The notes beneath the pieces were generated by a model. The model saw only the letters and a program-made list of their open reading frames with translations, had not been told where the DNA came from and did no database searches. The translations under genes were made by a program, and so were the position numbers. 64,000 bases of DNA, taken from NCBI RefSeq assembly GCF_041549525.1, contig NZ_CP157456.1, positions 1,178,001-1,242,000 of the forward strand. The letters run 5' to 3'. Positions 1 to 64,000 of the stretch are shown here, in pieces; position 1 is the stretch's first letter; every line of letters starts with the position of its first letter. The DNA is from Paenarthrobacter aurescens (GTDB lineage: Bacteria; Actinomycetota; Actinomycetes; Actinomycetales; Micrococcaceae).

Positions 1-1
1 C

Positions 2-1096
2 TGCAACGCCACATCCTCGGCCCAACTGGCCGCAGCCTACCCAACATCCGGTGGCACCTATATCTACGGACGCGAACGGCTCGGCCCTTGGCCCGGGTTC
101 CTGGCGGGATGGGGCTTCGTCATCGGCAAGACGGCGAGTGCTGCTGCCATGGCCATGACCTTTGCCGCCTATGCCGCACCGCAAGGTTGGGAACGCCCGG
201 TGGCGATTGCCGCCGTCGTGGTTCTGACGGCGGTGAACTATCACGGGGTGACCCGGACAGCAGGCCTGACACGGGTGCTGGTGATTGCGGTGCTTGCCGC
301 TCTGGCCATTGCCGTCGCGGCGGTGTGGGGCGGCACCGGCCCCGACTTTAGCGATTTTGTGGGGGAGGGGCTGCTTGCCCACGGCTGGTACGGCATCCTG
401 CAATCGGCCGGGCTGTTGTTCTTCGCGTTTGCCGGGTACGCAAGGATCGCAACAATGGGTGAGGAAGTACGCGAGCCCAAACGCACCATACCCCGGGCCA
501 TCAGCATCGCTTTAGGGATCACCATCATCATCTACGCCGGTATTGCCGTGACGTTGCTGGCGGCTCTTGGCCCGGACGGCGTAGCCGCCACGCCGACTCC
601 GTTGGCCGATGCGGTAAATGCTGGGGCCTTGGGATGGCTTGCGCCAGTGGTCCGTGTTGGTGCCGCGGTAGCCTCACTTGGCGCACTGTTGGCGCTCATT
701 GCAGGGCTTGGGAGGACGAGCCTGGCGATGGCTCGGGAACACGACTTGCCGCACTGGCTCTCCGCAGTACATCCGCGGTACAAAGTCCCGCATCGTGCCG
801 AGATCACGCTTGCCGTGGTGATCTGCCTGATCATCGCGGTAGCGGACCTTCGAGGGGCAATCGGCTTTTCATCATTCGGAGTTCTGCTCTACTACTTGGT
901 AGCCAATATCGCCGCCTACACCCAGCCTTCCCAGGACCGCCGGTACCCGAAGTTCCTGCAGGTGGCCGGGGCGGTGGCTTGCGTGGTTCTCGTTGCAACC
1001 CTTCCGCCGGTGTCCGCCGGCCTGGGCGTTCTGATGTTCGCCATTGGTGCTGTGTACCGCTTAGTCCGGTTGCGATTAAGCCGCCCAACCCGATGA
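2..1096 (+). CDS. APC-family amino acid permease, 5' end outside the window
   Basis: The reading frame is open from base 2 with no stop upstream, so the gene starts before the window; about 364 C-terminal residues remain. It is a hydrophobic polytopic protein of the amino acid-polyamine-organocation superfamily. The visible family hallmarks are PTSGGTYIYG near the beginning (as in TM3 of APC carriers) and the intracellular stretch FAFAGYARIATMGEEVREPK, the consensus loop before TM7. About nine membrane segments can be counted, and a basic tail (RLRLSRPTR) ends it. Substrate cannot be read from the sequence. A strong hairpin follows at 1117-1154. Confidence 0.85.
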   Translation, partial: CNATSSAQLAAAYPTSGGTYIYGRERLGPWPGFLAGWGFVIGKTASAAAMAMTFAAYAAPQGWERPVAIAAVVVLTAVNYHGVTRTAGLTRVLVIAVLAALAIAVAAVWGGTGPDFSDFVGEGLLAHGWYGILQSAGLLFFAFAGYARIATMGEEVREPKRTIPRAISIALGITIIIYAGIAVTLLAALGPDGVAATPTPLADAVNAGALGWLAPVVRVGAAVASLGALLALIAGLGRTSLAMAREHDLPHWLSAVHPRYKVPHRAEITLAVVICLIIAVADLRGAIGFSSFGVLLYYLVANIAAYTQPSQDRRYPKFLQVAGAVACVVLVATLPPVSAGLGVLMFAIGAVYRLVRLRLSRPTR

Positions 1097-1116
1097 CGCT
1101 TTACTAGGCTTTAGTA

Positions 1117-1154
1117 GGCACGGTCCCACCAGGGGGTGAAGGTGGAACCGTGCC
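1117..1154 (+). terminator. Hairpin terminator after the APC permease
   Basis: GGCACGGTCCCACC (1117-1130) can pair with GGTGGAACCGTGCC (1141-1154), 13 of 14 positions, with a 10-nt loop. There is no T-run, which is usual for actinobacterial terminators. Between here and 1336 I see no gene or other clear signal. Confidence 0.6.
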
Positions 1155-1336
1155 GCAGTGCCCCCGACGTCAGGGCAGATGGGACTCCCGCCGGACACCG
1201 GGATAGCCGCCCCGGAGGCACAAGAAGAGACTATGGGCAGTTTTTGGGCTCTAGGTGTCCGGAACCGGCGACTAGGTGCCGATACAGCTCGAATTAGGGG
1301 TAGTGGGGAAGCAAATTAGGTGCTGGAGCGGAGCGC

Positions 1337-1750
1337 CTAGGTGGTGGCGCGCCGTCGAGCGTTTCGTCGTTCCACCGACTCCATGTACGTGACGATGCTG
1401 GCAATCGTCAGGGCTGCAGAGCAGATAGCAGCCACCGCCGTGAACGTCTCCTGAAGCGGCACCACAATGAGGGGACTGAGCATCAGGGCGTTACCGAAGC
1501 CCGCCGCCGTGAATAGTCCGATCTTGAGAAGCAGGTACTTGAGCGGCTCGGCGATCAAAGCCGCCACTGGAACCACAACTCCCAGAACCACCAGGAGAAA
1601 CACGGCTCCCAGCTGCACATATGCGGGCTCAAGAACTGGAAATTCCTGCGGAGGCGGTGCCGTCCACAGCAGGGTGGCTGACACCGCTGAGCAAACTGCA
1701 ATAACGCAGGTGATGATGCGAAGAGCTACTGGGTAGAAATGTGTGATCAC
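1337..1750 (-). CDS. Small four-helix membrane protein of unknown function
   Basis: It encodes 137 residues with four predicted transmembrane helices and a short basic, cytosolic C-terminus (ERRNARRRATT). I do not recognise the family; DUF2975-like proteins have a similar size and topology, but I cannot confirm that. A GTG start at 1750 is preferred because AGGA lies 7 nt upstream; a TTG two codons earlier has no properly spaced ribosome site. The gene stands alone between the APC permease and the Excalibur protein, so context gives no functional clue. Confidence 0.55.
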   Translation of the reverse strand: MITHFYPVALRIITCVIAVCSAVSATLLWTAPPPQEFPVLEPAYVQLGAVFLLVVLGVVVPVAALIAEPLKYLLLKIGLFTAAGFGNALMLSPLIVVPLQETFTAVAAICSAALTIASIVTYMESVERRNARRRATT

Positions 1751-1884
1751 TGGCAAGTCCTAGTCTTTGTCGGTCAACCCGTCCAAAGAGGTAGTAGCCG
1801 GAACCAGTGACATGTGACGCGGAACCTGCCTGGCGCTGGCAGAAGCGTGGGCCGCCGTTGTTACTTGGCGTCTACATGCGCCCG

Positions 1885-1915
1885 GACGGCCGCAGCCTTT
1901 CGAGCTGCGGCCGTC
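1885..1915 (-). terminator. Perfect 12-bp hairpin, terminator of the Excalibur gene
   Basis: GACGGCCGCAGC (1885-1896) and GCTGCGGCCGTC (1904-1915) form a perfect stem with a 7-nt loop, starting 11 nt beyond the stop codon of the minus-strand Excalibur gene. Confidence 0.7.
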
Positions 1916-1926
1916 CCAGCCTTTAG

Positions 1927-2676
1927 TTACCTTTCGCAGCCGATTCCATCATTGTCGTTGCCGTCAAGCTGATAGATATCTGTACCAATCACCGTGACAG
2001 GTCCCCTGACATATGCTGGGCCGTTGCCGCTGCCACCCGCGCAGTCCACGTCCGAGGCGATTGGCACGCATCCGGAGTAGTTCGGGTCGCAAGCGTTTTG
2101 AGCGGGCGGAGCAGCCGGAACCACTTTCGCCTGTGCTTGTGCTGCGGCATCTGCCGCTGCTTTATCTGCGGCCGCCTTGGCCGCAGCTGCGGCATCCGCT
2201 GCCGCCTTGTCGGCCGCTGCCTGCGCTGCGGCTGCCTGGTCGGCTGCCGCTTTATCCGCTGCGGCCTTATCTGCTGCAGCCTTGTCGGCTGCCGCCTTTT
2301 CCGCGGCAGCCTTTGCCGCCGCCTCCGCGGACCGCTGGTCCAACAGTTTCTTGGCGCTGGCTGAGTCCAGCCACGTCATCTTGCCAGCCTGATCAATGAC
2401 GCAAACAAATGTCTGACCGGCAGAAGTCTGAGTCGCCTTCTCCGTTGTACAGACCGTGCCGGCTACTTTGCTTGGCGTCGGAGATGGAGTTGCGGAAGGC
2501 GATGCCTTTGTACTGTTTACAGAGCTGGCACTAATTGATGCCCCCTGAGCGCACGCTGTGGCTGTAATGAGCAGCGAGGTGACGGCCACGAGCCCCAATG
2601 TTTTTCGGCTAGGCGTCCACGAAGACTTGCTTCCGAAATGCCTATTTTTGGCCGTGCGAATAGAACCCTTTTTCAA
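1927..2676 (-). CDS. Exported Ala/Lys-repeat protein with C-terminal Excalibur domain
   Basis: The protein has 249 residues. It begins with a basic region followed by a hydrophobic segment (LGLVAVTSLLITATAC), an export signal with a possible weak lipobox cysteine. A Ser/Thr/Pro linker follows, then a small domain with two cysteines. Next is a long Ala-rich stretch built from repeats of AAADKAA, likely a helical rod. It ends with an Excalibur domain carrying the calcium-loop-like DGNDNDGIGCE. Excalibur domains are found on surface proteins and secreted nucleases; no catalytic domain is present here. I chose a TTG start at 2676 because AGGGGG lies 7-8 nt upstream, unlike at the earlier start at 2739. 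Confidence 0.75.
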   Translation of the reverse strand: MKKGSIRTAKNRHFGSKSSWTPSRKTLGLVAVTSLLITATACAQGASISASSVNSTKASPSATPSPTPSKVAGTVCTTEKATQTSAGQTFVCVIDQAGKMTWLDSASAKKLLDQRSAEAAAKAAAEKAAADKAAADKAAADKAAADQAAAAQAAADKAAADAAAAAKAAADKAAADAAAQAQAKVVPAAPPAQNACDPNYSGCVPIASDVDCAGGSGNGPAYVRGPVTVIGTDIYQLDGNDNDGIGCER

Positions 2677-2770
2677 TGTATTGCCCCCTTGTAGATGCGC
2701 CGATGCGATGGCGCGTGCAGTGACCATAACACCTTGCACAACAGCAGAGGGAGGAGAAGCCTTCTATTAC

Positions 2771-4153
2771 TTAGCGCGCCGCGTGCTTCTTCTTGGTGCC
2801 GCTCTCCTCGACACCTTCCGCGTCAATAATGGAGGCACCCGTTCCCAACCCGCGCACCGTCCACCCGGCACAGCGCCAAGCCTCAGCGTCCAGTACGTTG
2901 CGAGCGTCCAGCACCATCCGGCGTCGTACGAGTGCCCCGGCAACAACCGGCGAGAGCTGGACGTATTCGTCCCATTCGGTGAGCAGCAGCACCAGCTCGG
3001 CGCCTTCGAGAGCGCGTTTAGTGGAGGCCTCGAAGCGGATCTGCGGGTAGCGGATCCAGGCGTTGTTGATGGCTTTGGGGTCGGTGACGGTCACGTGCGT
3101 GCCGGCGTCCGCGAGTTGCTGTGCGACGTCCAGTGCGGGGGAGTCGCGGATGTCGTCGGTGTCGGGTTTGAACGCCGCGCCAAGGATGGTCACGGTGCGG
3201 CCGGACAGGAAACCGCGGCACATTTCGCGGGCAACCTCCACGGCGCGGGAGCGCTGGTCCAGGTTCACCGAGTCAACCAGGGCCATCCATTCATCCACCG
3301 ACGGCACCGAGAGCTCGCGTGCCTGAGCGCGGAAAGACCTGATGTCCTTCGGCAGACATCCGCCACCAAAGCCGAGACCCGCGTGCAGGTACCGGTTTCC
3401 GATCCGCGGATCCAGACCCATCGCCTCGCTCAGCTCGCTTACATCGGCGCCCGACGCGTCGCACAGCTCGGCCATCGCGTTGATGAAACTGACCTTCGTG
3501 GCGAGGAACGCGTTCGACGCCGACTTGATGAGCTCCGCGGTTGCGAAGTTACACACCAGCCGCGGGATGCCGGCACTGATGAGGGGCTCGTACACGGCAT
3601 CCAGAACGGCGGTGATCGGCGCGCCCGCTGCAGCACCCTTGCCGCCCGGAACGCCGTAAACAAGACGGTCTGGGACCAGCGAATCCTTCACGGCCGTGCC
3701 CTGACGCAGGAACTCGGGGTTCCAGCCAAGCAGCACGTCCGAGCGTCGGGCCAGGACAGCGCGGAGCGTCTCCACCGTGCCTACCGGCACTGTTGATTTA
3801 CCGACGACGGCGGCCCCCTTAGCCAGGTGGGGAAGGAGGCTCCTTGTGGCGCCCATCAGGTAGGAGAGGTCGGCGGTGTCAGAGGTTTTGGACTGCGGGG
3901 TGCCCACGCACAGGAAATGGACCTGCGCATCCGCAGCAGCAGCGAAGTCCGTGGTGAACACGAGCCGGCCGGTGGTCCGGCCGTCCCTAAGGAGCTCGTC
4001 CAGGCCCGGTTCATGGAACGGTGCCAACGCCTTGTTGAGCTGCTCAACTTTGGAGGAATCGACGTCGATACCCACCACGGCGTGGCCCATCGAAGCGAGC
4101 GTTGCGGCGTGGACTGCGCCGAGGTAGCCGCAACCGATCACGGAAATCTTCAT
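2771..4153 (-). CDS. ugd: UDP-glucose 6-dehydrogenase
   Basis: A 460-residue cytosolic enzyme that oxidises UDP-glucose to UDP-glucuronate with two NAD+. The N-terminal Rossmann motif VIGCGYLG is at residues 5-12, the conserved helix AELIKSASNAFLATK at 207-221, and the catalytic cysteine in GFGGGCLPKD at Cys266. The C-terminal UDP-binding domain contains FKPDTDDIRDSPA. Length is normal for bacterial Ugd. The ATG at 4153 has AAAGGA 9 nt upstream and overlaps the stop of the glycosyltransferase as ATGA, so the two genes are translationally coupled. UDP-glucuronate would feed cell-surface polysaccharide or glycolipid synthesis. Confidence 0.93.
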   Translation of the reverse strand: MKISVIGCGYLGAVHAATLASMGHAVVGIDVDSSKVEQLNKALAPFHEPGLDELLRDGRTTGRLVFTTDFAAAADAQVHFLCVGTPQSKTSDTADLSYLMGATRSLLPHLAKGAAVVGKSTVPVGTVETLRAVLARRSDVLLGWNPEFLRQGTAVKDSLVPDRLVYGVPGGKGAAAGAPITAVLDAVYEPLISAGIPRLVCNFATAELIKSASNAFLATKVSFINAMAELCDASGADVSELSEAMGLDPRIGNRYLHAGLGFGGGCLPKDIRSFRAQARELSVPSVDEWMALVDSVNLDQRSRAVEVAREMCRGFLSGRTVTILGAAFKPDTDDIRDSPALDVAQQLADAGTHVTVTDPKAINNAWIRYPQIRFEASTKRALEGAELVLLLTEWDEYVQLSPVVAGALVRRRMVLDARNVLDAEAWRCAGWTVRGLGTGASIIDAEGVEESGTKKKHAAR

Positions 4154-5319
4154 GAGGAGGTTCCTTTGCTTGAGGTGAACTCGCTGGGCCCGGATGTTCC
4201 GATGGGCACACCGGCGATGACTTCGTTGTAATGGCGCACCAGGTCCGCGCTGAGCACGGGCCACGTGCGGCCCTGCACCGACGCGGTTGCTGCCGTGGCG
4301 AACGCGCGGCGCTTGGCGTCGTCGCCGATCAAGTCCTGTACGTAACCGCGCAGCTGAGCCAGATTTCCGGGCTCATAAAGCCAACCCGTGCGCGAGTTCT
4401 CGACGAGATCCAAGGGCCCGCCACGGCCGGTCGCCACCACGGGAACACCGGATGCCATGGCCTCCTGGATGGTTTGGCAGAAAGTCTCGAACTCGCCCGG
4501 ATGGACGAAAAGATCAAATCCTGCGACGGCCTCCGCTAAAGCATCTCCGCCAAGGAAACCGGCAAAGTGGGCGTTCGGCAGTGCCGTCTGGAGGGCCTCA
4601 CGCTGCGGACCATCGCCAACGATGACCAGCTTCGTGTTCGGCAAATCGGCTAGCACCGCGAGATCTTCAACCTGCTTCTCGACGGCGAGCCGGCCGACGT
4701 AGCCGATGATGCGGTGACCATCGCGCGCTACCGAGCTGCGCCACGCCGTCGAACGTTTCGCAGGGTTGAAGCGCGCGGTATCCACACCGCGGCGCCACAT
4801 GTCCACGCGCAAGATGCCGCGTCCGCGCAACTGGTTCAGCGCGAACGTTGACGGCACAAGGGTTCGGGTGGCTAGGAGGTGGATGTTGTCCACGCGGTTC
4901 CAGGCCCAGTTCTCCAGGAACGGCACGCCGTATCGGGCGGCATAGCTGGGAACCTCGGTTTGGTAAATGGCCACAGTGGGGATGCCCAGCTGATGGGCGG
5001 CCTGCACGGCGCGCCAGCCGAGGACGAACGGGGAAGCGAGGTGAACCACGTCGGGGGAGAAATCGGCAAGGATTCGCTTGACCCGATTCACACCACCCAA
5101 CGCAACCCGCACATTCGTGTAGCCGGCCAGCGGCACCGAAGGAAGCCGGTGCACATACGCACCCTTCTCGACGCTCGAAACATCAGTGTCCGAGGTCGAC
5201 GGCGCGATCACCATCACCTCATCCCCGCGCTCCTGCAGATGCTCCAGCACCCGCAGTATGGAATGGGTTACCCCATTCATCAATGGCAGGAATGATTCGG
5301 CGACGATTGCGATCCTCAC
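4150..5319 (-). CDS. GT4-type glycosyltransferase, MgtA-like mannosyltransferase
   Basis: A 389-residue GT-B enzyme. It starts with RIAIVAESFLPLMNGVTHS, typical of the actinobacterial alpha-mannosyltransferases MgtA/PimB. The C-terminal donor domain carries IGYVGRLAVEKQVEDL and the EX7E region of GEFETFCQTIQEAMASGVPV. From the family, a GDP-mannose donor and a lipid acceptor such as a glucuronosyl diacylglycerol are plausible. Coupling with ugd, which makes UDP-glucuronate, fits that idea, but it is inference. The GTG start at 5319 is chosen because the protein aligns with the family from there; the longer version starting at 5439 only adds a Pro/Ser/Ala-rich stretch. Confidence 0.8.
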   Translation of the reverse strand: MRIAIVAESFLPLMNGVTHSILRVLEHLQERGDEVMVIAPSTSDTDVSSVEKGAYVHRLPSVPLAGYTNVRVALGGVNRVKRILADFSPDVVHLASPFVLGWRAVQAAHQLGIPTVAIYQTEVPSYAARYGVPFLENWAWNRVDNIHLLATRTLVPSTFALNQLRGRGILRVDMWRRGVDTARFNPAKRSTAWRSSVARDGHRIIGYVGRLAVEKQVEDLAVLADLPNTKLVIVGDGPQREALQTALPNAHFAGFLGGDALAEAVAGFDLFVHPGEFETFCQTIQEAMASGVPVVATGRGGPLDLVENSRTGWLYEPGNLAQLRGYVQDLIGDDAKRRAFATAATASVQGRTWPVLSADLVRHYNEVIAGVPIGTSGPSEFTSSKGTSS

Positions 5320-5423
5320 GCCTTCAACGGTGGTGGCGGCGGTTGGCTTGCTGGGTGCGCGGGGGTGGCTTGCGGGGGAAGAGTTGGTTAACAGGTGGGT
5401 TGGGTGGCTTCCTTGCTTCGTCG

Positions 5424-7166
5424 CTAGGGAATCGCCCAAAAAACGTCGTCGGACGGAGGTTCGGCTCTCATCTGTATGCGCTCTTGGTTCTGGCCTAGTC
5501 CAAGTAGAACGGACTGCATGTCGGCAATGACCCCCCTCGCCTTGGCGTAGTATCCGTGGCCAAAAGTCGAGAGGTCGAATGACCTAACCTGAACTGTATC
5601 GATGTCCGGCAAGACCGTGACGGGAGGTGAAAAACCAGCTCGATCAGAAGTTTGAAGAGCCTTGGCTAGGGCCAGGGCTCCATCCCACTTTGAAACGTAC
5701 ATGGTGGTTCTGTCGGATATTGCGGGATACGCCGTGGCGAGGCGCCTGAAAAGCGGAACATCCACATCTGGTGCAGCTAAAATGATGGCACCGAACCGGA
5801 CTTTATCGTTAACGGTTGAGCGAGCCAGTTCCTGAATCGATCGGCCGAGAAGTCTATTGCCCATGGAATGTACTACGAGGTTTACCTTGGTGGCGCCAGT
5901 ATCCTTACAAAGCAAGCGCAAGAAGTCTGCGAATGCCTCTTCGCTATCATCGGCACTATTCTGGTCACCAACATATGCTAGTGGTTTGGCAAAGGAGGGC
6001 CAGCTGTAAAGTGCAGTGATTCCTTCTACGTCCAGATCAAATCCGATTTGAGCCGCCCGTATTGCGGCTTGTTTGAAAGAAGTATTGTACCCATGGACGT
6101 ACACTAAGGCCGTGCGCTCCTGGGTGGGGTAACTGTCAAGTTCAGCCGATAGCGCAGCAGCAAATTGTTCACCACATTCGAAGGTCTGTATGCCTAAGAG
6201 GGTCATGGGTCCGTCGTAGGAGCTTGGTTTGAGCAGTCGCCGCCAGCGGGAACCCCTCAAGGAACCTGGCCGATGTTCCCGCGGTATAGAGACGAGGGCT
6301 CGTCCGTAGTGGTTTTCTGAATTGTGTCCTCGACCATTTTGGAAAGTAATCGAGGAACCTTCGCCCTTTTCTCGAATGCGGTTTGTAGCGAACCAGACAG
6401 GATATTGACCAGAGGTTGCCGGGTCTATCCGGGAGGACTGCAGGTGGGAGGGGTCGAAATCTTCATCACTGAGGTTCCGCGCGTGCTGGCTTGGCCCCAA
6501 GATGACGCCTACAGGTTCCTTGGCGCTGCCCGCCATTTGGCTTCGGCGGGCTGTGCCTGAATCGTCAACGACGTCAAGGTCCTCGATAATCCTAGTGGTA
6601 TTGAGGGATGAGGGAATGAGACCAAGGGTTGACGGCGGAAGCGGGCCGACAGAGGTAAGGTTTTCCAGAGCGATCCAGGGCTTGGTTGCTTGGCTGGCAT
6701 CGCGCAACGCTGAAAACTCTGTGATTCGAAGGATGGTATTCGCCAAGCCCGAGAGTGATTCACCGCGTTTGCCGAGGTTCGAGTTCACGCGAACCAGCAG
6801 CCCTGAAACGTATGCCATGGAATACGTTCGCTGATTAGCCTCACTAGCGGTGCTGAATTCGCGTGTGAAGACGTCTAGGGATACCAGAGCTGGCTCTATA
6901 CACGCGGCCAGGGTTGTGCTTTCGGACATGTCGCGCCAGAGAACGCGCATCGCATTACCGAATTTTATTCGACTGCTATTCTCTCCGGACCTCGCTGAGG
7001 CATTGATACCGTAGCCAGCAATAATGGTACCAGCTCGAAGCAGTTCAAATATTGCGACTGATAGACCTGGCTCGTCCTCGTTGTCTACAAATTGCAGGGT
7101 CTGCAGACACTCAAGGCGTGATGCTCTGTTGTAAAGTTTGGCCTCAAGGTGCCGCAAGGAGGTCAC
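5424..7166 (-). CDS. DUF900-type alpha/beta hydrolase with unknown N-terminal half
   Basis: It has 580 residues. Residues 255-570 look like an alpha/beta hydrolase of the DUF900 group: VWFATNR at 257-263, the oxyanion-type HGYNTSF from 358, the nucleophile elbow VHSMGN with Ser434, the acid-region motif APDVD, and a late GHGYY. Residues 1-250 form a soluble, largely helical region I do not recognise. The GTG start has GGAG 6 nt upstream. Base composition is clearly lower in G+C than the neighbours (5821-5880 has 32 G+C in 60), and codons ending in A/T are common, which suggests transfer. It lies between conserved housekeeping-type genes without a mobile element. A role as a defence effector or lipase cannot be decided from sequence. 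Confidence 0.7.
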   Translation of the reverse strand: MTSLRHLEAKLYNRASRLECLQTLQFVDNEDEPGLSVAIFELLRAGTIIAGYGINASARSGENSSRIKFGNAMRVLWRDMSESTTLAACIEPALVSLDVFTREFSTASEANQRTYSMAYVSGLLVRVNSNLGKRGESLSGLANTILRITEFSALRDASQATKPWIALENLTSVGPLPPSTLGLIPSSLNTTRIIEDLDVVDDSGTARRSQMAGSAKEPVGVILGPSQHARNLSDEDFDPSHLQSSRIDPATSGQYPVWFATNRIREKGEGSSITFQNGRGHNSENHYGRALVSIPREHRPGSLRGSRWRRLLKPSSYDGPMTLLGIQTFECGEQFAAALSAELDSYPTQERTALVYVHGYNTSFKQAAIRAAQIGFDLDVEGITALYSWPSFAKPLAYVGDQNSADDSEEAFADFLRLLCKDTGATKVNLVVHSMGNRLLGRSIQELARSTVNDKVRFGAIILAAPDVDVPLFRRLATAYPAISDRTTMYVSKWDGALALAKALQTSDRAGFSPPVTVLPDIDTVQVRSFDLSTFGHGYYAKARGVIADMQSVLLGLGQNQERIQMRAEPPSDDVFWAIP

Positions 7167-7290
7167 AGGTACTCCAGATCTTAGTTTTCGTATCCGTTAT
7201 CGGACCTGCGTTATCCTAACCGGCCAACTCGCGGCTGAACGTCAGCTTCGGCTAGCAATGCCGCGGCAATTTCGGGCGCAGTGAACTGCC

Positions 7291-7719
7291 TCAGGCCCCA
7301 CCCCGCGCCCGCTTCAAATCCTTCCGCAACCCACGGTTATCTTCCCGTAGCCCGCGGTTGTCGTCAGCCAGCCCCTTGTTGTCCTCCGTCAATCCCCGGT
7401 TTTCCGCCTCGAGTTCCAGCACCAGCTTCACGCCGGCCAGGTTCAGCCCCTCATCAAGGAGCGCCCCGATCCTGCGCAGCGTCGCGAGGTCGTTTTCGCT
7501 GTATCGGCGAGTGCCGCCGTCGGTCCTGCCAGGGGTGAGCAGGCCCTTGCGTTCGTATTGGCGGATGTTCTGCTGCCCGGTGCCAACGAGCTCGGCAGCC
7601 ACCGAAATCGCGTAGACGCCGCGCGTGCCCGGCCCCGCACCAGAGGTGCCGTCCGCGCCGGAAGCCGCCAGTCCGCCGTCGTACTCCTCAGCAGGAGTTC
7701 CGCCGTCCGATGCCGCCAT
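7291..7719 (-). CDS. MerR-family regulator, HspR-like, with leucine-zipper tail
   Basis: A 142-residue DNA-binding protein. The MerR winged-helix spans about residues 30-100: [20 protein letters not shown], then ERKGLLTP and [17 protein letters not shown]. The C-terminal third is an almost perfect heptad series, (E/D)DN(R/K)GL repeated four times, which would form a parallel coiled coil. It is divergent from hsp20, so HspR-like repression of the chaperone genes is the natural reading. The ATG at 7719 has GGAGG 6 nt upstream. I find no canonical HAIR element (CTTGAGT-N7-ACTCAAG) in the intergenic region, so the operator must differ. Confidence 0.8.
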
Positions 7720-7751
7720 CAAGAACCTCCAAAAATCTTCCGGAAAACTAC

Positions 7752-7781
7752 TTGCATCAACTCTCTCACCGGTGCTATAAA
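7752..7781 (+). promoter_or_regulatory. Candidate hsp20 promoter with 18-bp spacer
   Basis: TTGCAT (7752-7757) and TATAAA (7776-7781) are separated by 18 bp, just upstream of hsp20 and inside the divergent merR-hsp20 gap. A stretched spacer is typical of promoters that MerR-type regulators twist into register. Inference from sequence only. Confidence 0.45.
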
Positions 7782-7854
7782 AAATCTATACCAGCCACCA
7801 CAGATAAGGCTGGCACAACAGAGTCAGCATCAAGACCAAAGGAGTGAGAACCAC

Positions 7855-8277
7855 ATGCTGATGCGCACTGACCCGTTCCGCGAATTCGACAGGCTCGCAC
7901 AACAGGTTTTTGGCACAACAGCACGCCCGGCCGGAATGCCGATGGATGCATGGCAGGAGGACGGACAATTCGTTGTTGCCTTCGATCTGCCAGGGGTGGA
8001 TCCGCAAACGGTTGACCTGGACGTCGAGCGCAATGTCCTCACCGTAAAGGCAGAACGTAAGTCGCCCGCTGGCGAGAACACCGAGATGATCGCCGCCGAA
8101 CGCCCCCAAGGCGTCTTCAGCCGCCAACTCATCCTCGGTGACACCTTGGATACCGATGGCGTCCAGGCAAGCTACGACGCCGGCGTGCTCACACTCCGCA
8201 TCCCCGTTGCCGAGAAGGCCAAGCCGCGGCGCATCGAAATCCAGTCCAGCGGGCAGAGGCAGGAAATTAACGCCTAA
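7855..8277 (+). CDS. Small heat-shock protein, Hsp20/alpha-crystallin family
   Basis: A 140-residue ATP-independent chaperone that holds unfolding proteins. The alpha-crystallin domain is clear: [20 protein letters not shown], then [10 protein letters not shown], and the closing [20 protein letters not shown] with the C-terminal IQS replacing the usual I-x-I. GGAG lies 10 nt before the ATG at 7855; a second ATG two codons on is worse spaced. It is divergent from the HspR-like gene and upstream of a J-domain protein, together forming a small stress locus. Confidence 0.92.
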
Positions 8278-8444
8278 GCCCGTCCGCCCTGCCGGAAGGC
8301 TCACCCGGGGGTGGCTGACCGGCGGGGCGCCGAGCGGGAACAACGGAGGCGGCCGCATCGGAATAGTTGGGCGCAGGCTTCGCGCCACGTCACAGCGTTT
8401 TTTAGCGCACATGAAAGCGACCCCCGCCCGTCGTCTCCCGAGTT

Positions 8445-8474
8445 GATGGCCCCCGGTCCACGCCGGGGGCCATC
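8445..8474 (+). terminator. Perfect 12-bp hairpin after hsp20
   Basis: GATGGCCCCCGG (8445-8456) and CCGGGGGCCATC (8463-8474) form a perfect stem with a 6-nt loop, about 170 nt after the hsp20 stop and before the J-domain gene. It probably limits read-through. Confidence 0.65.
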
Positions 8475-8477
8475 TCC

Positions 8478-8511
8478 CAGTCCGCAGCAGGAACCAGTCC
8501 GCAGCAGGAAC
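8478..8511 (+). repeat. 17-bp perfect tandem duplication before the J-domain gene
   Basis: CAGTCCGCAGCAGGAAC occurs at 8478-8494 and again at 8495-8511, directly after the hairpin and just before the ribosome site (CCGGAG) of the next gene. It looks like a recent slippage duplication. Confidence 0.85.
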
Positions 8512-8522
8512 CGGAGCAGCAG

Positions 8523-8912
8523 GTGAGCACCCAACCTGACCACTACGCCACTCTTCACGTGTCGCCGGACGCGACGGCCCGTGAAATCACCCGCGCCTAC
8601 CGCTCGCTGCTACGGACGCATCACCCGGACACACGCCAGAGGGCCGACGACGGCGGCACCACCTCCGCGGCCGACCTCCAGGAACTGCACGCCATCATGC
8701 AGGCGTACGTCGTTTTGTCGGACCCAGGAAAGCGGGCGGCATACGATCGTGCGCGCAGAACACCCGGTAGTACTGGCGGGACGCCGGTGAAAGTGCGCTT
8801 CCACCGCTCCGGGTCCACGGCTCCCCAACGCGAGCAGTCCCCATTGTCGTTTGGACCGTCCCGTTGGGATCCTTCACCCCGCAATCTGAGATCACCGAGG
8901 AGTAATCCATGA
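8523..8912 (+). CDS. J-domain (DnaJ-like) co-chaperone
   Basis: It encodes 129 residues. Residues 5-75 are a J domain: HYATLHVSPDATAREITRAY, the invariant HPD tripeptide within LLRTHHPDTRQ, and the helix IV motif VLSDPGKRAAYDRA. The tail is Ser/Pro/Arg-rich and unstructured; zinc-finger and substrate-binding domains of full DnaJ are missing. It should stimulate an Hsp70 ATPase. GGAG stands 6 nt before the GTG start. The stop overlaps the next ATG (ATGA at 8909-8912), so the two are coupled. Confidence 0.88.
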   Translation: MSTQPDHYATLHVSPDATAREITRAYRSLLRTHHPDTRQRADDGGTTSAADLQELHAIMQAYVVLSDPGKRAAYDRARRTPGSTGGTPVKVRFHRSGSTAPQREQSPLSFGPSRWDPSPRNLRSPRSNP

Positions 8913-9286
8913 GCGCTTGGCGTCCCTATGACGGCCACATCATTCCCGCGTTCTATGAGCGGTTCGAGAAACGTTGGGGGAGAGGGACGGCACCTTTCCT
9001 GGACCCCGAAGTCCACGAACAACCCATGCCCCGCGCTCAATGGATCAACCCGGACACCGGCGCTGCCGTGGCCGTGGTTCCCATCTGGACCGACGATCCC
9101 GAGCACCGCTCTTTCGGCGTTTTCTACCTCCCGCCGGCCGGGGATATCTGGATGCTTCGCCCAGGACCAACGACGTTCCTGGAGCCCAGCGGGGGAGCCA
9201 GCCGCGAGCAGGTCACTCTCCGCAACGATGCCTTCAAGAAGGCCGTCAACCACGCCAAGGAGTTCATTTACGGGCCGCAGCTTTAG
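8909..9286 (+). CDS. Conserved-looking hypothetical protein coupled to the J-domain gene
   Basis: A 125-residue soluble protein without signal peptide or membrane segment, rich in aromatic residues and proline (ERFEKRWGRGTAPFLDP, VFYLPPAGDIWMLRPGP). I do not recognise the family. The ATGA overlap with the J-domain gene implies co-translation, so a role linked to Hsp70/Hsp20 stress handling is possible but unproven. Confidence 0.6.
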   Translation: MSAWRPYDGHIIPAFYERFEKRWGRGTAPFLDPEVHEQPMPRAQWINPDTGAAVAVVPIWTDDPEHRSFGVFYLPPAGDIWMLRPGPTTFLEPSGGASREQVTLRNDAFKKAVNHAKEFIYGPQL

Positions 9287-9680
9287 GGGGCGTGCTTTCC
9301 TCAACCAGGGGTGAGCTCTCGGCTCTAAGTGGGCACCAAAGTGCCGAGAAGTCGCCCCTCGGCGAGGGGCGTGAAGCGCAAAAGAAGGCTGGTGCAGCCT
9401 GCGGAACGAATCCCAGGCGGCTGCACCAGCGGCTAGTACGACTTTCTGTTATTAGTTGTGACACCGATTCATTGGCCGCTCCTAGTTCCCGGCTTCGATT
9501 GTTTCCGGGTCTTGCAAAGTCTGCACAGGGCGGGGAAGAGCAGAAGTGGCGGTTGAGGGCTCCATCCCCGGGAGAACACCTCCCATTTTACGGCGGCCCT
9601 TGGGAAAAAGCGCTGGAATTCGCGGTATTTCAGGGGAGCCTCCCGGGCGGGCGGGGCGCCCCGTGGCACGATAGATCACG
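9287..9680. other. 394-nt intergenic region with three hairpins
   Basis: No credible gene. It holds: TCTCGGC/GCCGAGA (9317-9323 with 9343-9349) and the mutually exclusive GGCAC/GTGCC (9332-9336 with 9341-9345); CGCCCCTC/GAGGGGCG (9353-9371, 3-nt loop); and a perfect 12-bp stem GCTGGTGCAGCC/GGCTGCACCAGC (9388-9399 with 9419-9430). The last two probably terminate the stress operon. The remaining 250 nt up to the DUF6350 start contain no signal I can name. Confidence 0.55.
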
Positions 9681-11012
9681 ATGAAACTGCGCGCTGATCA
9701 GACCGGAAACCGTGGCCTCCCCATGCCCCTTTGGCTGCAGGGTGGTTTGGAAGCGGCTCAGGCAGCGTTCATTTCCGCCATTGTTGTGATCCTCCCGCTG
9801 GTGGGAGTGTGGGCAACGGACGGGTTCCAGGACCGGAACGTGGACTCCTTGGCACGGCTGGGCGGCCAGGCTTGGCTGCTGATCCACGGTGTCCCCCTGG
9901 AGCTGGCACAGGTCAACATCGGCACCGCGGCCCAACCAGGTTCCGGTTTGTTGTCCCTCTTTCCCCTTGGCCTGACGCTCATCCCGTTCCTGCTCTCATG
10001 GCGCGCAGGCCGCAGGCTCGCCCGGGCGTCCTACACGGACCAGCTGTGGCAGGCCTTCTTTGGTGCGTTTGTGGTGTACGCGGCGTTCGGGACTGCCACC
10101 GGATTCATTTGCCGGACACCGGAAGTCGGCATCAATCTTTGGTTTGCCATGACCATTCCGCTGATCTCCTTTGGCCTGGGCATGATTGTTGGTGCCCGGC
10201 GTGAGGCAGGCTCGTGGAGCCGGCTGATCGGCGTCGACGCCGTGGCGTGGCTTGCTAAGACCAGCCAGCATTCCCGCTGGGCCGGCTCCTACGTGGGCTC
10301 GGCTCTGAAGGCCGGCTTCGTGGCCACCATGGCTTCGGTCTGCCTGGCAGCATTGCTCCTGGCCGTCACCATCGTGTGGCACTGGACGGACATTATTGCC
10401 GTCTACGAGGGACTGAAAGCCGGCGCCATGGGCGGTGCCGTGCTCACCATCGCACAGCTCGGCTACCTGCCCAACCTCGTCATTTTCGCCCTGTCGTGGT
10501 CCACAGGGGCCGGCTTCTCGCTGGGTGTCGGCTCAACAGCGGGTCCGCTGGGCACCGCCGTCGGACCTCTTCCTGCCCTTCCCGTCCTTGGTGCCCTTCC
10601 CGCGGGACAGCTCGAATTCGGGGTCATGGCCCTTGCACTGCCGGTTGTCGCGGGGATCCTGGCGGGTTGGTGGTTCCTGCGCGAAGGCGAGAACCATTTT
10701 GACGAGTGGCTCTCCATCAAGATCAAAGCCCGTTGGTTCACGGCCGCCGTTTCCACCCTGTTCCTGGGCGCACTCATCGGCTCCGTTGCCGGGCTGCTCG
10801 GCGGTGCCCTTGCATGGATCGCCCGCGGTTCAGCGGGCGTTGGGCGGCTCACGGAAATCGGACCCCACCCGTTGTGGATGGCAGTATGGCTGGCCGCCGA
10901 AGTGGGCATCGGCGTCGTGATTGGCTACGCAGTGGGGCCGTGGCTGGAACGCAGCCAGAAGCAGCGCGAGGCGAACCTCGACGAAGCAGCGTACGACGAC
11001 GAACACGCCTGA
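9681..11012 (+). CDS. DUF6350-type polytopic membrane protein
   Basis: It has 443 residues with roughly ten transmembrane helices and a charged cytosolic C-terminus (ERSQKQREANLDEAAYDDEHA). Size, topology and position next to purN are those of the actinobacterial DUF6350 family, whose function is not established to my knowledge. Recognisable internal features are FPLGLTLIPFLLSWRAGRRL and the Gly/Pro-rich FSLGVGSTAGPLGTAVGPLP between helices. It may be transcribed towards purN, with a small gene on the other strand between them. Confidence 0.75.
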   Translation: MKLRADQTGNRGLPMPLWLQGGLEAAQAAFISAIVVILPLVGVWATDGFQDRNVDSLARLGGQAWLLIHGVPLELAQVNIGTAAQPGSGLLSLFPLGLTLIPFLLSWRAGRRLARASYTDQLWQAFFGAFVVYAAFGTATGFICRTPEVGINLWFAMTIPLISFGLGMIVGARREAGSWSRLIGVDAVAWLAKTSQHSRWAGSYVGSALKAGFVATMASVCLAALLLAVTIVWHWTDIIAVYEGLKAGAMGGAVLTIAQLGYLPNLVIFALSWSTGAGFSLGVGSTAGPLGTAVGPLPALPVLGALPAGQLEFGVMALALPVVAGILAGWWFLREGENHFDEWLSIKIKARWFTAAVSTLFLGALIGSVAGLLGGALAWIARGSAGVGRLTEIGPHPLWMAVWLAAEVGIGVVIGYAVGPWLERSQKQREANLDEAAYDDEHA

Positions 11013-11043
11013 GTGGGTCCGCTCGGCTAACGCCGGGGCGAGC

Positions 11044-11466
11044 CTACCGCAACGGCCCCGGCATGGAGTTCTCCAGCTGCGTGAGGCACTGCGTCTTGGC
11101 AGATTCCGTGAGCGCGCTGCGTGAGCAGTCCTGGTACGTGCTGACCTGATTGAAGAAAAGCGTCGACGTCAGGATCAGCAGGCACATCACAGCCGTGACA
11201 ACCAGGCCCGAAATTGTCCCGAACAGCATCAGCCTGGGGTGCTTGTGCTTCAGCGTCCGGACCAACACCACAATGCCCAGCACCAACGCGGCAAGCGTCA
11301 GGATGGCGCTCAACCACACGTAGTTCACATTCAGCGAGAAAACGAAGAACGCGCCCAAAGCCGCCAAAAGGAAGGCGCGGAAGAGGTTCTGGCTCACGCC
11401 AAGGGCAGACTTCTCTGCCTCGGAGCGGGGTTGTTGGTTCGGCTTGGAACCGACGTCGGGATTCAT
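11044..11466 (-). CDS. Small membrane protein, unknown function
   Basis: A 140-residue protein: a hydrophilic N-terminus of about 30 residues, three predicted transmembrane helices (FLLAALGAFFVFSL; LSAILTLAALVLGIVVLV; MLFGTISGLVVTAVMCLLIL), and an extracytoplasmic tail with two cysteines (YQDCSRSALTE, TQCLTQLENSM) that could form a disulfide. I do not recognise the family; it resembles DUF4190-like small membrane proteins in layout. The ATG at 11466 is preferred over the earlier start at 11493. It lies divergently 38 nt from purN. Confidence 0.6.
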   Translation of the reverse strand: MNPDVGSKPNQQPRSEAEKSALGVSQNLFRAFLLAALGAFFVFSLNVNYVWLSAILTLAALVLGIVVLVRTLKHKHPRLMLFGTISGLVVTAVMCLLILTSTLFFNQVSTYQDCSRSALTESAKTQCLTQLENSMPGPLR

Positions 11467-11504
11467 GTTTTCCAGCCTACGCGAGCCGCCCATAAGCTAG
11501 TGCA

Positions 11505-12074
11505 ATGCGCATTGTTGTCCTCGTCTCCGGTACCGGTTCAAATCTTCAGGCAGTCATCGACGCCGTGAAGTCGGGTGAACTGGATGTCGAGATCGCCGCT
11601 GTGGGCGCCGACCGGCCCGATACCTACGGTGTTGAGCGCTCCGACGAAGCCGGGATTGAGACGTTCGTGGTCAACTTCAACTCGTTCGATACCCGTGCCG
11701 AGTGGGATACCGCCCTGCGCGACAAAGTCCTGTCCTACCAGCCGGACGTGGTGGTTTCCTCAGGCTTCATGAGGATCGTCAGTGCCGACTTCATCGACGC
11801 TTTCGGCGGCAAATACGTCAACACGCACCCAGCCCTGCTGCCGTCGTTCCCGGGCGCCCACGGAGTGCGCGACGCAATCGCCTACGGCGTGAAGGTCACT
11901 GGGTGCACCGTTCACTGGGCCGACGCCGGCGTGGACACGGGCCCCATCATCGCCCAGGAAGCGGTGACAGTTCTCCCTGAGGACTCGGAAGAATCCCTGC
12001 ACGAGCGCATCAAGGTAGTGGAGCGCCGCCTCCTGGTTCAAACGCTCGCTGACCTGGCTGCCGGCCCCGCCTAG
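11505..12074 (+). CDS. purN: Phosphoribosylglycinamide formyltransferase
   Basis: A 189-residue cytosolic enzyme of purine synthesis that transfers formyl from 10-formyl-tetrahydrofolate to GAR. The N-terminal phosphate loop VLVSGTGSNLQAVIDA, the catalytic Asn/His in KYVNTHPALLPSFPGAHG and the essential Asp in HWADAGVDTGPI are all present. Length is typical. In many actinobacteria purN is followed directly by purH; here about 4.8 kb of other genes separate them. It ends 8 nt from the stop of the convergent MFS gene. Confidence 0.95.
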   Translation: MRIVVLVSGTGSNLQAVIDAVKSGELDVEIAAVGADRPDTYGVERSDEAGIETFVVNFNSFDTRAEWDTALRDKVLSYQPDVVVSSGFMRIVSADFIDAFGGKYVNTHPALLPSFPGAHGVRDAIAYGVKVTGCTVHWADAGVDTGPIIAQEAVTVLPEDSEESLHERIKVVERRLLVQTLADLAAGPA

Positions 12075-12082
12075 GGGCCGGA

Positions 12083-13435
12083 TCAGGAGAGGACGCGCTG
12101 CTTCGTCTCCGGGGCGAAGAACGCCATCCACAGCACGGACAGCAGCACCAGCCCGCCAGCCATGGCGAACGACTGCGCCAAGCCGAACTCCGGCCAGAAG
12201 AACGAGGCGAACACCAAGGGGCCGAAGCCTGCGCCGATGCGGGAGAACGTAGAGGCCCAGCCGAAGCCGGAGCCACGAAGTTCCGTTGGGTACAGCTCGG
12301 ACACATACGCATACAGAACCGGAATGGCCACCTGGACCACAAAGCCGAACACCAGCAGCCAGAACACGGCAGCCGACGGCACATCCACCACGAACGCCAC
12401 AATCACCAGCGTCAGCGCGGACAACGGACCGGTGATGGCCAGGATCCACTTACGCCCAACACGCTCCACCAGCAGGGCGGCAACAACGACGCCCAAAAGT
12501 CCGACCGCGGCCATGCTCGCCGTGGTGACAAACGCCTTGTACTCCTCGAACCCGGCGCCGATGAGAATGCGGGGCATCCAAGTGAGCGACAAGTAATAGA
12601 CCAGCAGGATGCTGAAGAACAACGCCCAGGCCGCTGTGGTGATCTTCCAGTTGAACTGCCAGATCCCACGCAACTGCGCCCAGGCACTGCCGGGGGAGAG
12701 ACGCGGCGCGGCCTGGGGTTCAGGCAAGCTATACGCCCGCGCCTCGGCGCCGGTTGCCTTCACCAAACCATCAATCACGGCAGCCGCCTCAGTGCGACGA
12801 CCCGCACGAATCAGGAACAGCGGAGACTCCGGAACGGAACGCCGCACCCAAAACACCAGCAACGCCGGCAGCACCATGATCAGCATGGTGAGCCGCCAAT
12901 CGCCAAAGGCCGCCACAAGCCCGGCGGAGACAAAGCCGCAGAGCGCGGCACCAATGGGCCACCACCCATCCATGGCCGTGAGCACCTTGCCCCGTTGCTT
13001 CCGGGGCGTGAACTCACCCACCAGCGCGTAATCCACGGGGATGCAGCCGCCCAAGCCAAAGCCGGCCATGAAGCGGAAAAGGCAGAACCACACAATGTCC
13101 GGGGCGAAGGCACCCAGAACCGTGAAGATGCTGAAAATCAGGAGGGTGGCTGTGAATGCCTTTTTGCGGCCGATGGTGTCCGCAATGGTGCCCCACGCAA
13201 ACGCGCCCACGGCCATGCCAATAAGGTTGGCCGTGCCGATCCATGCAGCGTCAGCCGGCTGCAAAGACCAGTGCTTGGACAGTAGCGGTATCAGGATGCC
13301 GTTGAGTGTCACATCCCAGGCGTCGAACATGAACCCGAGCCCGCCGATCAGGAAAATCCGCCCCTGGACCTTCCACCGCCATGGCAGTTCCTGCACCACT
13401 TGTTCGCCGCTGGGCACGGCTGTGTATGTATTCAT
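12083..13435 (-). CDS. MFS transporter, last gene of a nagK-murQ operon
   Basis: It has 450 residues and 12 predicted helices. Features of the sugar/organic-acid porter branch are GFMFDAWDVTLNGILIPLL in TM1, GTIADTIGRKKAF in loop 2-3, RFMAGFGLGGCIPVDYALVG in TM4 and the PESPLFLIRAGR motif before the central loop. GGAGG lies 4 nt before the ATG at 13435. Its stop faces that of purN. Position 51 nt downstream of murQ suggests it imports an amino sugar such as MurNAc or a muropeptide-derived sugar; that substrate is inferred only from context. Confidence 0.82.
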   Translation of the reverse strand: MNTYTAVPSGEQVVQELPWRWKVQGRIFLIGGLGFMFDAWDVTLNGILIPLLSKHWSLQPADAAWIGTANLIGMAVGAFAWGTIADTIGRKKAFTATLLIFSIFTVLGAFAPDIVWFCLFRFMAGFGLGGCIPVDYALVGEFTPRKQRGKVLTAMDGWWPIGAALCGFVSAGLVAAFGDWRLTMLIMVLPALLVFWVRRSVPESPLFLIRAGRRTEAAAVIDGLVKATGAEARAYSLPEPQAAPRLSPGSAWAQLRGIWQFNWKITTAAWALFFSILLVYYLSLTWMPRILIGAGFEEYKAFVTTASMAAVGLLGVVVAALLVERVGRKWILAITGPLSALTLVIVAFVVDVPSAAVFWLLVFGFVVQVAIPVLYAYVSELYPTELRGSGFGWASTFSRIGAGFGPLVFASFFWPEFGLAQSFAMAGGLVLLSVLWMAFFAPETKQRVLS

Positions 13436-13486
13436 TTGCCCTCCTGCATGCAACTTTATGCGCTGGGGCCCACGCTGCAGGACGCG

Positions 13487-14437
13487 TTACTTCCGGTTCT
13501 CGATTGCCCTTCGCAGGAAACCGCCGGCTTCTTCCAAAGCACCCTTGGCCTGACCTGCCTCGATGCCCGTCAGGAGTACCAAAATGGCCGCTTTCACCGA
13601 ACCGCCAACAGAGTCCAGAGCCGCCGCAGCCTCCTGGGCCGAAACCCCGGTGGCGTGCTGAACCGTGCGCTGCGAGCGGGCCAGCAATTTCTCGTTGGTG
13701 GCACGCAGATCCACCATGAGGTTTCCGTACGTCTTGCCGAGCTTCACCATCACCAAAGTGCTGATCATGTTCAGGACAAGTTTCTGCGCCGTGCCCGAGT
13801 TCAGCCGGGTGGAGCCCGCAATGAACTCCGGACCCACAACAACCTCAATGGCGGCAACGGCCAGATGGCTCACGGCCGAACCCTTGTTGCACGCCAGCGA
13901 CGCCGTAAAAGCTCCCCGCTTGCGGGCTTCCTCCAGGGCACCGATCACGTACGGCGTCCTGCCCGAGGCCGTAATGCCCACGACGGCGTCGGCTTCGGTC
14001 ACGTTCACGTCGTGCAGGTCCCGCGCGCCGGCAGTTGCATTGTCCTCGGCATACTCCACCGGCTGCTGGATCGCTTTGGTGCCGCCCGCGATCAGCCCGA
14101 CGACGAGTCCCGGCGGGGTACCGAACGTCGGCGGGCACTCGCTCGCATCCAGCACACCGAGCCGCCCGGCCGTTCCCGCTCCCACATACAAAAGGCGGCC
14201 ACCGCGCTGGAGTCGCTCCGCAACGGCGTCGACCGTTTGAACAATCGCCGGACTGGCGGCCGCAACGGCGGCGTGTACTCCTGCACTGTGGGCGAGCATC
14301 GCTGCGACGAGTTCTTCAGTGCCAAGGATGTCCAGGTTTTCCAGGCCCTCGGCTGTGGCCTCGGTCTGCAGTCCGGCCAGTTCCGTGCGCAGGCCCGCTA
14401 GGTTGTCGGCGTTAGTCGGGCCAGTTTGTTCCGTCAC
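13487..14437 (-). CDS. murQ: N-acetylmuramic acid 6-phosphate etherase
   Basis: A 316-residue SIS-domain lyase that removes the lactyl ether from MurNAc-6-phosphate to give GlcNAc-6-phosphate in cell-wall recycling. Diagnostic stretches are ENLDILGTEELVAAM, LLYVGAGTAGRLGVLDASEC followed by PPTF, the phosphosugar loop GITASGRTPYVIGAL, and LNSGTAQKLVLNMISTLVM. The GTG at 14437 has AAAGG 10 nt upstream, giving a 26-nt overlap with the kinase gene before it. Together with kinase and transporter it forms an operon for MurNAc/GlcNAc salvage. No MurR-type regulator is adjacent. Confidence 0.93.
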   Translation of the reverse strand: MTEQTGPTNADNLAGLRTELAGLQTEATAEGLENLDILGTEELVAAMLAHSAGVHAAVAAASPAIVQTVDAVAERLQRGGRLLYVGAGTAGRLGVLDASECPPTFGTPPGLVVGLIAGGTKAIQQPVEYAEDNATAGARDLHDVNVTEADAVVGITASGRTPYVIGALEEARKRGAFTASLACNKGSAVSHLAVAAIEVVVGPEFIAGSTRLNSGTAQKLVLNMISTLVMVKLGKTYGNLMVDLRATNEKLLARSQRTVQHATGVSAQEAAAALDSVGGSVKAAILVLLTGIEAGQAKGALEEAGGFLRRAIENRK

Positions 14438-15359
14438 GATGGATGTACCTTTCCTGGATGAGCCCGCGGCGCGTCGCAGCGAGGGCAGCACCATCCAAGC
14501 CATCGCCCAGCGGCGCCACCACCTCAATCCCAGCCGAAGCGAGGGACTTCCGCAAGAGCGACGCGAAGAAGTCCGAGCCCACCACACCGCCCAGAAGCGC
14601 CACGCGAGGGCTGCTGCCGTTGTCCCCGCCCGACGCGAGCTTCACCGTATGGGTCAGAATGCGGCACGCCTCGCTGACGATGTCATGTGCGACGGCGTCA
14701 CCCGCCTCCGCGGCGTGCAGAACCAGCGGCGCGAACCGGGCCATTGCCCGGTAGGGGTTCTCGTTTGCCGCGAGCCAACCCGGAAGCATTTCGGGCGACT
14801 CAACCAGAGCGCCAGCAGCAGCGGAGAGGGACGTGGCCGGGCCGCCGTCGTGCGCTTCAAGAACTGCCTGAAGACCCTGCTGGCCAATCCACCGCCCGCT
14901 GCCGCGATCGCCCAAATAGGGACCCCAACCGTCGGCGCGGTGCAGATTGCCCGCTTCGTCAAAGCGGAACGCCACGGCGCCTGTGCCAACAATGAGGGCG
15001 GTTCCGGGGGCGCCCTGAAGTGCTCCAAGCTGGGCGGCCGTGGCATCAGAGAGGACGGCTGCGGGCACGCTGAATCTTTGGGACAACATGGTGGCCAGCT
15101 CCTGCGACTTTTCCGCGGACGCCTCAACCCCTGCCACAGCCGCGCCAACGCCGGTGATCCCGCTCATCGGAAGGCCGGGCGGAAGGAGGCTCACAGTTTC
15201 GAGGAGGAGTTCGAACGCGAGGGTGGGCCCGTTGTCCACGTGCACCCCGGGGAAACCGTGCTGGTCCGCGGCGCCCAGCAACTCCGTACCGCTGCGCAGC
15301 TCCACGCGGCAACGGCTCTTCCCAACATCGGCAACAAGAACAACCTCGGTGGCTTCCAT
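14412..15359 (-). CDS. N-acetylglucosamine/N-acetylmuramic acid kinase, BadF/BadG ATPase family
   Basis: A 315-residue ASKHA-fold sugar kinase. The phosphate-1 motif is VLVADVGKSRCRVEL, the phosphate-2 region GTALIVGTGAVAFRFDEAGN, and the typical kinase turn GWGPYLGDRGSGRWIGQQGL follows; an adenosine-site glycine stretch ALLGGVVGSDFF lies near the end. By family and by coupling to murQ it should phosphorylate GlcNAc or MurNAc at C6 on entry. The first gene of the operon, it starts only 13 nt from the first palindromic repeat (15373-15434), so the repeat lies in its promoter or leader. Confidence 0.85.
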   Translation of the reverse strand: MEATEVVLVADVGKSRCRVELRSGTELLGAADQHGFPGVHVDNGPTLAFELLLETVSLLPPGLPMSGITGVGAAVAGVEASAEKSQELATMLSQRFSVPAAVLSDATAAQLGALQGAPGTALIVGTGAVAFRFDEAGNLHRADGWGPYLGDRGSGRWIGQQGLQAVLEAHDGGPATSLSAAAGALVESPEMLPGWLAANENPYRAMARFAPLVLHAAEAGDAVAHDIVSEACRILTHTVKLASGGDNGSSPRVALLGGVVGSDFFASLLRKSLASAGIEVVAPLGDGLDGAALAATRRGLIQERYIHRDGTNWPD

Positions 15360-15372
15360 GGATCAACCCTAT

Positions 15373-15434
15373 GTTGCGGGGCCCGTTCTGCGTGGTTGGT
15401 TGGTGGTTTAGCGCGCAGAGCGGGCCCCGCAACG
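15373..15434 (+). repeat. Palindromic repeat, copy A
   Basis: A 62-nt imperfect palindrome. The left arm (15373-15392) matches the reverse complement of the right arm CGCAGAGCGGGCCCCGCAAC at 19 of 20 positions, the best pairing of the seven copies found in this window. It sits between the kinase start codon and copy B. Confidence 0.9.
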
Positions 15435-15447
15435 GATCCGGCAATGC

Positions 15448-15507
15448 GTTGTGGGGCCTGATGTGCGCCTTTTGAGCCAGGAATGGCGCGCAGAGCGGGC
15501 CCCGCAA
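15448..15507 (+). repeat. Palindromic repeat, copy B
   Basis: Same element and orientation as copy A, 13 nt further on. The right arm CGCAGAGCGGGCCCCGCAA is kept intact, while the left arm (GTTGTGGGGCCTGATGTGCG) carries several substitutions. It ends 90 nt before the DUF559 gene. Confidence 0.9.
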
Positions 15508-15596
15508 GTCTTGTGGAGGAGTAGTCAGGTGGGCCTCCGGGGGCCGATTCTGTGGATAACCGAATGCGAGCCATCGTTTCCCGCAAGCATGGACCC

Positions 15597-16526
15597 ATGC
15601 GGAAGATCACCCCTTTGCCAATGGACATCAACCCACAAGGCTTCCTTGTAACCGACGCGTACGCTTCCGGCGTTCCACGGTGGCGGCTCCAAACCAAAGA
15701 ACTCGTGACGCCGAGTCGGGGCATTCGTATCGCCGCGACGAACGAACGCGACCTCGAACTGCTCGCGCGGCTGCACACGGCAGTCACTCCGCGCTGCGCA
15801 ATCAGTCACGTCACGGCAGCACTGTTATGGTCCATGCCGCTGCCCATTTACCTCCAGGACGAGGGCAAGAGCGGGCCAATCCATGTAACCCGACGGCAAG
15901 AGATCGGCAGGGTGAAGCGTCGCGGAGTGATAGGACATCGGGCTCCGCTGCTTGCCCGGGACGTTCGCGTGGTGAACGGGGTTCGACTGACATCGCCGGA
16001 ATGGACATGGGTGGATCTGGCCAGACACATGGGAAGGTCGTCCCTCGTGGCAGCTGGCGATTCTTTGCTGTCCAGGGAAAATCCCTTGTCCTCGATCGAA
16101 GCCATCCATGAAGTTATTGATCGGCGTCCCAAGGTCAAGGGAATCAGAATGGCCCGGGAAGTTCTGACGTTGCTGAGGACGGGCGTCGATTCCCCTCAAG
16201 AGTCAAGGCTGCGTCTGAAAATCGTCGACGCCGGACTGCCGGAGCCAGAAATTACCGCACCGATCTTCGACGAGCACGGGAGTTACATATCCACCCCTGA
16301 TCTCCAGTACAAGGAGTACAAAATTGCCATGGAGTATGAGGGTGATCATCACCGCTCGGACCCGGTGCAATGGGGCAAGGACATCGAACGCGACGATCGG
16401 CTTCGCGCCTTGGGGTGGATCGTTCTGAAATTTTCCGATGTCCAGATGAAAGGCGGGTGGGCCAACGCGGAACGGAAGGTGCGCGATGCGTTGGTGTCGC
16501 GCAGGTGGCGAGGGCCGTCGTCGTAG
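15597..16526 (+). CDS. DUF559-type (Vsr-like) nuclease-fold protein with AbiEi-like N-terminus
   Basis: It has 309 residues. The N-terminal ~200 residues resemble the winged-helix/AbiEi-type region common in actinobacterial proteins of this layout ([44 protein letters not shown]). The C-terminal ~110 residues are a DUF559 or very-short-patch-repair-like PD-(D/E)XK fold, with E in [16 protein letters not shown], then [19 protein letters not shown] and a terminal [11 protein letters not shown]. No partner toxin gene is adjacent. It is bracketed by palindromic repeats on both sides and breaks the purN-purH neighbourhood. Starts at 15552 (GTG) and 15564 (ATG) are possible; 15597 fits the family's usual beginning. 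Activity as a nuclease is unproven. Confidence 0.72.
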
Positions 16527-16867
16527 TTTCTCGTCTGCCGAGTTGTGGGGCCTGGTGTGCGGCCTTCGTGCCGGGAGTGGGACGCAGAGTGGGCCTCGCA
16601 ACGCAGGAGCCACCAACTTGTGGGGCCGGGTGTGCGGCCTTGGCGCCGGGGAAGGCACGCAGAGTGGGCCCCGCAACGGAGGGGGGCAACGTGTGGGGCC
16701 GGGTGTGCGGCCTTGGCGCCCGGAATGGCGCGCAGAGTGGGCCCCGCAACGGAGGAGCAGCCAAAAGACGCAAAACGGGGCCAACCACGAAACGCGATAA
16801 ACTCTCCGTATCCCACCACCCGCGATACCACCCCGCGACATCTACGCGAACTAAGACGGAGACTTTT
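16527..16867 (+). repeat. 341-nt gap holding tandem palindromic repeats, copies C, D and E
   Basis: Three 62-nt copies of the palindromic element at 16542-16603, 16617-16678 and 16690-16751, starting 75 and 73 nt apart, all in the same orientation as copies A and B. Right arms are nearly identical (CGCAGAGTGGGCCYCGCAACG); left arms read TTGTGGGGCC or GTGTGGGGCC then KGGTGTGCGGCCTT. D and E are closest to each other. The remaining ~115 nt before purH contain its leader and the ribosome site CGGAG; I see no riboswitch. Confidence 0.9.
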
Positions 16868-18538
16868 GTGAGCTTGACGCAGCTTGACCGTGTTCCCATC
16901 CGCCGTGCACTGATCTCGGTTTACGACAAGACGGGACTGGAGGAGCTCGCGAAGGGCCTGCACGCAGCCGGCGTCGCCATCGTTTCCACCGGCTCCACCG
17001 CCAAGAAGATCGCCGCCGCAGGCATCCCGGTGAAGGAAGTCGAAGAAGTCACTGGCTCCCCGGAAATGCTGGACGGCCGCGTCAAGACCCTGCACCCGCG
17101 CGTGCACGGCGGCATCCTGGCTGACCGTCGCGTCCCGGCGCACATGGACACGCTCGCCGGCATGGAGATTGAAACTTTCGATCTTGTTGTGGTGAACCTC
17201 TACCCGTTCGTGGAGACTGTAAAGTCCGGCGCAGCGCAGGATGACGTTGTTGAGCAGATCGACATCGGAGGCCCCGCCATGGTGCGTTCGGCCGCGAAGA
17301 ACCACGCCGCCGTCGCCATCGTCACGGACCCCAACTTCTACGGCGCAGTAGTGGACGCCGCAGCACATGGCGGTTTCGACCTCAACACCCGCAGGCGCCT
17401 GGCTGCCAAGGCGTTCGCGCACACGGCCAGCTACGACAATGCTGTTGCTACTTGGACTGCCAGCCAGTTCCTGGACGAAGACGGCGACGGCATCATTGAC
17501 TGGCCCGCCTACGCCGGCCTGTCCCTGGAACGCTCCGAGGTCCTCCGCTATGGCGAAAACCCGCACCAGCAGGCCGCGCTTTATGTGGACAAGGCTGCTC
17601 CGGCGGGAATCGCCCAGGCTGACCAGCTGCACGGCAAGGCCATGAGCTACAACAATTTCGTGGATGCCGATGCAGCCCTCCGCGCTGCGTTCGACTTTGC
17701 CGAGCCCGCCGTTGCGATCATCAAGCACGCTAACCCGTGTGGTGTCGCGGTCGGTTCCGCTGACGCTGCCGATCCGATCGCGGATGCCCACGCCAAGGCC
17801 CACGCCTGCGATCCCGTCTCCGCTTTCGGTGGCGTGATTGCTGCCAACCGCACTGTCACCGCCGGCATGGCCCGCACGGTTGCGGACATCTTCACCGAGG
17901 TTGTCATCGCCCCGGACTTCGAGCCTGAAGCGGTGGAGATCCTCTCCAAGAAGAAGAACATCCGCCTCCTCGCCCTGCCTGAGGGCTACGGCCGCTACCC
18001 CTCCGAGATGCGCCAGGTATCAGGCGGCGTCCTGGTTCAGATGAGCGACAAGGTGGACGCCGACGGCGACAACCCCGCCAACTGGACCCTCGCAGCCGGT
18101 GAAGCCGCTGACGAAGCAACCCTCGCGGACCTCGCCTTCGCCTGGACCGCCTGCCGTGCGGCCAAGTCCAACGCCATCCTGCTGGCCAACCATGGTGCAG
18201 CCGTGGGCATCGGCATGGGCCAGGTCAACCGCCTGGACTCCTGCCGCCTGGCCGTGGAGCGGGCCAACACGCTGGGCGTGACGGTGGAGTCCGACGTCGA
18301 AGGTGCTGGCGGCGCGTCCAACACCAGCGGTGGCGACGCACCTGAGCGAGCACGCGGTGCCGTTGCAGCCTCGGATGCGTTCTTCCCGTTTGCTGATGGT
18401 CTGGAGATCCTGATCAACGCCGGTGTCCGCGCCGTGGTCCAGCCTGGCGGTTCGGTCCGCGACGAGGAAGTCATCGCCGCAGCCAACGCTGCAGGCATCA
18501 CGATGTACTTCACCGGCGCACGCCACTTCTTCCACTAG
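16868..18538 (+). CDS. purH: Bifunctional AICAR transformylase / IMP cyclohydrolase
   Basis: A 556-residue cytosolic enzyme catalysing the last two steps of IMP synthesis, using 10-formyl-tetrahydrofolate. Residues 10-150 are the cyclohydrolase domain ([53 protein letters not shown]). The transformylase domain has [13 protein letters not shown], the catalytic Lys-His of [13 protein letters not shown] and the end [15 protein letters not shown]...GARHFFH. It is a little longer than usual (about 520). The GTG at 16868 has GGAG 6 nt upstream. The substrate AICAR (ZMP) is the ligand class sensed by the riboswitch before glyA at 48.1 kb. Confidence 0.96.
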
Positions 18539-18607
18539 TCCCCACCGCCGCCCTAACCTCGCTGCGCTTCGGCCAGGGAACCCGGGCGGCGTGGGCCCAC
18601 AACGAAA

Positions 18608-18642
18608 ACGGCGGCCGCCCCCGCGAAGGGGACGGCCGCCGT
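18608..18642 (+). terminator. Terminator hairpin after purH
   Basis: ACGGCGGCCG and CGGCCGCCGT at the ends (18608-18617, 18633-18642), extended by CCCC/GGGG inside, form a strong hairpin about 70 nt after the purH stop, followed by CGTGCTTTATT. Confidence 0.75.
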
Positions 18643-18697
18643 CGTGCTTTATTAGTCGTGCTTTATTAACAGGGACGTGCCTACAAAAGAGTGTCCG

Positions 18698-19702
18698 CTA
18701 CGAAGCCGCTGCAGCAGTGTTGTAGGTGGACTGGATGACGGTGCCCCAGTAAGGGCCGTACATGGTGGTGGAGTTGCTGCCGTATCCGTAGCTGTTCACG
18801 GAGTTCTGGTAGCCGGTGGAGCTGGTGCCGATGAACCACGGACCGCCCGAGGAACCACCGGTCATGTTGCAGGGGATGCCCTGGCTGTTGAACTGCGGGT
18901 TGTAGGGATCGTTGGTGGCTTTGCCGGAGCAGCTCTTGAGCGATTCACCGTTGAAGGGCGAGCCTGCCGAGTAACCGAAAGCCTTGTAGCTCAGGCCGCG
19001 GGCGGCGTTGAACTGGACGCCTGAGGAACCCACAACGTCGGCGAGGCGCTGGCCGTTGAGGGTGTTCATGACGGCGAAGGCGGTGTCGTACTGCATGTTG
19101 CCGTTGGAGGCCCACTGGGTGGGGGCGTACAGCGCCTTTGCCGTCCACTTCCCGTAAGGTGCTGCACCGTTGAGGTAGGCGGGAACGAAGACGAAGTTGG
19201 TGGCGTAAGCGCCCGGGCCTTCGTTGAGGCAGTGCCCGGCGGTGGACACGGTGCTCTTGTTGGCGGCGGTGACGGAGTTGCCTGAGCAGACGTAGTTGGA
19301 GCCGCCCAAGGTGAAGAAGATCTTGCCAATGTGCTTGACCGGCGTCTCGCTCTGGTTCACCTTGCGGTCGATCGTCTTGGCGTCGGTTGCTGCGGGCTGG
19401 CCGGCGATGCTGCTGATGGCGCCCGGGGCTTCGGTGACCGGGGCTTTGCCGAAGTTGAGGAGTTTGCCGCGTTCGAGTGCTTTTGCGGCGAGGATTTCGC
19501 CGGACTTGGCGTTCTTCATGCGTTCGGGGGTCCAGTAGTCTGCAGCGCCGGCGTCGGACACTACATGGCTGCTGACCGCAGCGCCGCTTGAGTCTGTGGT
19601 GTTGACCGGTGCCGCGTTGGCGCTGGTGGTTCCAACCAGCGCCAGGATTGCGGCAGCGGACAGACTCAGCAGGCTTGTGGCCAAGGTCTTGGTTTTTGTC
19701 AC
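18698..19702 (-). CDS. Secreted trypsin-like serine protease
   Basis: A 334-residue precursor. A Sec signal (TLATSLLSLSAAAILALVG, then ANAAPVN as cleavage region) is followed by a propeptide of about 100 residues. The chymotrypsin-fold domain has the catalytic His in VSTAGHCLNEG, the Asp in MQYDTAFAVMN and the Ser in NMTGGSSGGPWF, with cysteine pairs NYVCSGN/GHC and KSCSG/IPCNM likely in disulfides. It resembles secreted trypsin-like or glutamyl endopeptidases of actinobacteria. The GTG at 19702 has AGGA 6 nt upstream. The gene is monocistronic, convergent to purH and divergent from icd. Confidence 0.88.
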   Translation of the reverse strand: MTKTKTLATSLLSLSAAAILALVGTTSANAAPVNTTDSSGAAVSSHVVSDAGAADYWTPERMKNAKSGEILAAKALERGKLLNFGKAPVTEAPGAISSIAGQPAATDAKTIDRKVNQSETPVKHIGKIFFTLGGSNYVCSGNSVTAANKSTVSTAGHCLNEGPGAYATNFVFVPAYLNGAAPYGKWTAKALYAPTQWASNGNMQYDTAFAVMNTLNGQRLADVVGSSGVQFNAARGLSYKAFGYSAGSPFNGESLKSCSGKATNDPYNPQFNSQGIPCNMTGGSSGGPWFIGTSSTGYQNSVNSYGYGSNSTTMYGPYWGTVIQSTYNTAAAAS

Positions 19703-22266
<2,564 letters not shown>

Positions 22267-22272
22267 CCCTCC

Positions 22273-22337
22273 GGAGTTTTCGTACAGATAATGCCCCTAA
22301 GACCGCGTCTTGGGGGCATTATCTGTACAAAAACTCC
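22273..22337. terminator. Bidirectional terminator with 31-nt arms, icd / oxidase
   Basis: Arms 22273-22303 and 22307-22337 pair over 31 positions with only a C-A mismatch and one T-G wobble, around a 3-nt loop (CGC). The ends are GGAGTTTT and AAAACTCC, giving T-runs on both strands, as in a bidirectional intrinsic terminator. The right arm touches the stop codon of the minus-strand oxidase. Confidence 0.9.
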
Positions 22338-23446
22338 TAGCGCTCCGCGTGGAACCGCTCCGGTGCCATGCCGCCGTCCACGATGTCTTTGAGCACCCGG
22401 CCGATAGCGGGCGTGAACTTGAAACCGTGACCCGAGAAGCCTGCGCCCACCACCAGCGGGCCGAAGTGGTCCAGCACAAAGTCCTCGTTGGGCGTGGTGG
22501 TGTAGGTGCAGCTGATGGGAACCGCGGTGGAAGGGTCGACGCCGGGAAGCCACTCTTCTGCGTACCTCACCAACGCTTCCATCTGGTGGGGGATGGGCTC
22601 GAACGTGCGCTCGTCCGGGTCCATGACCGGGCCGACCCCATGCCAGCCGGCTTTGACGCCTTCGCCGGGGGTGAGCATGCCGTAAACGGGGCTGTACCAG
22701 TACTCGTAGGCTTCGTTGTTCGGGTCTGGGTCCGGGCTGTGGTTGAAGCTGGGCCACACCAGCGTGTTGTCCCTGGGCGTGAAGTGGGCCGGTTGTTCCT
22801 GGGTGACCACCAAGGCCGGGAGCTTGACGTGCTTGCTGACTAGCTTGTTGGTCCACGCACCTGCTGCGACCACCACGCGGCTGGCCGTGTACTCCACCTC
22901 CTCGGTCACCACCACCACCGATTCTGCGCCGTCGATGCGGATGTCCAGGACCGGCGTCGAGTAGTGGAAAACGGCCCCGTGGGCTTCGGCGGATTTCCGC
23001 AGCGCCACCAGGGCGTCTGCCGAGCGGATCCGGCCGGAGCCCGGCACAAAGAGGACGTCGGTGGCGAAGTTCATGCCCAGCCACCGGTTGGCTGCCTCGT
23101 CCGGGGAGATGAAGTAGCTCTCGATGCCCCGTGCCTCGTGCGCTTCCCGGACCTCCCGAAGGCGGGGGACGTTTCCGTGATTCACGAGGCCCACCATGTC
23201 CAGCAGCGGTGCGCCGTGCTCGGCAGCGAGCTCGTCCCACAGGATCTTGGACTCGGCCAGGAGGTCCAAGTAGTCGGCCTCGGCGTAGGCGGTGTTGAAG
23301 TTGCGGGTGGCGCCGTGCGAAGCGCCGATGTGGTGGCCGGCCTCAAATTGCTCCAACAGAACCACTGAGCGACCCGCTCGGGCCAGCTGCCAGGCGGCCG
23401 CCGATCCCATGGCTCCTCCGCCAACAACTACAACGTCAACCTGCAT
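22337..23446 (-). CDS. FAD-dependent sarcosine / N-methyl-L-tryptophan oxidase family
   Basis: A 369-residue flavoenzyme of the MSOX/MTOX (SolA) family, which demethylates N-methyl amino acids giving formaldehyde, amino acid and H2O2. It has the dinucleotide motif VVVVGGGAMGSAAAWQLARA at residues 5-24, the ASHGATRNFNTAY region typical of MSOX, and the conserved SCTYTTTPNEDFVLD whose cysteine is the usual covalent FAD site. GGAG lies 5 nt before the ATG at 23446. A large hairpin separates it from the phosphonate transporter genes, so it has its own transcript. The exact N-methyl substrate is unknown; an N-alkyl aminophosphonate is conceivable. Confidence 0.82.
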   Translation of the reverse strand: MQVDVVVVGGGAMGSAAAWQLARAGRSVVLLEQFEAGHHIGASHGATRNFNTAYAEADYLDLLAESKILWDELAAEHGAPLLDMVGLVNHGNVPRLREVREAHEARGIESYFISPDEAANRWLGMNFATDVLFVPGSGRIRSADALVALRKSAEAHGAVFHYSTPVLDIRIDGAESVVVVTEEVEYTASRVVVAAGAWTNKLVSKHVKLPALVVTQEQPAHFTPRDNTLVWPSFNHSPDPDPNNEAYEYWYSPVYGMLTPGEGVKAGWHGVGPVMDPDERTFEPIPHQMEALVRYAEEWLPGVDPSTAVPISCTYTTTPNEDFVLDHFGPLVVGAGFSGHGFKFTPAIGRVLKDIVDGGMAPERFHAER

Positions 23447-23518
23447 GCCTGCTCCATCCACAATGGCCCTCTTGAAACGCGACCCCGAAACAGGGCCACT
23501 CCCATTCTGCCCCCACTG

Positions 23519-23586
23519 ACCCAAGTAAGGAGCAGATCAGGCCGTTCCCAGCGCTGAAAACGGCGTGATCTGCTGTTTGCTTGGGT
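23519..23586 (-). terminator. Compound hairpin terminator after phnE
   Basis: Nested arms ACCCAAG/CTTGGGT (23519-23525, 23580-23586), AGCAGATCA/TGATCTGCT (23531-23539, 23566-23574) and CCGTT/AACGG (23542-23546, 23559-23563) stack into one long stem just after the phnE stop. It isolates the phn operon from the oxidase gene downstream. Confidence 0.75.
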
Positions 23587-23598
23587 GAGCCGGGGAGG

Positions 23599-24453
23599 TT
23601 ACGCGGCCAGGCGCCTGCGGATCCACGCGGAGAACTGGTCCACCACAATGATCAGCACCAGCACAATCAGGATGTGCGTGAGCATGGAATCGAACTGGAA
23701 CGACTTGATGGACTGATTGATCAGCAGCCCGATGCCTCCAGCACCCACCAGGCCAAGCACCAGCGAGGATCGCACATTGACGTCGAAGCGGTACAGCAGC
23801 AGGCCCACGAATTGCGGCACCACCATGGGCAGCGTTGCATTGGCTACCTGCTGGATCCGGTTGGCGCCGGCGGTGCGGAGGGCTTCCTGCGGGCCGGCAT
23901 CGATCTCCTCCATGGATTCCGCCCAGAGCTTCCCCATCACACCGGTGTTATGGCAGATCAGCGCGAGGACGCCCGCGAACGGCCCAAGACCCACAGCGGT
24001 GACAAAGATCAGCGCGAACACGATGTCCGGCACTGCACGGAAGAAGGACAACACCGCTCGCGCAGCTTGGTACACCAAACGGTGCGGGCTGGTGTTCTCA
24101 GCAGCCAACGCCGCCAGCAACAGGGCGAACGGCACGGAGAGTGTGGTCCCGAGCAGACCAATCCAGAGGGTGACCAGTGTGGCTTCGAGCCCGGGCTTGA
24201 GGGTCTTCTCCCAGCTGAGGTCCGGCGGGAACGCGTCACCGACGAAAGCGGCCATGCCCTTCCAACCATCCACCAGCAGTTCCGGTTTGAAGTCCGTCCC
24301 CTCGATGGCCACGGCGTGAAGTCCGACGACGGCGGCCGCCACTGCCGCCGTCGTGACCCATCGCAGCGGTTTCTTGGGGCGGACCAGTGCCACGCGGGTT
24401 TTGCTTGAGGCGTCCCGGCGGGCGACAGTCGGGGTCAGGGTATGCGGTGTCAT
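23599..24453 (-). CDS. phnE: Phosphonate ABC transporter permease
   Basis: A 284-residue inner-membrane subunit with a basic N-terminus and about six helices. The binding-protein-dependent permease signature is visible as EALRTAGANRIQQVANATLP (EAA loop), and VRSSLVLGLVGAGGIGLLI is the PhnE-type end. The ATG at 24453 overlaps the phnC stop as ATGA. It forms the membrane channel of the PhnCDE importer. Confidence 0.9.
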   Translation of the reverse strand: MTPHTLTPTVARRDASSKTRVALVRPKKPLRWVTTAAVAAAVVGLHAVAIEGTDFKPELLVDGWKGMAAFVGDAFPPDLSWEKTLKPGLEATLVTLWIGLLGTTLSVPFALLLAALAAENTSPHRLVYQAARAVLSFFRAVPDIVFALIFVTAVGLGPFAGVLALICHNTGVMGKLWAESMEEIDAGPQEALRTAGANRIQQVANATLPMVVPQFVGLLLYRFDVNVRSSLVLGLVGAGGIGLLINQSIKSFQFDSMLTHILIVLVLIIVVDQFSAWIRRRLAA

Positions 24454-25256
24454 GCTGCGGACTTCCTGTCTGAAACGTCGCGGTCTGAAACATCCCGGTC
24501 CGGGGCGTACAAGGTCTCGAGGTGATCGGCCGTGATTTCTGTGGAGGGGAGGTCGAACGTCATGGATCCCTGCAACAGCCCGATGGATCTGTCCGCATAC
24601 CGCAGAGCAAGATCGGGCTGGTGCAGCACCGCGGCCACGGCCAGCCCCTCCGAGTGAGCGAGTTCGCGCAGCAGTGCCATGACCTGCTCGGCGGCATGCG
24701 GGTCCAGGGCGGACACGGGCTCGTCGGCAAGTACGACGTCGGCCCGCTGGCACAGTGCGCGGGCTACGGCCACGCGCTGCTGCTGTCCGCCGGAGAGCCG
24801 GCCAACGCGGTCGAAAGCACGGTCCGCCAGGCCAACGCGGTCCAGACAGTCGAGGGCTTCCTGTTGGACGTCGGCCGGAAACAGCAGGGGACTGAGTGAG
24901 CGGACCGTGGGAATTCGTGAGAGGGCACCGGCGCAGACGTTGTCCAAAGCGGTACGCCGGGGAAAGAGGTGGATTTTCTGGAAGATCATGGCCATGCGCT
25001 GGCGGGCCTGCTGAAGTTCACGGCCCTGGAGGGTTTCCAGCGCAACCCCATCGATGCTGATACTGCCTGAATCCGGGGCGGTGATGCCCATGACGCAGCG
25101 CAGCGTGGTGGACTTACCGGAACCGTTGGCGCCAAGGAAGGCCACCAGTTCCCCGGCAGCAACGGAGAAGTCCACGCCCTGCAAAACGGTCCGGCCGTTG
25201 AACGACTTACGCAAGCCTTGGACGGAAAGGCGTGGGCCCGGCCCGGTGGGGAGCAT
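24450..25256 (-). CDS. phnC: Phosphonate ABC transporter ATP-binding protein
   Basis: It has 268 residues: Walker A GANGSGKST, Q-loop MIFQKIHLFPRR, signature RLSGGQQQRVAVARAL, Walker B VVLADEPVSALD and H-loop VLHQPDLALRYADR. The combination of Q-loop and GLADRAFDRVGRLSGGQ is PhnC-like. The C-terminus carries a small direct duplication, DRDVSDRDVSDRK, also visible in the DNA. Its start codon shares one base with the stop of phnD (TAATG). It energises uptake through PhnE. Confidence 0.9.
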   Translation of the reverse strand: MLPTGPGPRLSVQGLRKSFNGRTVLQGVDFSVAAGELVAFLGANGSGKSTTLRCVMGITAPDSGSISIDGVALETLQGRELQQARQRMAMIFQKIHLFPRRTALDNVCAGALSRIPTVRSLSPLLFPADVQQEALDCLDRVGLADRAFDRVGRLSGGQQQRVAVARALCQRADVVLADEPVSALDPHAAEQVMALLRELAHSEGLAVAAVLHQPDLALRYADRSIGLLQGSMTFDLPSTEITADHLETLYAPDRDVSDRDVSDRKSAA

Positions 25257-26170
25257 TACAGGTCCTTCTCGGTGAGACCCATGGTCTGGGCGAGCTCGAA
25301 CAACGGCGTGTAGTTCTCCTTGGTGACCTCAAGGAGCGGGCCCGGAGGGGTGACGTCCAGGAACTCGCCCACCTTGGCAACGTCAGCGGGTTCCAAGCTC
25401 AGGAACGCGTCCTTCACGGCGGCCTTGAATGCGGGGTCGGCGTCGCCGCGGACGGTGATGGGATCGTTGGGGATGGGGTTGGACGTCCATACCTGGCGGA
25501 AGTCCTCCGGAGTGAAGGTACCGGCGGCAACGGCTGTGGCGAGCGTCTGCGAGTTGATCTGGGCTGCGTCCACTTTGCCGTTGGTCAGGGCGAGCAGCGC
25601 TTCGGGATGACCACCGGTGTAGTCCATTTTGATGTCTGCGTCGGCGATTCCAGCCTCACGGAGACCGAAGCGCGGCAGGACATCGCCGGAGGTGGAGCCC
25701 ACGCTGCCCAATGCCAGGGACTTGCCCTTGAGGTCGCCAATGGCTTGGATGGGGCTGTCCTTGGGAACCCAGATCCCTGCCGTGTACGTGCTGAGTTCCT
25801 TCTCCGCAGTGCCAAAGGACACCAGCGGTTCAGCCCCGGCTTTGGCGTCAGCGAACACATAGCCCAGCGGACCGAACTGTCCAAGGTCCAGTTTGCCGTT
25901 GCGCATGGCCAGGACCTCGGCGGCGTAGTCCTCCACTACCTGGACGCTCACAGGGCATTCGAGCTTCTTGGACAGGGCTGCTGCCAGGACGTCGTAGGCC
26001 GGCTTCAACTTGGCCGGGTCTTCATACGGCTCTATCCCGAACTTGATCTCACCGTTGGGGCAGGTAGCGCTCGTGGCTTCGGGGGCGGACTGGGCCGAGC
26101 CGCCACAGGCAGTGAGCGCAAGAACAGTGGCGAGGGTAAGCGCGGAGCCAGTGAAGAGGGTGGTTTTCAT
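25256..26170 (-). CDS. phnD: Phosphonate/phosphate-type substrate-binding lipoprotein
   Basis: A 304-residue periplasmic-type binding protein anchored by a lipobox (VLALTACGG). The mature part matches the PhnD/phosphate-phosphite-phosphonate family: IKFGIEPYEDPAKLKPAYDV, the subdomain hinge GPLGYVFADAKAGAEPL, KSLALGSVGSTSGDVLPRF and the ligand-helix region NDPITVRGDADPAFK. AAGGA is 7 nt before the ATG. As first gene of phnDCE it sets uptake specificity; whether it prefers 2-aminoethylphosphonate or an N-alkyl relative cannot be read off. Confidence 0.9.
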   Translation of the reverse strand: MKTTLFTGSALTLATVLALTACGGSAQSAPEATSATCPNGEIKFGIEPYEDPAKLKPAYDVLAAALSKKLECPVSVQVVEDYAAEVLAMRNGKLDLGQFGPLGYVFADAKAGAEPLVSFGTAEKELSTYTAGIWVPKDSPIQAIGDLKGKSLALGSVGSTSGDVLPRFGLREAGIADADIKMDYTGGHPEALLALTNGKVDAAQINSQTLATAVAAGTFTPEDFRQVWTSNPIPNDPITVRGDADPAFKAAVKDAFLSLEPADVAKVGEFLDVTPPGPLLEVTKENYTPLFELAQTMGLTEKDL

Positions 26171-26208
26171 GGGTGATCCTTTGATGCGAAAAGGGTGGGA
26201 GGGGAGAA

Positions 26209-27420
26209 CTAGAGCTGCGACACGTTGCGGTGCGCCAGGCCGAAGGACAGCGTCATGCCGACGCCGGAGGTCACCGACACCACGGTGACGCCGGGGTGGA
26301 TCTCGCGGATCAGGATGGGCGCTACGTCGGAGGAAGCGTAGATGCCCTGCCAGCGCTGGATAATCTCCAGTGGCTGGCCCATCCGGCCGGTGATTTCGGT
26401 GTTGAGGGTCTCGGTCACCGATTCGTCCAGGAACGGATCGGCGGTGCTGTGGTAGTGGTGCGAGTCGCCCAGAATGATGGTGCCGTCCGGGCGTTGGGTG
26501 AACATGACGTTGGCGCCGATCTCCAGCAGTTCCGGCTGCTTCTCCAACACTTCGGAGTGGAGAGCGGCAGCAGCGGGCATGTCCGTGAAAGCCGGGTAGC
26601 GCAGCATGGACGTGGCGGTGAGGACTGCTGGCGCGAATTCCACACCCGACGGTTTGGCCGCTAACGACATCTGCAGTGCGCACCGCTGGATCCGGTGCTC
26701 CTCGGCGAGCTCCGGGAAGAGGTAGTCAACGTCATGCCCGACGCACACGAAGACCTGCTTGGCCCGAAGCTTGCCGCGCGAGGTCTGGACGGTCACACCA
26801 TCAGAGTCCTGGTCGAAGCCAAGCGCCGCCGTGTTCCAGTGAAGTTCCACTCCGGGTTGCCGGCTTAGCCACTGGGCCAACAGTGCCACCGTGGTGCGGG
26901 GATCAACGCGGAGGTCGTCCCGGAGGAAGGCACCTCCCACCAGGCCGGGCCAGGCGCCGGGGTGAGTGTCGTCGTTGTGCGCTTCGTCTGCAGCCGAGAC
27001 AGCGGCACCCAGGCGGGCCCGCGTTTGGGCGGGGGAGAGCAGTTCAACCTGCCCGGGTTCACGGACTGCGGAGAGTTCGCGAAGGACGTTCATCTCTGCC
27101 TCGGTGCGGGCAAGGACCACCGCGCCGGCTTCGGACGCCCAAAAGCCGGCGCGCTCGGAGAACTCGAGCCAGTACTTACGGGAGGTCTGCGCCAGTTCGT
27201 AGAGTTCGCCCGATTGCGCCGTGATGCAGCAGTGGCCAAAGTTTCGCACCGAAGCGCCTGCGGCGTGGTGGTCGCGCTCAATGATGGTGACGGTCAGGCC
27301 GTTGGCAACAGCGTGGGCCGCGTGGGCCAGACCCACAATTCCGGCGCCCACAATCACGACGTCGGTGGGCTGGCTGGGGGCGCTGTTGGCGGCTGGGGAT
27401 GAGGTACTCGGGTTGTTCAC
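26209..27420 (-). CDS. FAD-dependent oxidoreductase of the phosphonate-cluster type (TIGR03364-like)
   Basis: A 403-residue DAO-fold flavoenzyme. The FAD motif VVIVGAGIVGLAHAAHA is near the N-terminus, IIERDHHAAGASVRNFGHC follows, and the C-terminal half has MFTQRPDGTIILGDSHHYHS and VTVVSVTSGVGMTLSFGLAH. This pattern matches the group I know as the proposed HpnW/TIGR03364 oxidoreductases, which occur beside PhnDCE and phosphonatase-like hydrolases. It is expected to deaminate or dealkylate an aminophosphonate oxidatively. The gene precedes phnD by 38 nt and is probably the first gene of that operon. The GTG start at 27420 is tentative; a TTG at 27456 is the alternative. Confidence 0.8.
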   Translation of the reverse strand: MNNPSTSSPAANSAPSQPTDVVIVGAGIVGLAHAAHAVANGLTVTIIERDHHAAGASVRNFGHCCITAQSGELYELAQTSRKYWLEFSERAGFWASEAGAVVLARTEAEMNVLRELSAVREPGQVELLSPAQTRARLGAAVSAADEAHNDDTHPGAWPGLVGGAFLRDDLRVDPRTTVALLAQWLSRQPGVELHWNTAALGFDQDSDGVTVQTSRGKLRAKQVFVCVGHDVDYLFPELAEEHRIQRCALQMSLAAKPSGVEFAPAVLTATSMLRYPAFTDMPAAAALHSEVLEKQPELLEIGANVMFTQRPDGTIILGDSHHYHSTADPFLDESVTETLNTEITGRMGQPLEIIQRWQGIYASSDVAPILIREIHPGVTVVSVTSGVGMTLSFGLAHRNVSQL

Positions 27421-27467
27421 ACCTCTGACACTGGCTGCTTCGAAAAGCGGATGCAAGCCAGATCGGC

Positions 27468-27483
27468 ACTTGTATATACAAGT
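27468..27483. promoter_or_regulatory. Perfect 16-bp palindrome, probable GntR operator
   Basis: ACTTGTATATACAAGT is its own reverse complement and lies in the divergent gap between the FAD oxidoreductase and the GntR gene. Its centre has the GT-N-TA-N-AC shape of HutC-type GntR sites. A related half, ACTTGTATTATCAAC, occurs at 27567-27581 over the GntR promoter. Confidence 0.7.
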
Positions 27484-27566
27484 TAATCTGAATTTAATAT
27501 TCGTTCATGTGAATTCACGCCAAGTTCACCTGCAGGCGCTCAAAAGTAAGCAAATGAAGCGAACAG

Positions 27567-27584
27567 ACTTGTATTATCAACTTG
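27567..27584 (+). promoter_or_regulatory. Leaderless promoter of the GntR gene with operator-like half site
   Basis: A -10 hexamer TATTAT (27572-27577) is followed by six bases and then the GTG at 27584, the spacing expected when transcription starts at the start codon. ACTTGTAT here repeats the first half of the palindrome at 27468, implying autoregulation. Confidence 0.55.
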
Positions 27585-28366
27585 TGAGCACACAGCAGAA
27601 CGCGCCCCTCCACGTCCGTCTCAGCGAGGAATTCATGCGCAGGATCACGGACGGAGACTGGCCGCCAGGGTTCCAGTTGCCCAGTGAAGCGGAGCTGTGC
27701 CGGGAGTTCGGAACCTCACGCGGTCCCATACGCCAAGCGCTCGCATTTCTTCGCTCCGAGGGCGCGGTGACCGGTGGGCGGGGCAGGCCACCCATGGTGC
27801 GCTCATCCGTGCCCTCGCAGTCGTTCTCAACGTTCAATTCGTTCACGGAATGGGCCAGTGGGATCGGTAAGAAACCCGGGCAACGAACCCTGGAAGTGGC
27901 GCGACGGGAAGCCAGCCCGGAAGCGGCGGAAGCTCTTGGCTTGATGCCCGGAACCACCGTGGTGGAGGTCCTTCGCGTTCGCTACCTGGATGAGGCGCCG
28001 GCCATGATCGAGCGCACCACGTTCATCCTGGACGTGGGCCGGAAACTGTTCGACTTCGACACCGACTCCGGGTCCATCTTCGCGTTCCTCAAGGAACAAG
28101 GCGTGGACCTGCACAGTGCCCGCCACACTATTGACGCCGTCGCAGCCAGCGACGAGGACGCCGAACTCCTGGAGCAACCCGAAGGCATTCCGCTCCTGCG
28201 TGAGCGCCGCATCACCCGATCCGCCGACGGGCAGCCCCTTGAATACTCCGAGGACCGTTACCTGCCGGCACTGACCAACTTCACGATCGACAACACAGTG
28301 GATCGCCGGGCCGCGCTGGTCCGCATCCACACAGATCCCCAATCCACACAAGGAGCCACCCCATGA
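27584..28366 (+). CDS. GntR-family (HutC/FadR-like UTRA) transcriptional regulator
   Basis: It has 260 residues. The N-terminal winged helix is APLHVRLSEEFMRRITDGDW ... LPSEAELCREFGTSRGPIRQ. The C-terminal UTRA ligand domain includes VVEVLRVRYLDEAPAMIERT and the closing YSEDRYLPAL. It probably senses a phosphonate or its metabolite and represses the divergent transport/oxidase operon through the palindrome at 27468-27483. A longer reading from ATG 27554 would place the operator-like sequence inside the gene and lacks a ribosome site, so the leaderless GTG at 27584 is preferred. It overlaps the next gene by ATGA. Confidence 0.85.
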   Translation: MSTQQNAPLHVRLSEEFMRRITDGDWPPGFQLPSEAELCREFGTSRGPIRQALAFLRSEGAVTGGRGRPPMVRSSVPSQSFSTFNSFTEWASGIGKKPGQRTLEVARREASPEAAEALGLMPGTTVVEVLRVRYLDEAPAMIERTTFILDVGRKLFDFDTDSGSIFAFLKEQGVDLHSARHTIDAVAASDEDAELLEQPEGIPLLRERRITRSADGQPLEYSEDRYLPALTNFTIDNTVDRRAALVRIHTDPQSTQGATP

Positions 28367-29034
28367 TCCAACTCGTAGCCTGCGATATGGCCGGAACCAC
28401 CATTGACGAACACGGCGACGTTTACGTAGCCCTCGCCCGCTGTGTGGAAGAAACCGGGGTGACCACCACTGCGGAGGCTGTGCAGGAATGGATGGGTGCG
28501 GACAAAGTTGAAGCCATCACGGCTCTCATTGAAGCCGGGGGAGGCGCTGCTACTGCAGAAGTTGTCTCTGCTGCGTTTTCACGCTTCAAGGAATTGCTCG
28601 TTGAGTTCTACGACGCCAACCCGCCGGTGGCGCTTGAAGGCGTGGAAGAAGCGTTCCGCGAACTCCGCCGCCAAGGGATCAAGGTGGCCCTGACCACCGG
28701 CTTCTCACGCGACGTCGCCCAACCGCTCCTTGAGCGGCTGGGCTGGGGCGTGGACGGCGATATCCTGCTGGACGCCGTCGTATGCTCGGACGAAGTAGCC
28801 GCGGGACGGCCCGCGCCGCACATGATCCACCGGGCCATGGAGCTCACCGGCGTGCAGGACGTCCGCGCCGTGATCGCTGCCGGCGATACCGTGAACGACC
28901 TCGCCGCTGCGAACAATGCCGGCGTCACCGCCGTCGGCGTGCTGACGGGCAAGCTGGACCGGGACGCCTTGGCCGCGCACCCCCACCACCACATTCTGGA
29001 TGGGGTCAAGGACATCCCGGCGCTGGTGTCCTAG
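28363..29034 (+). CDS. Phosphonatase-like HAD hydrolase
   Basis: A 223-residue HAD-superfamily enzyme. Motif I is VACDMAGTTIDEHG (nucleophile Asp in DMAGTT, the phosphonatase/PhnX-type variant), motif II ALTTGFSRDVA, and motif IV VIAAGDTVNDLAAANNAGVT. The group (TIGR03351-like) is related to phosphonoacetaldehyde hydrolase. In context it should cleave the C-P bond of the aldehyde made by the FAD oxidoreductase and release phosphate. AAGGAG is well placed and the ATG overlaps the GntR stop. PhnX itself uses a Schiff-base lysine in the cap domain; I cannot assign one here. Confidence 0.85.
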   Translation: MIQLVACDMAGTTIDEHGDVYVALARCVEETGVTTTAEAVQEWMGADKVEAITALIEAGGGAATAEVVSAAFSRFKELLVEFYDANPPVALEGVEEAFRELRRQGIKVALTTGFSRDVAQPLLERLGWGVDGDILLDAVVCSDEVAAGRPAPHMIHRAMELTGVQDVRAVIAAGDTVNDLAAANNAGVTAVGVLTGKLDRDALAAHPHHHILDGVKDIPALVS

Positions 29035-29080
29035 CAGCCCGCGTTTGGTGGGGGACGTCCGGCATGGAAGATTGGAACCC

Positions 29081-29521
29081 GTGAAATTCCTGCACCCGTC
29101 TCCCACATCCTCTGCCCGCGGTGTCACCATCCTGCGGGTGGTGTTCGGTGCGCTGCTGATGGTGCATGGCTTCCAAAAGTTCATGGCCGGGCATGCTGCG
29201 TTCGCCGCATCCGTCGCCGCCATGGGTGTGCAGAAGCCGGAGATTGTGGCGTGGTTGGTGATCGCCGGTGAACTGGGTTTGGGCCTGCTCCTGGTCCTCG
29301 GCGCACTGACCCGCGTAGCTGGATTCCTCGCGGCCATCATGTTCGCGGGGATCTGGTTCGTCACCGAAGCAGGAAAACCCCTGCTCACGGACAAGTCCGG
29401 TGTGACCGCCGAACTCCTGATCATCTATGTGGCCATCTCCATAGCGTTCGTGTTCCTCGGACCCGGCGCACTTTCATTGGACCGCAAGCTGGCGAGGCAG
29501 TCGGCTCGCGCTGGCCGTTAA
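29081..29521 (+). CDS. DoxX-family membrane protein
   Basis: It has 146 residues with four predicted helices. The DoxX hallmarks are GVTILRVVFGALLMVHGFQK at the N-terminus, AGELGLGLLLVLGALTRVAG in the middle and FAGIWFVTEAGK. Family members are linked to quinone or thiol redox chemistry in the membrane, but none is specific. The GTG at 29081 has GGAAC upstream. It follows the phosphonatase-like gene by 46 nt, probably on the same transcript. Confidence 0.85.
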   Translation: MKFLHPSPTSSARGVTILRVVFGALLMVHGFQKFMAGHAAFAASVAAMGVQKPEIVAWLVIAGELGLGLLLVLGALTRVAGFLAAIMFAGIWFVTEAGKPLLTDKSGVTAELLIIYVAISIAFVFLGPGALSLDRKLARQSARAGR

Positions 29522-29535
29522 CCCGATCGGGTTAA
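29518..29535. terminator. 18-bp perfect palindrome over the doxX stop codon
   Basis: TTAACCCGATCGGGTTAA is fully self-complementary; its first bases include the TAA stop of the DoxX gene. It may act as a short terminator between the convergent doxX and oxidoreductase genes, or as a protein site; sequence alone does not decide. Confidence 0.45.
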
Positions 29536-29569
29536 ATCACGACGGCGGCACGCGCCGCCCGGGGCTGCG

Positions 29570-30640
29570 TCAGCGGGCGTCGTTGGGGTAGCGAATCCCC
29601 AGCTGCGACCGTACCCCGTCAAAGAGGCGCATGACGTTGACGGAGTCCTCCAACGGCATGACCGGGCTTTCGGTGAGGCCTTGCTGGATGCATCGGGTCA
29701 CTTCGCGGAGCTCATAGGTGTACCCAATGCCCACAACATCGAAGTGCTCGCGCCGTGGCTCGTCCCATCCAACCCGGATCATCAGCTCGCGGGGGTTGTT
29801 CACCGAGCCAACGGTCTGCAGGAAACCGAGCCCGCCAGCCACAGTGGCCGTCCGGGGACCATGGGCCATCAGCGAGGACGTTAGTTGCGCCTGTGCACCG
29901 GTGTCATAACCGAGGGTCAGTGCGTTCTGGCTATCAACACCGTCGTCGTTGAGCGTGCCGATCGCTGTGACGGACTGCGGGAAGCCCAGTGTTCCCAAAG
30001 CCCAGAGCAGCGGGTAGACGGTGATGTCCAGGAGCGCTCCGCCGCCGTCGTTGAGGGCCCAGATTCGTGCGGCGGGATCGTATGGTGCGGGGAAGCCGAG
30101 ATCCGCGCTCACCCACTGGATCTGTCCAAGCTCGCCGGATGCGGCAATCTCAAAGGCCCGCTGCATGCTCGGCAGGAAGCGGCTCCACACCGCCTCCATG
30201 AAGAACACGTTCTGCTCCCGGGCGAGCTTCACCAGTTCGGTGGCTTCCCGGGCGTTAATGGTGAGCGCTTTCTCGCACAGGACATGCTTGCCGGCACGCA
30301 GAGCTGCTGAGGCGATCTGGAAGTGCTGGGCATGGGGAGTTGCTACATAGACCACGTCCACGGCGGGATCCTCGAACAAACGCTGGTAGCCGGGTACACC
30401 GCCGTCGTCCCCGTAGCCCTTGGTGAAGCCAAGCGCATGGACGAACGCATCCGCGGCAGCCTGGGTGCGGGAGCTCACGGCATACAACTCCGCGTCTTCC
30501 AGCAGTGCCAGGTCCTGGGAAACACTGTTGGCGATGTTGCCCGTGGACACCACACCCCACCGCAGCGTACGCCCGGTTGCTGCCCGGGGATCCTGGTTGG
30601 TTTGGGTGGAAAGCCACGGCACGGCAATAGGAAGTGTCAT
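29570..30640 (-). CDS. Gfo/Idh/MocA-family NAD(P)-dependent oxidoreductase
   Basis: A 356-residue soluble dehydrogenase. The Rossmann start is LRWGVVSTGNIANSVSQDL, the signature VDVVYVATPHAQHFQIASAA is followed by KHVLCEKALTINAREA with the EKP-type lysine (here EKA), and the C-terminal fold contains ALLDITVYPLLWALGTLGFP. The EKA in place of EKP is a mild deviation. The family acts on sugars, inositols and trans-dihydrodiols; the substrate is not evident. GAGAGG lies 9 nt before the ATG at 30640. Single gene, convergent with doxX. Confidence 0.85.
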   Translation of the reverse strand: MTLPIAVPWLSTQTNQDPRAATGRTLRWGVVSTGNIANSVSQDLALLEDAELYAVSSRTQAAADAFVHALGFTKGYGDDGGVPGYQRLFEDPAVDVVYVATPHAQHFQIASAALRAGKHVLCEKALTINAREATELVKLAREQNVFFMEAVWSRFLPSMQRAFEIAASGELGQIQWVSADLGFPAPYDPAARIWALNDGGGALLDITVYPLLWALGTLGFPQSVTAIGTLNDDGVDSQNALTLGYDTGAQAQLTSSLMAHGPRTATVAGGLGFLQTVGSVNNPRELMIRVGWDEPRREHFDVVGIGYTYELREVTRCIQQGLTESPVMPLEDSVNVMRLFDGVRSQLGIRYPNDAR

Positions 30641-30656
30641 GCCGTTCATCCTCTCA

Positions 30657-30688
30657 TTACCCGGTTGCGAGGTTACCCGGTTGCGAGG
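30657..30688. repeat. 16-bp perfect tandem repeat
   Basis: TTACCCGGTTGCGAGG occurs twice without a gap (30657-30672, 30673-30688), immediately upstream of the Gfo/Idh/MocA gene's ribosome site. In the following ~110 nt the heptamer GGTGCGC recurs five times, including two related units beginning GGTGCGCCCGGCGG (from 30733 and 30777), so the whole gap is internally repetitive. Confidence 0.75.
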
Positions 30689-30805
30689 ACGTGGTGCGCA
30701 CCCTTTTGCGCCAATCGCTGCCGTAACCTCTGGTGCGCCCGGCGGCAACGGGTGCGCAGCCGGCGAACATGGGGTGCGCCCGGCGGGATCGGGTGCGCGT
30801 CAAGG

Positions 30806-31498
30806 TCATCGACGCGATCCGGTTCTGACCTCCTCGGTGAGCCTGCCCTGCTGAAGCCGGAAGCAACGCTCGGTTTTCTGCGCCAGGCTGCGGTCATGCG
30901 TGACCACCAGGATGGTGGTGTTGTGATCGCGGCTCAGGGAGCTCAACAGCTCGATGATGTGCTCGCCGGTTTGCTCATCCAGGTTTCCGGTGGGCTCATC
31001 GGCGAGGATCAGCTTGGGTTGGTTGGCCAAAGCACGGGCAATCGCCACACGCTGCTGTTCGCCACCGGACAAGCGGTTGGTGCGGCGCGAGTGCTTCTCC
31101 GGATCCAGCTGTACTTGCTCCAAGAGCTCCTTGGCCTGCTGCAGCCTGGCCGCCTTGCGGACACCGGCGAACTCCATGGGCAGCATCACGTTGTCCACTG
31201 CGCTGAGGTTGGGGATCAGGTTGAACTGCTGGAACACGAACCCGATGTCCCGGCGGCGGTACTCCGTCAGTTTGCCGTCCGGCAGGCCGGCGAGGCTGAC
31301 GCCATCCACGACGACGTCTCCGGAGGTAGGTTTGTCCAGCGCCCCTAGGAGGGACAACAGAGTGCTCTTGCCGCTGCCGCTCTTGCCCACGATGGACGCC
31401 AGCGTGCCCTTCTCCAGCTCGAAGCTGACGCCGTTGACCGGCTTGATGGTCCGGTCACCGGACTTGAACTGACGGACCAGGTCCTTGACTACAATCAC
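30806..31498 (-). CDS. MacB/LolD-type ABC transporter ATP-binding protein
   Basis: A 230-residue ATPase. Walker A is GKSGSGKSTLL, the family-typical GFVFQQFNLIPNLSAVDNVM follows, signature RLSGGEQQRVAIARAL, Walker B LILADEPTGNLD and H-loop LVVTHDRSLA. The GNLD Walker B ending is characteristic of the MacB/LolD/FtsE-like group that works with FtsX-fold permeases. The GTG start at 31498 is two bases from the stop of the permease gene, so both form one unit. It drives mechanotransmission rather than classical import. Confidence 0.92.
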   Translation of the reverse strand: MIVVKDLVRQFKSGDRTIKPVNGVSFELEKGTLASIVGKSGSGKSTLLSLLGALDKPTSGDVVVDGVSLAGLPDGKLTEYRRRDIGFVFQQFNLIPNLSAVDNVMLPMEFAGVRKAARLQQAKELLEQVQLDPEKHSRRTNRLSGGEQQRVAIARALANQPKLILADEPTGNLDEQTGEHIIELLSSLSRDHNTTILVVTHDRSLAQKTERCFRLQQGRLTEEVRTGSRR

Positions 31499-31500
31499 GG

Positions 31501-32964
31501 CTATTCTCCTCGGAGTACTTCGATGGGACGGATACGGGCGGTCAGCAAAGCCGGGACAAGCGCGCCGATGATGGCTACTGCGAACACGGCCGCGATGCCT
31601 GCAGCGAGCACGCCGGGGGAGACACTGGCTGTGACCGAGGTGAGGAGCTGGGACGCGCCGCCGAACGGACCACCCTGGCCGCCTCCCATGCCGCCACCGG
31701 GCATCCCGCCACCAGGAACTGCGCCGTTAGGCATGGCCCCGGCAAGTCCTCCGCCGCGCTGGGTGGTGGTGGCCGCCGTCGTGGTGGTGTTCGAACTGAT
31801 GAGGGCCGAGGCGATGCCGCCGCTGGCCAGTGAAGCAATCACGGCACCCACAACACTGCCAAGGGCAACCAGGACCAACGACTCAAGGACGAACTGCAGC
31901 CCGATGGTTCGGTTCCGGGCTCCGATGGCTTTCAGGACGCCGATTTCGCGGCGGCGCTCGCGGACCAACATGACCATGATGAGCAGGATGATGATTCCGG
32001 CAGTTGCCAGGGCTGCAATGAAGGCGATGAGTGAGATGTTCTTGACGCTGTCCAGTGAACTGACGGCTGTTTCCAGGTTGCGCTGGCCCTGGGTGACGTC
32101 GGCTTTGTCTGTACCGAGTGCGTCCTGAACGGCGGTCTTGGTGCCTTCCACGTTTTCCATGCTGTTGACCGTGACGATCATGCTGGAGAGTTCATCCGGT
32201 GTCCCGGCCAGCGTTTGGGCTTCGGGGAGGGTCACGTAAACGGCGTTGTTGCCAAAGGTGGTTCCGGCGTCGAAAACGCCTGCCACGGTGAAGGACTTGT
32301 CCTGGATGGTGAACGTGGAGCCCACCGTCAGGCTGTTCTTTTCGGCCAGCGACGTGCCTACAAGCGCTTTGGCATCAGCGGCACTGTAGTCGCCCAGGCC
32401 GGTGCCGCTGGTGATGTTCAACGCTTTGCCTGTGTTGTCCACCTCAGCGCCAATGCCGGTGGCGGTGATGGGCAGGGCGCGGGCCGGCTGCGGGGTGGTT
32501 GTACCTGTGGTTCCGCTCGCATTGTTGCGGTTGCCCAGAGTACCGGCGTCGACGGCGGCCGTCAGGTTGGTGCTGACGGTCGCCTGCTGCCCGCCCGGGC
32601 CAAAGCCGCCACCAGGGCCGGCCTGCTGGGTGGTGGTTGAGTCCGTGGTTGCCGTAGTTGTTGTCTGGAGGCGCAACGCCTTGGTACCAACTACAGAGGT
32701 CACATTGGCGACCGATGCCGCAGTCTCAGCTTCCGCCGTCGTGAGTGGTTCGCCGCCGCCTTCAAAGCCTTGACCACCCGCCGGATTCACCGTCAGGGTG
32801 GTCCCCACCGAAGCATTCAGCTCCTGGACCTTCGCACCCACGGCCTGGTTGGCCACGAGCATGGCCAACGCCAGTCCGATGGCTACGGCCAGGACGGCAA
32901 CAACCGCCGCCGTTCTGATTTTGTTGCGGAAGGCATTGCCTACGCTTCGGGCAAGGACGCTCAC
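31501..32964 (-). CDS. FtsX/MacB-type ABC transporter permease with Gly/Met-rich insert
   Basis: A 487-residue permease with the MacB layout: TM1 (AAVVAVLAVAIGLALAMLVA), a large extracytoplasmic domain, then TM2-TM4 near the C-terminus with VRERRREIGVLKAIGARNRT between TM2 and TM3. Two low-complexity insertions are present: a Thr/Gln/Gly stretch in the large domain (TTQQAGPGGGFGPGGQQ) and a ~45-residue Gly/Met/Pro stretch before the last helix (GGGMPGGGMGGGQGGPFGG), both outside the membrane. No MacA-like adaptor is adjacent. The substrate may be a peptide or lipid. The GTG at 32964 follows GGAG by 4 nt. Confidence 0.85.
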   Translation of the reverse strand: MSVLARSVGNAFRNKIRTAAVVAVLAVAIGLALAMLVANQAVGAKVQELNASVGTTLTVNPAGGQGFEGGGEPLTTAEAETAASVANVTSVVGTKALRLQTTTTATTDSTTTQQAGPGGGFGPGGQQATVSTNLTAAVDAGTLGNRNNASGTTGTTTPQPARALPITATGIGAEVDNTGKALNITSGTGLGDYSAADAKALVGTSLAEKNSLTVGSTFTIQDKSFTVAGVFDAGTTFGNNAVYVTLPEAQTLAGTPDELSSMIVTVNSMENVEGTKTAVQDALGTDKADVTQGQRNLETAVSSLDSVKNISLIAFIAALATAGIIILLIMVMLVRERRREIGVLKAIGARNRTIGLQFVLESLVLVALGSVVGAVIASLASGGIASALISSNTTTTAATTTQRGGGLAGAMPNGAVPGGGMPGGGMGGGQGGPFGGASQLLTSVTASVSPGVLAAGIAAVFAVAIIGALVPALLTARIRPIEVLRGE

Positions 32965-33115
32965 GTTTCTCCTCTGGACCTGCAAGTCTGGTGAGCCCAC
33001 TGGACGTGGGCTGCAGATCCAAGACTCGTCAGTGCTGCTGTGCGGGAAGCCTGCCGAAGCTATGCGTGGGCTGTGAAAGCGGCGGTTCCTTCGGATCAGA
33101 ATGTGGGCAATGCGA

Positions 33116-33149
33116 AAGCCCCGGCCCGCTGGGAAGCGGACCGGGGCTT
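33116..33149 (-). terminator. Terminator of the mmsA-mmsB-chvE operon
   Basis: AAGCCCCGGCCCGCT (33116-33130) pairs with AGCGGACCGGGGCTT (33135-33149), one mismatch, loop of 4, lying 23 nt past the chvE stop on the minus strand. A smaller hairpin AGCCCAC/GTGGGCT (32994-33012) sits in the leader of the neighbouring permease gene. Confidence 0.8.
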
Positions 33150-33172
33150 GCTTGTGGTGCTGCTAAACGGTG

Positions 33173-34270
33173 TTACTTGGTGATCGGGCCGAGTACCGGA
33201 TCGTCAACGTAAGCGGTCTTGACGTTCTCTGCCGTAACGATCTGCGGCGGGAGGAGGTAAGCCGGAACGGTCTTGACGCCGTTGTTGTAGGAGTCCTTGT
33301 CGTTGATTTCCAGTTCCTTACCGGCCTGGAGGTCCTTCACCATGGTGATGGCGTGCTCAACGAGCTTGCGGGTGTCCTTGTTGATGGTGGAGTACTGCTC
33401 ACCGGCGATGATCGACTTCACGGACTCAACTTCGGAGTCCTGGCCGGTCACGACGGGGAGCGGCTTGCCGGCGGCCTTGACGGACGTCAGCACTGCGCGG
33501 GCCAGGGTGTCGTTCGGGGAGAGAACGCCGTCCAAGGAAGCGGTACCGTAGCTGCCGGTCAGCAGGGTGTCAGCGCGACGCTGGGCGTTTTCTGCCTTCC
33601 AGCCCTGGGTAACAGCCTGCTCGAACGAGGTCTGGCCGGAGACAACCTTGAGGGTGCCGTCGTCGATCTTCGGCTTCAGGACGCTCATGGCGCCGTCGAA
33701 GAAGACCTTCGCGTTGGCATCATCGGGGGAACCGGCAAAGAGCTCAACGTTGTACGGTCCGGTGGCCTTCTTGGCCTTCATTCCGTCCAACAGTGCCTGG
33801 CCCTGGAGTTCGCCAACCTTGAAGTTGTCGTAGGCCACGTAGTAGTCCACGTTCTCGGTGTTCAGGAGCAGACGGTCATAAGCAATGACGGTTGCGCCGG
33901 AGTCCTTGGCCTGCTGGAGCTGCGTACCCAGCTGGGCGCCGTCGATAGCACCGACGATGATGACCTTGGCACCCTTGGTGACCATGGCGCTGATCTGGTT
34001 CTGCTGCTCGGACACGCCGCCGTTGGCGAACTGGACGTCCGGCTTGAAGCCGGCGCTGGTGAGGCCGTCGTTGAACAGCTTCTCCGCGAGGACCCAGTTT
34101 TCACTGGTCTTCTGCGGAAGTGCGACGCCGATCAGCGAGTCCTTGGGGAACGCTTCCCCGCCTGCCGTGCTGGTGCTTGAGCCGCTGTCAGTGCGGCCGC
34201 AGGCTGTCAGCGCCAGTGCCGCGATGGCAGCGACTGCTGCTGCCTTTCCTGCTTTACCAAACATTCGCAT
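33173..34270 (-). CDS. chvE: Multiple-sugar ABC transporter substrate-binding lipoprotein, ChvE-like
   Basis: A 365-residue exported protein with lipobox LALTACGR. The mature part is a type I periplasmic binding fold of the ChvE/XylF group: LIGVALPQKTSENWVLAEKL, AKVIIVGAIDGAQLGTQLQQ, TVIAYDRLLLNTENVDYYVA, DGVLSPNDTLARAVL and PVVTGQDSEVESVKSIIAGE. It captures aldoses such as glucose, galactose, xylose or arabinose for the MmsAB importer. The ATG at 34270 has AGAAAG about 9 nt upstream; a GTG four codons earlier has no ribosome site. Last gene of its operon, unlike the usual chvE-first order. Confidence 0.9.
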   Translation of the reverse strand: MRMFGKAGKAAAVAAIAALALTACGRTDSGSSTSTAGGEAFPKDSLIGVALPQKTSENWVLAEKLFNDGLTSAGFKPDVQFANGGVSEQQNQISAMVTKGAKVIIVGAIDGAQLGTQLQQAKDSGATVIAYDRLLLNTENVDYYVAYDNFKVGELQGQALLDGMKAKKATGPYNVELFAGSPDDANAKVFFDGAMSVLKPKIDDGTLKVVSGQTSFEQAVTQGWKAENAQRRADTLLTGSYGTASLDGVLSPNDTLARAVLTSVKAAGKPLPVVTGQDSEVESVKSIIAGEQYSTINKDTRKLVEHAITMVKDLQAGKELEINDKDSYNNGVKTVPAYLLPPQIVTAENVKTAYVDDPVLGPITK

Positions 34271-34324
34271 ATCTTGGTTCACTTTCTGTGTGGGTGGGGT
34301 GGAGCGAGTCTGTTAGGAAGCGGA

Positions 34325-35593
34325 TTACGCTTCCTTGGAGATGACCTCTTTGGTGGATGTGGTTTCGTCGGGCTTGATCTCGTTGTTCCGCTGGAAGTTC
34401 TTCATCAGCAGGCCAGTAATGGACCGCTTTCCCTGGGACTTGTTGTAAACATCGAAGGCCACTGCTGCCAGGAGCACCAGGCCCTTGATGATCTGGGTGA
34501 GGTCGGCGCCCACACCCAGGAGCTGGAGGCCGTTGTTCAGCACTGCCATCACCAGGCCACCAACGATCGAGCCGATCACGGTGCCAACACCGCCGGTTAC
34601 GGCGGCGCCGCCGATGAAGACTGCGGCAATGGCGTCCAGTTCCCAACCGACGCCGTCAAAGGGACCGGAGGCGGTGGAGCGGCCAACGAAGATCATGCCG
34701 GCCAGGCCCGCCAGGACGGACATGTTCATCATGACCAGGAAGTTGACCTTCTTGGACTGCACGCCGGAAAGCTCTGCTGCGTGGCGGTTGCCACCCACTG
34801 CGTAGACGTGGCGGCCGAGGACGGTCTTGTCAGCAATGAAGCCGTAGATGAGGACCAGCACCGCGAGGATCAGGCCGGGGATGGGGAAGGACGTTCCGGG
34901 GCGGCCCGTGGCGAAGAGGTACGTGGCGTAGAGGATGGCACCGCAGATCAGGACCAGCTTGGTGACCTCAACCCAGAGCTCGGGAACATCTGCGCCGAGC
35001 GCCTTGCTGGTGGCACGGGCACGGAGGGACATGATGACCACAAAAGCGACGGCAATCAGGCCGAGCAGGAGCGTGAGGTTGTTGAAGCCGGTGTTGGGGC
35101 CAACTTCGGGGAGGTAGCCGGAGCCCAGGAACTGGAATTCCTTGGGTACGGGGATGGTGTTGGACTTACCGACAAACTGGTTGAAACCGCGGAACAGGAG
35201 CATGCCGGCCAAGGTCACGATGAAGGCCGGAATGCCCACATACGCCACCCAGAACCCTTGCCAGGCCCCGATCACCGCGCCAAGGACCAGGCCGAACAGC
35301 ACGCCGGCCCACCAGGGGAAACCCCAGTCCCGCATTGCCAGGGCAACGAACACGCCCACGAATGCGGCCACGGAACCTACGGAAAGGTCGATGTGGCCGG
35401 CGATGATGACCAGCACCATACCGATGGCCAGGATCAGGATGTAGGAGTTGCCGTTGAACAGGTTGATCACGTTGCCGGGGGTCAGGGTGCGTCCCTCGGT
35501 GAAGATCTGGAAGAAGACGATAAGTGCCACCAGGGCGAAGATCATGCCGAACTGGCGGGTATTGCCACCAAAGAGCTTCTTGAGCGCGTTCAT
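34325..35593 (-). CDS. mmsB: Multiple-monosaccharide ABC transporter permease
   Basis: A 422-residue permease of the ribose/xylose branch (GguB/MmsB type) with about ten helices. Diagnostic stretches are GMVLVIIAGHIDLSVGSVAA, AYVGIPAFIVTLAGMLLFRG and VYAVGGNRHAAELSGVQSKK, the family's cytoplasmic EAA-like loop. It lies 44 nt after mmsA and 54 nt before chvE. It forms the sugar channel together with the fused ATPase. Confidence 0.93.
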   Translation of the reverse strand: MNALKKLFGGNTRQFGMIFALVALIVFFQIFTEGRTLTPGNVINLFNGNSYILILAIGMVLVIIAGHIDLSVGSVAAFVGVFVALAMRDWGFPWWAGVLFGLVLGAVIGAWQGFWVAYVGIPAFIVTLAGMLLFRGFNQFVGKSNTIPVPKEFQFLGSGYLPEVGPNTGFNNLTLLLGLIAVAFVVIMSLRARATSKALGADVPELWVEVTKLVLICGAILYATYLFATGRPGTSFPIPGLILAVLVLIYGFIADKTVLGRHVYAVGGNRHAAELSGVQSKKVNFLVMMNMSVLAGLAGMIFVGRSTASGPFDGVGWELDAIAAVFIGGAAVTGGVGTVIGSIVGGLVMAVLNNGLQLLGVGADLTQIIKGLVLLAAVAFDVYNKSQGKRSITGLLMKNFQRNNEIKPDETTSTKEVISKEA

Positions 35594-35637
35594 TGTTTAG
35601 GTCCTTGTGTCAGGAAGGGGTGAGGCTGTGCCATCGG

Positions 35638-37194
35638 TCAGGCTGTCTTGCGGGCGGAAGTCATGAGCTTCATGAGGCTTTCCTGGCTTGCTTCGTTTTT
35701 GTCCAGGACGCCGGTGATGGCGCCCTCGAAGATGGTGTAAATACGGTCGGACAGGCCCAGGAGCTCAGGAAGCTCCGAGGAAATGACAATCACTCCCTTG
35801 CCTTGGTTCGCCAGCTTCTGGATGATGCCGTAGATCTCATACTTGGCGCCGACGTCAATGCCACGCGTAGGTTCGTCCAGGATCAGCAGATCCGGATCAG
35901 TGAACATCCACTTGGCCAGGACCACCTTTTGCTGGTTGCCACCGGAAAGCTTGGCAACACCCTCTTCCACGGAAGGGGTCTTGGTGCGCAACGACTTCCG
36001 GTACTCCTCGGCAACGGAGAATTCCTTGCGGGTGTCCACTACGGAGTAGTTGCTGATCTTGTTCAACGCTGCAGAGACCGTGGTGGTCTTGATGTCATCC
36101 AGCAGGTTCAACCCCAGGGATTTGCGGTCCTCCGTGACGTAACCGAGTCCGGCGTCGATCGCTTGTTTGACCGAGCGGAGCTGGACCGGCTTGCCGTCCT
36201 TGTACACCTGACCCTTGATGAAGCGTCCGTAGGAGTGGCCGAACAAGGAACGGGCGAGTTCGGTCCGACCAGCGCCCATGAGGCCGGCGAAACCAACAAT
36301 TTCACCGCGGCGTACAAAGAAGTTCGAACCCTTGCAGATCAGGCGGTCCTGAATCTGGGGGTGGCCCACTGTCCAGTCCTTGACCTCGAAAAAGACCTCA
36401 CCGATCTTCGGTTCGTGGTCCGGGAAGCGGGACTCCAGGGTCCTGCCCACCATGCCCTTGATGATGCGGTCCTCATCGACGCCGTCGCGCTTGACGTTGA
36501 GCGTTTCGATCGACTTGCCGTCGCGGATGATGGTGATCTCGTCCGCGATCTGTTCGATCTCGTTGAGCTTGTGGGAAATGATGATCGAGGTGATGCCCCG
36601 GCCCTTCAACCCAAGGATCAGGTCCAGCAGGTGCTGGGAGTCTGATTCGTTCAGTGCCGCAGTGGGCTCGTCCAGGATCAGGAGCTTCACGGACTTGTTC
36701 AGCGCCTTGGCAATCTCCACCAGCTGCTGCTTGCCTACGCCGATTTCCTTGATGGGGGTGTCCGGGTCTTCGCGCAAGCCCACACGGGCCAGCAGTTCCA
36801 GGGAACGCTTCCGCGCCTCTGCCCAGTCGATCACACCCCACTTGGTGGGCTCGTTGCCCAGGAAGATGTTCTCCATGATGGACAGTTCCGGGATCAAGGC
36901 CAGTTCCTGGTGGATGATCACGATGCCTGCGGCTTCGCTTGCCCGGATGTCCTTGAACTGCTGCGTCTCGGCCTGGTACACGATGTCGCCCGTGTAACTG
37001 CCGTAGGGGTAGACGCCGGACAGGACCTTCATCAGGGTTGATTTCCCGGCCCCGTTTTCTCCGCAGATGGCATGGATTTCTCCGGCCATTACGCGCAGGC
37101 TCACATTCGACAAGGCCTTCACGCCTGGGAATTCCTTAGTGATCGAGCGCATCTCCAAGAGGATGGGATCACCTTGCGTGTTGAGGGATGTCAT
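35638..37194 (-). CDS. mmsA: Multiple-monosaccharide ABC transporter ATP-binding protein (two fused NBDs)
   Basis: A 518-residue double ATPase. The first domain has Walker [10 protein letters not shown], signature-like [16 protein letters not shown] and Walker [13 protein letters not shown]. The second has [15 protein letters not shown] in place of a canonical Walker A (normal for this family), signature [15 protein letters not shown] and Walker [13 protein letters not shown]. First gene of the mmsA-mmsB-chvE operon. Its promoter region carries the same 25-bp motif as the promoter of the ROK regulator upstream, so repression by that protein is likely. Confidence 0.94.
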
Positions 37195-37280
37195 CAGCCC
37201 TTACGCCTCCAATGCATGACTTCGTTGTCGGCCCCGCAATGGCGAGGCTGTCTGATGAAAAAGTAAACTGGATCACTGGT

Positions 37281-37305
37281 CTTGTCGTCAAGACTTGAAC
37301 GCATG
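37281..37305 (-). promoter_or_regulatory. Probable ROK-repressor operator over the mmsA promoter
   Basis: A 25-bp stretch beginning CTTGTCGTCAAGA and ending TGAACGCATG on the plus strand matches 38541-38565 at 22 of 25 positions. On the coding strand it contains TTGACG, a good -35 hexamer for mmsA. The inner part CTTGTCGTCAAG is itself nearly palindromic (CTTG/CAAG). Confidence 0.7.
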
Positions 37306-37323
37306 ATCCAGCTAACGATTTCG

Positions 37324-38514
37324 TTACCTACCGGTAATACCGGCGTGTTGGAACACCAAAGCGGCCGCTCCAAGCGCTTCTGCGCGCGCCCCGAGGGAGG
37401 ACATCGCGAGGTGCGTCGTCTCGCCCACCACGGGTACTGCATGGCGCACAAGACCCCTGCGGATGGGATCCAGGAGGAGGTCGCCCAGGCCCGCCAAGGG
37501 CCCTCCCACCACAATCACTTCAGGGTTAATCAGGTTGGAAACGTTGCCCAGCGCGCGGCCCACCGCCAGCCCGGCGTCGTCCACTACGCGTTGGGTGGCG
37601 GAGTCTCCGGCGAGGCAATTACGGACGATGTCCTGCGGGGTCAGCAGCGTCTCCTGGCCGCGGCCCAGCAGCTCGATCATGGTGGTGGTGGACGCTATGG
37701 TCTCCAGGCAGCCCCTGTTTCCGCAGCGGCACACCAGGCCGTGTTCGTGGATGGTCGCGTGGCCGATTTCCCCGGTGATGCCAACGTTGCCGTAGTAGGG
37801 AAAACCATTGAGAATCAGGCCCGCGCCAATGCCCGAGCCGATCTTCAGGAACATCAGATTTGAGACTCCGCTCTGCGGTCCCCAGGTCACTTCGGACAGC
37901 GCGCCCAAGTTGGCATCGTTATCAACAAACACGGGGCAATTCAGCGCTTCCTCCAGCCTATGAAGGATGTCTATGCCTACCCATTCGGGCAAGATGGCGC
38001 CCTGGGCCACGGTGCCTGATCGCCGGTCGATGGGTCCAGGGATGCCCGCCCCGGCACCCACAACTGCCGTGCGGTCGATTCCGTTTTCCTGGAGTAGTTT
38101 TTCCAGCAGCAGGACGGCCGCGGCTATGCCTTCTTCCGCCTGGTGCCCCAGCGGCAATTCAATGTAGTCCTCGGCAATGACGTGGTAGCCCAGCGAGGCG
38201 AGGACTACCCGCAGATGGCGGCGTCCGAAGTCGATTCCTACCGCCACTGCGCCGTTGCTGTTCAGCCGTACGTTGGTTGCCCTGCGTCCGGAGCTGGTAG
38301 TGGGCTCCGTGGAAACAAGGCCGGCGTCCTGCATGATTTTGACGATGTTGGAAACAGTTGCCGTGGAAAGACCTGTTTGCCGCGATAGCTCTGCTTGCGT
38401 GGAAGGCCCGCTCAGGAGGCACTCGATGATGCGCTGCTGATTCAGGTGGCGCAGTGCGGACTGCGAGCCGGGTTTTCTTGGATGGCTCTTCGTTGAGCGC
38501 TGCGTTGCGGGCAT
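37324..38514 (-). CDS. ROK-family transcriptional repressor
   Basis: It has 396 residues. An N-terminal winged helix (LNQQRIIECLLSGPSTQAEL, then SRQTGLSTATVSNIVKIMQ) is followed by the ROK sugar-kinase-like domain: VAVGIDFGRRHLRVVLASLG, GAGAGIPGPIDRRSG, CPVFVDNDANLGALSE, and the zinc motif CRCGNRGCLE. Such proteins bind a sugar and release DNA. It lies directly upstream of the sugar transporter operon on the same strand and shares an operator motif with it. The ATG at 38514 is favoured; an upstream TTG would add seven residues. Confidence 0.9.
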   Translation of the reverse strand: MPATQRSTKSHPRKPGSQSALRHLNQQRIIECLLSGPSTQAELSRQTGLSTATVSNIVKIMQDAGLVSTEPTTSSGRRATNVRLNSNGAVAVGIDFGRRHLRVVLASLGYHVIAEDYIELPLGHQAEEGIAAAVLLLEKLLQENGIDRTAVVGAGAGIPGPIDRRSGTVAQGAILPEWVGIDILHRLEEALNCPVFVDNDANLGALSEVTWGPQSGVSNLMFLKIGSGIGAGLILNGFPYYGNVGITGEIGHATIHEHGLVCRCGNRGCLETIASTTTMIELLGRGQETLLTPQDIVRNCLAGDSATQRVVDDAGLAVGRALGNVSNLINPEVIVVGGPLAGLGDLLLDPIRRGLVRHAVPVVGETTHLAMSSLGARAEALGAAALVFQHAGITGR

Positions 38515-38836
38515 GACAAGAAGATTGCCCCACAAGCGCGCTTGTAGTCAAGAAGTGAACGCATGGAGCCGGGCATTACCGACATACTCCAACGCAATAA
38601 TCTCCCTCCAATACCCCATACGTACCCCTTGTGGGGCCTGCTATGCGTTCCAAGTTCAGGGTTTGGGGCGCAGAGCGGGCCCCACAACGCAAGGGGTGGG
38701 GGCAATGCGTCCCGATTGCATTCCTTGCGGGTCCAATTGCCCCGCACGATTCGTCCCACCCGCGCCTACGCTGGAAGAAGAAACCTCCCGGGCCCTCTCA
38801 AAAGCACCGGGAACAGGCGAAAGCAAGGTGGTAAAG
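38515..38836. promoter_or_regulatory. 322-nt divergent promoter region, ROK / davA
   Basis: It holds a perfect palindrome ACAAGCGCGCTTGT (38532-38545), the second copy of the 25-bp ROK motif (38541-38565, CTTGTAGTCAAGA...TGAACGCATG) that includes TTGACT as -35 for the ROK gene, and copy F of the palindromic repeat (38628-38689). The davA promoter must lie in the last ~140 nt, where I see no clear hexamers. Confidence 0.7.
38628..38689 (+). repeat. Palindromic repeat, copy F
   Basis: Same 62-nt element and orientation as copies A-E: left arm CTTGTGGGGCCTGCTATGCG and right arm CGCAGAGCGGGCCCCACAACG. The pairing is extended outward by CCCCTT/AAGGGG. It marks the left edge of the lysine-degradation module. 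Confidence 0.9.
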
Positions 38837-39670
38837 ATGCTGCTCTCAGTCCTGCAGGCGAACGCGTCCGTGATGGACGTCGAGGCGAACCTGCGCATAA
38901 TCGACGACGCCGCGCAGCGAGCCGCCCACGCGGGTGCCGGGCTGCTCCTCACCCCTGAGTTGTTCCCTGTGGGCTATGCCCCGCTGCGTCTTCACGCCGA
39001 ACTTGACCCCGCCACACTCCCCGGGATCCGTGAACGCCTGGCCGGTATCGCCCGCCGGCACAAGATCGGCCTGGTCTACAGCCTTCCGGCGCCAAGCCGG
39101 GACGCAGCGCACGACGACGACGCGCAGCCGGCTGCCGCTGGCAACGGCTGGAACATCACAGCTACTTTGCTTGACGCCACAGGTACTGAAGTTCTCAACT
39201 ACGCCAAGGTGCACCTGTTCGGCCCCGAGGAGCACAAGGCGTTCGTGGCCGCCCAAGAACCTCCCGTCGTGGTGGATTTCAACGGAATCCGGACCTCCAT
39301 GCTCATCTGCTACGACGTCGAGTTCCCCGAAGCCGTCCGCGCCGCAGCCACCAGGGGCGCCGAGCTCCTCCTGGTTCCAACAGCCCTTTCCGCAGGCTTC
39401 GAGAACGTGCCGCAGGTCCTGATCCGTGCCCGTGCCTTGGAAAGCCAGCTCAACGTGGCCTACGCCAACCACAGCGGACATGAAGACATCTACAACTTCC
39501 TGGGCGGCAGTGTGGTGGCCGGACCGGACGGTTCCTTGCTTGCTGCGGCGGGGGAGTCCCCAACGTTGCTGTTCGCCGAAGTGGGCACGGAAACAGTGAA
39601 AGCCGCCCGCGTTGAAGTGCCGTATCTGCGCGAACGCCGTCCGGAGCTCTATGAACAGTGGGACGCCTAG
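38837..39670 (+). CDS. davA: Carbon-nitrogen hydrolase, probable 5-aminovaleramidase
   Basis: A 277-residue nitrilase-superfamily amidase with the complete catalytic triad: Glu41 in LLLTPELFPVGY, Lys124 in LNYAKVHLFG and Cys158 in SMLICYDVEFPEAVRAAA. Length matches DavA of Pseudomonas (about 265). Because a DavB-type lysine 2-monooxygenase lies in the same module, it most likely hydrolyses 5-aminovaleramide to 5-aminovalerate; other omega-amidase substrates remain possible. AAGG lies 8 nt before the ATG. Its stop codon overlaps the stop of the convergent PucR gene (CTAG). Confidence 0.75.
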   Translation: MLLSVLQANASVMDVEANLRIIDDAAQRAAHAGAGLLLTPELFPVGYAPLRLHAELDPATLPGIRERLAGIARRHKIGLVYSLPAPSRDAAHDDDAQPAAAGNGWNITATLLDATGTEVLNYAKVHLFGPEEHKAFVAAQEPPVVVDFNGIRTSMLICYDVEFPEAVRAAATRGAELLLVPTALSAGFENVPQVLIRARALESQLNVAYANHSGHEDIYNFLGGSVVAGPDGSLLAAAGESPTLLFAEVGTETVKAARVEVPYLRERRPELYEQWDA

Positions 39671-41337
39671 CCGACCGTCCCTCCTGCGGGGAGTCCAGCC
39701 ACCAGTTCGTCCACGTACTGCAAGGCGAACCAGAGCTCGGCGCGCACCTGCGCCTGGTTCAGGTCCATGTCCAGCAGTTCGGCCAGTACGCCGATCTGCC
39801 GCCGCACACTGTTCCGGTGCAGTCCCAGCAGTTTGGCGGATCCGTCCCAGCTGCCGTTTTCGCTGAGCCAACCCCGCAGGACGGCCAGCAAAGGGTCGCG
39901 GCGATCCGGTTCCAAAGCGAGTACGGGGGATAGCAGCCGTTCGGCCAATAGGGTCCCGGCTTCGCGGCCCAAGAGTCCCGCCACGGACCACGTCACCTCA
40001 TCCACCCGTGCGCTCTTGCCGGTTGCCACCACGCGGCCGCGCAGAGAGCTCACCCTTTGGTAGGCGGCCTGGAGGCCCAGAAGTTCCGTGGGTTCGCCAA
40101 TGACCAGCCGCCAGCCAAGCTTCTCCACATCGGCGAGCAACGTCTCATCCACCTTGAAGCGTGTAATGGCCGCGAAACCGTAATCGGTGATCTCCACCAG
40201 CTTGGTGTCAAAAAGCCTGCGCCATTGCAGAAGCTCGCGGACCGGGCCATCATCCGCGCCATCCACCCTGACGCCCTGGACTACCCGCATCTGCCCAGAT
40301 CTTGTGGAAGCCAGGCTTTGGGCCAGCAGGTCTTTGAGGCCGTTGACGTGCTTAGTGCCGCCCGAGGTCACCGATTCAGGATGCAGCAGCATCGCCGTGG
40401 CCAGCTGGCTTGGTGCCAAGGATCCGCTGGTCCGCTGCCGAACCAGCAATTCCAGCAAGCCCACAGCGGACTGCACCACATTGTTCTGCGCAGGCGTCAG
40501 GGGAGTATCCGAACCGAGAATCAGGGCACCCAGGTTGGCGTCCTTGGTGCTGCGCAGCGGATGCCCAAACACCAACGCTGAGCCGGGTTCTTCAAAACCA
40601 TCCATCTCCACGCGCGGACCGCTGCCGGAAAGCAACCGCTCCAGCATGGGCGCAAGCAAGGAAAGCTCGACGCCGCTGCTGCCGCCGGCACCCTGCCCGC
40701 CTGCACCCTTCCCGGCTGCGGCCTGGCGCCCGGCGCCCTTCCCGGCGGTGCTGTGCCCGCGCGCCCGAACCCGCCCGTCGGCGCCCACCAGAACAGCCCA
40801 CACGGGCACCCGTTGCACGAGGGCCGCCAGCAGTTCGTGCTCCGGCCTGGGGGAGAGGACCGCCCGCATGAGTTGCCGGTTGGTCTCGGCCAGCTGACGG
40901 AAAACCCGCGCATTGTCAGACTCCAGGAGCTGGGAAAACTCCAGCCCGATCGCTGCGAACGGCACGGACTCCGGTACCTCGAACAGGGTGAGGTTGTACT
41001 TCCGGCAGGCGTGGAGCAGAACATCAGGGACGGCGTCGAAATAGGGCCTGATGCCGAAGCCGAGCGCCGCCACCTTGGCCTCTACGAGCCGCTGAACATA
41101 GGCGTCCACCTTGGCCGCCGAGCCGCCCTCCCCGAGGAAAGGCAGCCCGGCGGTCAGGAGGAACTCGCCCTCCGGCAGGTACGGTGTGGGGTCTTCAAGC
41201 TCACTGGGTTCAACCCACCGCAGCAGCGAGGTGCCGCTGCCGCCGTCGTGAAGCATTTTCAACTCCGGCGGCAGCTGCTCCAGGAACTGGTCCAGCGTGA
41301 CAAAACTCAGGCGGGCGGTGGCGGGCTCAGGCAACAT
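39667..41337 (-). CDS. PucR-family transcriptional regulator
   Basis: A 556-residue regulator. The N-terminal PucR sensory domain is recognisable (LRWVEPSELEDPTPYLPEGE, LLTAGLPFLGEGG, KVAALGFGIRPYFDAVPDVL). A Gly/Ala/Lys low-complexity linker follows (GKGAGRQAAAGKGAGGQGAG), then a GGDEF-like central domain, and a C-terminal HTH_30 (GWLSENGSWDGSAKLLGLHR, NSVRRQIGVLAELL). Family members activate catabolic operons in response to purines or amino acids. The gene sits inside the lysine module between amidase and racemase and overlaps the racemase by 11 nt, so it is the expected local activator. Confidence 0.85.
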   Translation of the reverse strand: MLPEPATARLSFVTLDQFLEQLPPELKMLHDGGSGTSLLRWVEPSELEDPTPYLPEGEFLLTAGLPFLGEGGSAAKVDAYVQRLVEAKVAALGFGIRPYFDAVPDVLLHACRKYNLTLFEVPESVPFAAIGLEFSQLLESDNARVFRQLAETNRQLMRAVLSPRPEHELLAALVQRVPVWAVLVGADGRVRARGHSTAGKGAGRQAAAGKGAGGQGAGGSSGVELSLLAPMLERLLSGSGPRVEMDGFEEPGSALVFGHPLRSTKDANLGALILGSDTPLTPAQNNVVQSAVGLLELLVRQRTSGSLAPSQLATAMLLHPESVTSGGTKHVNGLKDLLAQSLASTRSGQMRVVQGVRVDGADDGPVRELLQWRRLFDTKLVEITDYGFAAITRFKVDETLLADVEKLGWRLVIGEPTELLGLQAAYQRVSSLRGRVVATGKSARVDEVTWSVAGLLGREAGTLLAERLLSPVLALEPDRRDPLLAVLRGWLSENGSWDGSAKLLGLHRNSVRRQIGVLAELLDMDLNQAQVRAELWFALQYVDELVAGLPAGGTVG

Positions 41338-42574
41338 GGCCCTGCCCTGCTGTGCCCGGCTCCTGGTAGTCGGGGCACTCGTAGGCGCTGTCCTGGTGGG
41401 CGCCGTTGGCGTAGGCGCGGGGGAGGCGGGGCGCGATCCTGTTGATGATCTCGTCCCCGTGGCTGCCGATTGCGGCACCCCAGTGGTCGGCGCTCGCCGC
41501 CCCGCACGCGGGGTCCCCGAACAGGACGGCAGTGTCCCCAACGGCAATCCCGGAAGCATCCGGCCCCAGGTCCACCATGAATTGATCCATGCAGACCTTG
41601 CCGATTACGGGCACGCTGCGGCCGGCAATGTTCACCACGGAACGGCCGCTGATGCCTTTGGGTATGCCGTCCGCGTAGCCGAGAGGAATGAGCCCGAGGT
41701 ATCTGGGTTCGTAGGTGATGGCCTGGTGCTCGTAACTGACGCCGGTGCCTGCCGGGACCTTCTTGACCATCACCAAGGGGGCCGTGACACTGAGCGCGGG
41801 CCGCAGTCCGAAGTCCGCCGGATTCAGGTGATCGGCCGGGGCAAGTCCGTAAATGGCCAGGCCCGCGCGGACCATGTCGAAGTGGAATTCCGGCCTGTCC
41901 AGGATGTTCGCAGAGCTGGACACGTGCCGGAGCCCGGGGTTCAACCCGGCTTTCCGTGCCTCGGTGACGGCATCCTCGAACTCCGCCACGGCGGTGGCGT
42001 TGCCGGGGTGCGCCGGGACATCGGCCCAGGCCAGGTGGGTCCAGAGGCCTCGAACACGGAGAGTGCCATCGAGCTCGGCTTGCCGTGCTTGTGCCACGAG
42101 TTCCGCCCAATCCTCCTTGCGCGCGCCGCCGCGGCTGAGGCCGCTGTCCAGCTCCAAATGCACGACGGCGGGACGGCCAAGGCGTTTGGCGATCCCTGCC
42201 AGGACCTCCAGTTGGCTGACGCTTCCGAGGGAAACATCGATGTCATTTTCCAGTGCCTCAAGGATGGTGGCACTGGTCTGGGATGCCAGATACAGCCAGG
42301 AGAGGATGGGCACGGTGATGCCCGCCTGGCGAAGTGAGATTGCCTCGCTGAGCTGCGCAGTTCCCAGCCAGTCGGCCCCTGCTTCCACAGCTGTCCGGGC
42401 CACCTCCACCAGGCCGTGGCCGTAGGCGTTTCCCTTGACCACTGCCATGAAGAACGGCGCTTCGGTGCGCTTTTTCAGGGCTTTGACGTTCTCTGAAATG
42501 GCGGACAGATCCACGGTGACCTGACCGGAAAGGGCTGCCGGAGCTGCCTCTTGATAGTGTGCATTACGTCTCAT
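41327..42574 (-). CDS. alr: Alanine-racemase-family PLP enzyme, possibly a lysine racemase
   Basis: A 415-residue type III PLP enzyme. The Schiff-base Lys47 lies in FFMAVVKGNAYGHG (most Alr have KADAYGHG, here KGNAYGHG), with the catalytic tyrosine region GVSYEHQAITYEPRYLG, then IPLGYADGIPKG and GKVCMDQFMVDLG. Length is slightly over the usual ~375. No signal peptide. Its place between the permease and PucR genes suggests it converts D-lysine (or other D-amino acids) to the L-form used by the monooxygenase, but ordinary alanine racemization for cell-wall synthesis cannot be excluded. Confidence 0.85.
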   Translation of the reverse strand: MRRNAHYQEAAPAALSGQVTVDLSAISENVKALKKRTEAPFFMAVVKGNAYGHGLVEVARTAVEAGADWLGTAQLSEAISLRQAGITVPILSWLYLASQTSATILEALENDIDVSLGSVSQLEVLAGIAKRLGRPAVVHLELDSGLSRGGARKEDWAELVAQARQAELDGTLRVRGLWTHLAWADVPAHPGNATAVAEFEDAVTEARKAGLNPGLRHVSSSANILDRPEFHFDMVRAGLAIYGLAPADHLNPADFGLRPALSVTAPLVMVKKVPAGTGVSYEHQAITYEPRYLGLIPLGYADGIPKGISGRSVVNIAGRSVPVIGKVCMDQFMVDLGPDASGIAVGDTAVLFGDPACGAASADHWGAAIGSHGDEIINRIAPRLPRAYANGAHQDSAYECPDYQEPGTAGQGHVA

Positions 42575-42582
42575 GGTTGAAC

Positions 42583-42621
42583 ACTATAGGTCATTTTGCA
42601 CCATTGTGAGAGGTGGCTCAC
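42583..42621. promoter_or_regulatory. Divergent alr / permease promoter with GTGAG-N6-CTCAC dyad
   Basis: On the minus strand TATAGT (42583-42588) is 8 nt from the alr ATG, a near-leaderless -10. GTGAG (42606-42610) and CTCAC (42617-42621) form a dyad between the two promoters, a candidate site for the PucR regulator encoded next door. Confidence 0.5.
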
Positions 42622-42672
42622 ATGCCAGTCTTGTGGAGGGGAAATCGAAACTACTTTGAAGGGACGTCAAGG

Positions 42673-44199
42673 GTGACTGTGCCTGTGAACACCAAAAACC
42701 CGGCAGTGGCCACTGCCGCCAGGCCGAGCCTGGGTGCGCAATTGCTGCGCCGCAAGCCCATCGGCCAGATGGTCAGCGAGGCCGGAAGCGGCGAGGGCGG
42801 CACTCCGCTGGTCCGAAGCTTCGGGGTCCTCCAACTGACCATGATCAGCGTTGGCGCCACGCTGGGAACCGGCATCCTGGTGATCTTGGGCGAGTCCGTG
42901 CCGCTGGCAGGGCCGGCCATTTGGATCTCGTTCGTTATTGCCGGCCTGGCCGCGCTGCTCTCCGCAGTCTCCTACGCCGAAATGGCCGGGCTCGTACCGG
43001 TGGCAGGCTCCAGCTACTCCTACTCCTACGCCACCATGGGCGAAGGAATGGCCTGGATCTGCGGCTGGTGCCTGGTACTGGAATACGCGGTCTCCGTTGC
43101 AGCCGTTGCTGTAGGCGCAGGCCAGTACGTCAACGAGACCCTCGCAGCCTTCGGCCAGGTTCTGCCTGACGCCATGAGCCAGCCTCCAGGAGACGGTGGG
43201 CTGGTGAACGTTCCGGCCATGGTGATCGTGGTCCTGGCCATGATTCTGCTGGTTCGGGGAGCGCGCGAGAGTGCATGGATCAACACTGCAATCGTCATCA
43301 TCAAGGTGGGTATCCTGGTCTTCTTCTGCGCCGTGGCCTTCACCGCCTTCAACGCAGGGAACTTCGAGCCGTTGCTGCCCATGGGCGCGGCCGGCGTTTC
43401 AGCCGCAGCATCCAGCGTCTTCTTCTCCTACATCGGATTCGACGCCGCCTCCACAGCCGGTGAGGAAGCCAGGAACCCCAAGCGCGATCTTCCCCGGGCC
43501 ATCATGCTTTCCATGGTGATCGTTACCACCATCTACGTTCTGGTTGCCGTAGCAGCAATCGGTGCCCGCCCCTGGAACTGGTTCGACGGTACCGAAGCTG
43601 CCTTGGTGCAGATCCTCCACGAGATCACCGGACAACCCTGGATTGCCTTGGTCTTCTCCATTGGTGCTGTCCTGGCCATCGCCAGCATCGTCCTCACCGT
43701 GCTCTACGGCCAAACCCGCATCATGCTCTCCATGTCCCGCGACGGCATGGTTCCCAAGGTCTTCGGCCGCGTATCCCGCCGTACCGGCACTCCGGTGGCA
43801 GGCACGCTGATCATCGGCACCGCCGTCGCCCTCACCGCAGGCTTGGTCCCGCTGGGTGCGTTGGCGGACGCCACCAGCATCGGCACGCTCTTTGCCTTCG
43901 CCCTGGTCAACGTCGCCGTCATCTACCTGCGGCGCAACCGCCCGGACCTTCAGCGGAGCTTCCGGGTCCCGCTGTACCCCATCACGCCGATCCTGGGCAC
44001 CCTGATGTGTGCCTACCTGATGCTCAACCTGGGCGCCGATACCTGGATCACCTTTGGCATCTGGATGCTGGTAGGGATCGCCATCTACTTCGGCTACGGA
44101 CGCCGGAACTCCAAGGTAGCCGCGCTCAGCGAGCAGGACTACCGTGAATTAACCACCAGGGCCGTGAGCCCGGAACCTGTGAAAGCAGAAAACTCATGA
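42673..44199 (+). CDS. APC-family amino acid permease, probable lysine importer
   Basis: A 508-residue transporter with 12 predicted helices. Family marks are LTMISVGATLGTGILVILGE in TM1, PVAGSSYSYSYATMGEGMAW in TM3, and the loop SSVFFSYIGFDAASTAGEEA followed by RNPKRDLPRAI. It resembles cationic amino acid carriers (CAT/YhdG-like). It is translationally joined to davB by an ATGA overlap at 44196, so it should bring in the monooxygenase substrate. The GTG at 42673 is preferred by ribosome-site spacing; a GTG at 42685 is possible. Confidence 0.87.
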   Translation: MTVPVNTKNPAVATAARPSLGAQLLRRKPIGQMVSEAGSGEGGTPLVRSFGVLQLTMISVGATLGTGILVILGESVPLAGPAIWISFVIAGLAALLSAVSYAEMAGLVPVAGSSYSYSYATMGEGMAWICGWCLVLEYAVSVAAVAVGAGQYVNETLAAFGQVLPDAMSQPPGDGGLVNVPAMVIVVLAMILLVRGARESAWINTAIVIIKVGILVFFCAVAFTAFNAGNFEPLLPMGAAGVSAAASSVFFSYIGFDAASTAGEEARNPKRDLPRAIMLSMVIVTTIYVLVAVAAIGARPWNWFDGTEAALVQILHEITGQPWIALVFSIGAVLAIASIVLTVLYGQTRIMLSMSRDGMVPKVFGRVSRRTGTPVAGTLIIGTAVALTAGLVPLGALADATSIGTLFAFALVNVAVIYLRRNRPDLQRSFRVPLYPITPILGTLMCAYLMLNLGADTWITFGIWMLVGIAIYFGYGRRNSKVAALSEQDYRELTTRAVSPEPVKAENS

Positions 44200-45902
44200 C
44201 CATTGCCACAGAACTCCCCGTCGTCGGGAAACCCGGAGCGCCCGGGGCCGACGCCGGAGCCCCCATCACCATGCTGAACCCGGACTTCCCGTTCAGCTAC
44301 GATCACTACCTGGCCCACCCGGACGGGCTCGGTTCTGTTCCCGAGGAGCTCTACGGCACGGAAGTGGCCATCATCGGCGCAGGGCTGTCCGGTCTGGTGA
44401 CCGCCTACGAACTGATGAAGCTCGGCCTCAAACCAGTGATCTACGAGGCCGACCAGATCGGCGGCCGTCTTCGCACTGCCAGTTTCCCGTCCGCCCCGGG
44501 CATCGTGGCTGACCTTGGTGGAATGCGGTTCCCCGTCTCCGGCAAGGCGTTCTACCACTACGTGGACCTGCTGGGCCTGGATACCAACGAGTTTCCCAAC
44601 CCCATGGCACCGGCCACGTCCTCCACGGTGATTGAACTCGCCGGCAAAAAGCACTACGCCACCACCGCGGACGAGCTCCCCGAATTCTTCCGCGAGGTGG
44701 CCGACGCCTGGAAAGCGGCAGTCAACGATGGTGCTGCCTTCGCTCAGATGCAGGAAGCCATCAAGGCCCGCGATACCAAGAGGATCAAGGAACTCTGGAA
44801 CGCGCTCCTCCCGGAGTTGGACGAGCAAACCTTCTACGGTTTCATCGCCGCCAGCAAGTCCTTCAAAGAGGCAGGCTTCGCGCACCGCGAAGCGTTCGGC
44901 CAGGTGGGCTTCGGCACGGGCGGCTGGGACACCGACTTCCCCAACTCCATCCTCGAAATCCTCCGCGTTGTCTACACCGACGCCGACGACCAGCACCGCT
45001 CCATCGCCGGGGGAGCGCAAAGGCTCCCTGAGGCACTCTGGAACCACGCGCCGTCGGGCCTTAAATACTGGCCGGAAGGCACGTCGCTGGCGTCCCTGCA
45101 CAGTGGCTCTCCCCGCGGAGCGGTGGATAACATCCGCCGCGCGCAGGACGGCGACCTCGTGGTCCGCGAAAACTGGGGACGGGAAGCCAGCTACCAGGCC
45201 GTGGTGACCACGTGCCAGTCCTGGCTGCTGTCCACCCGCATCCACACTCAGGAAGCGTTGTTCCCCGCTGAGATGTGGACCGCCATTGAACGTTCGCACT
45301 ACATGCAGTCGTCCAAGACGTTCGTGATGGTGGACCGCCCGTTCTGGAAGGACATCGATCCTGAGACCGGACGCGAAGTCCTGTCCATGACGCTCACGGA
45401 CCGCCTCAACCGAGCCACGTACCTACTGGACGACGGTCCGGACAAGCCCGCCGTGATGCTCCTGTCCTACACCTGGAATGACGACGCCCTGAAGTGGCTT
45501 GCCCTCAGCGCGGAGGAGCGCGTCAAGCTCATGCTGCACTCGCTGGAGCAGATCTACCCGGGCGTGGACATTGCCAGCCACATTGTGGGACAGCCCATCA
45601 CCGTGTCCTGGGAAGCGGACCCCAACTTCATGGGTGCGTTCAAAGCCAACCTGCCCGGTCACTACCGCTACCAGCAGCGCCTCTTCACCCACTTCAAGCA
45701 GGACCAGCTGCCGGAGCACCAGCGGGGAATCTTCCTGGCCGGGGACGACGTATCCTTCACCGCCGGTTGGGCTGAGGGTGCCGTGACCACGGGCCTGAAC
45801 GCGGTGTGGGGAGTGGTGAACCACTTGGGTGGCGCATCCGCTGCCGGCAACCCGGGTCCGGGCGACCTCTTGGACGAGCTCGGCCCGATCTCGCTGGACT
45901 AA
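44196..45902 (+). CDS. davB: L-lysine 2-monooxygenase, FAD-dependent amine oxidase family
   Basis: A 568-residue flavoenzyme. The FAD motif EVAIIGAGLSGLVTAYELMK is near residue 56, ADLGGMRFPVSGKAFYHYVD follows, and the C-terminal half has YMQSSKTFVMVDRPFWKD, MLLSYTWNDDALKWLA and the FAD-closing GIFLAGDDVSFTAGWAEGAV. Both the beginning (NPDFPFSYDHYLAHPDGLG) and the overall pattern are those of lysine 2-monooxygenase DavB rather than tryptophan 2-monooxygenase IaaM, its nearest relative. It would convert L-lysine and O2 to 5-aminovaleramide and CO2, the substrate of the DavA-like amidase at 38.8 kb. Confidence 0.88.
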   Translation: MTIATELPVVGKPGAPGADAGAPITMLNPDFPFSYDHYLAHPDGLGSVPEELYGTEVAIIGAGLSGLVTAYELMKLGLKPVIYEADQIGGRLRTASFPSAPGIVADLGGMRFPVSGKAFYHYVDLLGLDTNEFPNPMAPATSSTVIELAGKKHYATTADELPEFFREVADAWKAAVNDGAAFAQMQEAIKARDTKRIKELWNALLPELDEQTFYGFIAASKSFKEAGFAHREAFGQVGFGTGGWDTDFPNSILEILRVVYTDADDQHRSIAGGAQRLPEALWNHAPSGLKYWPEGTSLASLHSGSPRGAVDNIRRAQDGDLVVRENWGREASYQAVVTTCQSWLLSTRIHTQEALFPAEMWTAIERSHYMQSSKTFVMVDRPFWKDIDPETGREVLSMTLTDRLNRATYLLDDGPDKPAVMLLSYTWNDDALKWLALSAEERVKLMLHSLEQIYPGVDIASHIVGQPITVSWEADPNFMGAFKANLPGHYRYQQRLFTHFKQDQLPEHQRGIFLAGDDVSFTAGWAEGAVTTGLNAVWGVVNHLGGASAAGNPGPGDLLDELGPISLD

Positions 45903-45913
45903 TCTCCCCTTAT

Positions 45914-46008
45914 ACGTTGCAAGGCCCGCTACGTTGCGAGGCCCGCTACGTTGCAAGGCCCGCTCTACGCCCCAAACCAATCGCGGGGGACGCAGAGCGG
46001 GCCTCGCA
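45914..46008 (+). repeat. Palindromic repeat, copy G, with triplicated left arm
   Basis: The left arm unit ACGTTGCRAGGCCCGCT (17 nt) is present three times in tandem (45914-45930, 45931-45947, 45948-45964; only one base varies). The loop and the usual right arm CGCAGAGCGGGCCTCGCA (45991-46008) follow. Same orientation as the other copies; it marks the right edge of the dav module. Confidence 0.9.
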
Positions 46009-46016
46009 TTCGTCCT

Positions 46017-46535
46017 TTAAGCGTGCATTTCCCTGTGCGCCGCGGCGAGTTCCTTGTAATGGGCTGCGTTGTGCTTCACGCCCTCAAACTCGTCGTCGGT
46101 AAGTTCACGCCGGACCTTCGCAGGCACACCGGCAACCAGGGAGCGCGGGGGAATGACGGTGCCTTCCAATACCACCGCGCCGGCCGCGATGAGTGAGCCC
46201 GTACCGATCACGGCGCCGTTAAGGATGGTGGCGCTCATACCGATCAGGCAGTCGTCCTCCACAGTGCATCCGTGGACCACTGCGCTGTGCCCCACGGAGA
46301 CCCGTTCGCCCACAGTGCAAGGGAATCCGGGGTCGGCATGGAGGACCACGTTGTCCTGGAGGTTGGACCCCGCGCCCACGCTGATGGCGGCCGTATCTGC
46401 CCGGACGGAGACGCCGTAGAAAGCGCTCGAATCCTCGGCCAGGGTGGCCTTGCCAATGATCGAGGCCGTGGGTGCCACGAAGGCAGTTTCATGGATAACC
46501 GGGGTATCTCCGGCAAAAGTGTAAGAGGGAGCCAT
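46017..46535 (-). CDS. Gamma-class carbonic anhydrase / left-handed beta-helix protein
   Basis: It has 172 residues. Hexapeptide repeats of the left-handed beta-helix run through most of the chain (VIHETAFVAPTASIIGKATL, IGMSATILNGAVIGTGSLIA). Histidines in NVVLHADPG, GHSAVVHGC and the conserved Gln/Asp positions (SNLQDNVV) match the zinc site of YrdA/CaiE-type gamma-carbonic anhydrases. Real carbonic anhydrase activity varies in this family. The ATG at 46535 is used because the helix begins right after; a longer reading adds unrelated residues. Confidence 0.85.
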   Translation of the reverse strand: MAPSYTFAGDTPVIHETAFVAPTASIIGKATLAEDSSAFYGVSVRADTAAISVGAGSNLQDNVVLHADPGFPCTVGERVSVGHSAVVHGCTVEDDCLIGMSATILNGAVIGTGSLIAAGAVVLEGTVIPPRSLVAGVPAKVRRELTDDEFEGVKHNAAHYKELAAAHREMHA

Positions 46536-46545
46536 GGAGCCCAGC

Positions 46546-47211
46546 TTAGTTGGGTGCCGGGGTGCGGAGGACCAGGAACTGGTAGTGCTGGGACCAGTTT
46601 CCAGCACCCGGCCCGGACTCCACGCCCACACCCTCCGGCCATGTTTGGAAATGCTCCACAGAACCGTGCCCGCCAAAAATCCGCATCACGGTTTCGTCGC
46701 TTCGACGGCTGAAGAACCGCCGCGGCTCTTGGAGGTCTTCCGGGTTCAGGACCTCGCAGTCCTCACCTGACCAAAGTCCGACGGCGATCGGCGCACCAGG
46801 TGCGGTGACCCGCACAAGTTCGCGGACGACGTCGTGAATTCCGCTGTTGGGCACGTGCAGAAGGGTGCTCATGGTCCAGGCGGCATCAAACACTGAATCC
46901 GGAAACGGCAGGCTGCGCCCACTCGCCACCGTTGCGTCGAGTCCGGCAGCACGGGCCACGTGAATGCACTCCGGTGATAGGTCCACGCCGGTGTAGTGCA
47001 ATCCGGCGCGGACAAACTCCAAGCCCTCAACGCCGGTGCCGCAACCCAGCTCGAACAACGAGTGGCGGTGTTCGGACTTGACCAAGCGGATGAACCATTC
47101 GCGGCAGTGGACCCGGTGCGGCGTCAGCGCGCGGGTGTTCCTGACCGGTGCCTGGCGGTCGTAGAAAACTGCCAGGTCAGCCTCATGGTGGGCCTCAGGG
47201 ATGCCACGCAT
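46546..47211 (-). CDS. Class I SAM-dependent methyltransferase
   Basis: A 221-residue Rossmann-fold methyltransferase. Motif I is SLFELGCGTGVEGLEFVRAG, followed by YTGVDLSPECIHVARAAGLD, the post-II acid region ASGRSLPFPDSVFDAAWTM and LVRVTAPGAPIAVGLWSGED. No extra domain points to a substrate. It ends 10 nt before the carbonic anhydrase start and begins 22 nt from the purU stop, so purU, this gene and the anhydrase may be co-transcribed. Confidence 0.82.
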   Translation of the reverse strand: MRGIPEAHHEADLAVFYDRQAPVRNTRALTPHRVHCREWFIRLVKSEHRHSLFELGCGTGVEGLEFVRAGLHYTGVDLSPECIHVARAAGLDATVASGRSLPFPDSVFDAAWTMSTLLHVPNSGIHDVVRELVRVTAPGAPIAVGLWSGEDCEVLNPEDLQEPRRFFSRRSDETVMRIFGGHGSVEHFQTWPEGVGVESGPGAGNWSQHYQFLVLRTPAPN

Positions 47212-47232
47212 ACCCTCAGCATAGGAGTGGTG

Positions 47233-48084
47233 TCAGTTGAAAACCACGGTGCGCGTGCCGTCCAAAAGAACACGGTGCTCGGCGTGCCATTGAACAGCCT
47301 GAGCCAGCGTCCGGCCTTCTACATCGCGGCCCATCTGGACGAACTGGGCAGCCGTGCGAGCGTGGTCCACGCGGATGACTTCCTGCTCGATGATGGGGCC
47401 CTCGTCCAGGTCCGCAGTCACGTAATGGGCTGTTGCGCCAATGATCTTCACACCGCGTGCATGCGCCTGGTGGTAGGGCTTGGCGCCCTTGAAGGAGGGC
47501 AGGAAGGAGTGGTGGATGTTGATGGCCTTGCCGTTCAACTCCGTGCACAGATCGTTGGAGAGCACCTGCATGTAGCGTGCCAGGACGGTAAGTTCAGCAT
47601 CGTGCTCGGCAATCAGCTTCAGCAGCTGGGCCTCGGCCTGTGGCTTGGTTTCGGGGGTCACCGGAATGTGGTGGAACGGGATTCCGTAGAACTCTGCCAA
47701 CGGCTCAAGATCGCGGTGATTGGACACGATGGCCGGAACGTCAATGGGCAAGGTGCCGGAGCGCTGCTGGAACAACAGATCGTTGAGGCAGTGGGCGTCC
47801 TTGGAACACAGGATGATGGTGCGGACCTTCTCGCCAACAGGGTTGATCTGCCAGGTCATGCCGAAGGATTCAGCTACCGGACGCAGGGTGGCTGCCAGTT
47901 CCTCCTGGGAGCTGGACGTCGTTGCCTCCACGCGCATGAAGAAGTTGCCTGTGCTGGGGCTTCCGTACTGCTGGGAGTCGGCGATGTTGCAGCCGGACTC
48001 GAGGAGGGCTCCGGCTACCGCGTGGACAATGCCGGGGCGGTCGGGGCAGGAGAGTGTTACAACGAAAGCGGTGGAGTCAGTCAC
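47233..48084 (-). CDS. purU: Formyltetrahydrofolate deformylase
   Basis: A 283-residue enzyme that hydrolyses 10-formyl-tetrahydrofolate to formate and THF, balancing the folate pool. Residues 1-85 are an ACT domain (FVVTLSCPDRPGIVHAVAGA). The formyltransferase-fold part contains TIILCSKDAHCLNDLL, YMQVLSNDLC, NIHHSFLPSFKGAKPYHQAH and HYVTADLDEGPIIEQEV with the catalytic Asn-His-Asp set. The GTG at 48084 has AGG upstream. It is divergent from glyA, with the ZTP riboswitch in the gap. Confidence 0.94.
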   Translation of the reverse strand: MTDSTAFVVTLSCPDRPGIVHAVAGALLESGCNIADSQQYGSPSTGNFFMRVEATTSSSQEELAATLRPVAESFGMTWQINPVGEKVRTIILCSKDAHCLNDLLFQQRSGTLPIDVPAIVSNHRDLEPLAEFYGIPFHHIPVTPETKPQAEAQLLKLIAEHDAELTVLARYMQVLSNDLCTELNGKAINIHHSFLPSFKGAKPYHQAHARGVKIIGATAHYVTADLDEGPIIEQEVIRVDHARTAAQFVQMGRDVEGRTLAQAVQWHAEHRVLLDGTRTVVFN

Positions 48085-48121
48085 ACGATCAAGCCTACCT
48101 GTGCTGCCTTGTTGTACTGTT

Positions 48122-48203
48122 AACGGGTCGCAACTGGCGTTGGGTGGACTACCACCAGGGAGCGGCAATCATGAAGACCACGGATCGTACGCCTGGGCCG
48201 AGG
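48122..48203 (+). ncRNA. ZTP (pfl) riboswitch aptamer in the glyA leader
   Basis: The conserved 5' half GGGTCGCAACTGGCG (48125-48139) is followed by the stem GGTGG-ACTA-CCACC (48143-48156) and AGGGAGCGG (48157-48165). A variable linker of 24 nt then leads to the 3' half CGCCTGGGCCG (48190-48200), the hallmark CCGCCUGGGC of pfl RNAs. Pfl/ZTP riboswitches bind ZMP/ZTP, the purine intermediate that accumulates when 10-formyl-THF is short, and raise expression of folate genes. GATCTCCT at 48234-48241 can pair with the glyA ribosome site AGGAGATC at 48311-48318, a likely translational switch. Confidence 0.85.
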
Positions 48204-48321
48204 GTCATGTCTTACCGTTGCACGCACGTGACCGATCTCCTCCTTCATCAAGAGGACGCAGGAATGCTGCTGCCGGTAGCCTGACCTGTAGCACCACCCG
48301 TTGCCTAGCCAGGAGATCTCC

Positions 48322-49617
48322 ATGACTTCCACAACCACTTCAGCGTCTGTCAGCAACCAGTCGCTCGCCGATCTCGATCCCGAGATCGCAGCAGTCCTCA
48401 ACCAGGAACTTGGCCGCCAGCGCGGCACCCTGGAAATGATTGCGTCCGAGAACTTCGCACCCCGCGCCGTGATGGAAGCCCAGGGCTCCGTCCTGACCAA
48501 TAAGTACGCCGAGGGCTACCCGGGCCGCCGCTACTACGGCGGTTGTGAATACGTGGACGTCGCCGAGCAGCTTGCGATCGATCGCGTCAAGGAACTCTTC
48601 GGTGCGGAGTTCGCCAACGTCCAGCCGCACTCCGGTGCGCAGGCCAACGCTGCAGCCCTCTCCGCCATGATCACTCCGGGCGATAAGATCCTCGGCCTGT
48701 CCCTGGCACACGGTGGCCACCTGACCCACGGCATGAAGCTGAACTTCTCCGGCAAGCTCTACAACGTAGCTGCTTACCAGGTTGAAGAAGACAACTTCCG
48801 CATTGACATGGACAAGCTGCGCGAGCAGGCCATTGCTGAGAAGCCGCAGGTCATTATTGCCGGTTGGTCCGCCTACCCGCGTCACCTCGACTTTGCTGCC
48901 TTCCGCTCCATCGCGGACGAGGTTGGCGCACTCCTCTGGACGGACATGGCGCACTTCGCCGGCCTGGTTGCAGCTGGCCTGCACCCCAGCCCGGTGCCGT
49001 ACTCCGACGTCGTCACCTCCACGGTTCACAAGACCCTCGCAGGTCCGCGTTCCGGTGTGATCCTGGGCAAGCAGGAGTGGGCCAAGAAGCTCAACTCCAG
49101 CGTCTTCCCGGGCCAGCAGGGCGGGCCGCTCATGCACGTCATCGCCGCCAAGGCCGTTGCCTTCAAGATCGCCGGCAGCGAAGAGTTCAAGGAGCGCCAG
49201 GAGCGCGTCCTCGAGGGCGCCAAGATCATCGCTGACCGCCTCAACCAGTCCGACGTCGCCGAAGCCGGCGTCTCGGTCCTCACCGGCGGCACCGACGTTC
49301 ACCTGGTCCTGGTTGACCTCCGCAACTCGCAGCTGGACGGCCAGCAGGCCGAAGACCTCCTGCACTCCGTGGGCATCACCGTGAACCGCAACTCTGTTCC
49401 GTTCGACCCCCGCCCGCCGATGGTCACCTCCGGCCTCCGCATCGGTACCCCTGCATTGGCTACCCGCGGATTCGGTGCCAACGAGTTCACCGAGGTTGCC
49501 GAGATCATCGCCACCGCGCTCAAAGCCGGTTCCTCGGCAGACGTCGAGTCCCTGCAGGCCCGCGTGGATAAGCTCGCCGCTGACTTCCCGCTGTACCCGC
49601 AGCACGAGCAGTGGTAG
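48322..49617 (+). CDS. glyA: Serine hydroxymethyltransferase
   Basis: A 431-residue PLP enzyme that converts serine and THF to glycine and 5,10-methylene-THF. Family landmarks are [52 protein letters not shown], the Schiff-base Lys in [15 protein letters not shown] and the C-terminal [19 protein letters not shown] lies 6 nt before the ATG at 48322 and forms part of GGAGATCTCC, itself a palindrome. Expression should be controlled by the upstream ZTP riboswitch. folD follows after a hairpin. Confidence 0.96.
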
Positions 49618-49666
49618 TCCGCGCTTCCGCGGATAAGTAACGCATCACCCGGGCATTGAACCGGAG

Positions 49667-49710
49667 CCAACGGGATCCGCCGCCACACCTTCGGCGGCGG
49701 GTCCCGTTGG
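49667..49710 (+). terminator. 18-bp hairpin between glyA and folD
   Basis: CCAACGGGATCCGCCGCC (49667-49684) and GGCGGCGGGTCCCGTTGG (49693-49710) pair over 18 positions with one wobble and an 8-nt loop. It probably attenuates transcription into folD, which begins 40 nt further on. Confidence 0.75.
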
Positions 49711-49749
49711 CATGAGCCAACAGGTCACCCACCAGAAAGAGCAGATGGA

Positions 49750-50643
49750 ATGACACAGTCCACCGCACAGATCCTCGATGGCAAGGCCACCGCCGCCGCC
49801 ATCAAGGCAGAACTGACCACTCGCGTTTCCGTCCTCGCCGCTAGGGGCATCGTCCCCGGCCTGGGCACCATCCTGGTGGGCTCGGACCCCGGCAGCACCT
49901 GGTATGTGGGCGGAAAGCACAAGGACTGCGCCGAGGTGGGCATCCAGTCCATCCGCCGCGACCTCCCCGAGGACATCAGCCAGGAAGACCTCCTGAAGGT
50001 TGTCCGCGAGCTGAACGAGAACCCGGAATGCACCGGCTACATCGTTCAGCTTCCGCTGCCCAAGCACATTGACCAGGACGTCATCCTCGAAGCCATGGAT
50101 CCTGAAAAGGACGCCGATGGCCTCCACCCCATGAACCTTGGCCGCCTGGTGGCCAACGTCAACGGCGAGATGAAGTCCCCTCTGCCCTGCACGCCCAAGG
50201 GTTGTGTGGAGCTGCTCCGCCGCCACAACATCGAACTCAAGGGCAAGCGCGTCCTGGTGGTTGGCCGCGGCGTGACCATCGGCCGGCCCATTGGCCTGCT
50301 GCTGACCCGCAAGGAAGTCAACGCCACCGTCATCCTCGCCCACACCGGAACGGTGGACCTGCCGGCGGAACTCAAGCAGGCCGACGTCGTGATTGCCGCT
50401 GCCGGTGTGCCGCACATGATCAAGGCTGAAGACCTCAAGCCGGGCGCCATAGTGCTCGACGTCGGCGTCAGCCGTGTGGACGACGGCAACGGTAAGGCTG
50501 TTGTCACCGGAGATGTGGACCCGGCAGCTGCCGACGTCGCCGCGTGGCTGTCCCCGAACCCGGGCGGCGTGGGTCCGATGACCCGTGCCATGCTGCTGGC
50601 CAACGTTGTGGAGAGCGCTGAGCGCCAGGCGGGCATCGCCTAG
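49750..50643 (+). CDS. folD: Methylenetetrahydrofolate dehydrogenase / methenyl-THF cyclohydrolase
   Basis: A 297-residue bifunctional NADP-dependent enzyme that interconverts 5,10-methylene-THF and 10-formyl-THF. Markers: [20 protein letters not shown] with the active-site Lys, the signature [26 protein letters not shown], the dinucleotide loop [16 protein letters not shown] and [15 protein letters not shown]. Directly after glyA, it turns the methylene-THF made by GlyA into the formyl donor used by PurN and PurH. Confidence 0.96.
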
Positions 50644-50665
50644 GTTCCCCGAACCTCCCAGCGCC

Positions 50666-50735
50666 CCCATTTCGGGGGTTCCCTGCCAAAGATGCCGTGC
50701 CCACGGCACGTCCAGCAGGGAACCCCCGAAATGGG
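50666..50735. terminator. Compound hairpin with 21-bp perfect arms after folD
   Basis: Arms 50666-50686 (CCCATTTCGGGGGTTCCCTG plus C) and 50715-50735 are exact reverse complements over 21 bp. The loop contains a second hairpin, TGCCGTG/CACGGCA. It starts 22 nt past the folD stop and is presumably its terminator, but the size is unusual. Confidence 0.8.
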
Positions 50736-50736
50736 C

Positions 50737-50769
50737 AGGGCGTACTCCTCCGGGAGTAGGCGCCCTGCT
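50737..50769 (+). promoter_or_regulatory. Dyad before the two-component genes, probable response-regulator site
   Basis: TACTCC-TCCG-GGAGTA (50743-50758) is nested in a longer inverted repeat CAGGGCG/CGCCCTG. The core ACTCCTNNGGGAGTAGG recurs downstream at 52660-52676. It lies about 60 nt before the histidine kinase start, where an activator site would be expected. Confidence 0.6.
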
Positions 50770-50815
50770 CCAATAACCCGACGACACACCCGGGGACCAC
50801 AGCTAGGCTCTGTGT

Positions 50816-51994
50816 ATGCAGCCCCGTTCCCCTGAGCCCACGCGGTATCCGGGGCCACCGCACATCGGAGGCGCCCGGCGTTTTGCCGGCCCGCCCACCA
50901 GTTTCATCGTCATTACGGTGGCTCTGATCCAGATGGTGGGGACGCTGTTCTCGGCAAGCCACCAAAATGCGCCACGGCCCTTGGATGCGCTCGCCATCCT
51001 CCTGCTCCTGGCCGGGCCGGTGGGGCTGGCGTTCCGGAAGCGCTCACCGCAAATGATGCTGCCTGTGGCTCTCGCTGCCACCGGGAGCTACCTCGCTCTG
51101 GGCTACGCCTGGGGGCCGATCGTATTGTCCTTGGCGCTGGCCATCGTAATGACCGCCGCTGCGGGGCTGCGCTGGCAGGCGTGGGCGGGGGCGGGGCTGG
51201 CAGCGGCCGCCGTGATCACAGGTGCCGCGCTGACCTGGGATGAAGACTGGCCCCTGCGGGCGTCCGCCGGCGTCGCGTGGGCCGCGATCCTGGTGCTGAT
51301 AGGGCAGGGATTCCGACGCCGGAGCGAACGTCTGGCAGAATACCGACGCCGCCGCGAGGAAGCACAGAAGGCGGAGCGAGACGAGTACAGGCTCACCCTT
51401 GCCCGCGACATCCACGATGTTGTGGCCCATTCCCTGTCCATGATCAACGTCCAGGCATCTGTTGCCCTGCACGTGGGAGCGGACGATCCGGAAAAGCTAC
51501 GGCCAGCGCTGGAAGCGATCAAAGCCGCCAGCAAGGAGTCGCTCACCGAGGTCCGCCAGCTTCTGGGCGTGCTGCGTGAGGATGTCCCCCTGGCCCCGGC
51601 CGCGCGTCCTTCGCTGGCCAGAATTCCCGAGCTGGCGAAGAACACGGAGCTGAGCGGGCTGCGGGTGACACTTGAGGACTACTCGACACACCAGGCGGTG
51701 GGGCCGGCCCAGCAGGAGGCCGCCTACCGGATCATCCAGGAAGCGCTGACCAACGTCGGGAGGCACTCAGGTGCCCGGTCCGCCGTCGTGCGCGTTGTCC
51801 AAACCGCCGGGGCACTGACCGTGACCATAGACGACGACGGCGCGGGCATGGCTGGCGCGCTCCCCGGCAACGGGCTGACGGGGATGCGGGAGAGGGCGGT
51901 GGCCTTAGGCGGGACGCTCACCTTGCACGAACTGGAGCCGGGACTGCGCGTCGAAGCGACCCTGCCAATACAGCACGAAGGAACCCGCCCATGA
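50816..51994 (+). CDS. Sensor histidine kinase, NarL-partner type (HisKA_3)
   Basis: A 392-residue kinase. The N-terminal ~145 residues hold five to six membrane helices with short loops, so the signal is probably sensed in the membrane. The dimerisation/phosphoacceptor box is LTLARDIHDVVAHSLSMINV with the phospho-His in DIHD. The ATPase domain has RIIQEALTNVGRHSGA (N box), DDDGAGMAG (G1) and GNGLTGMRERAVALGGT. TAGGCT (50804-50809) is six bases from the ATG, so the mRNA is probably leaderless. It overlaps the regulator gene by ATGA. Confidence 0.9.
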   Translation: MQPRSPEPTRYPGPPHIGGARRFAGPPTSFIVITVALIQMVGTLFSASHQNAPRPLDALAILLLLAGPVGLAFRKRSPQMMLPVALAATGSYLALGYAWGPIVLSLALAIVMTAAAGLRWQAWAGAGLAAAAVITGAALTWDEDWPLRASAGVAWAAILVLIGQGFRRRSERLAEYRRRREEAQKAERDEYRLTLARDIHDVVAHSLSMINVQASVALHVGADDPEKLRPALEAIKAASKESLTEVRQLLGVLREDVPLAPAARPSLARIPELAKNTELSGLRVTLEDYSTHQAVGPAQQEAAYRIIQEALTNVGRHSGARSAVVRVVQTAGALTVTIDDDGAGMAGALPGNGLTGMRERAVALGGTLTLHELEPGLRVEATLPIQHEGTRP

Positions 51995-52656
51995 TCCGCA
52001 TCCTGTTGGCCGACGACCAAACCCTCATCAGGGCAGGATTCCGTGCGCTCCTGGACACTGAACCGGACATGGAGGTGGTGGCAGAGGCCGGCACTGGTCG
52101 CGACGCCGTTCGCCTGGCAACAAGAGACAAGCCGGATGTCATCCTCATGGACATCCGTATGCCGGATGGCGACGGGCTCGCGGCCACCCGGGCAATCCTT
52201 AGTGACGCCAACCTGGCCGGAACCCGCATCATCATCCTCACCACCTTTGAACTCGACGAGTACATTGCCGAAGCCGTCCGCGCCGGAGCCGCAGGGTTCC
52301 TGGTCAAGGACACCGAGCCCGCCGAACTGATCCGGGCCGTCCGGGTGGTCCATGATGGCGATGCCTTGCTCTCACCGTCAGTGACCAGGCGCATCATGGC
52401 CCAGCTGGCGTCGCAGAGCCGGGCGGCAGCCAAGGCAGTGCCGCTGGAGCAGGTGACGGACAGGGAACGGGAAGTGCTGGCGCTGGTAGGCGAGGGCTTG
52501 AACAATGCCGAGATCGCAGAACGGCTCTTCATCACACCCCTCACAGCGAAGACCCACGTCTCGCGCATCATGACCAAATTGATGATCCGCGACCGTTCAC
52601 AACTGGTGGTGTTGGCCTACGAATCCGGACTGGTGAAGCCCGGATGGAGCAGTTGA
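51991..52656 (+). CDS. NarL/FixJ-type response regulator
   Basis: It has 221 residues. The receiver domain has the acidic pair ADDQ at residues 7-10, the phospho-acceptor Asp54 in VILMDIRMPDGDG, Thr/Ser in IILTTFE and Lys106 in GFLVKDTEP. A LuxR-type HTH follows (LTDREREVLALVGEGLNNAE-like QVTDREREVLALV, then IAERLFITPLTAKTHVSRIM). It is co-translated with the kinase. Matching dyads upstream of the kinase and of the next gene suggest autoregulation and control of the downstream SHOCT gene. Confidence 0.93.
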   Translation: MIRILLADDQTLIRAGFRALLDTEPDMEVVAEAGTGRDAVRLATRDKPDVILMDIRMPDGDGLAATRAILSDANLAGTRIIILTTFELDEYIAEAVRAGAAGFLVKDTEPAELIRAVRVVHDGDALLSPSVTRRIMAQLASQSRAAAKAVPLEQVTDREREVLALVGEGLNNAEIAERLFITPLTAKTHVSRIMTKLMIRDRSQLVVLAYESGLVKPGWSS

Positions 52657-52658
52657 GC

Positions 52659-52677
52659 CACTCCTGAGGGAGTAGGC
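52659..52677 (+). promoter_or_regulatory. Second copy of the ACTCC-type dyad, upstream of the SHOCT gene
   Basis: CACTCCTGAGGGAGTAGGC, overlapping the end of the response-regulator region. The 17-nt core ACTCCTNNGGGAGTAGG is the same as at 50744-50760. Located ~120 nt before the SHOCT gene. Confidence 0.6.
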
Positions 52678-52796
52678 CGCCGCGGCAAGTTCACTCCCGA
52701 TGGCGGATGCCTCGCCGGCAGCATCAGAGAAGACTCGAACCAGAGCCGAAAGACGGTTCACGCCGGGCATCGGCGCAGAGAGTTTGGATCACTGAC

Positions 52797-53117
52797 ATGT
52801 TCACCGCATTCACTTCAATTGTTGGGAAGACCACAACACTCGGGGGAGTCCTGGCGCAGGTGCCGGCCACCGTTGCCATGCATGGTCCGTGGGGAGACGG
52901 CGTCGCCTGGCCGTTCTTCCTGCTGTTCCCGTTGTTCTGGATCCTCGTGATCGGTTTGTTCATCTTCATTGCACGCAGGACGTGGCGCCGCAATCATCAC
53001 TGGGCCGCAACACAAGGCGCAGAGGGCGTACTTCGTGAGCGCTATGCACGGGGAGAGATTGATGAGACCGAGTTCCGTCAGAGGCTGGAAGTACTGCGCT
53101 CGCAGCCCAGCAGCTGA
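52797..53117 (+). CDS. Small membrane protein with SHOCT domain
   Basis: A 106-residue protein: an N-terminal amphipathic region, one strong transmembrane helix (FFLLFPLFWILVIGLFIFIA), a basic stop (RRTWRRNHHW) and a C-terminal SHOCT motif (VLRERYARGEIDETEFRQRL). SHOCT modules are small oligomerisation-type helices common in actinobacterial membrane proteins. Placed between the two-component genes and an ABC exporter, it could be an accessory or target of the system. A terminator follows. Confidence 0.8.
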   Translation: MFTAFTSIVGKTTTLGGVLAQVPATVAMHGPWGDGVAWPFFLLFPLFWILVIGLFIFIARRTWRRNHHWAATQGAEGVLRERYARGEIDETEFRQRLEVLRSQPSS

Positions 53118-53140
53118 CAGATGTCCACACTGAAACGGGA

Positions 53141-53170
53141 GGGCTCTTGAAAGAATATCTGCAAGAGCCC
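53141..53170 (+). terminator. Intrinsic terminator after the SHOCT gene
   Basis: GGGCTCTTG (53141-53149) and CAAGAGCCC (53162-53170) form a perfect 9-bp stem with a 12-nt loop, followed by TTT. It separates the two-component/SHOCT genes from the ABC exporter. Confidence 0.8.
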
Positions 53171-53266
53171 TTTCACATGTCAGTGGGCGCTACTAGTCTG
53201 CTGAGGGTGCACAATGAAGCAATCCGCTCCGCAAACCCTTCAGAAGCGTCGCGATCCGGCGTTGAC

Positions 53267-54196
53267 ATGAACCGGCCCACCGTCATCAGCGCCCGTAACC
53301 TCACCAAGAGCTACGGCGATCTCACGGCCGTGGACAACATCTCCTTCGACGTCCCGGCGGGGGAGTCCTTCGGCCTGCTGGGACCCAACGGCGCGGGCAA
53401 ATCCACCACCATGAAAATGATCGGTGGCGTCTCCCAGCGAACTTCGGGCACGCTCACCATCATGGGCTTGGACCCCGAATCCCACGGCCCTGAGGTCAGG
53501 GCGCATCTGGGGGTGGTTCCGCAGCAGGACAATCTGGATGAAGAGCTCAAAGTTCGCGAGAACTTGATCGTCTACGGCCGCTACTTCGGCCTGCCACTGA
53601 GCTATCTCCGCCCGAAGGCAGATGAGCTCCTGGAGTTCGCGCAGCTCACGGACAAAGCCAATTCCAAGGTTGACGCCCTCTCCGGCGGCATGAAGCGGCG
53701 GCTCACCATTGCGCGGTCGCTCATCAACGAGCCACGGATTCTTCTTCTGGACGAGCCCACCACCGGTCTTGACCCGCAGGCCCGCCACATCCTCTGGGAC
53801 CGGCTGTTCCGGCTCAAGGAAAGCGGCGTCACCCTCATCCTCACCACGCATTACATGGACGAGGCGGAGCAACTCTGCGACCGGCTGGTTGTGGTGGACA
53901 AGGGCAAGATCATGGCTGAGGGCTCGCCGGCGAACCTCATCCGCGAGCACTCGTCGCGCGAAGTACTCGAGCTCAGGTTCGGGTCCGAGCGCAACGCAAC
54001 CATCGGCGTCGAACTTCAAGGAATCGGCGAGCGGCTGGAGACGCTTCCTGACCGCGTGCTCATTTACGCCCACGATGGCGAAGCCGCACTTGAGCAGGTC
54101 CATGGCCGGGGCCTGCGCCCCATGACCTCGCTGGTGCGCCGCTCGTCGCTGGAGGACGTGTTCCTGCGGCTGACCGGCAGGAGCCTCGTTGATTAG
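53267..54196 (+). CDS. ABC-2 exporter ATP-binding protein, DrrA-like
   Basis: A 309-residue ATPase. Walker A is GLLGPNGAGKSTTMKMIGG, Q-loop VVPQQDNLDEELKVREN, signature LSGGMKRRLTIARSL, Walker B ILLLDEPTTGLDPQARH and H-loop LTTHYMDEAEQLCDR. The NodI/DrrA-like C-terminal extension ends with LVRRSSLEDVFLRLTGRSL, as in drug and lipid exporters. No clear ribosome site precedes the ATG at 53267; an in-frame GTG at 53207 is possible. It forms an operon with two permease genes. Confidence 0.9.
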   Translation: MNRPTVISARNLTKSYGDLTAVDNISFDVPAGESFGLLGPNGAGKSTTMKMIGGVSQRTSGTLTIMGLDPESHGPEVRAHLGVVPQQDNLDEELKVRENLIVYGRYFGLPLSYLRPKADELLEFAQLTDKANSKVDALSGGMKRRLTIARSLINEPRILLLDEPTTGLDPQARHILWDRLFRLKESGVTLILTTHYMDEAEQLCDRLVVVDKGKIMAEGSPANLIREHSSREVLELRFGSERNATIGVELQGIGERLETLPDRVLIYAHDGEAALEQVHGRGLRPMTSLVRRSSLEDVFLRLTGRSLVD

Positions 54197-55067
54197 GCGA
54201 CCGTTGACTGACCCGGCCAACAAACCACTGACGACGGCGGCGCCACCGTTGCGGGCCCACTCACCTGAGGTTTCGGCTGCCCGCGCGCGCCGTTGGGGTG
54301 CCTTCTTCTACGCGGAGCAAGCGCTTCGTGTCATGCGGAACTACGGATGGTCCGTGATCCTGTACAGCGTGGGGCAGCCGGTGGCGTACCTCTTCGCAAT
54401 GGGTGTGGGACTCGCCAGCCTGGTGGATGCCAACAGTGAGGCCGCGTTTGGGGGTGTCAGTTATCTGGAGTTCGTGGCACCGGCTTTGTTGGTCTCCGCT
54501 GCGGTGATGACGGCGTCCGGAGAATTCTCTTACCCCATCATGGATGGCTTCAAATGGCGCCGGGTGTTCTATGGGCCGCATGCCTCTCCATTGATTCCGC
54601 AGCAGATCGCCAGTGGCCACATCATGGCAAGTTCCCTGCGCTTCCTGCTGCAATCGGTGGTCTATTTTGCGGTGGTGGCAATGTTCGGCGCTTCACCGAA
54701 TCCGTGGGGTTGGGTGTCGGCCGTGGTGGCCACTGTTGCCGCGCTGAGCTTTGGGCTGCCGCTCATGGCGTACGCGGCCAGCATCAAGCAGGACAAGGGG
54801 CAGTTTGCTTTGGTGCAGCGCTTCATTGTCATGCCACTGTTTCTCTTCTCCGGGACCTTCTTCCCACTGGATTCCCTGCCCATGGCAGTGCGCTGGATCG
54901 GCTGGATTTCACCGGTATGGCACGGAACCGAACTGGGCCGGGTGTTCACCTACGGCATGGACCAGAACCCGTTGCTGACCGTTACCCATGTGCTGTTCCT
55001 CCTGGTGACAGCCACTGGTGGTTGGATACTGGTCCGCCGTCAATTCGTGAAAAGGATGGGCTCATGA
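54189..55067 (+). CDS. ABC-2 type permease, first subunit
   Basis: A 292-residue membrane protein with a hydrophilic ~50-residue N-terminus and six helices. The ABC-2 signature region is FVAPALLVSAAVMTASGEFS and the C-terminal GTFFPLDSLPMAVRWIGWIS with PVWHGTELGR is typical of NodJ/DrrB-like permeases. The TTG start at 54189 has AGGAG 5 nt upstream and overlaps the ATPase stop. With the second permease it likely forms a heterodimeric exporter. Confidence 0.87.
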   Translation: MIRRPLTDPANKPLTTAAPPLRAHSPEVSAARARRWGAFFYAEQALRVMRNYGWSVILYSVGQPVAYLFAMGVGLASLVDANSEAAFGGVSYLEFVAPALLVSAAVMTASGEFSYPIMDGFKWRRVFYGPHASPLIPQQIASGHIMASSLRFLLQSVVYFAVVAMFGASPNPWGWVSAVVATVAALSFGLPLMAYAASIKQDKGQFALVQRFIVMPLFLFSGTFFPLDSLPMAVRWIGWISPVWHGTELGRVFTYGMDQNPLLTVTHVLFLLVTATGGWILVRRQFVKRMGS

Positions 55068-55897
55068 GTGTCCTCACAGGTGGCCACAGCGCCACGGATC
55101 TTGCCCGTGAGCGCAAGTTTGGCCCGCTGTACTCCCGTAATGCCAAAGCCGTGGTGGGCCGCGGACTCATGGCGGCCAAATCCAGCACCTGGCTGGTCAT
55201 GGTGTCCGGTTTCTTCGAGCCCGTGCTGTTCCTGCTGGCCATGGGTGTGGGGATGGGCTCGATTGTGGGCACCGTCCAGGGCCCGGGCGGCGAAGAAATC
55301 AGCTATGCCGCCTACATCGCGCCTGCACTCCTGGCGGTCTCGGCAATGAACGGGGCCATTTACGACTCCACGTGGAACGTCTTCTTCAAGATGAACTTCG
55401 CCAAGCTATACCAAGGGATGCTCTACACCTCCCTGGGGCCGCTGGACGTGGCAATCGGCGAGATCTTCCTGGCACTGCTGCGGGGCTTGCTGTATGCCAC
55501 CGGCTTCACCGCTGTCATGGGCGTGATGGGTCTGCTCACCAGTTGGTGGGCCATTCTGGTCATTCCCGCCTCGGTGCTGATCGCGTTCGGTTTCGCGAGC
55601 TTTGGCATGGGCATCACCAGCTTCATGAAGACGTTCCAGCAAATGGACTGGATCAACTTCTTCCTGCTGCCCATGTTCCTGTTCAGTGCCACGTTCTACC
55701 CGCTCAGCGTCTACCCGCAGGTCATCCAATGGTTCATCCAGGCCATGCCGCTGTGGCATGGTGTGGAGCTGCTGCGGCAGATCAGTGTGGGCTCCTTCAG
55801 CCCGGCAACTGCCATTCACGTGGGCTACTACGTGGTGATGATCGCGCTGGGGATCATGCTCACCACCGGAAGGCTTCGCCAACTATTCCTGAAGTAA
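55064..55897 (+). CDS. ABC-2 type permease, second subunit
   Basis: A 277-residue paralogue of the preceding permease with six helices: YIAPALLAVSAMNGAIYDST matches its signature region, and ATFYPLSVYPQVIQWFIQAM then PLWHGVELLRQIS closes it. The ATG overlaps the upstream stop as ATGA with AAGGA before it. The exported compound is unknown; a lipid, peptide or antibiotic is plausible from the family. Confidence 0.88.
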   Translation: MSVLTGGHSATDLARERKFGPLYSRNAKAVVGRGLMAAKSSTWLVMVSGFFEPVLFLLAMGVGMGSIVGTVQGPGGEEISYAAYIAPALLAVSAMNGAIYDSTWNVFFKMNFAKLYQGMLYTSLGPLDVAIGEIFLALLRGLLYATGFTAVMGVMGLLTSWWAILVIPASVLIAFGFASFGMGITSFMKTFQQMDWINFFLLPMFLFSATFYPLSVYPQVIQWFIQAMPLWHGVELLRQISVGSFSPATAIHVGYYVVMIALGIMLTTGRLRQLFLK

Positions 55898-55922
55898 TGA
55901 TCCTGTCCGGAACAACGGGGGC

Positions 55923-56408
55923 CTACTCGAAGGAAGCCCTACGGGAATCATTGATCCTTGTCCGCCACACATCCGGCGGATTGACCTTGAAGCGGCGCCC
56001 GGTCAGCGCACGCGGTGAGAGCCTGATGTAGTTTTCCTTCGGCCCCGGTTGCCAGGGCTCAAGGCCCAAAGCATCCACCTGTGCGGTTTCCTCCGGATCG
56101 GTGATCAGCTCGGTATCCCCACGGGCCACCACGCTCCAGGCCTCGCTGGAGCCGGGATCGTATCCGTCAATCTCCAACACTGCCGGGCGCGACGCCTGGG
56201 CGCCCCACAACTTCCTTCCCGGGCTGCTGCGGAACACCAGGGTGCGGTGAAACAGGACGTAATTCACGGGAAAAATCTCAGGATGGTCATCCACTATCAA
56301 ACCGATCCGTCCAATGGTTTCGCCGGCCAGTAAATCCCAGCAAGCGTCGAAGGAGAGGGCCGGGACTTCCTGGTGAGCGGGTGAGCTGCTGATTTCCGGG
56401 TCATTCAT
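55923..56408 (-). CDS. Pyridoxamine 5'-phosphate oxidase-like flavin-binding protein
   Basis: A 161-residue split-barrel protein: SFDACWDLLAGETIGRIGLI, DDHPEIFPVNYVLFHRTLVF, RSSPGRKLWGA and EAWSVVARGDTELI are the characteristic strands of the PPOX/nitroreductase-like (F420- or FMN-binding) family. Substrate is not predictable; related actinobacterial proteins bind F420 or FMN. GAGAGG lies 5 nt before the ATG. The next gene upstream is a clear paralogue. Confidence 0.82.
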   Translation of the reverse strand: MNDPEISSSPAHQEVPALSFDACWDLLAGETIGRIGLIVDDHPEIFPVNYVLFHRTLVFRSSPGRKLWGAQASRPAVLEIDGYDPGSSEAWSVVARGDTELITDPEETAQVDALGLEPWQPGPKENYIRLSPRALTGRRFKVNPPDVWRTRINDSRRASFE

Positions 56409-56482
56409 GTTTACCTCTCGTTACCGACTCGCTTGTTAGGGAGTTTTTGTGGCACTCACGGCGCCACCCTGCGGGGCAGGGC

Positions 56483-56944
56483 TTACGGTGCCTCCAGTGG
56501 CTCCCTCGCCGGCCACCACCGCTTCGAATCACTGATCACAAACCGCCGTCCAGTGAGTTCAGTGGGCGTGATGCGAAACAGGAAATCCTTGGTCCCCGGT
56601 TCCCATGGCGAGAGACCATGAGCAGCGCTTTCCTGGCTGGGGTCATCAGCAGGGATGGCTTCCGGCAGGCCCTTTGCCACCACGCTCCAGGCAATGGTTC
56701 CGTAGGAATTGAAGCCGTCCGCTTCCAAAGCAACAGGCTCTTGGCCCATCAGCGCGTCCATTTTGGTTCCCGGGGCAGTCCTCAGGATCAAGGTTCCATC
56801 CTCCGGGAAATAGTTGACAGGAAAAATCTCCGGACCCGAGCCGCCGGACACCGCCAGCCGCCCCACGGAGTTCGAACGCAGCAGTCTCCAACACTCGTGA
56901 ACTTTCAGGATCTGTACCTCTGATGGTTCTTCAACCGTGCTCAT
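56483..56944 (-). CDS. Pyridoxamine 5'-phosphate oxidase-like flavin-binding protein, paralogue
   Basis: A 153-residue protein sharing the pattern of its neighbour: LKVHECWRLLRSNSVGRLAV, GPEIFPVNYFPEDGTLILRT and APGTKMDALMG, then IAWSVVAKGLPEAI. The PEIFPVNY core is identical in both, so the two arose by tandem duplication. There is no ribosome site, but TATGCT ends six bases before the ATG at 56944, the arrangement of a leaderless transcript. Cofactor and substrate are not known. Confidence 0.8.
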   Translation of the reverse strand: MSTVEEPSEVQILKVHECWRLLRSNSVGRLAVSGGSGPEIFPVNYFPEDGTLILRTAPGTKMDALMGQEPVALEADGFNSYGTIAWSVVAKGLPEAIPADDPSQESAAHGLSPWEPGTKDFLFRITPTELTGRRFVISDSKRWWPAREPLEAP

Positions 56945-57088
56945 GTGCCGAGCATACATAGCCGAACAGCTGAGGCCTAGGGTACCCAGGCCCCACACCC
57001 GTCAACACTCCCATGCTTGCCCGTGAGGGTGTGTTCGCCGTCCGTGGAAGCGCGCAAGGCACCTTTGCTCATTTGAGAGAATAGGTTC

Positions 57089-57655
57089 ATGCAATCTCTC
57101 GGTGACCCGCACCCGTCCACGTCCCCCGCCGGCAAAGGCATGTTCAAGGGCTTCCGCATCGGCGGCCTGGGGATGACCGTTGTCATCATTGCCTTCCTGG
57201 TAGCCGTCATTTTTGCGGCCAACCAAAACGATGTTGTTGGCTGGGTTGTTGCTGTGGTTGCTTTTGGGTGGCTCGCCCTTGCAACATTCGTGGTGCTGAG
57301 CATCCGCAAGGCCGCGCAGCGGGCCGGTGCCAAGCTGACCGAGGCGCAAAATGCGTTCAACGCCGCAGCCGGCCGCGCGCCGTCGTCGTCCGCTGCTGAC
57401 AGCGGTGGCACGCGCGTGGTAGCGGAGCGGAGCAAAGCCGACGAGGTCCGGGACCTCAAACTGGACCATTCCTTCAAGATTGTCCAGGTGCAGGTCCGCG
57501 TGGTGGATGAGGAACGCGCCAAGGGGCCTACGGCAGACCAGGACACCATCAACCGTGCGCTGGAAACAATCGCCATTACGGCAACGAATGCCCGGGACAT
57601 GATCAAGTCTTCAGGCGGCTCCGACGAGCCCGTGGCCGGCACCATCATCGACTAG
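57089..57655 (+). CDS. Two-helix membrane protein of unknown function
   Basis: A 188-residue protein with a hydrophilic start, two adjacent helices (MTVVIIAFLVAVIFAANQ; VVGWVVAVVAFGWLALATFV), then a cytosolic, partly helical domain (KLTEAQNAFNAAAGR; DLKLDHSFKIVQVQVRVVDE) and an Ala/Thr-rich end. I do not recognise it. It ends 10 nt before the xthA start, so the two may share a transcript. Confidence 0.68.
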   Translation: MQSLGDPHPSTSPAGKGMFKGFRIGGLGMTVVIIAFLVAVIFAANQNDVVGWVVAVVAFGWLALATFVVLSIRKAAQRAGAKLTEAQNAFNAAAGRAPSSSAADSGGTRVVAERSKADEVRDLKLDHSFKIVQVQVRVVDEERAKGPTADQDTINRALETIAITATNARDMIKSSGGSDEPVAGTIID

Positions 57656-57665
57656 AGTGGACCGG

Positions 57666-58499
57666 GTGAGTACGGCATTGAAGAAGGACTTCCTTCGCAT
57701 CGCATCAGTTAACGTCAACGGCCTCCGGGCTGCCTACAAGAACGGCATGGCGGAATGGCTGGAACCGCGCGAGGTTGACATTCTCTGCCTGCAGGAAGTC
57801 CGCGCCCCTGACGAGATCGTCCGGAAGCTGATCGGTGAGGGCTGGCACATCCTCCACACCGAAGCAGAGGCCAAGGGGCGTGCCGGTGTGGCCATCGCTT
57901 CCCGCGAAGAACCCACTGCCACCCGCGTAGGTATTGGCGATGCCTACTTCGACACCTCCGGGCGCTGGGTGGAAGCTGACTACACTGTCAAGAACACAGC
58001 CGGCGAGCCCACCACCCTCACCGTTGTAAGTGCCTACGTGCACTCCGGTGAAGTAGGAACCCCCAAGCAGGACGACAAATTCCGTTTCCTGGACGCCATG
58101 ACCGTCCGCCTTCCTGAGCTCTCAAAGCACAGCGACCACGCTTTGGTTGTTGGTGACCTGAACGTAGGACACACAGAACTGGACATCAAGAACTGGAAGG
58201 GCAACGTCAAGCGTGCCGGCTTCCTCCCGGAGGAGCGTGCCTACTTTGACCGTTTCCTCGGTGAAGAAATCGGATGGAGGGATGTCCACAGGGGCCTGGC
58301 AGGTAATGTCGCCGGCCCCTACACCTGGTGGTCCCAGCGCGGTAAGGCCTTTGATACTGACACGGGCTGGCGCATCGACTACCACCTGGCAACTCCGGAC
58401 CTCGCAGCAGCCGCCATCTCGGCTGTGGTGGACCGGGCGCCATCGTGGGACACCCGCTTCTCTGACCACGCACCGCTGGTAGTCGACTACCGGCTCTAA
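57666..58499 (+). CDS. xthA: Exodeoxyribonuclease III
   Basis: A 277-residue AP endonuclease/3'-exonuclease for base-excision repair. Catalytic residues of the Mg-dependent EEP fold are present: N in ASVNVNGLRAAY, E in ILCLQEVRAPD, the DLN of VVGDLNVGHTELDIKN, RIDYHLATP and the final SDHAPLVVDY. The GTG at 57666 is preferred because TAGAGT lies seven bases upstream, as in leaderless genes; a GTG at 57657 is also possible. Confidence 0.93.
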   Translation: MSTALKKDFLRIASVNVNGLRAAYKNGMAEWLEPREVDILCLQEVRAPDEIVRKLIGEGWHILHTEAEAKGRAGVAIASREEPTATRVGIGDAYFDTSGRWVEADYTVKNTAGEPTTLTVVSAYVHSGEVGTPKQDDKFRFLDAMTVRLPELSKHSDHALVVGDLNVGHTELDIKNWKGNVKRAGFLPEERAYFDRFLGEEIGWRDVHRGLAGNVAGPYTWWSQRGKAFDTDTGWRIDYHLATPDLAAAAISAVVDRAPSWDTRFSDHAPLVVDYRL

Positions 58500-58508
58500 G
58501 CTTCCTAA

Positions 58509-59645
<1,137 letters not shown>

Positions 59646-59760
59646 CTTCATGTGCTCCGCTGGCCAGCTTAACGTCAAGACCGGCACCCGACAGGGTGCC
59701 GGTCCGGACGACTCCCGCCAGCCCGCTGTTTCCGGCACTGATTGCGGCGAAGGTGACACC

Positions 59761-60327
59761 ATGTGCGTGGGTGTCATCCTCGGTTTCCCACCGGAGATCG
59801 CCCGCGAACTTCAGGAATGGAGGGCCTCTTTCGGTGATCCCATGGCTGAGGTCATTCCTGCCCACATCACCTTGATTACCACCACACCCACGCAAGACTG
59901 GGCTGCAACCCGGGAGCACGTCCGGGAAGTTGCACGGACCCAGGAACCCTTCCACATCACCATTTCCGGCACGGGTTCGTTCCGCCCTGTCTCGCCGGTG
60001 GTGTTCGTCAACGTGGAAGAGGGCTTTGAAGAGTGCGTGCAATTGCACGAGAAACTTCAAACCGGCCCACTGGAACGGATGCTGCCTTTTCCGTACCACC
60101 CGCACGTCACCGTGGCCCACGATGTCGCCTCGGAAAACCTCGACGAAGCCGAAACGGTCCTCAGGGATTACCGGGCAACGTTCCCTGTGGTTAGCATGGG
60201 ACTTTACGAGCACGACACCAACGGAATTTGGCAGCTACGGGAAGAGCTCGACTTTGGCGGCGATACTGACGAAGCACAGCAAGCGGATCCAGGCCACAGA
60301 GGCGGACGCTCCTCCGCTGCCAACTGA
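59761..60327 (+). CDS. 2'-5' RNA ligase superfamily protein
   Basis: A 188-residue protein with the two HxT/Sx motifs of the 2H phosphoesterase fold: HITL in VIPAHITLITTTPT and HVTV in YHPHVTVAHDV. These residues catalyse cyclic phosphodiester cleavage or ligation. The C-terminus is polar and probably disordered. GAAGG is 7 nt before the ATG at 59761; a start at 59650 would lack one. The next gene starts inside its 3' end. Confidence 0.83.
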   Translation: MCVGVILGFPPEIARELQEWRASFGDPMAEVIPAHITLITTTPTQDWAATREHVREVARTQEPFHITISGTGSFRPVSPVVFVNVEEGFEECVQLHEKLQTGPLERMLPFPYHPHVTVAHDVASENLDEAETVLRDYRATFPVVSMGLYEHDTNGIWQLREELDFGGDTDEAQQADPGHRGGRSSAAN

Positions 60328-61339
60328 GCTGGCTAAACTCAAACTGCAACTTCTTCGCAAGAGGCAAGAGTGGGGCCATGCCAAGCGTGCCGGTGGGGGC
60401 CTGCCCAAAAAAGCCGGCGCATTTTTTGCGCTCTTCCTCGCCCGGCTCAACACCAACCGTGCACTGCGCTCTTTCCAGCACTACACCCGGCAACACGGGC
60501 CGTTGCTGAGCGCGGGCATCGGCTTCAACATGTTCTTCTCCGTGACCGGTTTGCTCACCACCGGCTTCGCCATTGCGGGCATTGTGCTGGGTGGAAATCC
60601 AGCCCTTCAGAACGCCGTGATCGAGAGCGTGGCGGCGGCTGCCCCCGGGCTGCTGCAGGTCAATGGCGGCGAAGGCCTGGTGGATCCGCAATCCCTGCTC
60701 AACCCGTCCGGACTTGGGTGGACAGCCCTCATCGCGGCCGTGGTCACAGTCTTCGTTTCCCTGGGATGGATCGCCAGCATCCGGGAAGGTCTCCGGGGGG
60801 TCATGAACGCAGACCCCTTGGTCCGGAACCCGGTTGTCCAAAAACTCATCGACGCCGGCACCTTGCTGCTCTTGGGCATCATCCTGGTGGTCAGCGCAGG
60901 CGTCTCTCTGATCTTCAGCATCGCAACGGACTGGATCATCGATTGGCTCAAGCTGGACGAGGGCATTACCGAGCCCATAGCGGCCACCGTCAAGATTGTG
61001 GTCCCGCTCCTACTGAACTGCGCGACGGCGGCGGTACTGTTCCGCATTGCAAGTGGCCTGAAGTTGGGGCGCCGCGCCTTCCTGGAGGGTGTGGTTCTGG
61101 CTGGCGTTGGAACCACAGTGTTGCAGTTCTTCAGCACAGAACTGCTGGCACGTTCGGGCAATAATCCGGTCCTGGCCTCGTTTGCCATCATCATCGGCCT
61201 GCTGATCTGGTTCAACCTTGTGAGCCAGGTGTATCTGGTCTCGGCGTCGTGGTCAGCCATTCGTGAGGCTGACACCGAAGCGGGGGAGTCCCCGCGAAAG
61301 AAAGTCCTGGGCTCGCGTCGCGTAGCGCCCCGCACCTAA
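60254..61339 (+). CDS. YihY/YhjD-family membrane protein
   Basis: A 361-residue protein: a hydrophilic, basic start (KRAGGGLPKKAGAFFALFLA) then six helices. GPLLSAGIGFNMFFSVTGLL and the helix SLGWIASIREGLRGVMNADP are diagnostic of the YihY/virulence-factor-BrkB-like family, and IIGLLIWFNLVSQVYLVSAS ends the last helix. The only start I can support is a TTG at 60254, which overlaps the previous gene by 74 nt and has GGAAGAG upstream. Function in the family is unclear (once mis-named RNase BN). Confidence 0.75.
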   Translation: MAAILTKHSKRIQATEADAPPLPTELAKLKLQLLRKRQEWGHAKRAGGGLPKKAGAFFALFLARLNTNRALRSFQHYTRQHGPLLSAGIGFNMFFSVTGLLTTGFAIAGIVLGGNPALQNAVIESVAAAAPGLLQVNGGEGLVDPQSLLNPSGLGWTALIAAVVTVFVSLGWIASIREGLRGVMNADPLVRNPVVQKLIDAGTLLLLGIILVVSAGVSLIFSIATDWIIDWLKLDEGITEPIAATVKIVVPLLLNCATAAVLFRIASGLKLGRRAFLEGVVLAGVGTTVLQFFSTELLARSGNNPVLASFAIIIGLLIWFNLVSQVYLVSASWSAIREADTEAGESPRKKVLGSRRVAPRT

Positions 61340-61361
61340 GAGTCACAACCTGGAGGCCGCC

Positions 61362-61514
61362 ATGAACAACCAACTGTGGATTGCATGTCTGCTCGGGGCT
61401 GCGGCCGGACTCATTGTTGGCCAGTTGGTCTTCAATTCACCCTTTTTGGGCATCCTCCTCGGCGTGGGACTGGGGGCCCTGGTTGGCGCTGCCTTGGGCC
61501 CTCGTCGCGGTTAG
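61362..61514 (+). CDS. 50-residue glycine-zipper membrane peptide
   Basis: A short gene of 50 codons: MNNQLWIACLLGAAAGLIVG followed by a second hydrophobic segment (FLGILLGVGLGALVGAALGP) and RRG. TGGAGG is 5 nt before the ATG and it starts 22 nt after the YihY-type gene. Small, Gly-rich, two-helix peptides like this are often membrane stress proteins; the family is not one I can name. Confidence 0.68.
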   Translation: MNNQLWIACLLGAAAGLIVGQLVFNSPFLGILLGVGLGALVGAALGPRRG

Positions 61515-61530
61515 CCCCTGCGTTGCTTGG

Positions 61531-64000
61531 CTAAGGTGCCTTGACCAGCCCCTCCCAAACAACCGTCCAGTTCTCAGGGAACCCAGGCGCGTGACGTTCT
61601 GGTCCGTTGTCCCAGCCGGCCGCCATGAGTGCAACGGCAGCGAGCAGTCCACCGTTTCCCGGTAGATAGAGCGGCAGGGAGTCGGTTTGGCGATTGTGGC
61701 CATTGGCAAGAAATGTGTTCTTACCGACGCCCACCAGGAGCGCATCGACTGCGGCCTCAGGGTCGTCAAGCCGCGCGGCGGTCATGGCCATTACGGGATA
61801 GTCCCAACCCCATGTGCTTTCCCACGCCCAGTCCGCCAGAACGCTGGAGAGGGTCTTTCGCATGATGGCCGGATCAATGAGATCGGTCTGCGGGAGGACT
61901 CCGAGGGCGCACAGCATGGAAGGGTGGTCGGTGCGCAGGGTGAAGGGCTCCACATCGATCGCAGCATAAACCCCGTCAATGACCCGGGGCGGAACCATCC
62001 CATCGGCCACGTCCAACCATTCCTGCACGGGTTCGAGCCCCAGCCGGTCGCGCCAGGTGGCAGCAGTCCGGAGGCCCCACTGCCAGTACGCCAGTTCAAA
62101 CGTGGGATTGATGACCTTGGCCCGGATGGAGCCGTAGCTTTCCTGCGCCGGAATCAGGGGTGGGCCCAGCTCAAACCCGCGTGAGGTGGGATGCGCAAAG
62201 CTGGCCATGAAGGCAGCCGATTCGAACACGATCTCTGCGAACTCCTCCAATACTTCCCGGCTCGGATCTGCACGGTACACCAGCTCTGCCAAGTAGATGG
62301 GGTGGGGCTGCTGCCAAATCAAGAAGGTGCCGATAGGGCTGGGGCTTTCCCGCCCATCCGGACCAACCTGCTTGGGCCAGCGGACGCCGTCGAATCCCTG
62401 AGTCTTGGCCGTTTGCCGTGAAGTCTCCAGAACTGTGGAGTACCACCTGAGGGAGGGGAGCAGCAGTTCCGCACGATTCCACTGCGCAAAGTGGGCGGCA
62501 TGCCACCAGTGCATTTCCAGGTGGAAGCGGCCACGCCAGGAATTGCAGACCAGCCCGGTCTCTTGGGGCGGCAACGAGCCTGAACAATTGATGGCCGTCA
62601 GGTACTGGGACAACACGATCCTGCGCTCCAGTTCCTTCGCCCGGGGATCATCTGTGGCATCAAGCTCGATTGCCCCGCCCGAGGACCAGAACTCCGGCCA
62701 GAAGGCTGCAGATGCGTTCTCCACGCGACGCGCGGGAGAAAGCCCGACGCCGTTGCCCGCCTCCGTGGAGCGGGTTGGCTGGTGTGCTCGGCTGGGGTGC
62801 CTGTTGTTGCCTCTGGGGATGCAGTCACCATCCCCGGCGGAGACGAAAGCAACGGTGAAGTCCAGGACGCCATCGGAATCGCTGGGGGAGACCCGTAGCC
62901 TGTGTTGTTCGGCCTGTTCCACCGCCAGGTCCTCACCGGTGATCAACACTTGGTAGCGGGAATCGTCCAGTTCGCGGTGGGCTGTCCACACTCCGATGGC
63001 GTGGTGGTCTTGCACGGGCAATGGTTCGCTCAGCGTTGTGGTGTGCGCGTCCGGGCTGTTCCAGTCCGCGGCATCATGCCAGGCTTCGGAACCGTACGGG
63101 AATCCCATGCCCACAACCAAGCCGGCACCAAGCGCCGGCGACTCCACGCGGAAGGCGAGCTCATCGCGGTCCGGGTGGCACGCCGTCGTGACCTTCACCG
63201 GGTGCCCAGCTACGGTGAACCGGCTTGTCACCACTCCTGTCCAGAGATCCAGCGTTTGTTCAGTGCCGGTGATGTCTGCTGGGATGAGCGGACGTTCGGT
63301 TCCGTCCTCCATCCAGCGGAAGCCAATGCGACCCAGATCCAGCCGATGGGAGTTAGCGCGGAGCCATGTTTCTGCCCGGGAGGTGTCCGTCTCGCGGTCG
63401 TTGACGATGTCGCCCACCATATCCACGTAAGGCACAGGGCCTCGCGGCGAATCGTAGAGGACGGTGGAACCAGCCAAGTGGTAGGCCTCCGGTGGCGGAA
63501 CCGAGTGCCAACCCCACTGCGCTTGAGTGCCGAGCAATGTTCCCGGTGGCAGCTCGTCGCGCGCGCCCACGGGGTATTCGTCCGGGAATGACTGCAGCCC
63601 GGTGAGATCCATGGTGAACGCAAACTCGCCGTTGCCCACTGACACAGGGCTTCGAGGGTCGAGGCGTTCCTGGTGGACGTTGTGGTGCTGAACCAATGCC
63701 TTGCGATCAATGCTGGAACCCCCGGAAGGGACGCTCGACTCCAGGACCACCGTGTCCTCCAGTTCTCTGAGCGGGAAGAACGCCGCCCGCTCGTGCGGAC
63801 TTTTGTTGGGCTGATGAAGAGTGAGGAACAGGCCGCCGTCCAACGTCCGGCCGATCATCCCGTGCCCGCCATCGCTGCCCCACAGCGGCTCTTCCTCTTG
63901 CTTCCACGGGCCCAGCACTGTTCCGGATTCGCTCCGGGCAATTCCCATGGCGTAGCCCTGATCGCCGAAGCTGGACCAGAGCATGATGAGCTTCCCGCTG
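61531..64000 (-). CDS. Glycoside hydrolase fusion (GH43-like part plus alpha-toroid part), 5' end outside the window
   Basis: On the minus strand the frame stays open to the end of the window, so the true start is beyond 64000; at least 822 residues are present. The first ~75 resemble the end of a GH43-type beta-propeller (LIMLWSSFGDQGYAMGIARS, GSDGGHGMIGRTLDGGL). The remaining ~740 look like a six-hairpin toroid glycosidase of the GH65/GH95-like kind: a beta-sandwich, then FHLEMHWWHAAHFAQWNRAE, PIGTFLIWQQPHPIYLAELV and STWGWDYPVMAMTAARLDDP. It probably acts on plant polysaccharide fragments. No signal peptide can be judged. It converges with the small peptide gene. Confidence 0.75.
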   Translation of the reverse strand, partial: SGKLIMLWSSFGDQGYAMGIARSESGTVLGPWKQEEEPLWGSDGGHGMIGRTLDGGLFLTLHQPNKSPHERAAFFPLRELEDTVVLESSVPSGGSSIDRKALVQHHNVHQERLDPRSPVSVGNGEFAFTMDLTGLQSFPDEYPVGARDELPPGTLLGTQAQWGWHSVPPPEAYHLAGSTVLYDSPRGPVPYVDMVGDIVNDRETDTSRAETWLRANSHRLDLGRIGFRWMEDGTERPLIPADITGTEQTLDLWTGVVTSRFTVAGHPVKVTTACHPDRDELAFRVESPALGAGLVVGMGFPYGSEAWHDAADWNSPDAHTTTLSEPLPVQDHHAIGVWTAHRELDDSRYQVLITGEDLAVEQAEQHRLRVSPSDSDGVLDFTVAFVSAGDGDCIPRGNNRHPSRAHQPTRSTEAGNGVGLSPARRVENASAAFWPEFWSSGGAIELDATDDPRAKELERRIVLSQYLTAINCSGSLPPQETGLVCNSWRGRFHLEMHWWHAAHFAQWNRAELLLPSLRWYSTVLETSRQTAKTQGFDGVRWPKQVGPDGRESPSPIGTFLIWQQPHPIYLAELVYRADPSREVLEEFAEIVFESAAFMASFAHPTSRGFELGPPLIPAQESYGSIRAKVINPTFELAYWQWGLRTAATWRDRLGLEPVQEWLDVADGMVPPRVIDGVYAAIDVEPFTLRTDHPSMLCALGVLPQTDLIDPAIMRKTLSSVLADWAWESTWGWDYPVMAMTAARLDDPEAAVDALLVGVGKNTFLANGHNRQTDSLPLYLPGNGGLLAAVALMAAGWDNGPERHAPGFPENWTVVWEGLVKAP

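Follow-up and report, generated by a model that had tools for sequence, protein, structure and literature searches.

A 63-nt intergenic palindrome family of Paenarthrobacter aurescens and its candidate partner, an AbiEi-Vsr-like nuclease gene

Palindromes at the locus and across the chromosome

The window, that is, the whole 64,000-nucleotide stretch of the Paenarthrobacter aurescens chromosome analysed here, carries seven copies of a long palindrome, all on the forward strand and all found where the first-pass annotation had placed them. Copies A (15372..15434; arms 15374-15392 and 15414-15432, centre 21 nt) and B (15447..15509) are followed by a forward-strand gene at 15564..16526, called at 320 aa, and then by copies C (16541..16603), D (16616..16678) and E (16689..16751). 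Copy B ends ~55 nt upstream of the called start of this gene, which has purH and a gene for a BadF-type ATPase on its two sides. Copy F (38627..38689) separates a ROK regulator gene from one for a carbon-nitrogen hydrolase, and copy G (45949..46011) lies between two convergent genes. Copy G, originally given a greater length, is one unit (about 45951-46009); the extra sequence consists of two partial left arms, and three left-arm half-units thus follow each other at 17-nt steps (45913..45964, forward strand), the last being part of copy G itself. Genes were called with a simple purpose-made finder, and the names IS30-like, DnaN and purH were read from Pfam hits or from the sequence by eye.

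The unit, previously described as an imperfect palindrome of 62 nt, is indeed palindromic and measures 63 nt (21+21+21, including the CG at both ends). The family extends beyond the window: the host chromosome has at least 73 copies at 43 places, arranged in tandem with as many as seven units per array. In 73/73 copies, inverted arms of ~21 nt flank a centre of exactly 21 nt whose sequence is free; where additional arms adjoin full copies, three more pairings arise, with spacings of 38, 52 and 53 nt. Outside these 73 copies, centres of 30 and 31 nt, about one helical turn longer, also exist. The right-arm pattern has 19 matches in the window at up to three mismatches, versus 3.1 +/- 1.7 in shuffles, and 103 in the whole genome at up to one mismatch, with 0 in the reversed control. 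Most clusters (39/43) are wholly intergenic, the remaining four overlapping a gene end by at most 28 nt. The palindromes are often near stop codons, with 37/43 clusters adjoining at least one gene 3' end, often within 16 nt, and 6/43 lying between divergent genes. The single orientation noted earlier holds within the window; genome-wide, both strands are used with a replichore bias, at 8:4 versus 3:13 when copies are summed per cluster (15/43 undecided; Fisher p = 0.019; P-values treat related genomes as independent) and at 20 to 5, with 18 equal, when only the first copy of each cluster is taken.

Within the window family, the two arms show no covariation (833/903 paired cells versus 831.7 +/- 3.3 in shuffles), and with WC-to-GU substitutions (41) about as numerous as WC-to-AC substitutions (40), an RNA function argued from G-U tolerance was rejected. 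A stem extending into the centre was also rejected, its 196/430 paired cells being fewer than the 226 +/- 9 of shuffles. Arms of a sister family do covary (720/792 positions alike versus 681 +/- 5 in shuffles), and recognition may therefore involve a hairpin or cruciform. Among Rfam families, the palindromes in the window had no match, the sole hit at the gathering threshold being a ZMP-ZTP riboswitch at 48120-48205. The idea of a cassette, with a common gene between clusters, was dropped, since the other genes between clusters in the host genome look ordinary by eye.

A candidate partner between copies B and C

Although the first-pass annotation reported no transposase or RAYT partner in the window, the gene between copies B and C is a candidate partner. 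Its product combines an AbiEi-like N-terminal part (residues 13-205; AbiEi profile, E=1.4e-5) with a Vsr/I-Bth0305I-like nuclease domain (residues 208-315); matches of the protein to PF18741 (22.9 bits) and DUF559 (18.1 bits) both fall under the Pfam cut-offs. VIA-align, applied to an AF2 model of the protein (pLDDT 93.7), recovered the AbiEi fold in the N-terminal 200 residues and a Vsr/I-Bth0305I-like fold, with conserved acidic and His residues, in the C-terminal domain. Foldseek alone gave no PDB match to the model at E<=0.001, and the family sequence profile gave only weak matches to the PDB (best 3hrl, E=0.006). The likely catalytic residues are invariant across 69 sequences, and the protein seems to be an AbiEi-Vsr nuclease and not a transposase. 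Relatives suggest a start 11 codons downstream, giving 309 aa instead of 320 aa; the stop flagged in 4/17 orthologues is at residue 2 or 11, upstream of this likely start.

Databases name members of the protein family 'DUF559', 'endonuclease domain-containing' or 'very-short-patch-repair endonuclease', and a Caulobacter DUF559/Vsr-like protein has been assigned a mismatch-repair role (PMC12907096). Plasmids and phages hold distant homologues only (7 and 1 records, respectively, <60% identity). In the portions of the open-licence PMC literature available to us, we found neither a description of DUF559/MTES_1575/AbiEi proteins paired with scattered palindromes nor a role for family proteins with an AbiEi-like part.

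Gene-palindrome pairing and the age of the sites

The adjacency of nuclease gene and palindromes was at first taken as chance, because none of the nine other weak PF18741 hits in the genome adjoins a copy of the family, a view later reversed by the flanks of orthologues and paralogues. An orthologue occurs in 17/35 genomes, all of them palindrome-rich, and in 17/17 cases the window palindrome lies on both sides of it. Paralogues likewise carry like sequence on both flanks, usually another palindrome family, in 65/76 cases within the genus (11/76 fail), versus 21/321 control genes, themselves taken from loci rich in palindromes; the 76 represent the higher scorers among 120 paralogue matches. 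We set the cut-off of the flank score at 16, and the contrast persists at cut-offs of 18-30 (from 61 down to 31 of 76 paralogues versus from 18 down to 7 of 321 controls). Neighbour genes at paralogue loci pass the test in 11/68 cases, many of them sharing a gap with the nuclease gene. Where a 3' palindrome was detected beside a paralogue, it begins 0-10 nt past the stop codon in 22/26 cases.

In an order-wide sample, the protein family was matched in at least 104/149 genomes, and the loci examined outside the genus (28) are the best matches from 28 of the 104 genomes with a match. Like sequence is present on both flanks in 24/26 of these loci, two failing, and a detectable palindrome (arm of at least 14) on both sides in 11/26 and on one or both in 20. 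The high scorers include L411, a long repeat in which no palindrome was detected, and L392, a 16-nt match.

The palindrome family switches with the protein lineage. Two further families are, among the matches listed, multi-copy mainly where the matching nuclease is encoded. Palindromes also occur without the gene, again among the matches listed: five genomes of the clade keep them, 21 arms of the family AACAACCACTAATGCCAG are present in G363 with no matching intact gene seen there, and low counts outside the gene's range include 12 arms in G289 and 9 in G359. The correlation between the gene and palindrome copy number is confounded with descent. Similarity across flanks rises with protein identity in a gradient that suggests co-evolution and that rests mostly on syntenic pairs, being weaker among non-syntenic ones (4/3560 below 50% identity, 11/81 at 60-70%, 8/54 at 70-80% and 3/4 above 80%).

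The sites themselves appear old. Positions are common to related species for 178/180 projected copies, the gaps left where copies are missing, at g2|g3 and the nuclease locus, resemble deletions with remnants, and 18 relatives gave no convincing case of recent insertion of the window family in the L173 region. In some species, other long palindromes take the place of the window family at the same site. In one genome (G354), the nuclease locus consists of one palindrome without the gene; another (G328) has transposase genes of another kind inside both palindromes beside one AbiEi-Vsr-type gene.

Candidate explanations and their implications

We consider it probable, at roughly 65%, that the palindromes serve as cognate sites for the product of the nuclease gene lying between copies B and C, nuclease and repeats making up a single system. 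Observed support for this reading comes from the fixed geometry, the many copies, the like sequence at gene flanks, the correspondence of palindrome family with protein lineage and the protein model with its two parts; binding, cutting and spreading by the AbiEi-Vsr protein are what we infer from it. AbiEi is described as binding a 23-3-23 bp operator with one subunit per arm (PMC3985639), and by analogy the AbiEi-like part would bind both arms, one subunit on each. Two Vsr-like nuclease domains would thereby be placed over the centre, which would explain why its length is fixed and its sequence free. A nick or cut at the centre, followed by repair, would copy the palindrome into other intergenic sites, and the same process could produce the tandem arrays and maintain the palindromes that flank the gene. 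For the window family, most of this spreading would be old, with the sites now vertically inherited.

An unlikely alternative is an operator network, in which an AbiEi-type autoregulator uses the gene-side palindromes as operators and the scattered ones as regulatory or roadblock sites, the nuclease domain serving otherwise. The AbiEi fold, the fixed spacing of the arms, the conservation of orthologous sites and the end of copy B ~55 nt ahead of the called start are consistent with this, as AbiEi is a repressor of its own promoter and binds a pair of inverted repeats (PMC3985639, PMC11062541). However, paralogues mostly have their detected 3' palindrome just past the stop codon, where no operator is needed, most scattered clusters adjoin 3' ends of unrelated genes, the arms seem richer in information than an operator requires, and the likely catalytic residues are invariant. 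A slightly less likely scenario is that the palindromes are of other origin and serve a homing nuclease gene as targets, each insertion leaving a palindrome on both sides. The I-Bth0305I-like domain, the transposase genes in the palindromes of G328 and the gene-less palindrome of G354, which looks as an unoccupied or vacated site would, all fit, whereas the single orthologue per genome despite tens of sites, the variation of palindrome family with protein lineage and the concentration of gene-less palindromes mainly within the gene's clade argue against it. Improbable, in our judgement, is that the repeats spread as terminators of transcription or stabilisers of mRNA 3' ends: proximity to gene 3' ends and substitution by other long palindromes would suit it, but by eye no T-run follows the arms, six clusters lie between divergent genes, the arms neither covary nor favour G-U changes, and the nuclease link is left unexplained. 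REP/BIME spread by RAYT, despite the general looks and tandem arrays, is highly improbable, given the fixed centre, the lack of complementary changes and the 0 matches to PF01797 (Y1_Tnp) in the host genome at E<=1, while 10/14 control genomes match.

The earlier reading as a REP/BIME- or MITE-like element is supported in part. RAYT is the REP-associated tyrosine transposase. REP/RAYT systems share with the present family short intergenic palindromes in many copies and tandem arrays, and a partner gene, here the AbiEi-Vsr gene, that co-occurs with its repeats and has them on both flanks. They differ in that the host genome is without a Y1/HUH match and in that the window family has non-covarying arms, a fixed centre length and sites conserved across species, whereas REP palindromes are stated to be kept by complementary changes (PMC2817692). 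MITEs are similarly multi-copy and non-coding with terminal inverted arms; these palindromes are only 63 bp long, with vertically conserved sites and no target duplications seen (the search for a DDE partner covered the neighbour genes). A presently mobile REP or MITE is therefore disfavoured by the conserved positions, the fixed centre, the absence of arm covariation and the lack of a Y1_Tnp match. With AbiE type IV toxin-antitoxin systems, the partner shares the AbiEi fold (wHTH plus C-terminal domain), and AbiEi too recognises a pair of long inverted half-sites set a constant distance apart; here, in contrast, a nuclease domain is fused, the sites are scattered genome-wide and no AbiEii nucleotidyltransferase toxin gene adjoins the partner gene in the window. 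The C-terminal domain has the fold of Vsr endonuclease and the homing endonuclease I-Bth0305I, but is fused to an AbiEi-like part and paired with scattered palindromes, with no intron or methyltransferase adjoining the gene in the window.

Returning to the nuclease and its cognate sites, we would tentatively extend this reading, at somewhat less than even odds, to the AbiEi-Vsr fusions of Actinobacteria as a widespread undescribed class of repeat systems, each owning a fixed-geometry palindrome family, binding its arms, cutting its centre and seeding copies beside genes by repair. If true, this class would parallel RAYT/REP by convergence, its enzyme being homing-endonuclease-like, and many unclassified long intergenic palindromes of these genomes would be explained. 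The pairing gives each AbiEi-Vsr protein a concrete candidate substrate and offers a partner to scattered palindromes for which RAYT is no explanation, making directly testable how RAYT-less bacteria gain and keep many ordered palindromes.

Structure, number and placement of the palindromes

All seven imperfect palindromes that the first-pass annotation reported in the window were found, and the genome-wide covariance-model search that it proposed for counting copies reveals further ones, giving at least 73 in the host chromosome. In regions read individually, these form 43 clusters: 27 consist of a single copy, 8 are pairs and 6 triplets, and the other two are arrays of five and seven units. 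The tandem step is 74-76 nt in 26 of 30 cases. When the right-arm pattern is run against the complete chromosome, a single contig of 4.36 Mb, it has 103 matches at ≤1 mismatch and its reversed control has none. Covariance-model matches, from a search in which 150 of 1089 candidates were scored, fall at the same kind of place, and each match listed covers all 64 model positions. In each unit, CGTTGYGRGGCCYGCTCTGCG is followed by 21 free bases and then by the arm in inverted form. This centre measures exactly 21 nt in 73/73 host copies, with three additional arm pairings traced to extra arms, and in 194/203 and 75/78 arm pairs of other species, where the exceptions have centres of 18, 20, 22, 24, 30 or 31 nt or an extra arm. 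Solitary extra half-units, at 22- and 32-nt steps, lie beside full copies in the host clusters at 1933366 and 3492331; copy G of the window likewise has extra half-units, at 17-nt steps.

Thirty-nine of the 43 clusters are wholly intergenic and the remaining four extend into the end of a gene, by at most 28 nt. A gene 3' end adjoins 37 clusters, often within 16 nt, and six lie between divergent genes. The origin-proximal 60% of the replichores holds 40/43 clusters (p=1e-6), on a map that uses the start of a DnaN-like gene at base 577 (by eye) and a terminus set at the midpoint. Other features of the window include a ZMP-ZTP riboswitch (48120-48205, 41.5 bits) and, directly after purH (18536-18600), a ~60-nt repeat of a separate family; among the matches listed, three relatives (G367, G348 and G355) carry it elsewhere in their genomes at 98-100% identity.

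Age of the sites and probable mode of recognition

Among 295 family genomes, more than 12 arms occur in four, all of the host's genus and including the host itself (among the matches listed), and an exact scan of named genomes recovered chiefly Paenarthrobacter and Arthrobacter records, again among the matches listed. A full copy is present at 105 of 120 named loci. Because 98 of these 105 align to the host cluster regions, which make up ~5% of its genome, and 178/180 projected copies lie ≤400 bp from a host copy, we infer from these alignments that the positions are old. In one region compared in 18 relatives the same gaps are occupied, by 0 to 7 copies, with deletion remnants in some gaps and other long palindromes as replacements in others. 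At site g1|g2 of four loci (L231, L233, L237 and L238) the window family is absent and a near-perfect palindrome, GTAACAGCACATGTCGCAATG..., fills the gap; by eye, it resembles those beside nuclease paralogues L320, L323, L331 and L338 of the same genomes.

Orthologous copies share 86% identity in the arms (measured on arms not used to find copies), 71% in the centres and 56-60% in the 30-nt flanks. The arms vary independently (833/903 cells paired vs 831.7 in shuffles), and one-sided changes to G-U (41) and to A-C (40) are equally common. Recognition of a hairpin fits this family less well than a pair of half-sites, held at constant spacing, that would be recognised in duplex DNA. Arms of the sister AACGACAAGTACGGAGCAATCG family do covary, so for the class as a whole either form may be recognised.

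Association with AbiEi-Vsr nuclease genes

Between copies B and C lies a gene (15564-16526, + strand) encoding an AbiEi-like part and a Vsr/I-Bth0305I-like domain. Orthologues (≥78% identity) are present in 17 of 35 genomes, all palindrome-rich (31-103 arms); the genomes that lack one comprise five of the clade with 25-40 arms and 13 others with 0-12 (both among the matches listed). Window-family palindromes occur on both sides of the orthologue in 17/17 cases. In 16 resolved relatives, the nuclease locus holds the gene with 3-8 copies in 11 and neither gene nor palindromes in four; in the last, G354, the gene is missing and a single palindrome is present, the outcome expected had the outer copies recombined.

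The association extends to paralogues, of which 76 loci (tblastn identity 32-42%) were examined, the better-scoring part of 120 paralogue matches in these genomes. A long palindrome lies 3' of the gene at 26 loci, 5' of it at 25 and on at least one side at 36, vs 7/81 control gaps, and in 22 of the 26 3' cases it begins 0-10 nt past the stop codon. A more sensitive test, for like sequence on both flanks of the gene, was passed by 65/76 paralogues and 16/17 orthologues vs 21/321 control genes; 11/68 genes next to the paralogues also passed. Outside the genus, the figures are 24/26 loci vs 0/14 controls. Between loci, palindrome similarity rises with protein identity, mostly via syntenic pairs.

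At ≤3 mismatches, the sister AACGACAAGTACGGAGCAATCG sequence reaches 11-33 occurrences in each of five genomes out of 35, whereas G306 has two, G408 has one and the other 28 have none; AbiEi-Vsr-family genes with adjoining palindromes of this type were found in G317, G308, G414, G302, G303 and G306, and neighbouring arms are offset by 34 in 36/36 listed pairs. Among the matches listed, AACAACCACTAATGCCAG (≤2 mismatches) occurs 55 times in G393, 28 in G403 and 27 in G359, all of which carry the matching nuclease gene, 21 times in G363, 12 in G354 and 0-6 times elsewhere, with an arm offset mostly of 30 (29 and 32 once each, by eye).

The window itself holds further palindromes. TTTTCGTACAGATAATGCCCC... 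(22273-22337) resembles by eye the one after a host nuclease paralogue (G000:3452576, L038), and AGCAGATCAGGCCGTTC... (23528-23574) shares a family with the pair flanking paralogue L344 of G348, to whose protein group none of the three host paralogues (E≤1e-10) belongs. Degenerate AGGGGTGAGCTCTCGGC... (9299-9367) resembles the sequences that flank paralogues L302 and L334, and host paralogue L040 belongs to their protein group.

Movement and comparison with RAYT and REP

In G303, two nuclease genes are 97% identical, and their similarity begins at the outer edge of the palindrome upstream and continues across the gene. In G328 (L318, 1-3927), both palindromes flanking one nuclease gene are interrupted, by two transposase genes (HTH_38 + rve) that we read as IS30-like. 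The first-pass annotation saw no RAYT partner in the window, and no Y1 transposase was found in the host genome. RAYT and REP nevertheless show the same arrangement as the AbiEi-Vsr gene and its palindromes, with an unrelated enzyme. We propose that the AbiEi part would likely bind both arms and the nuclease part could plausibly cut at the centre, after which, as a guess drawn solely from the copy numbers, the palindrome would be copied by repair.
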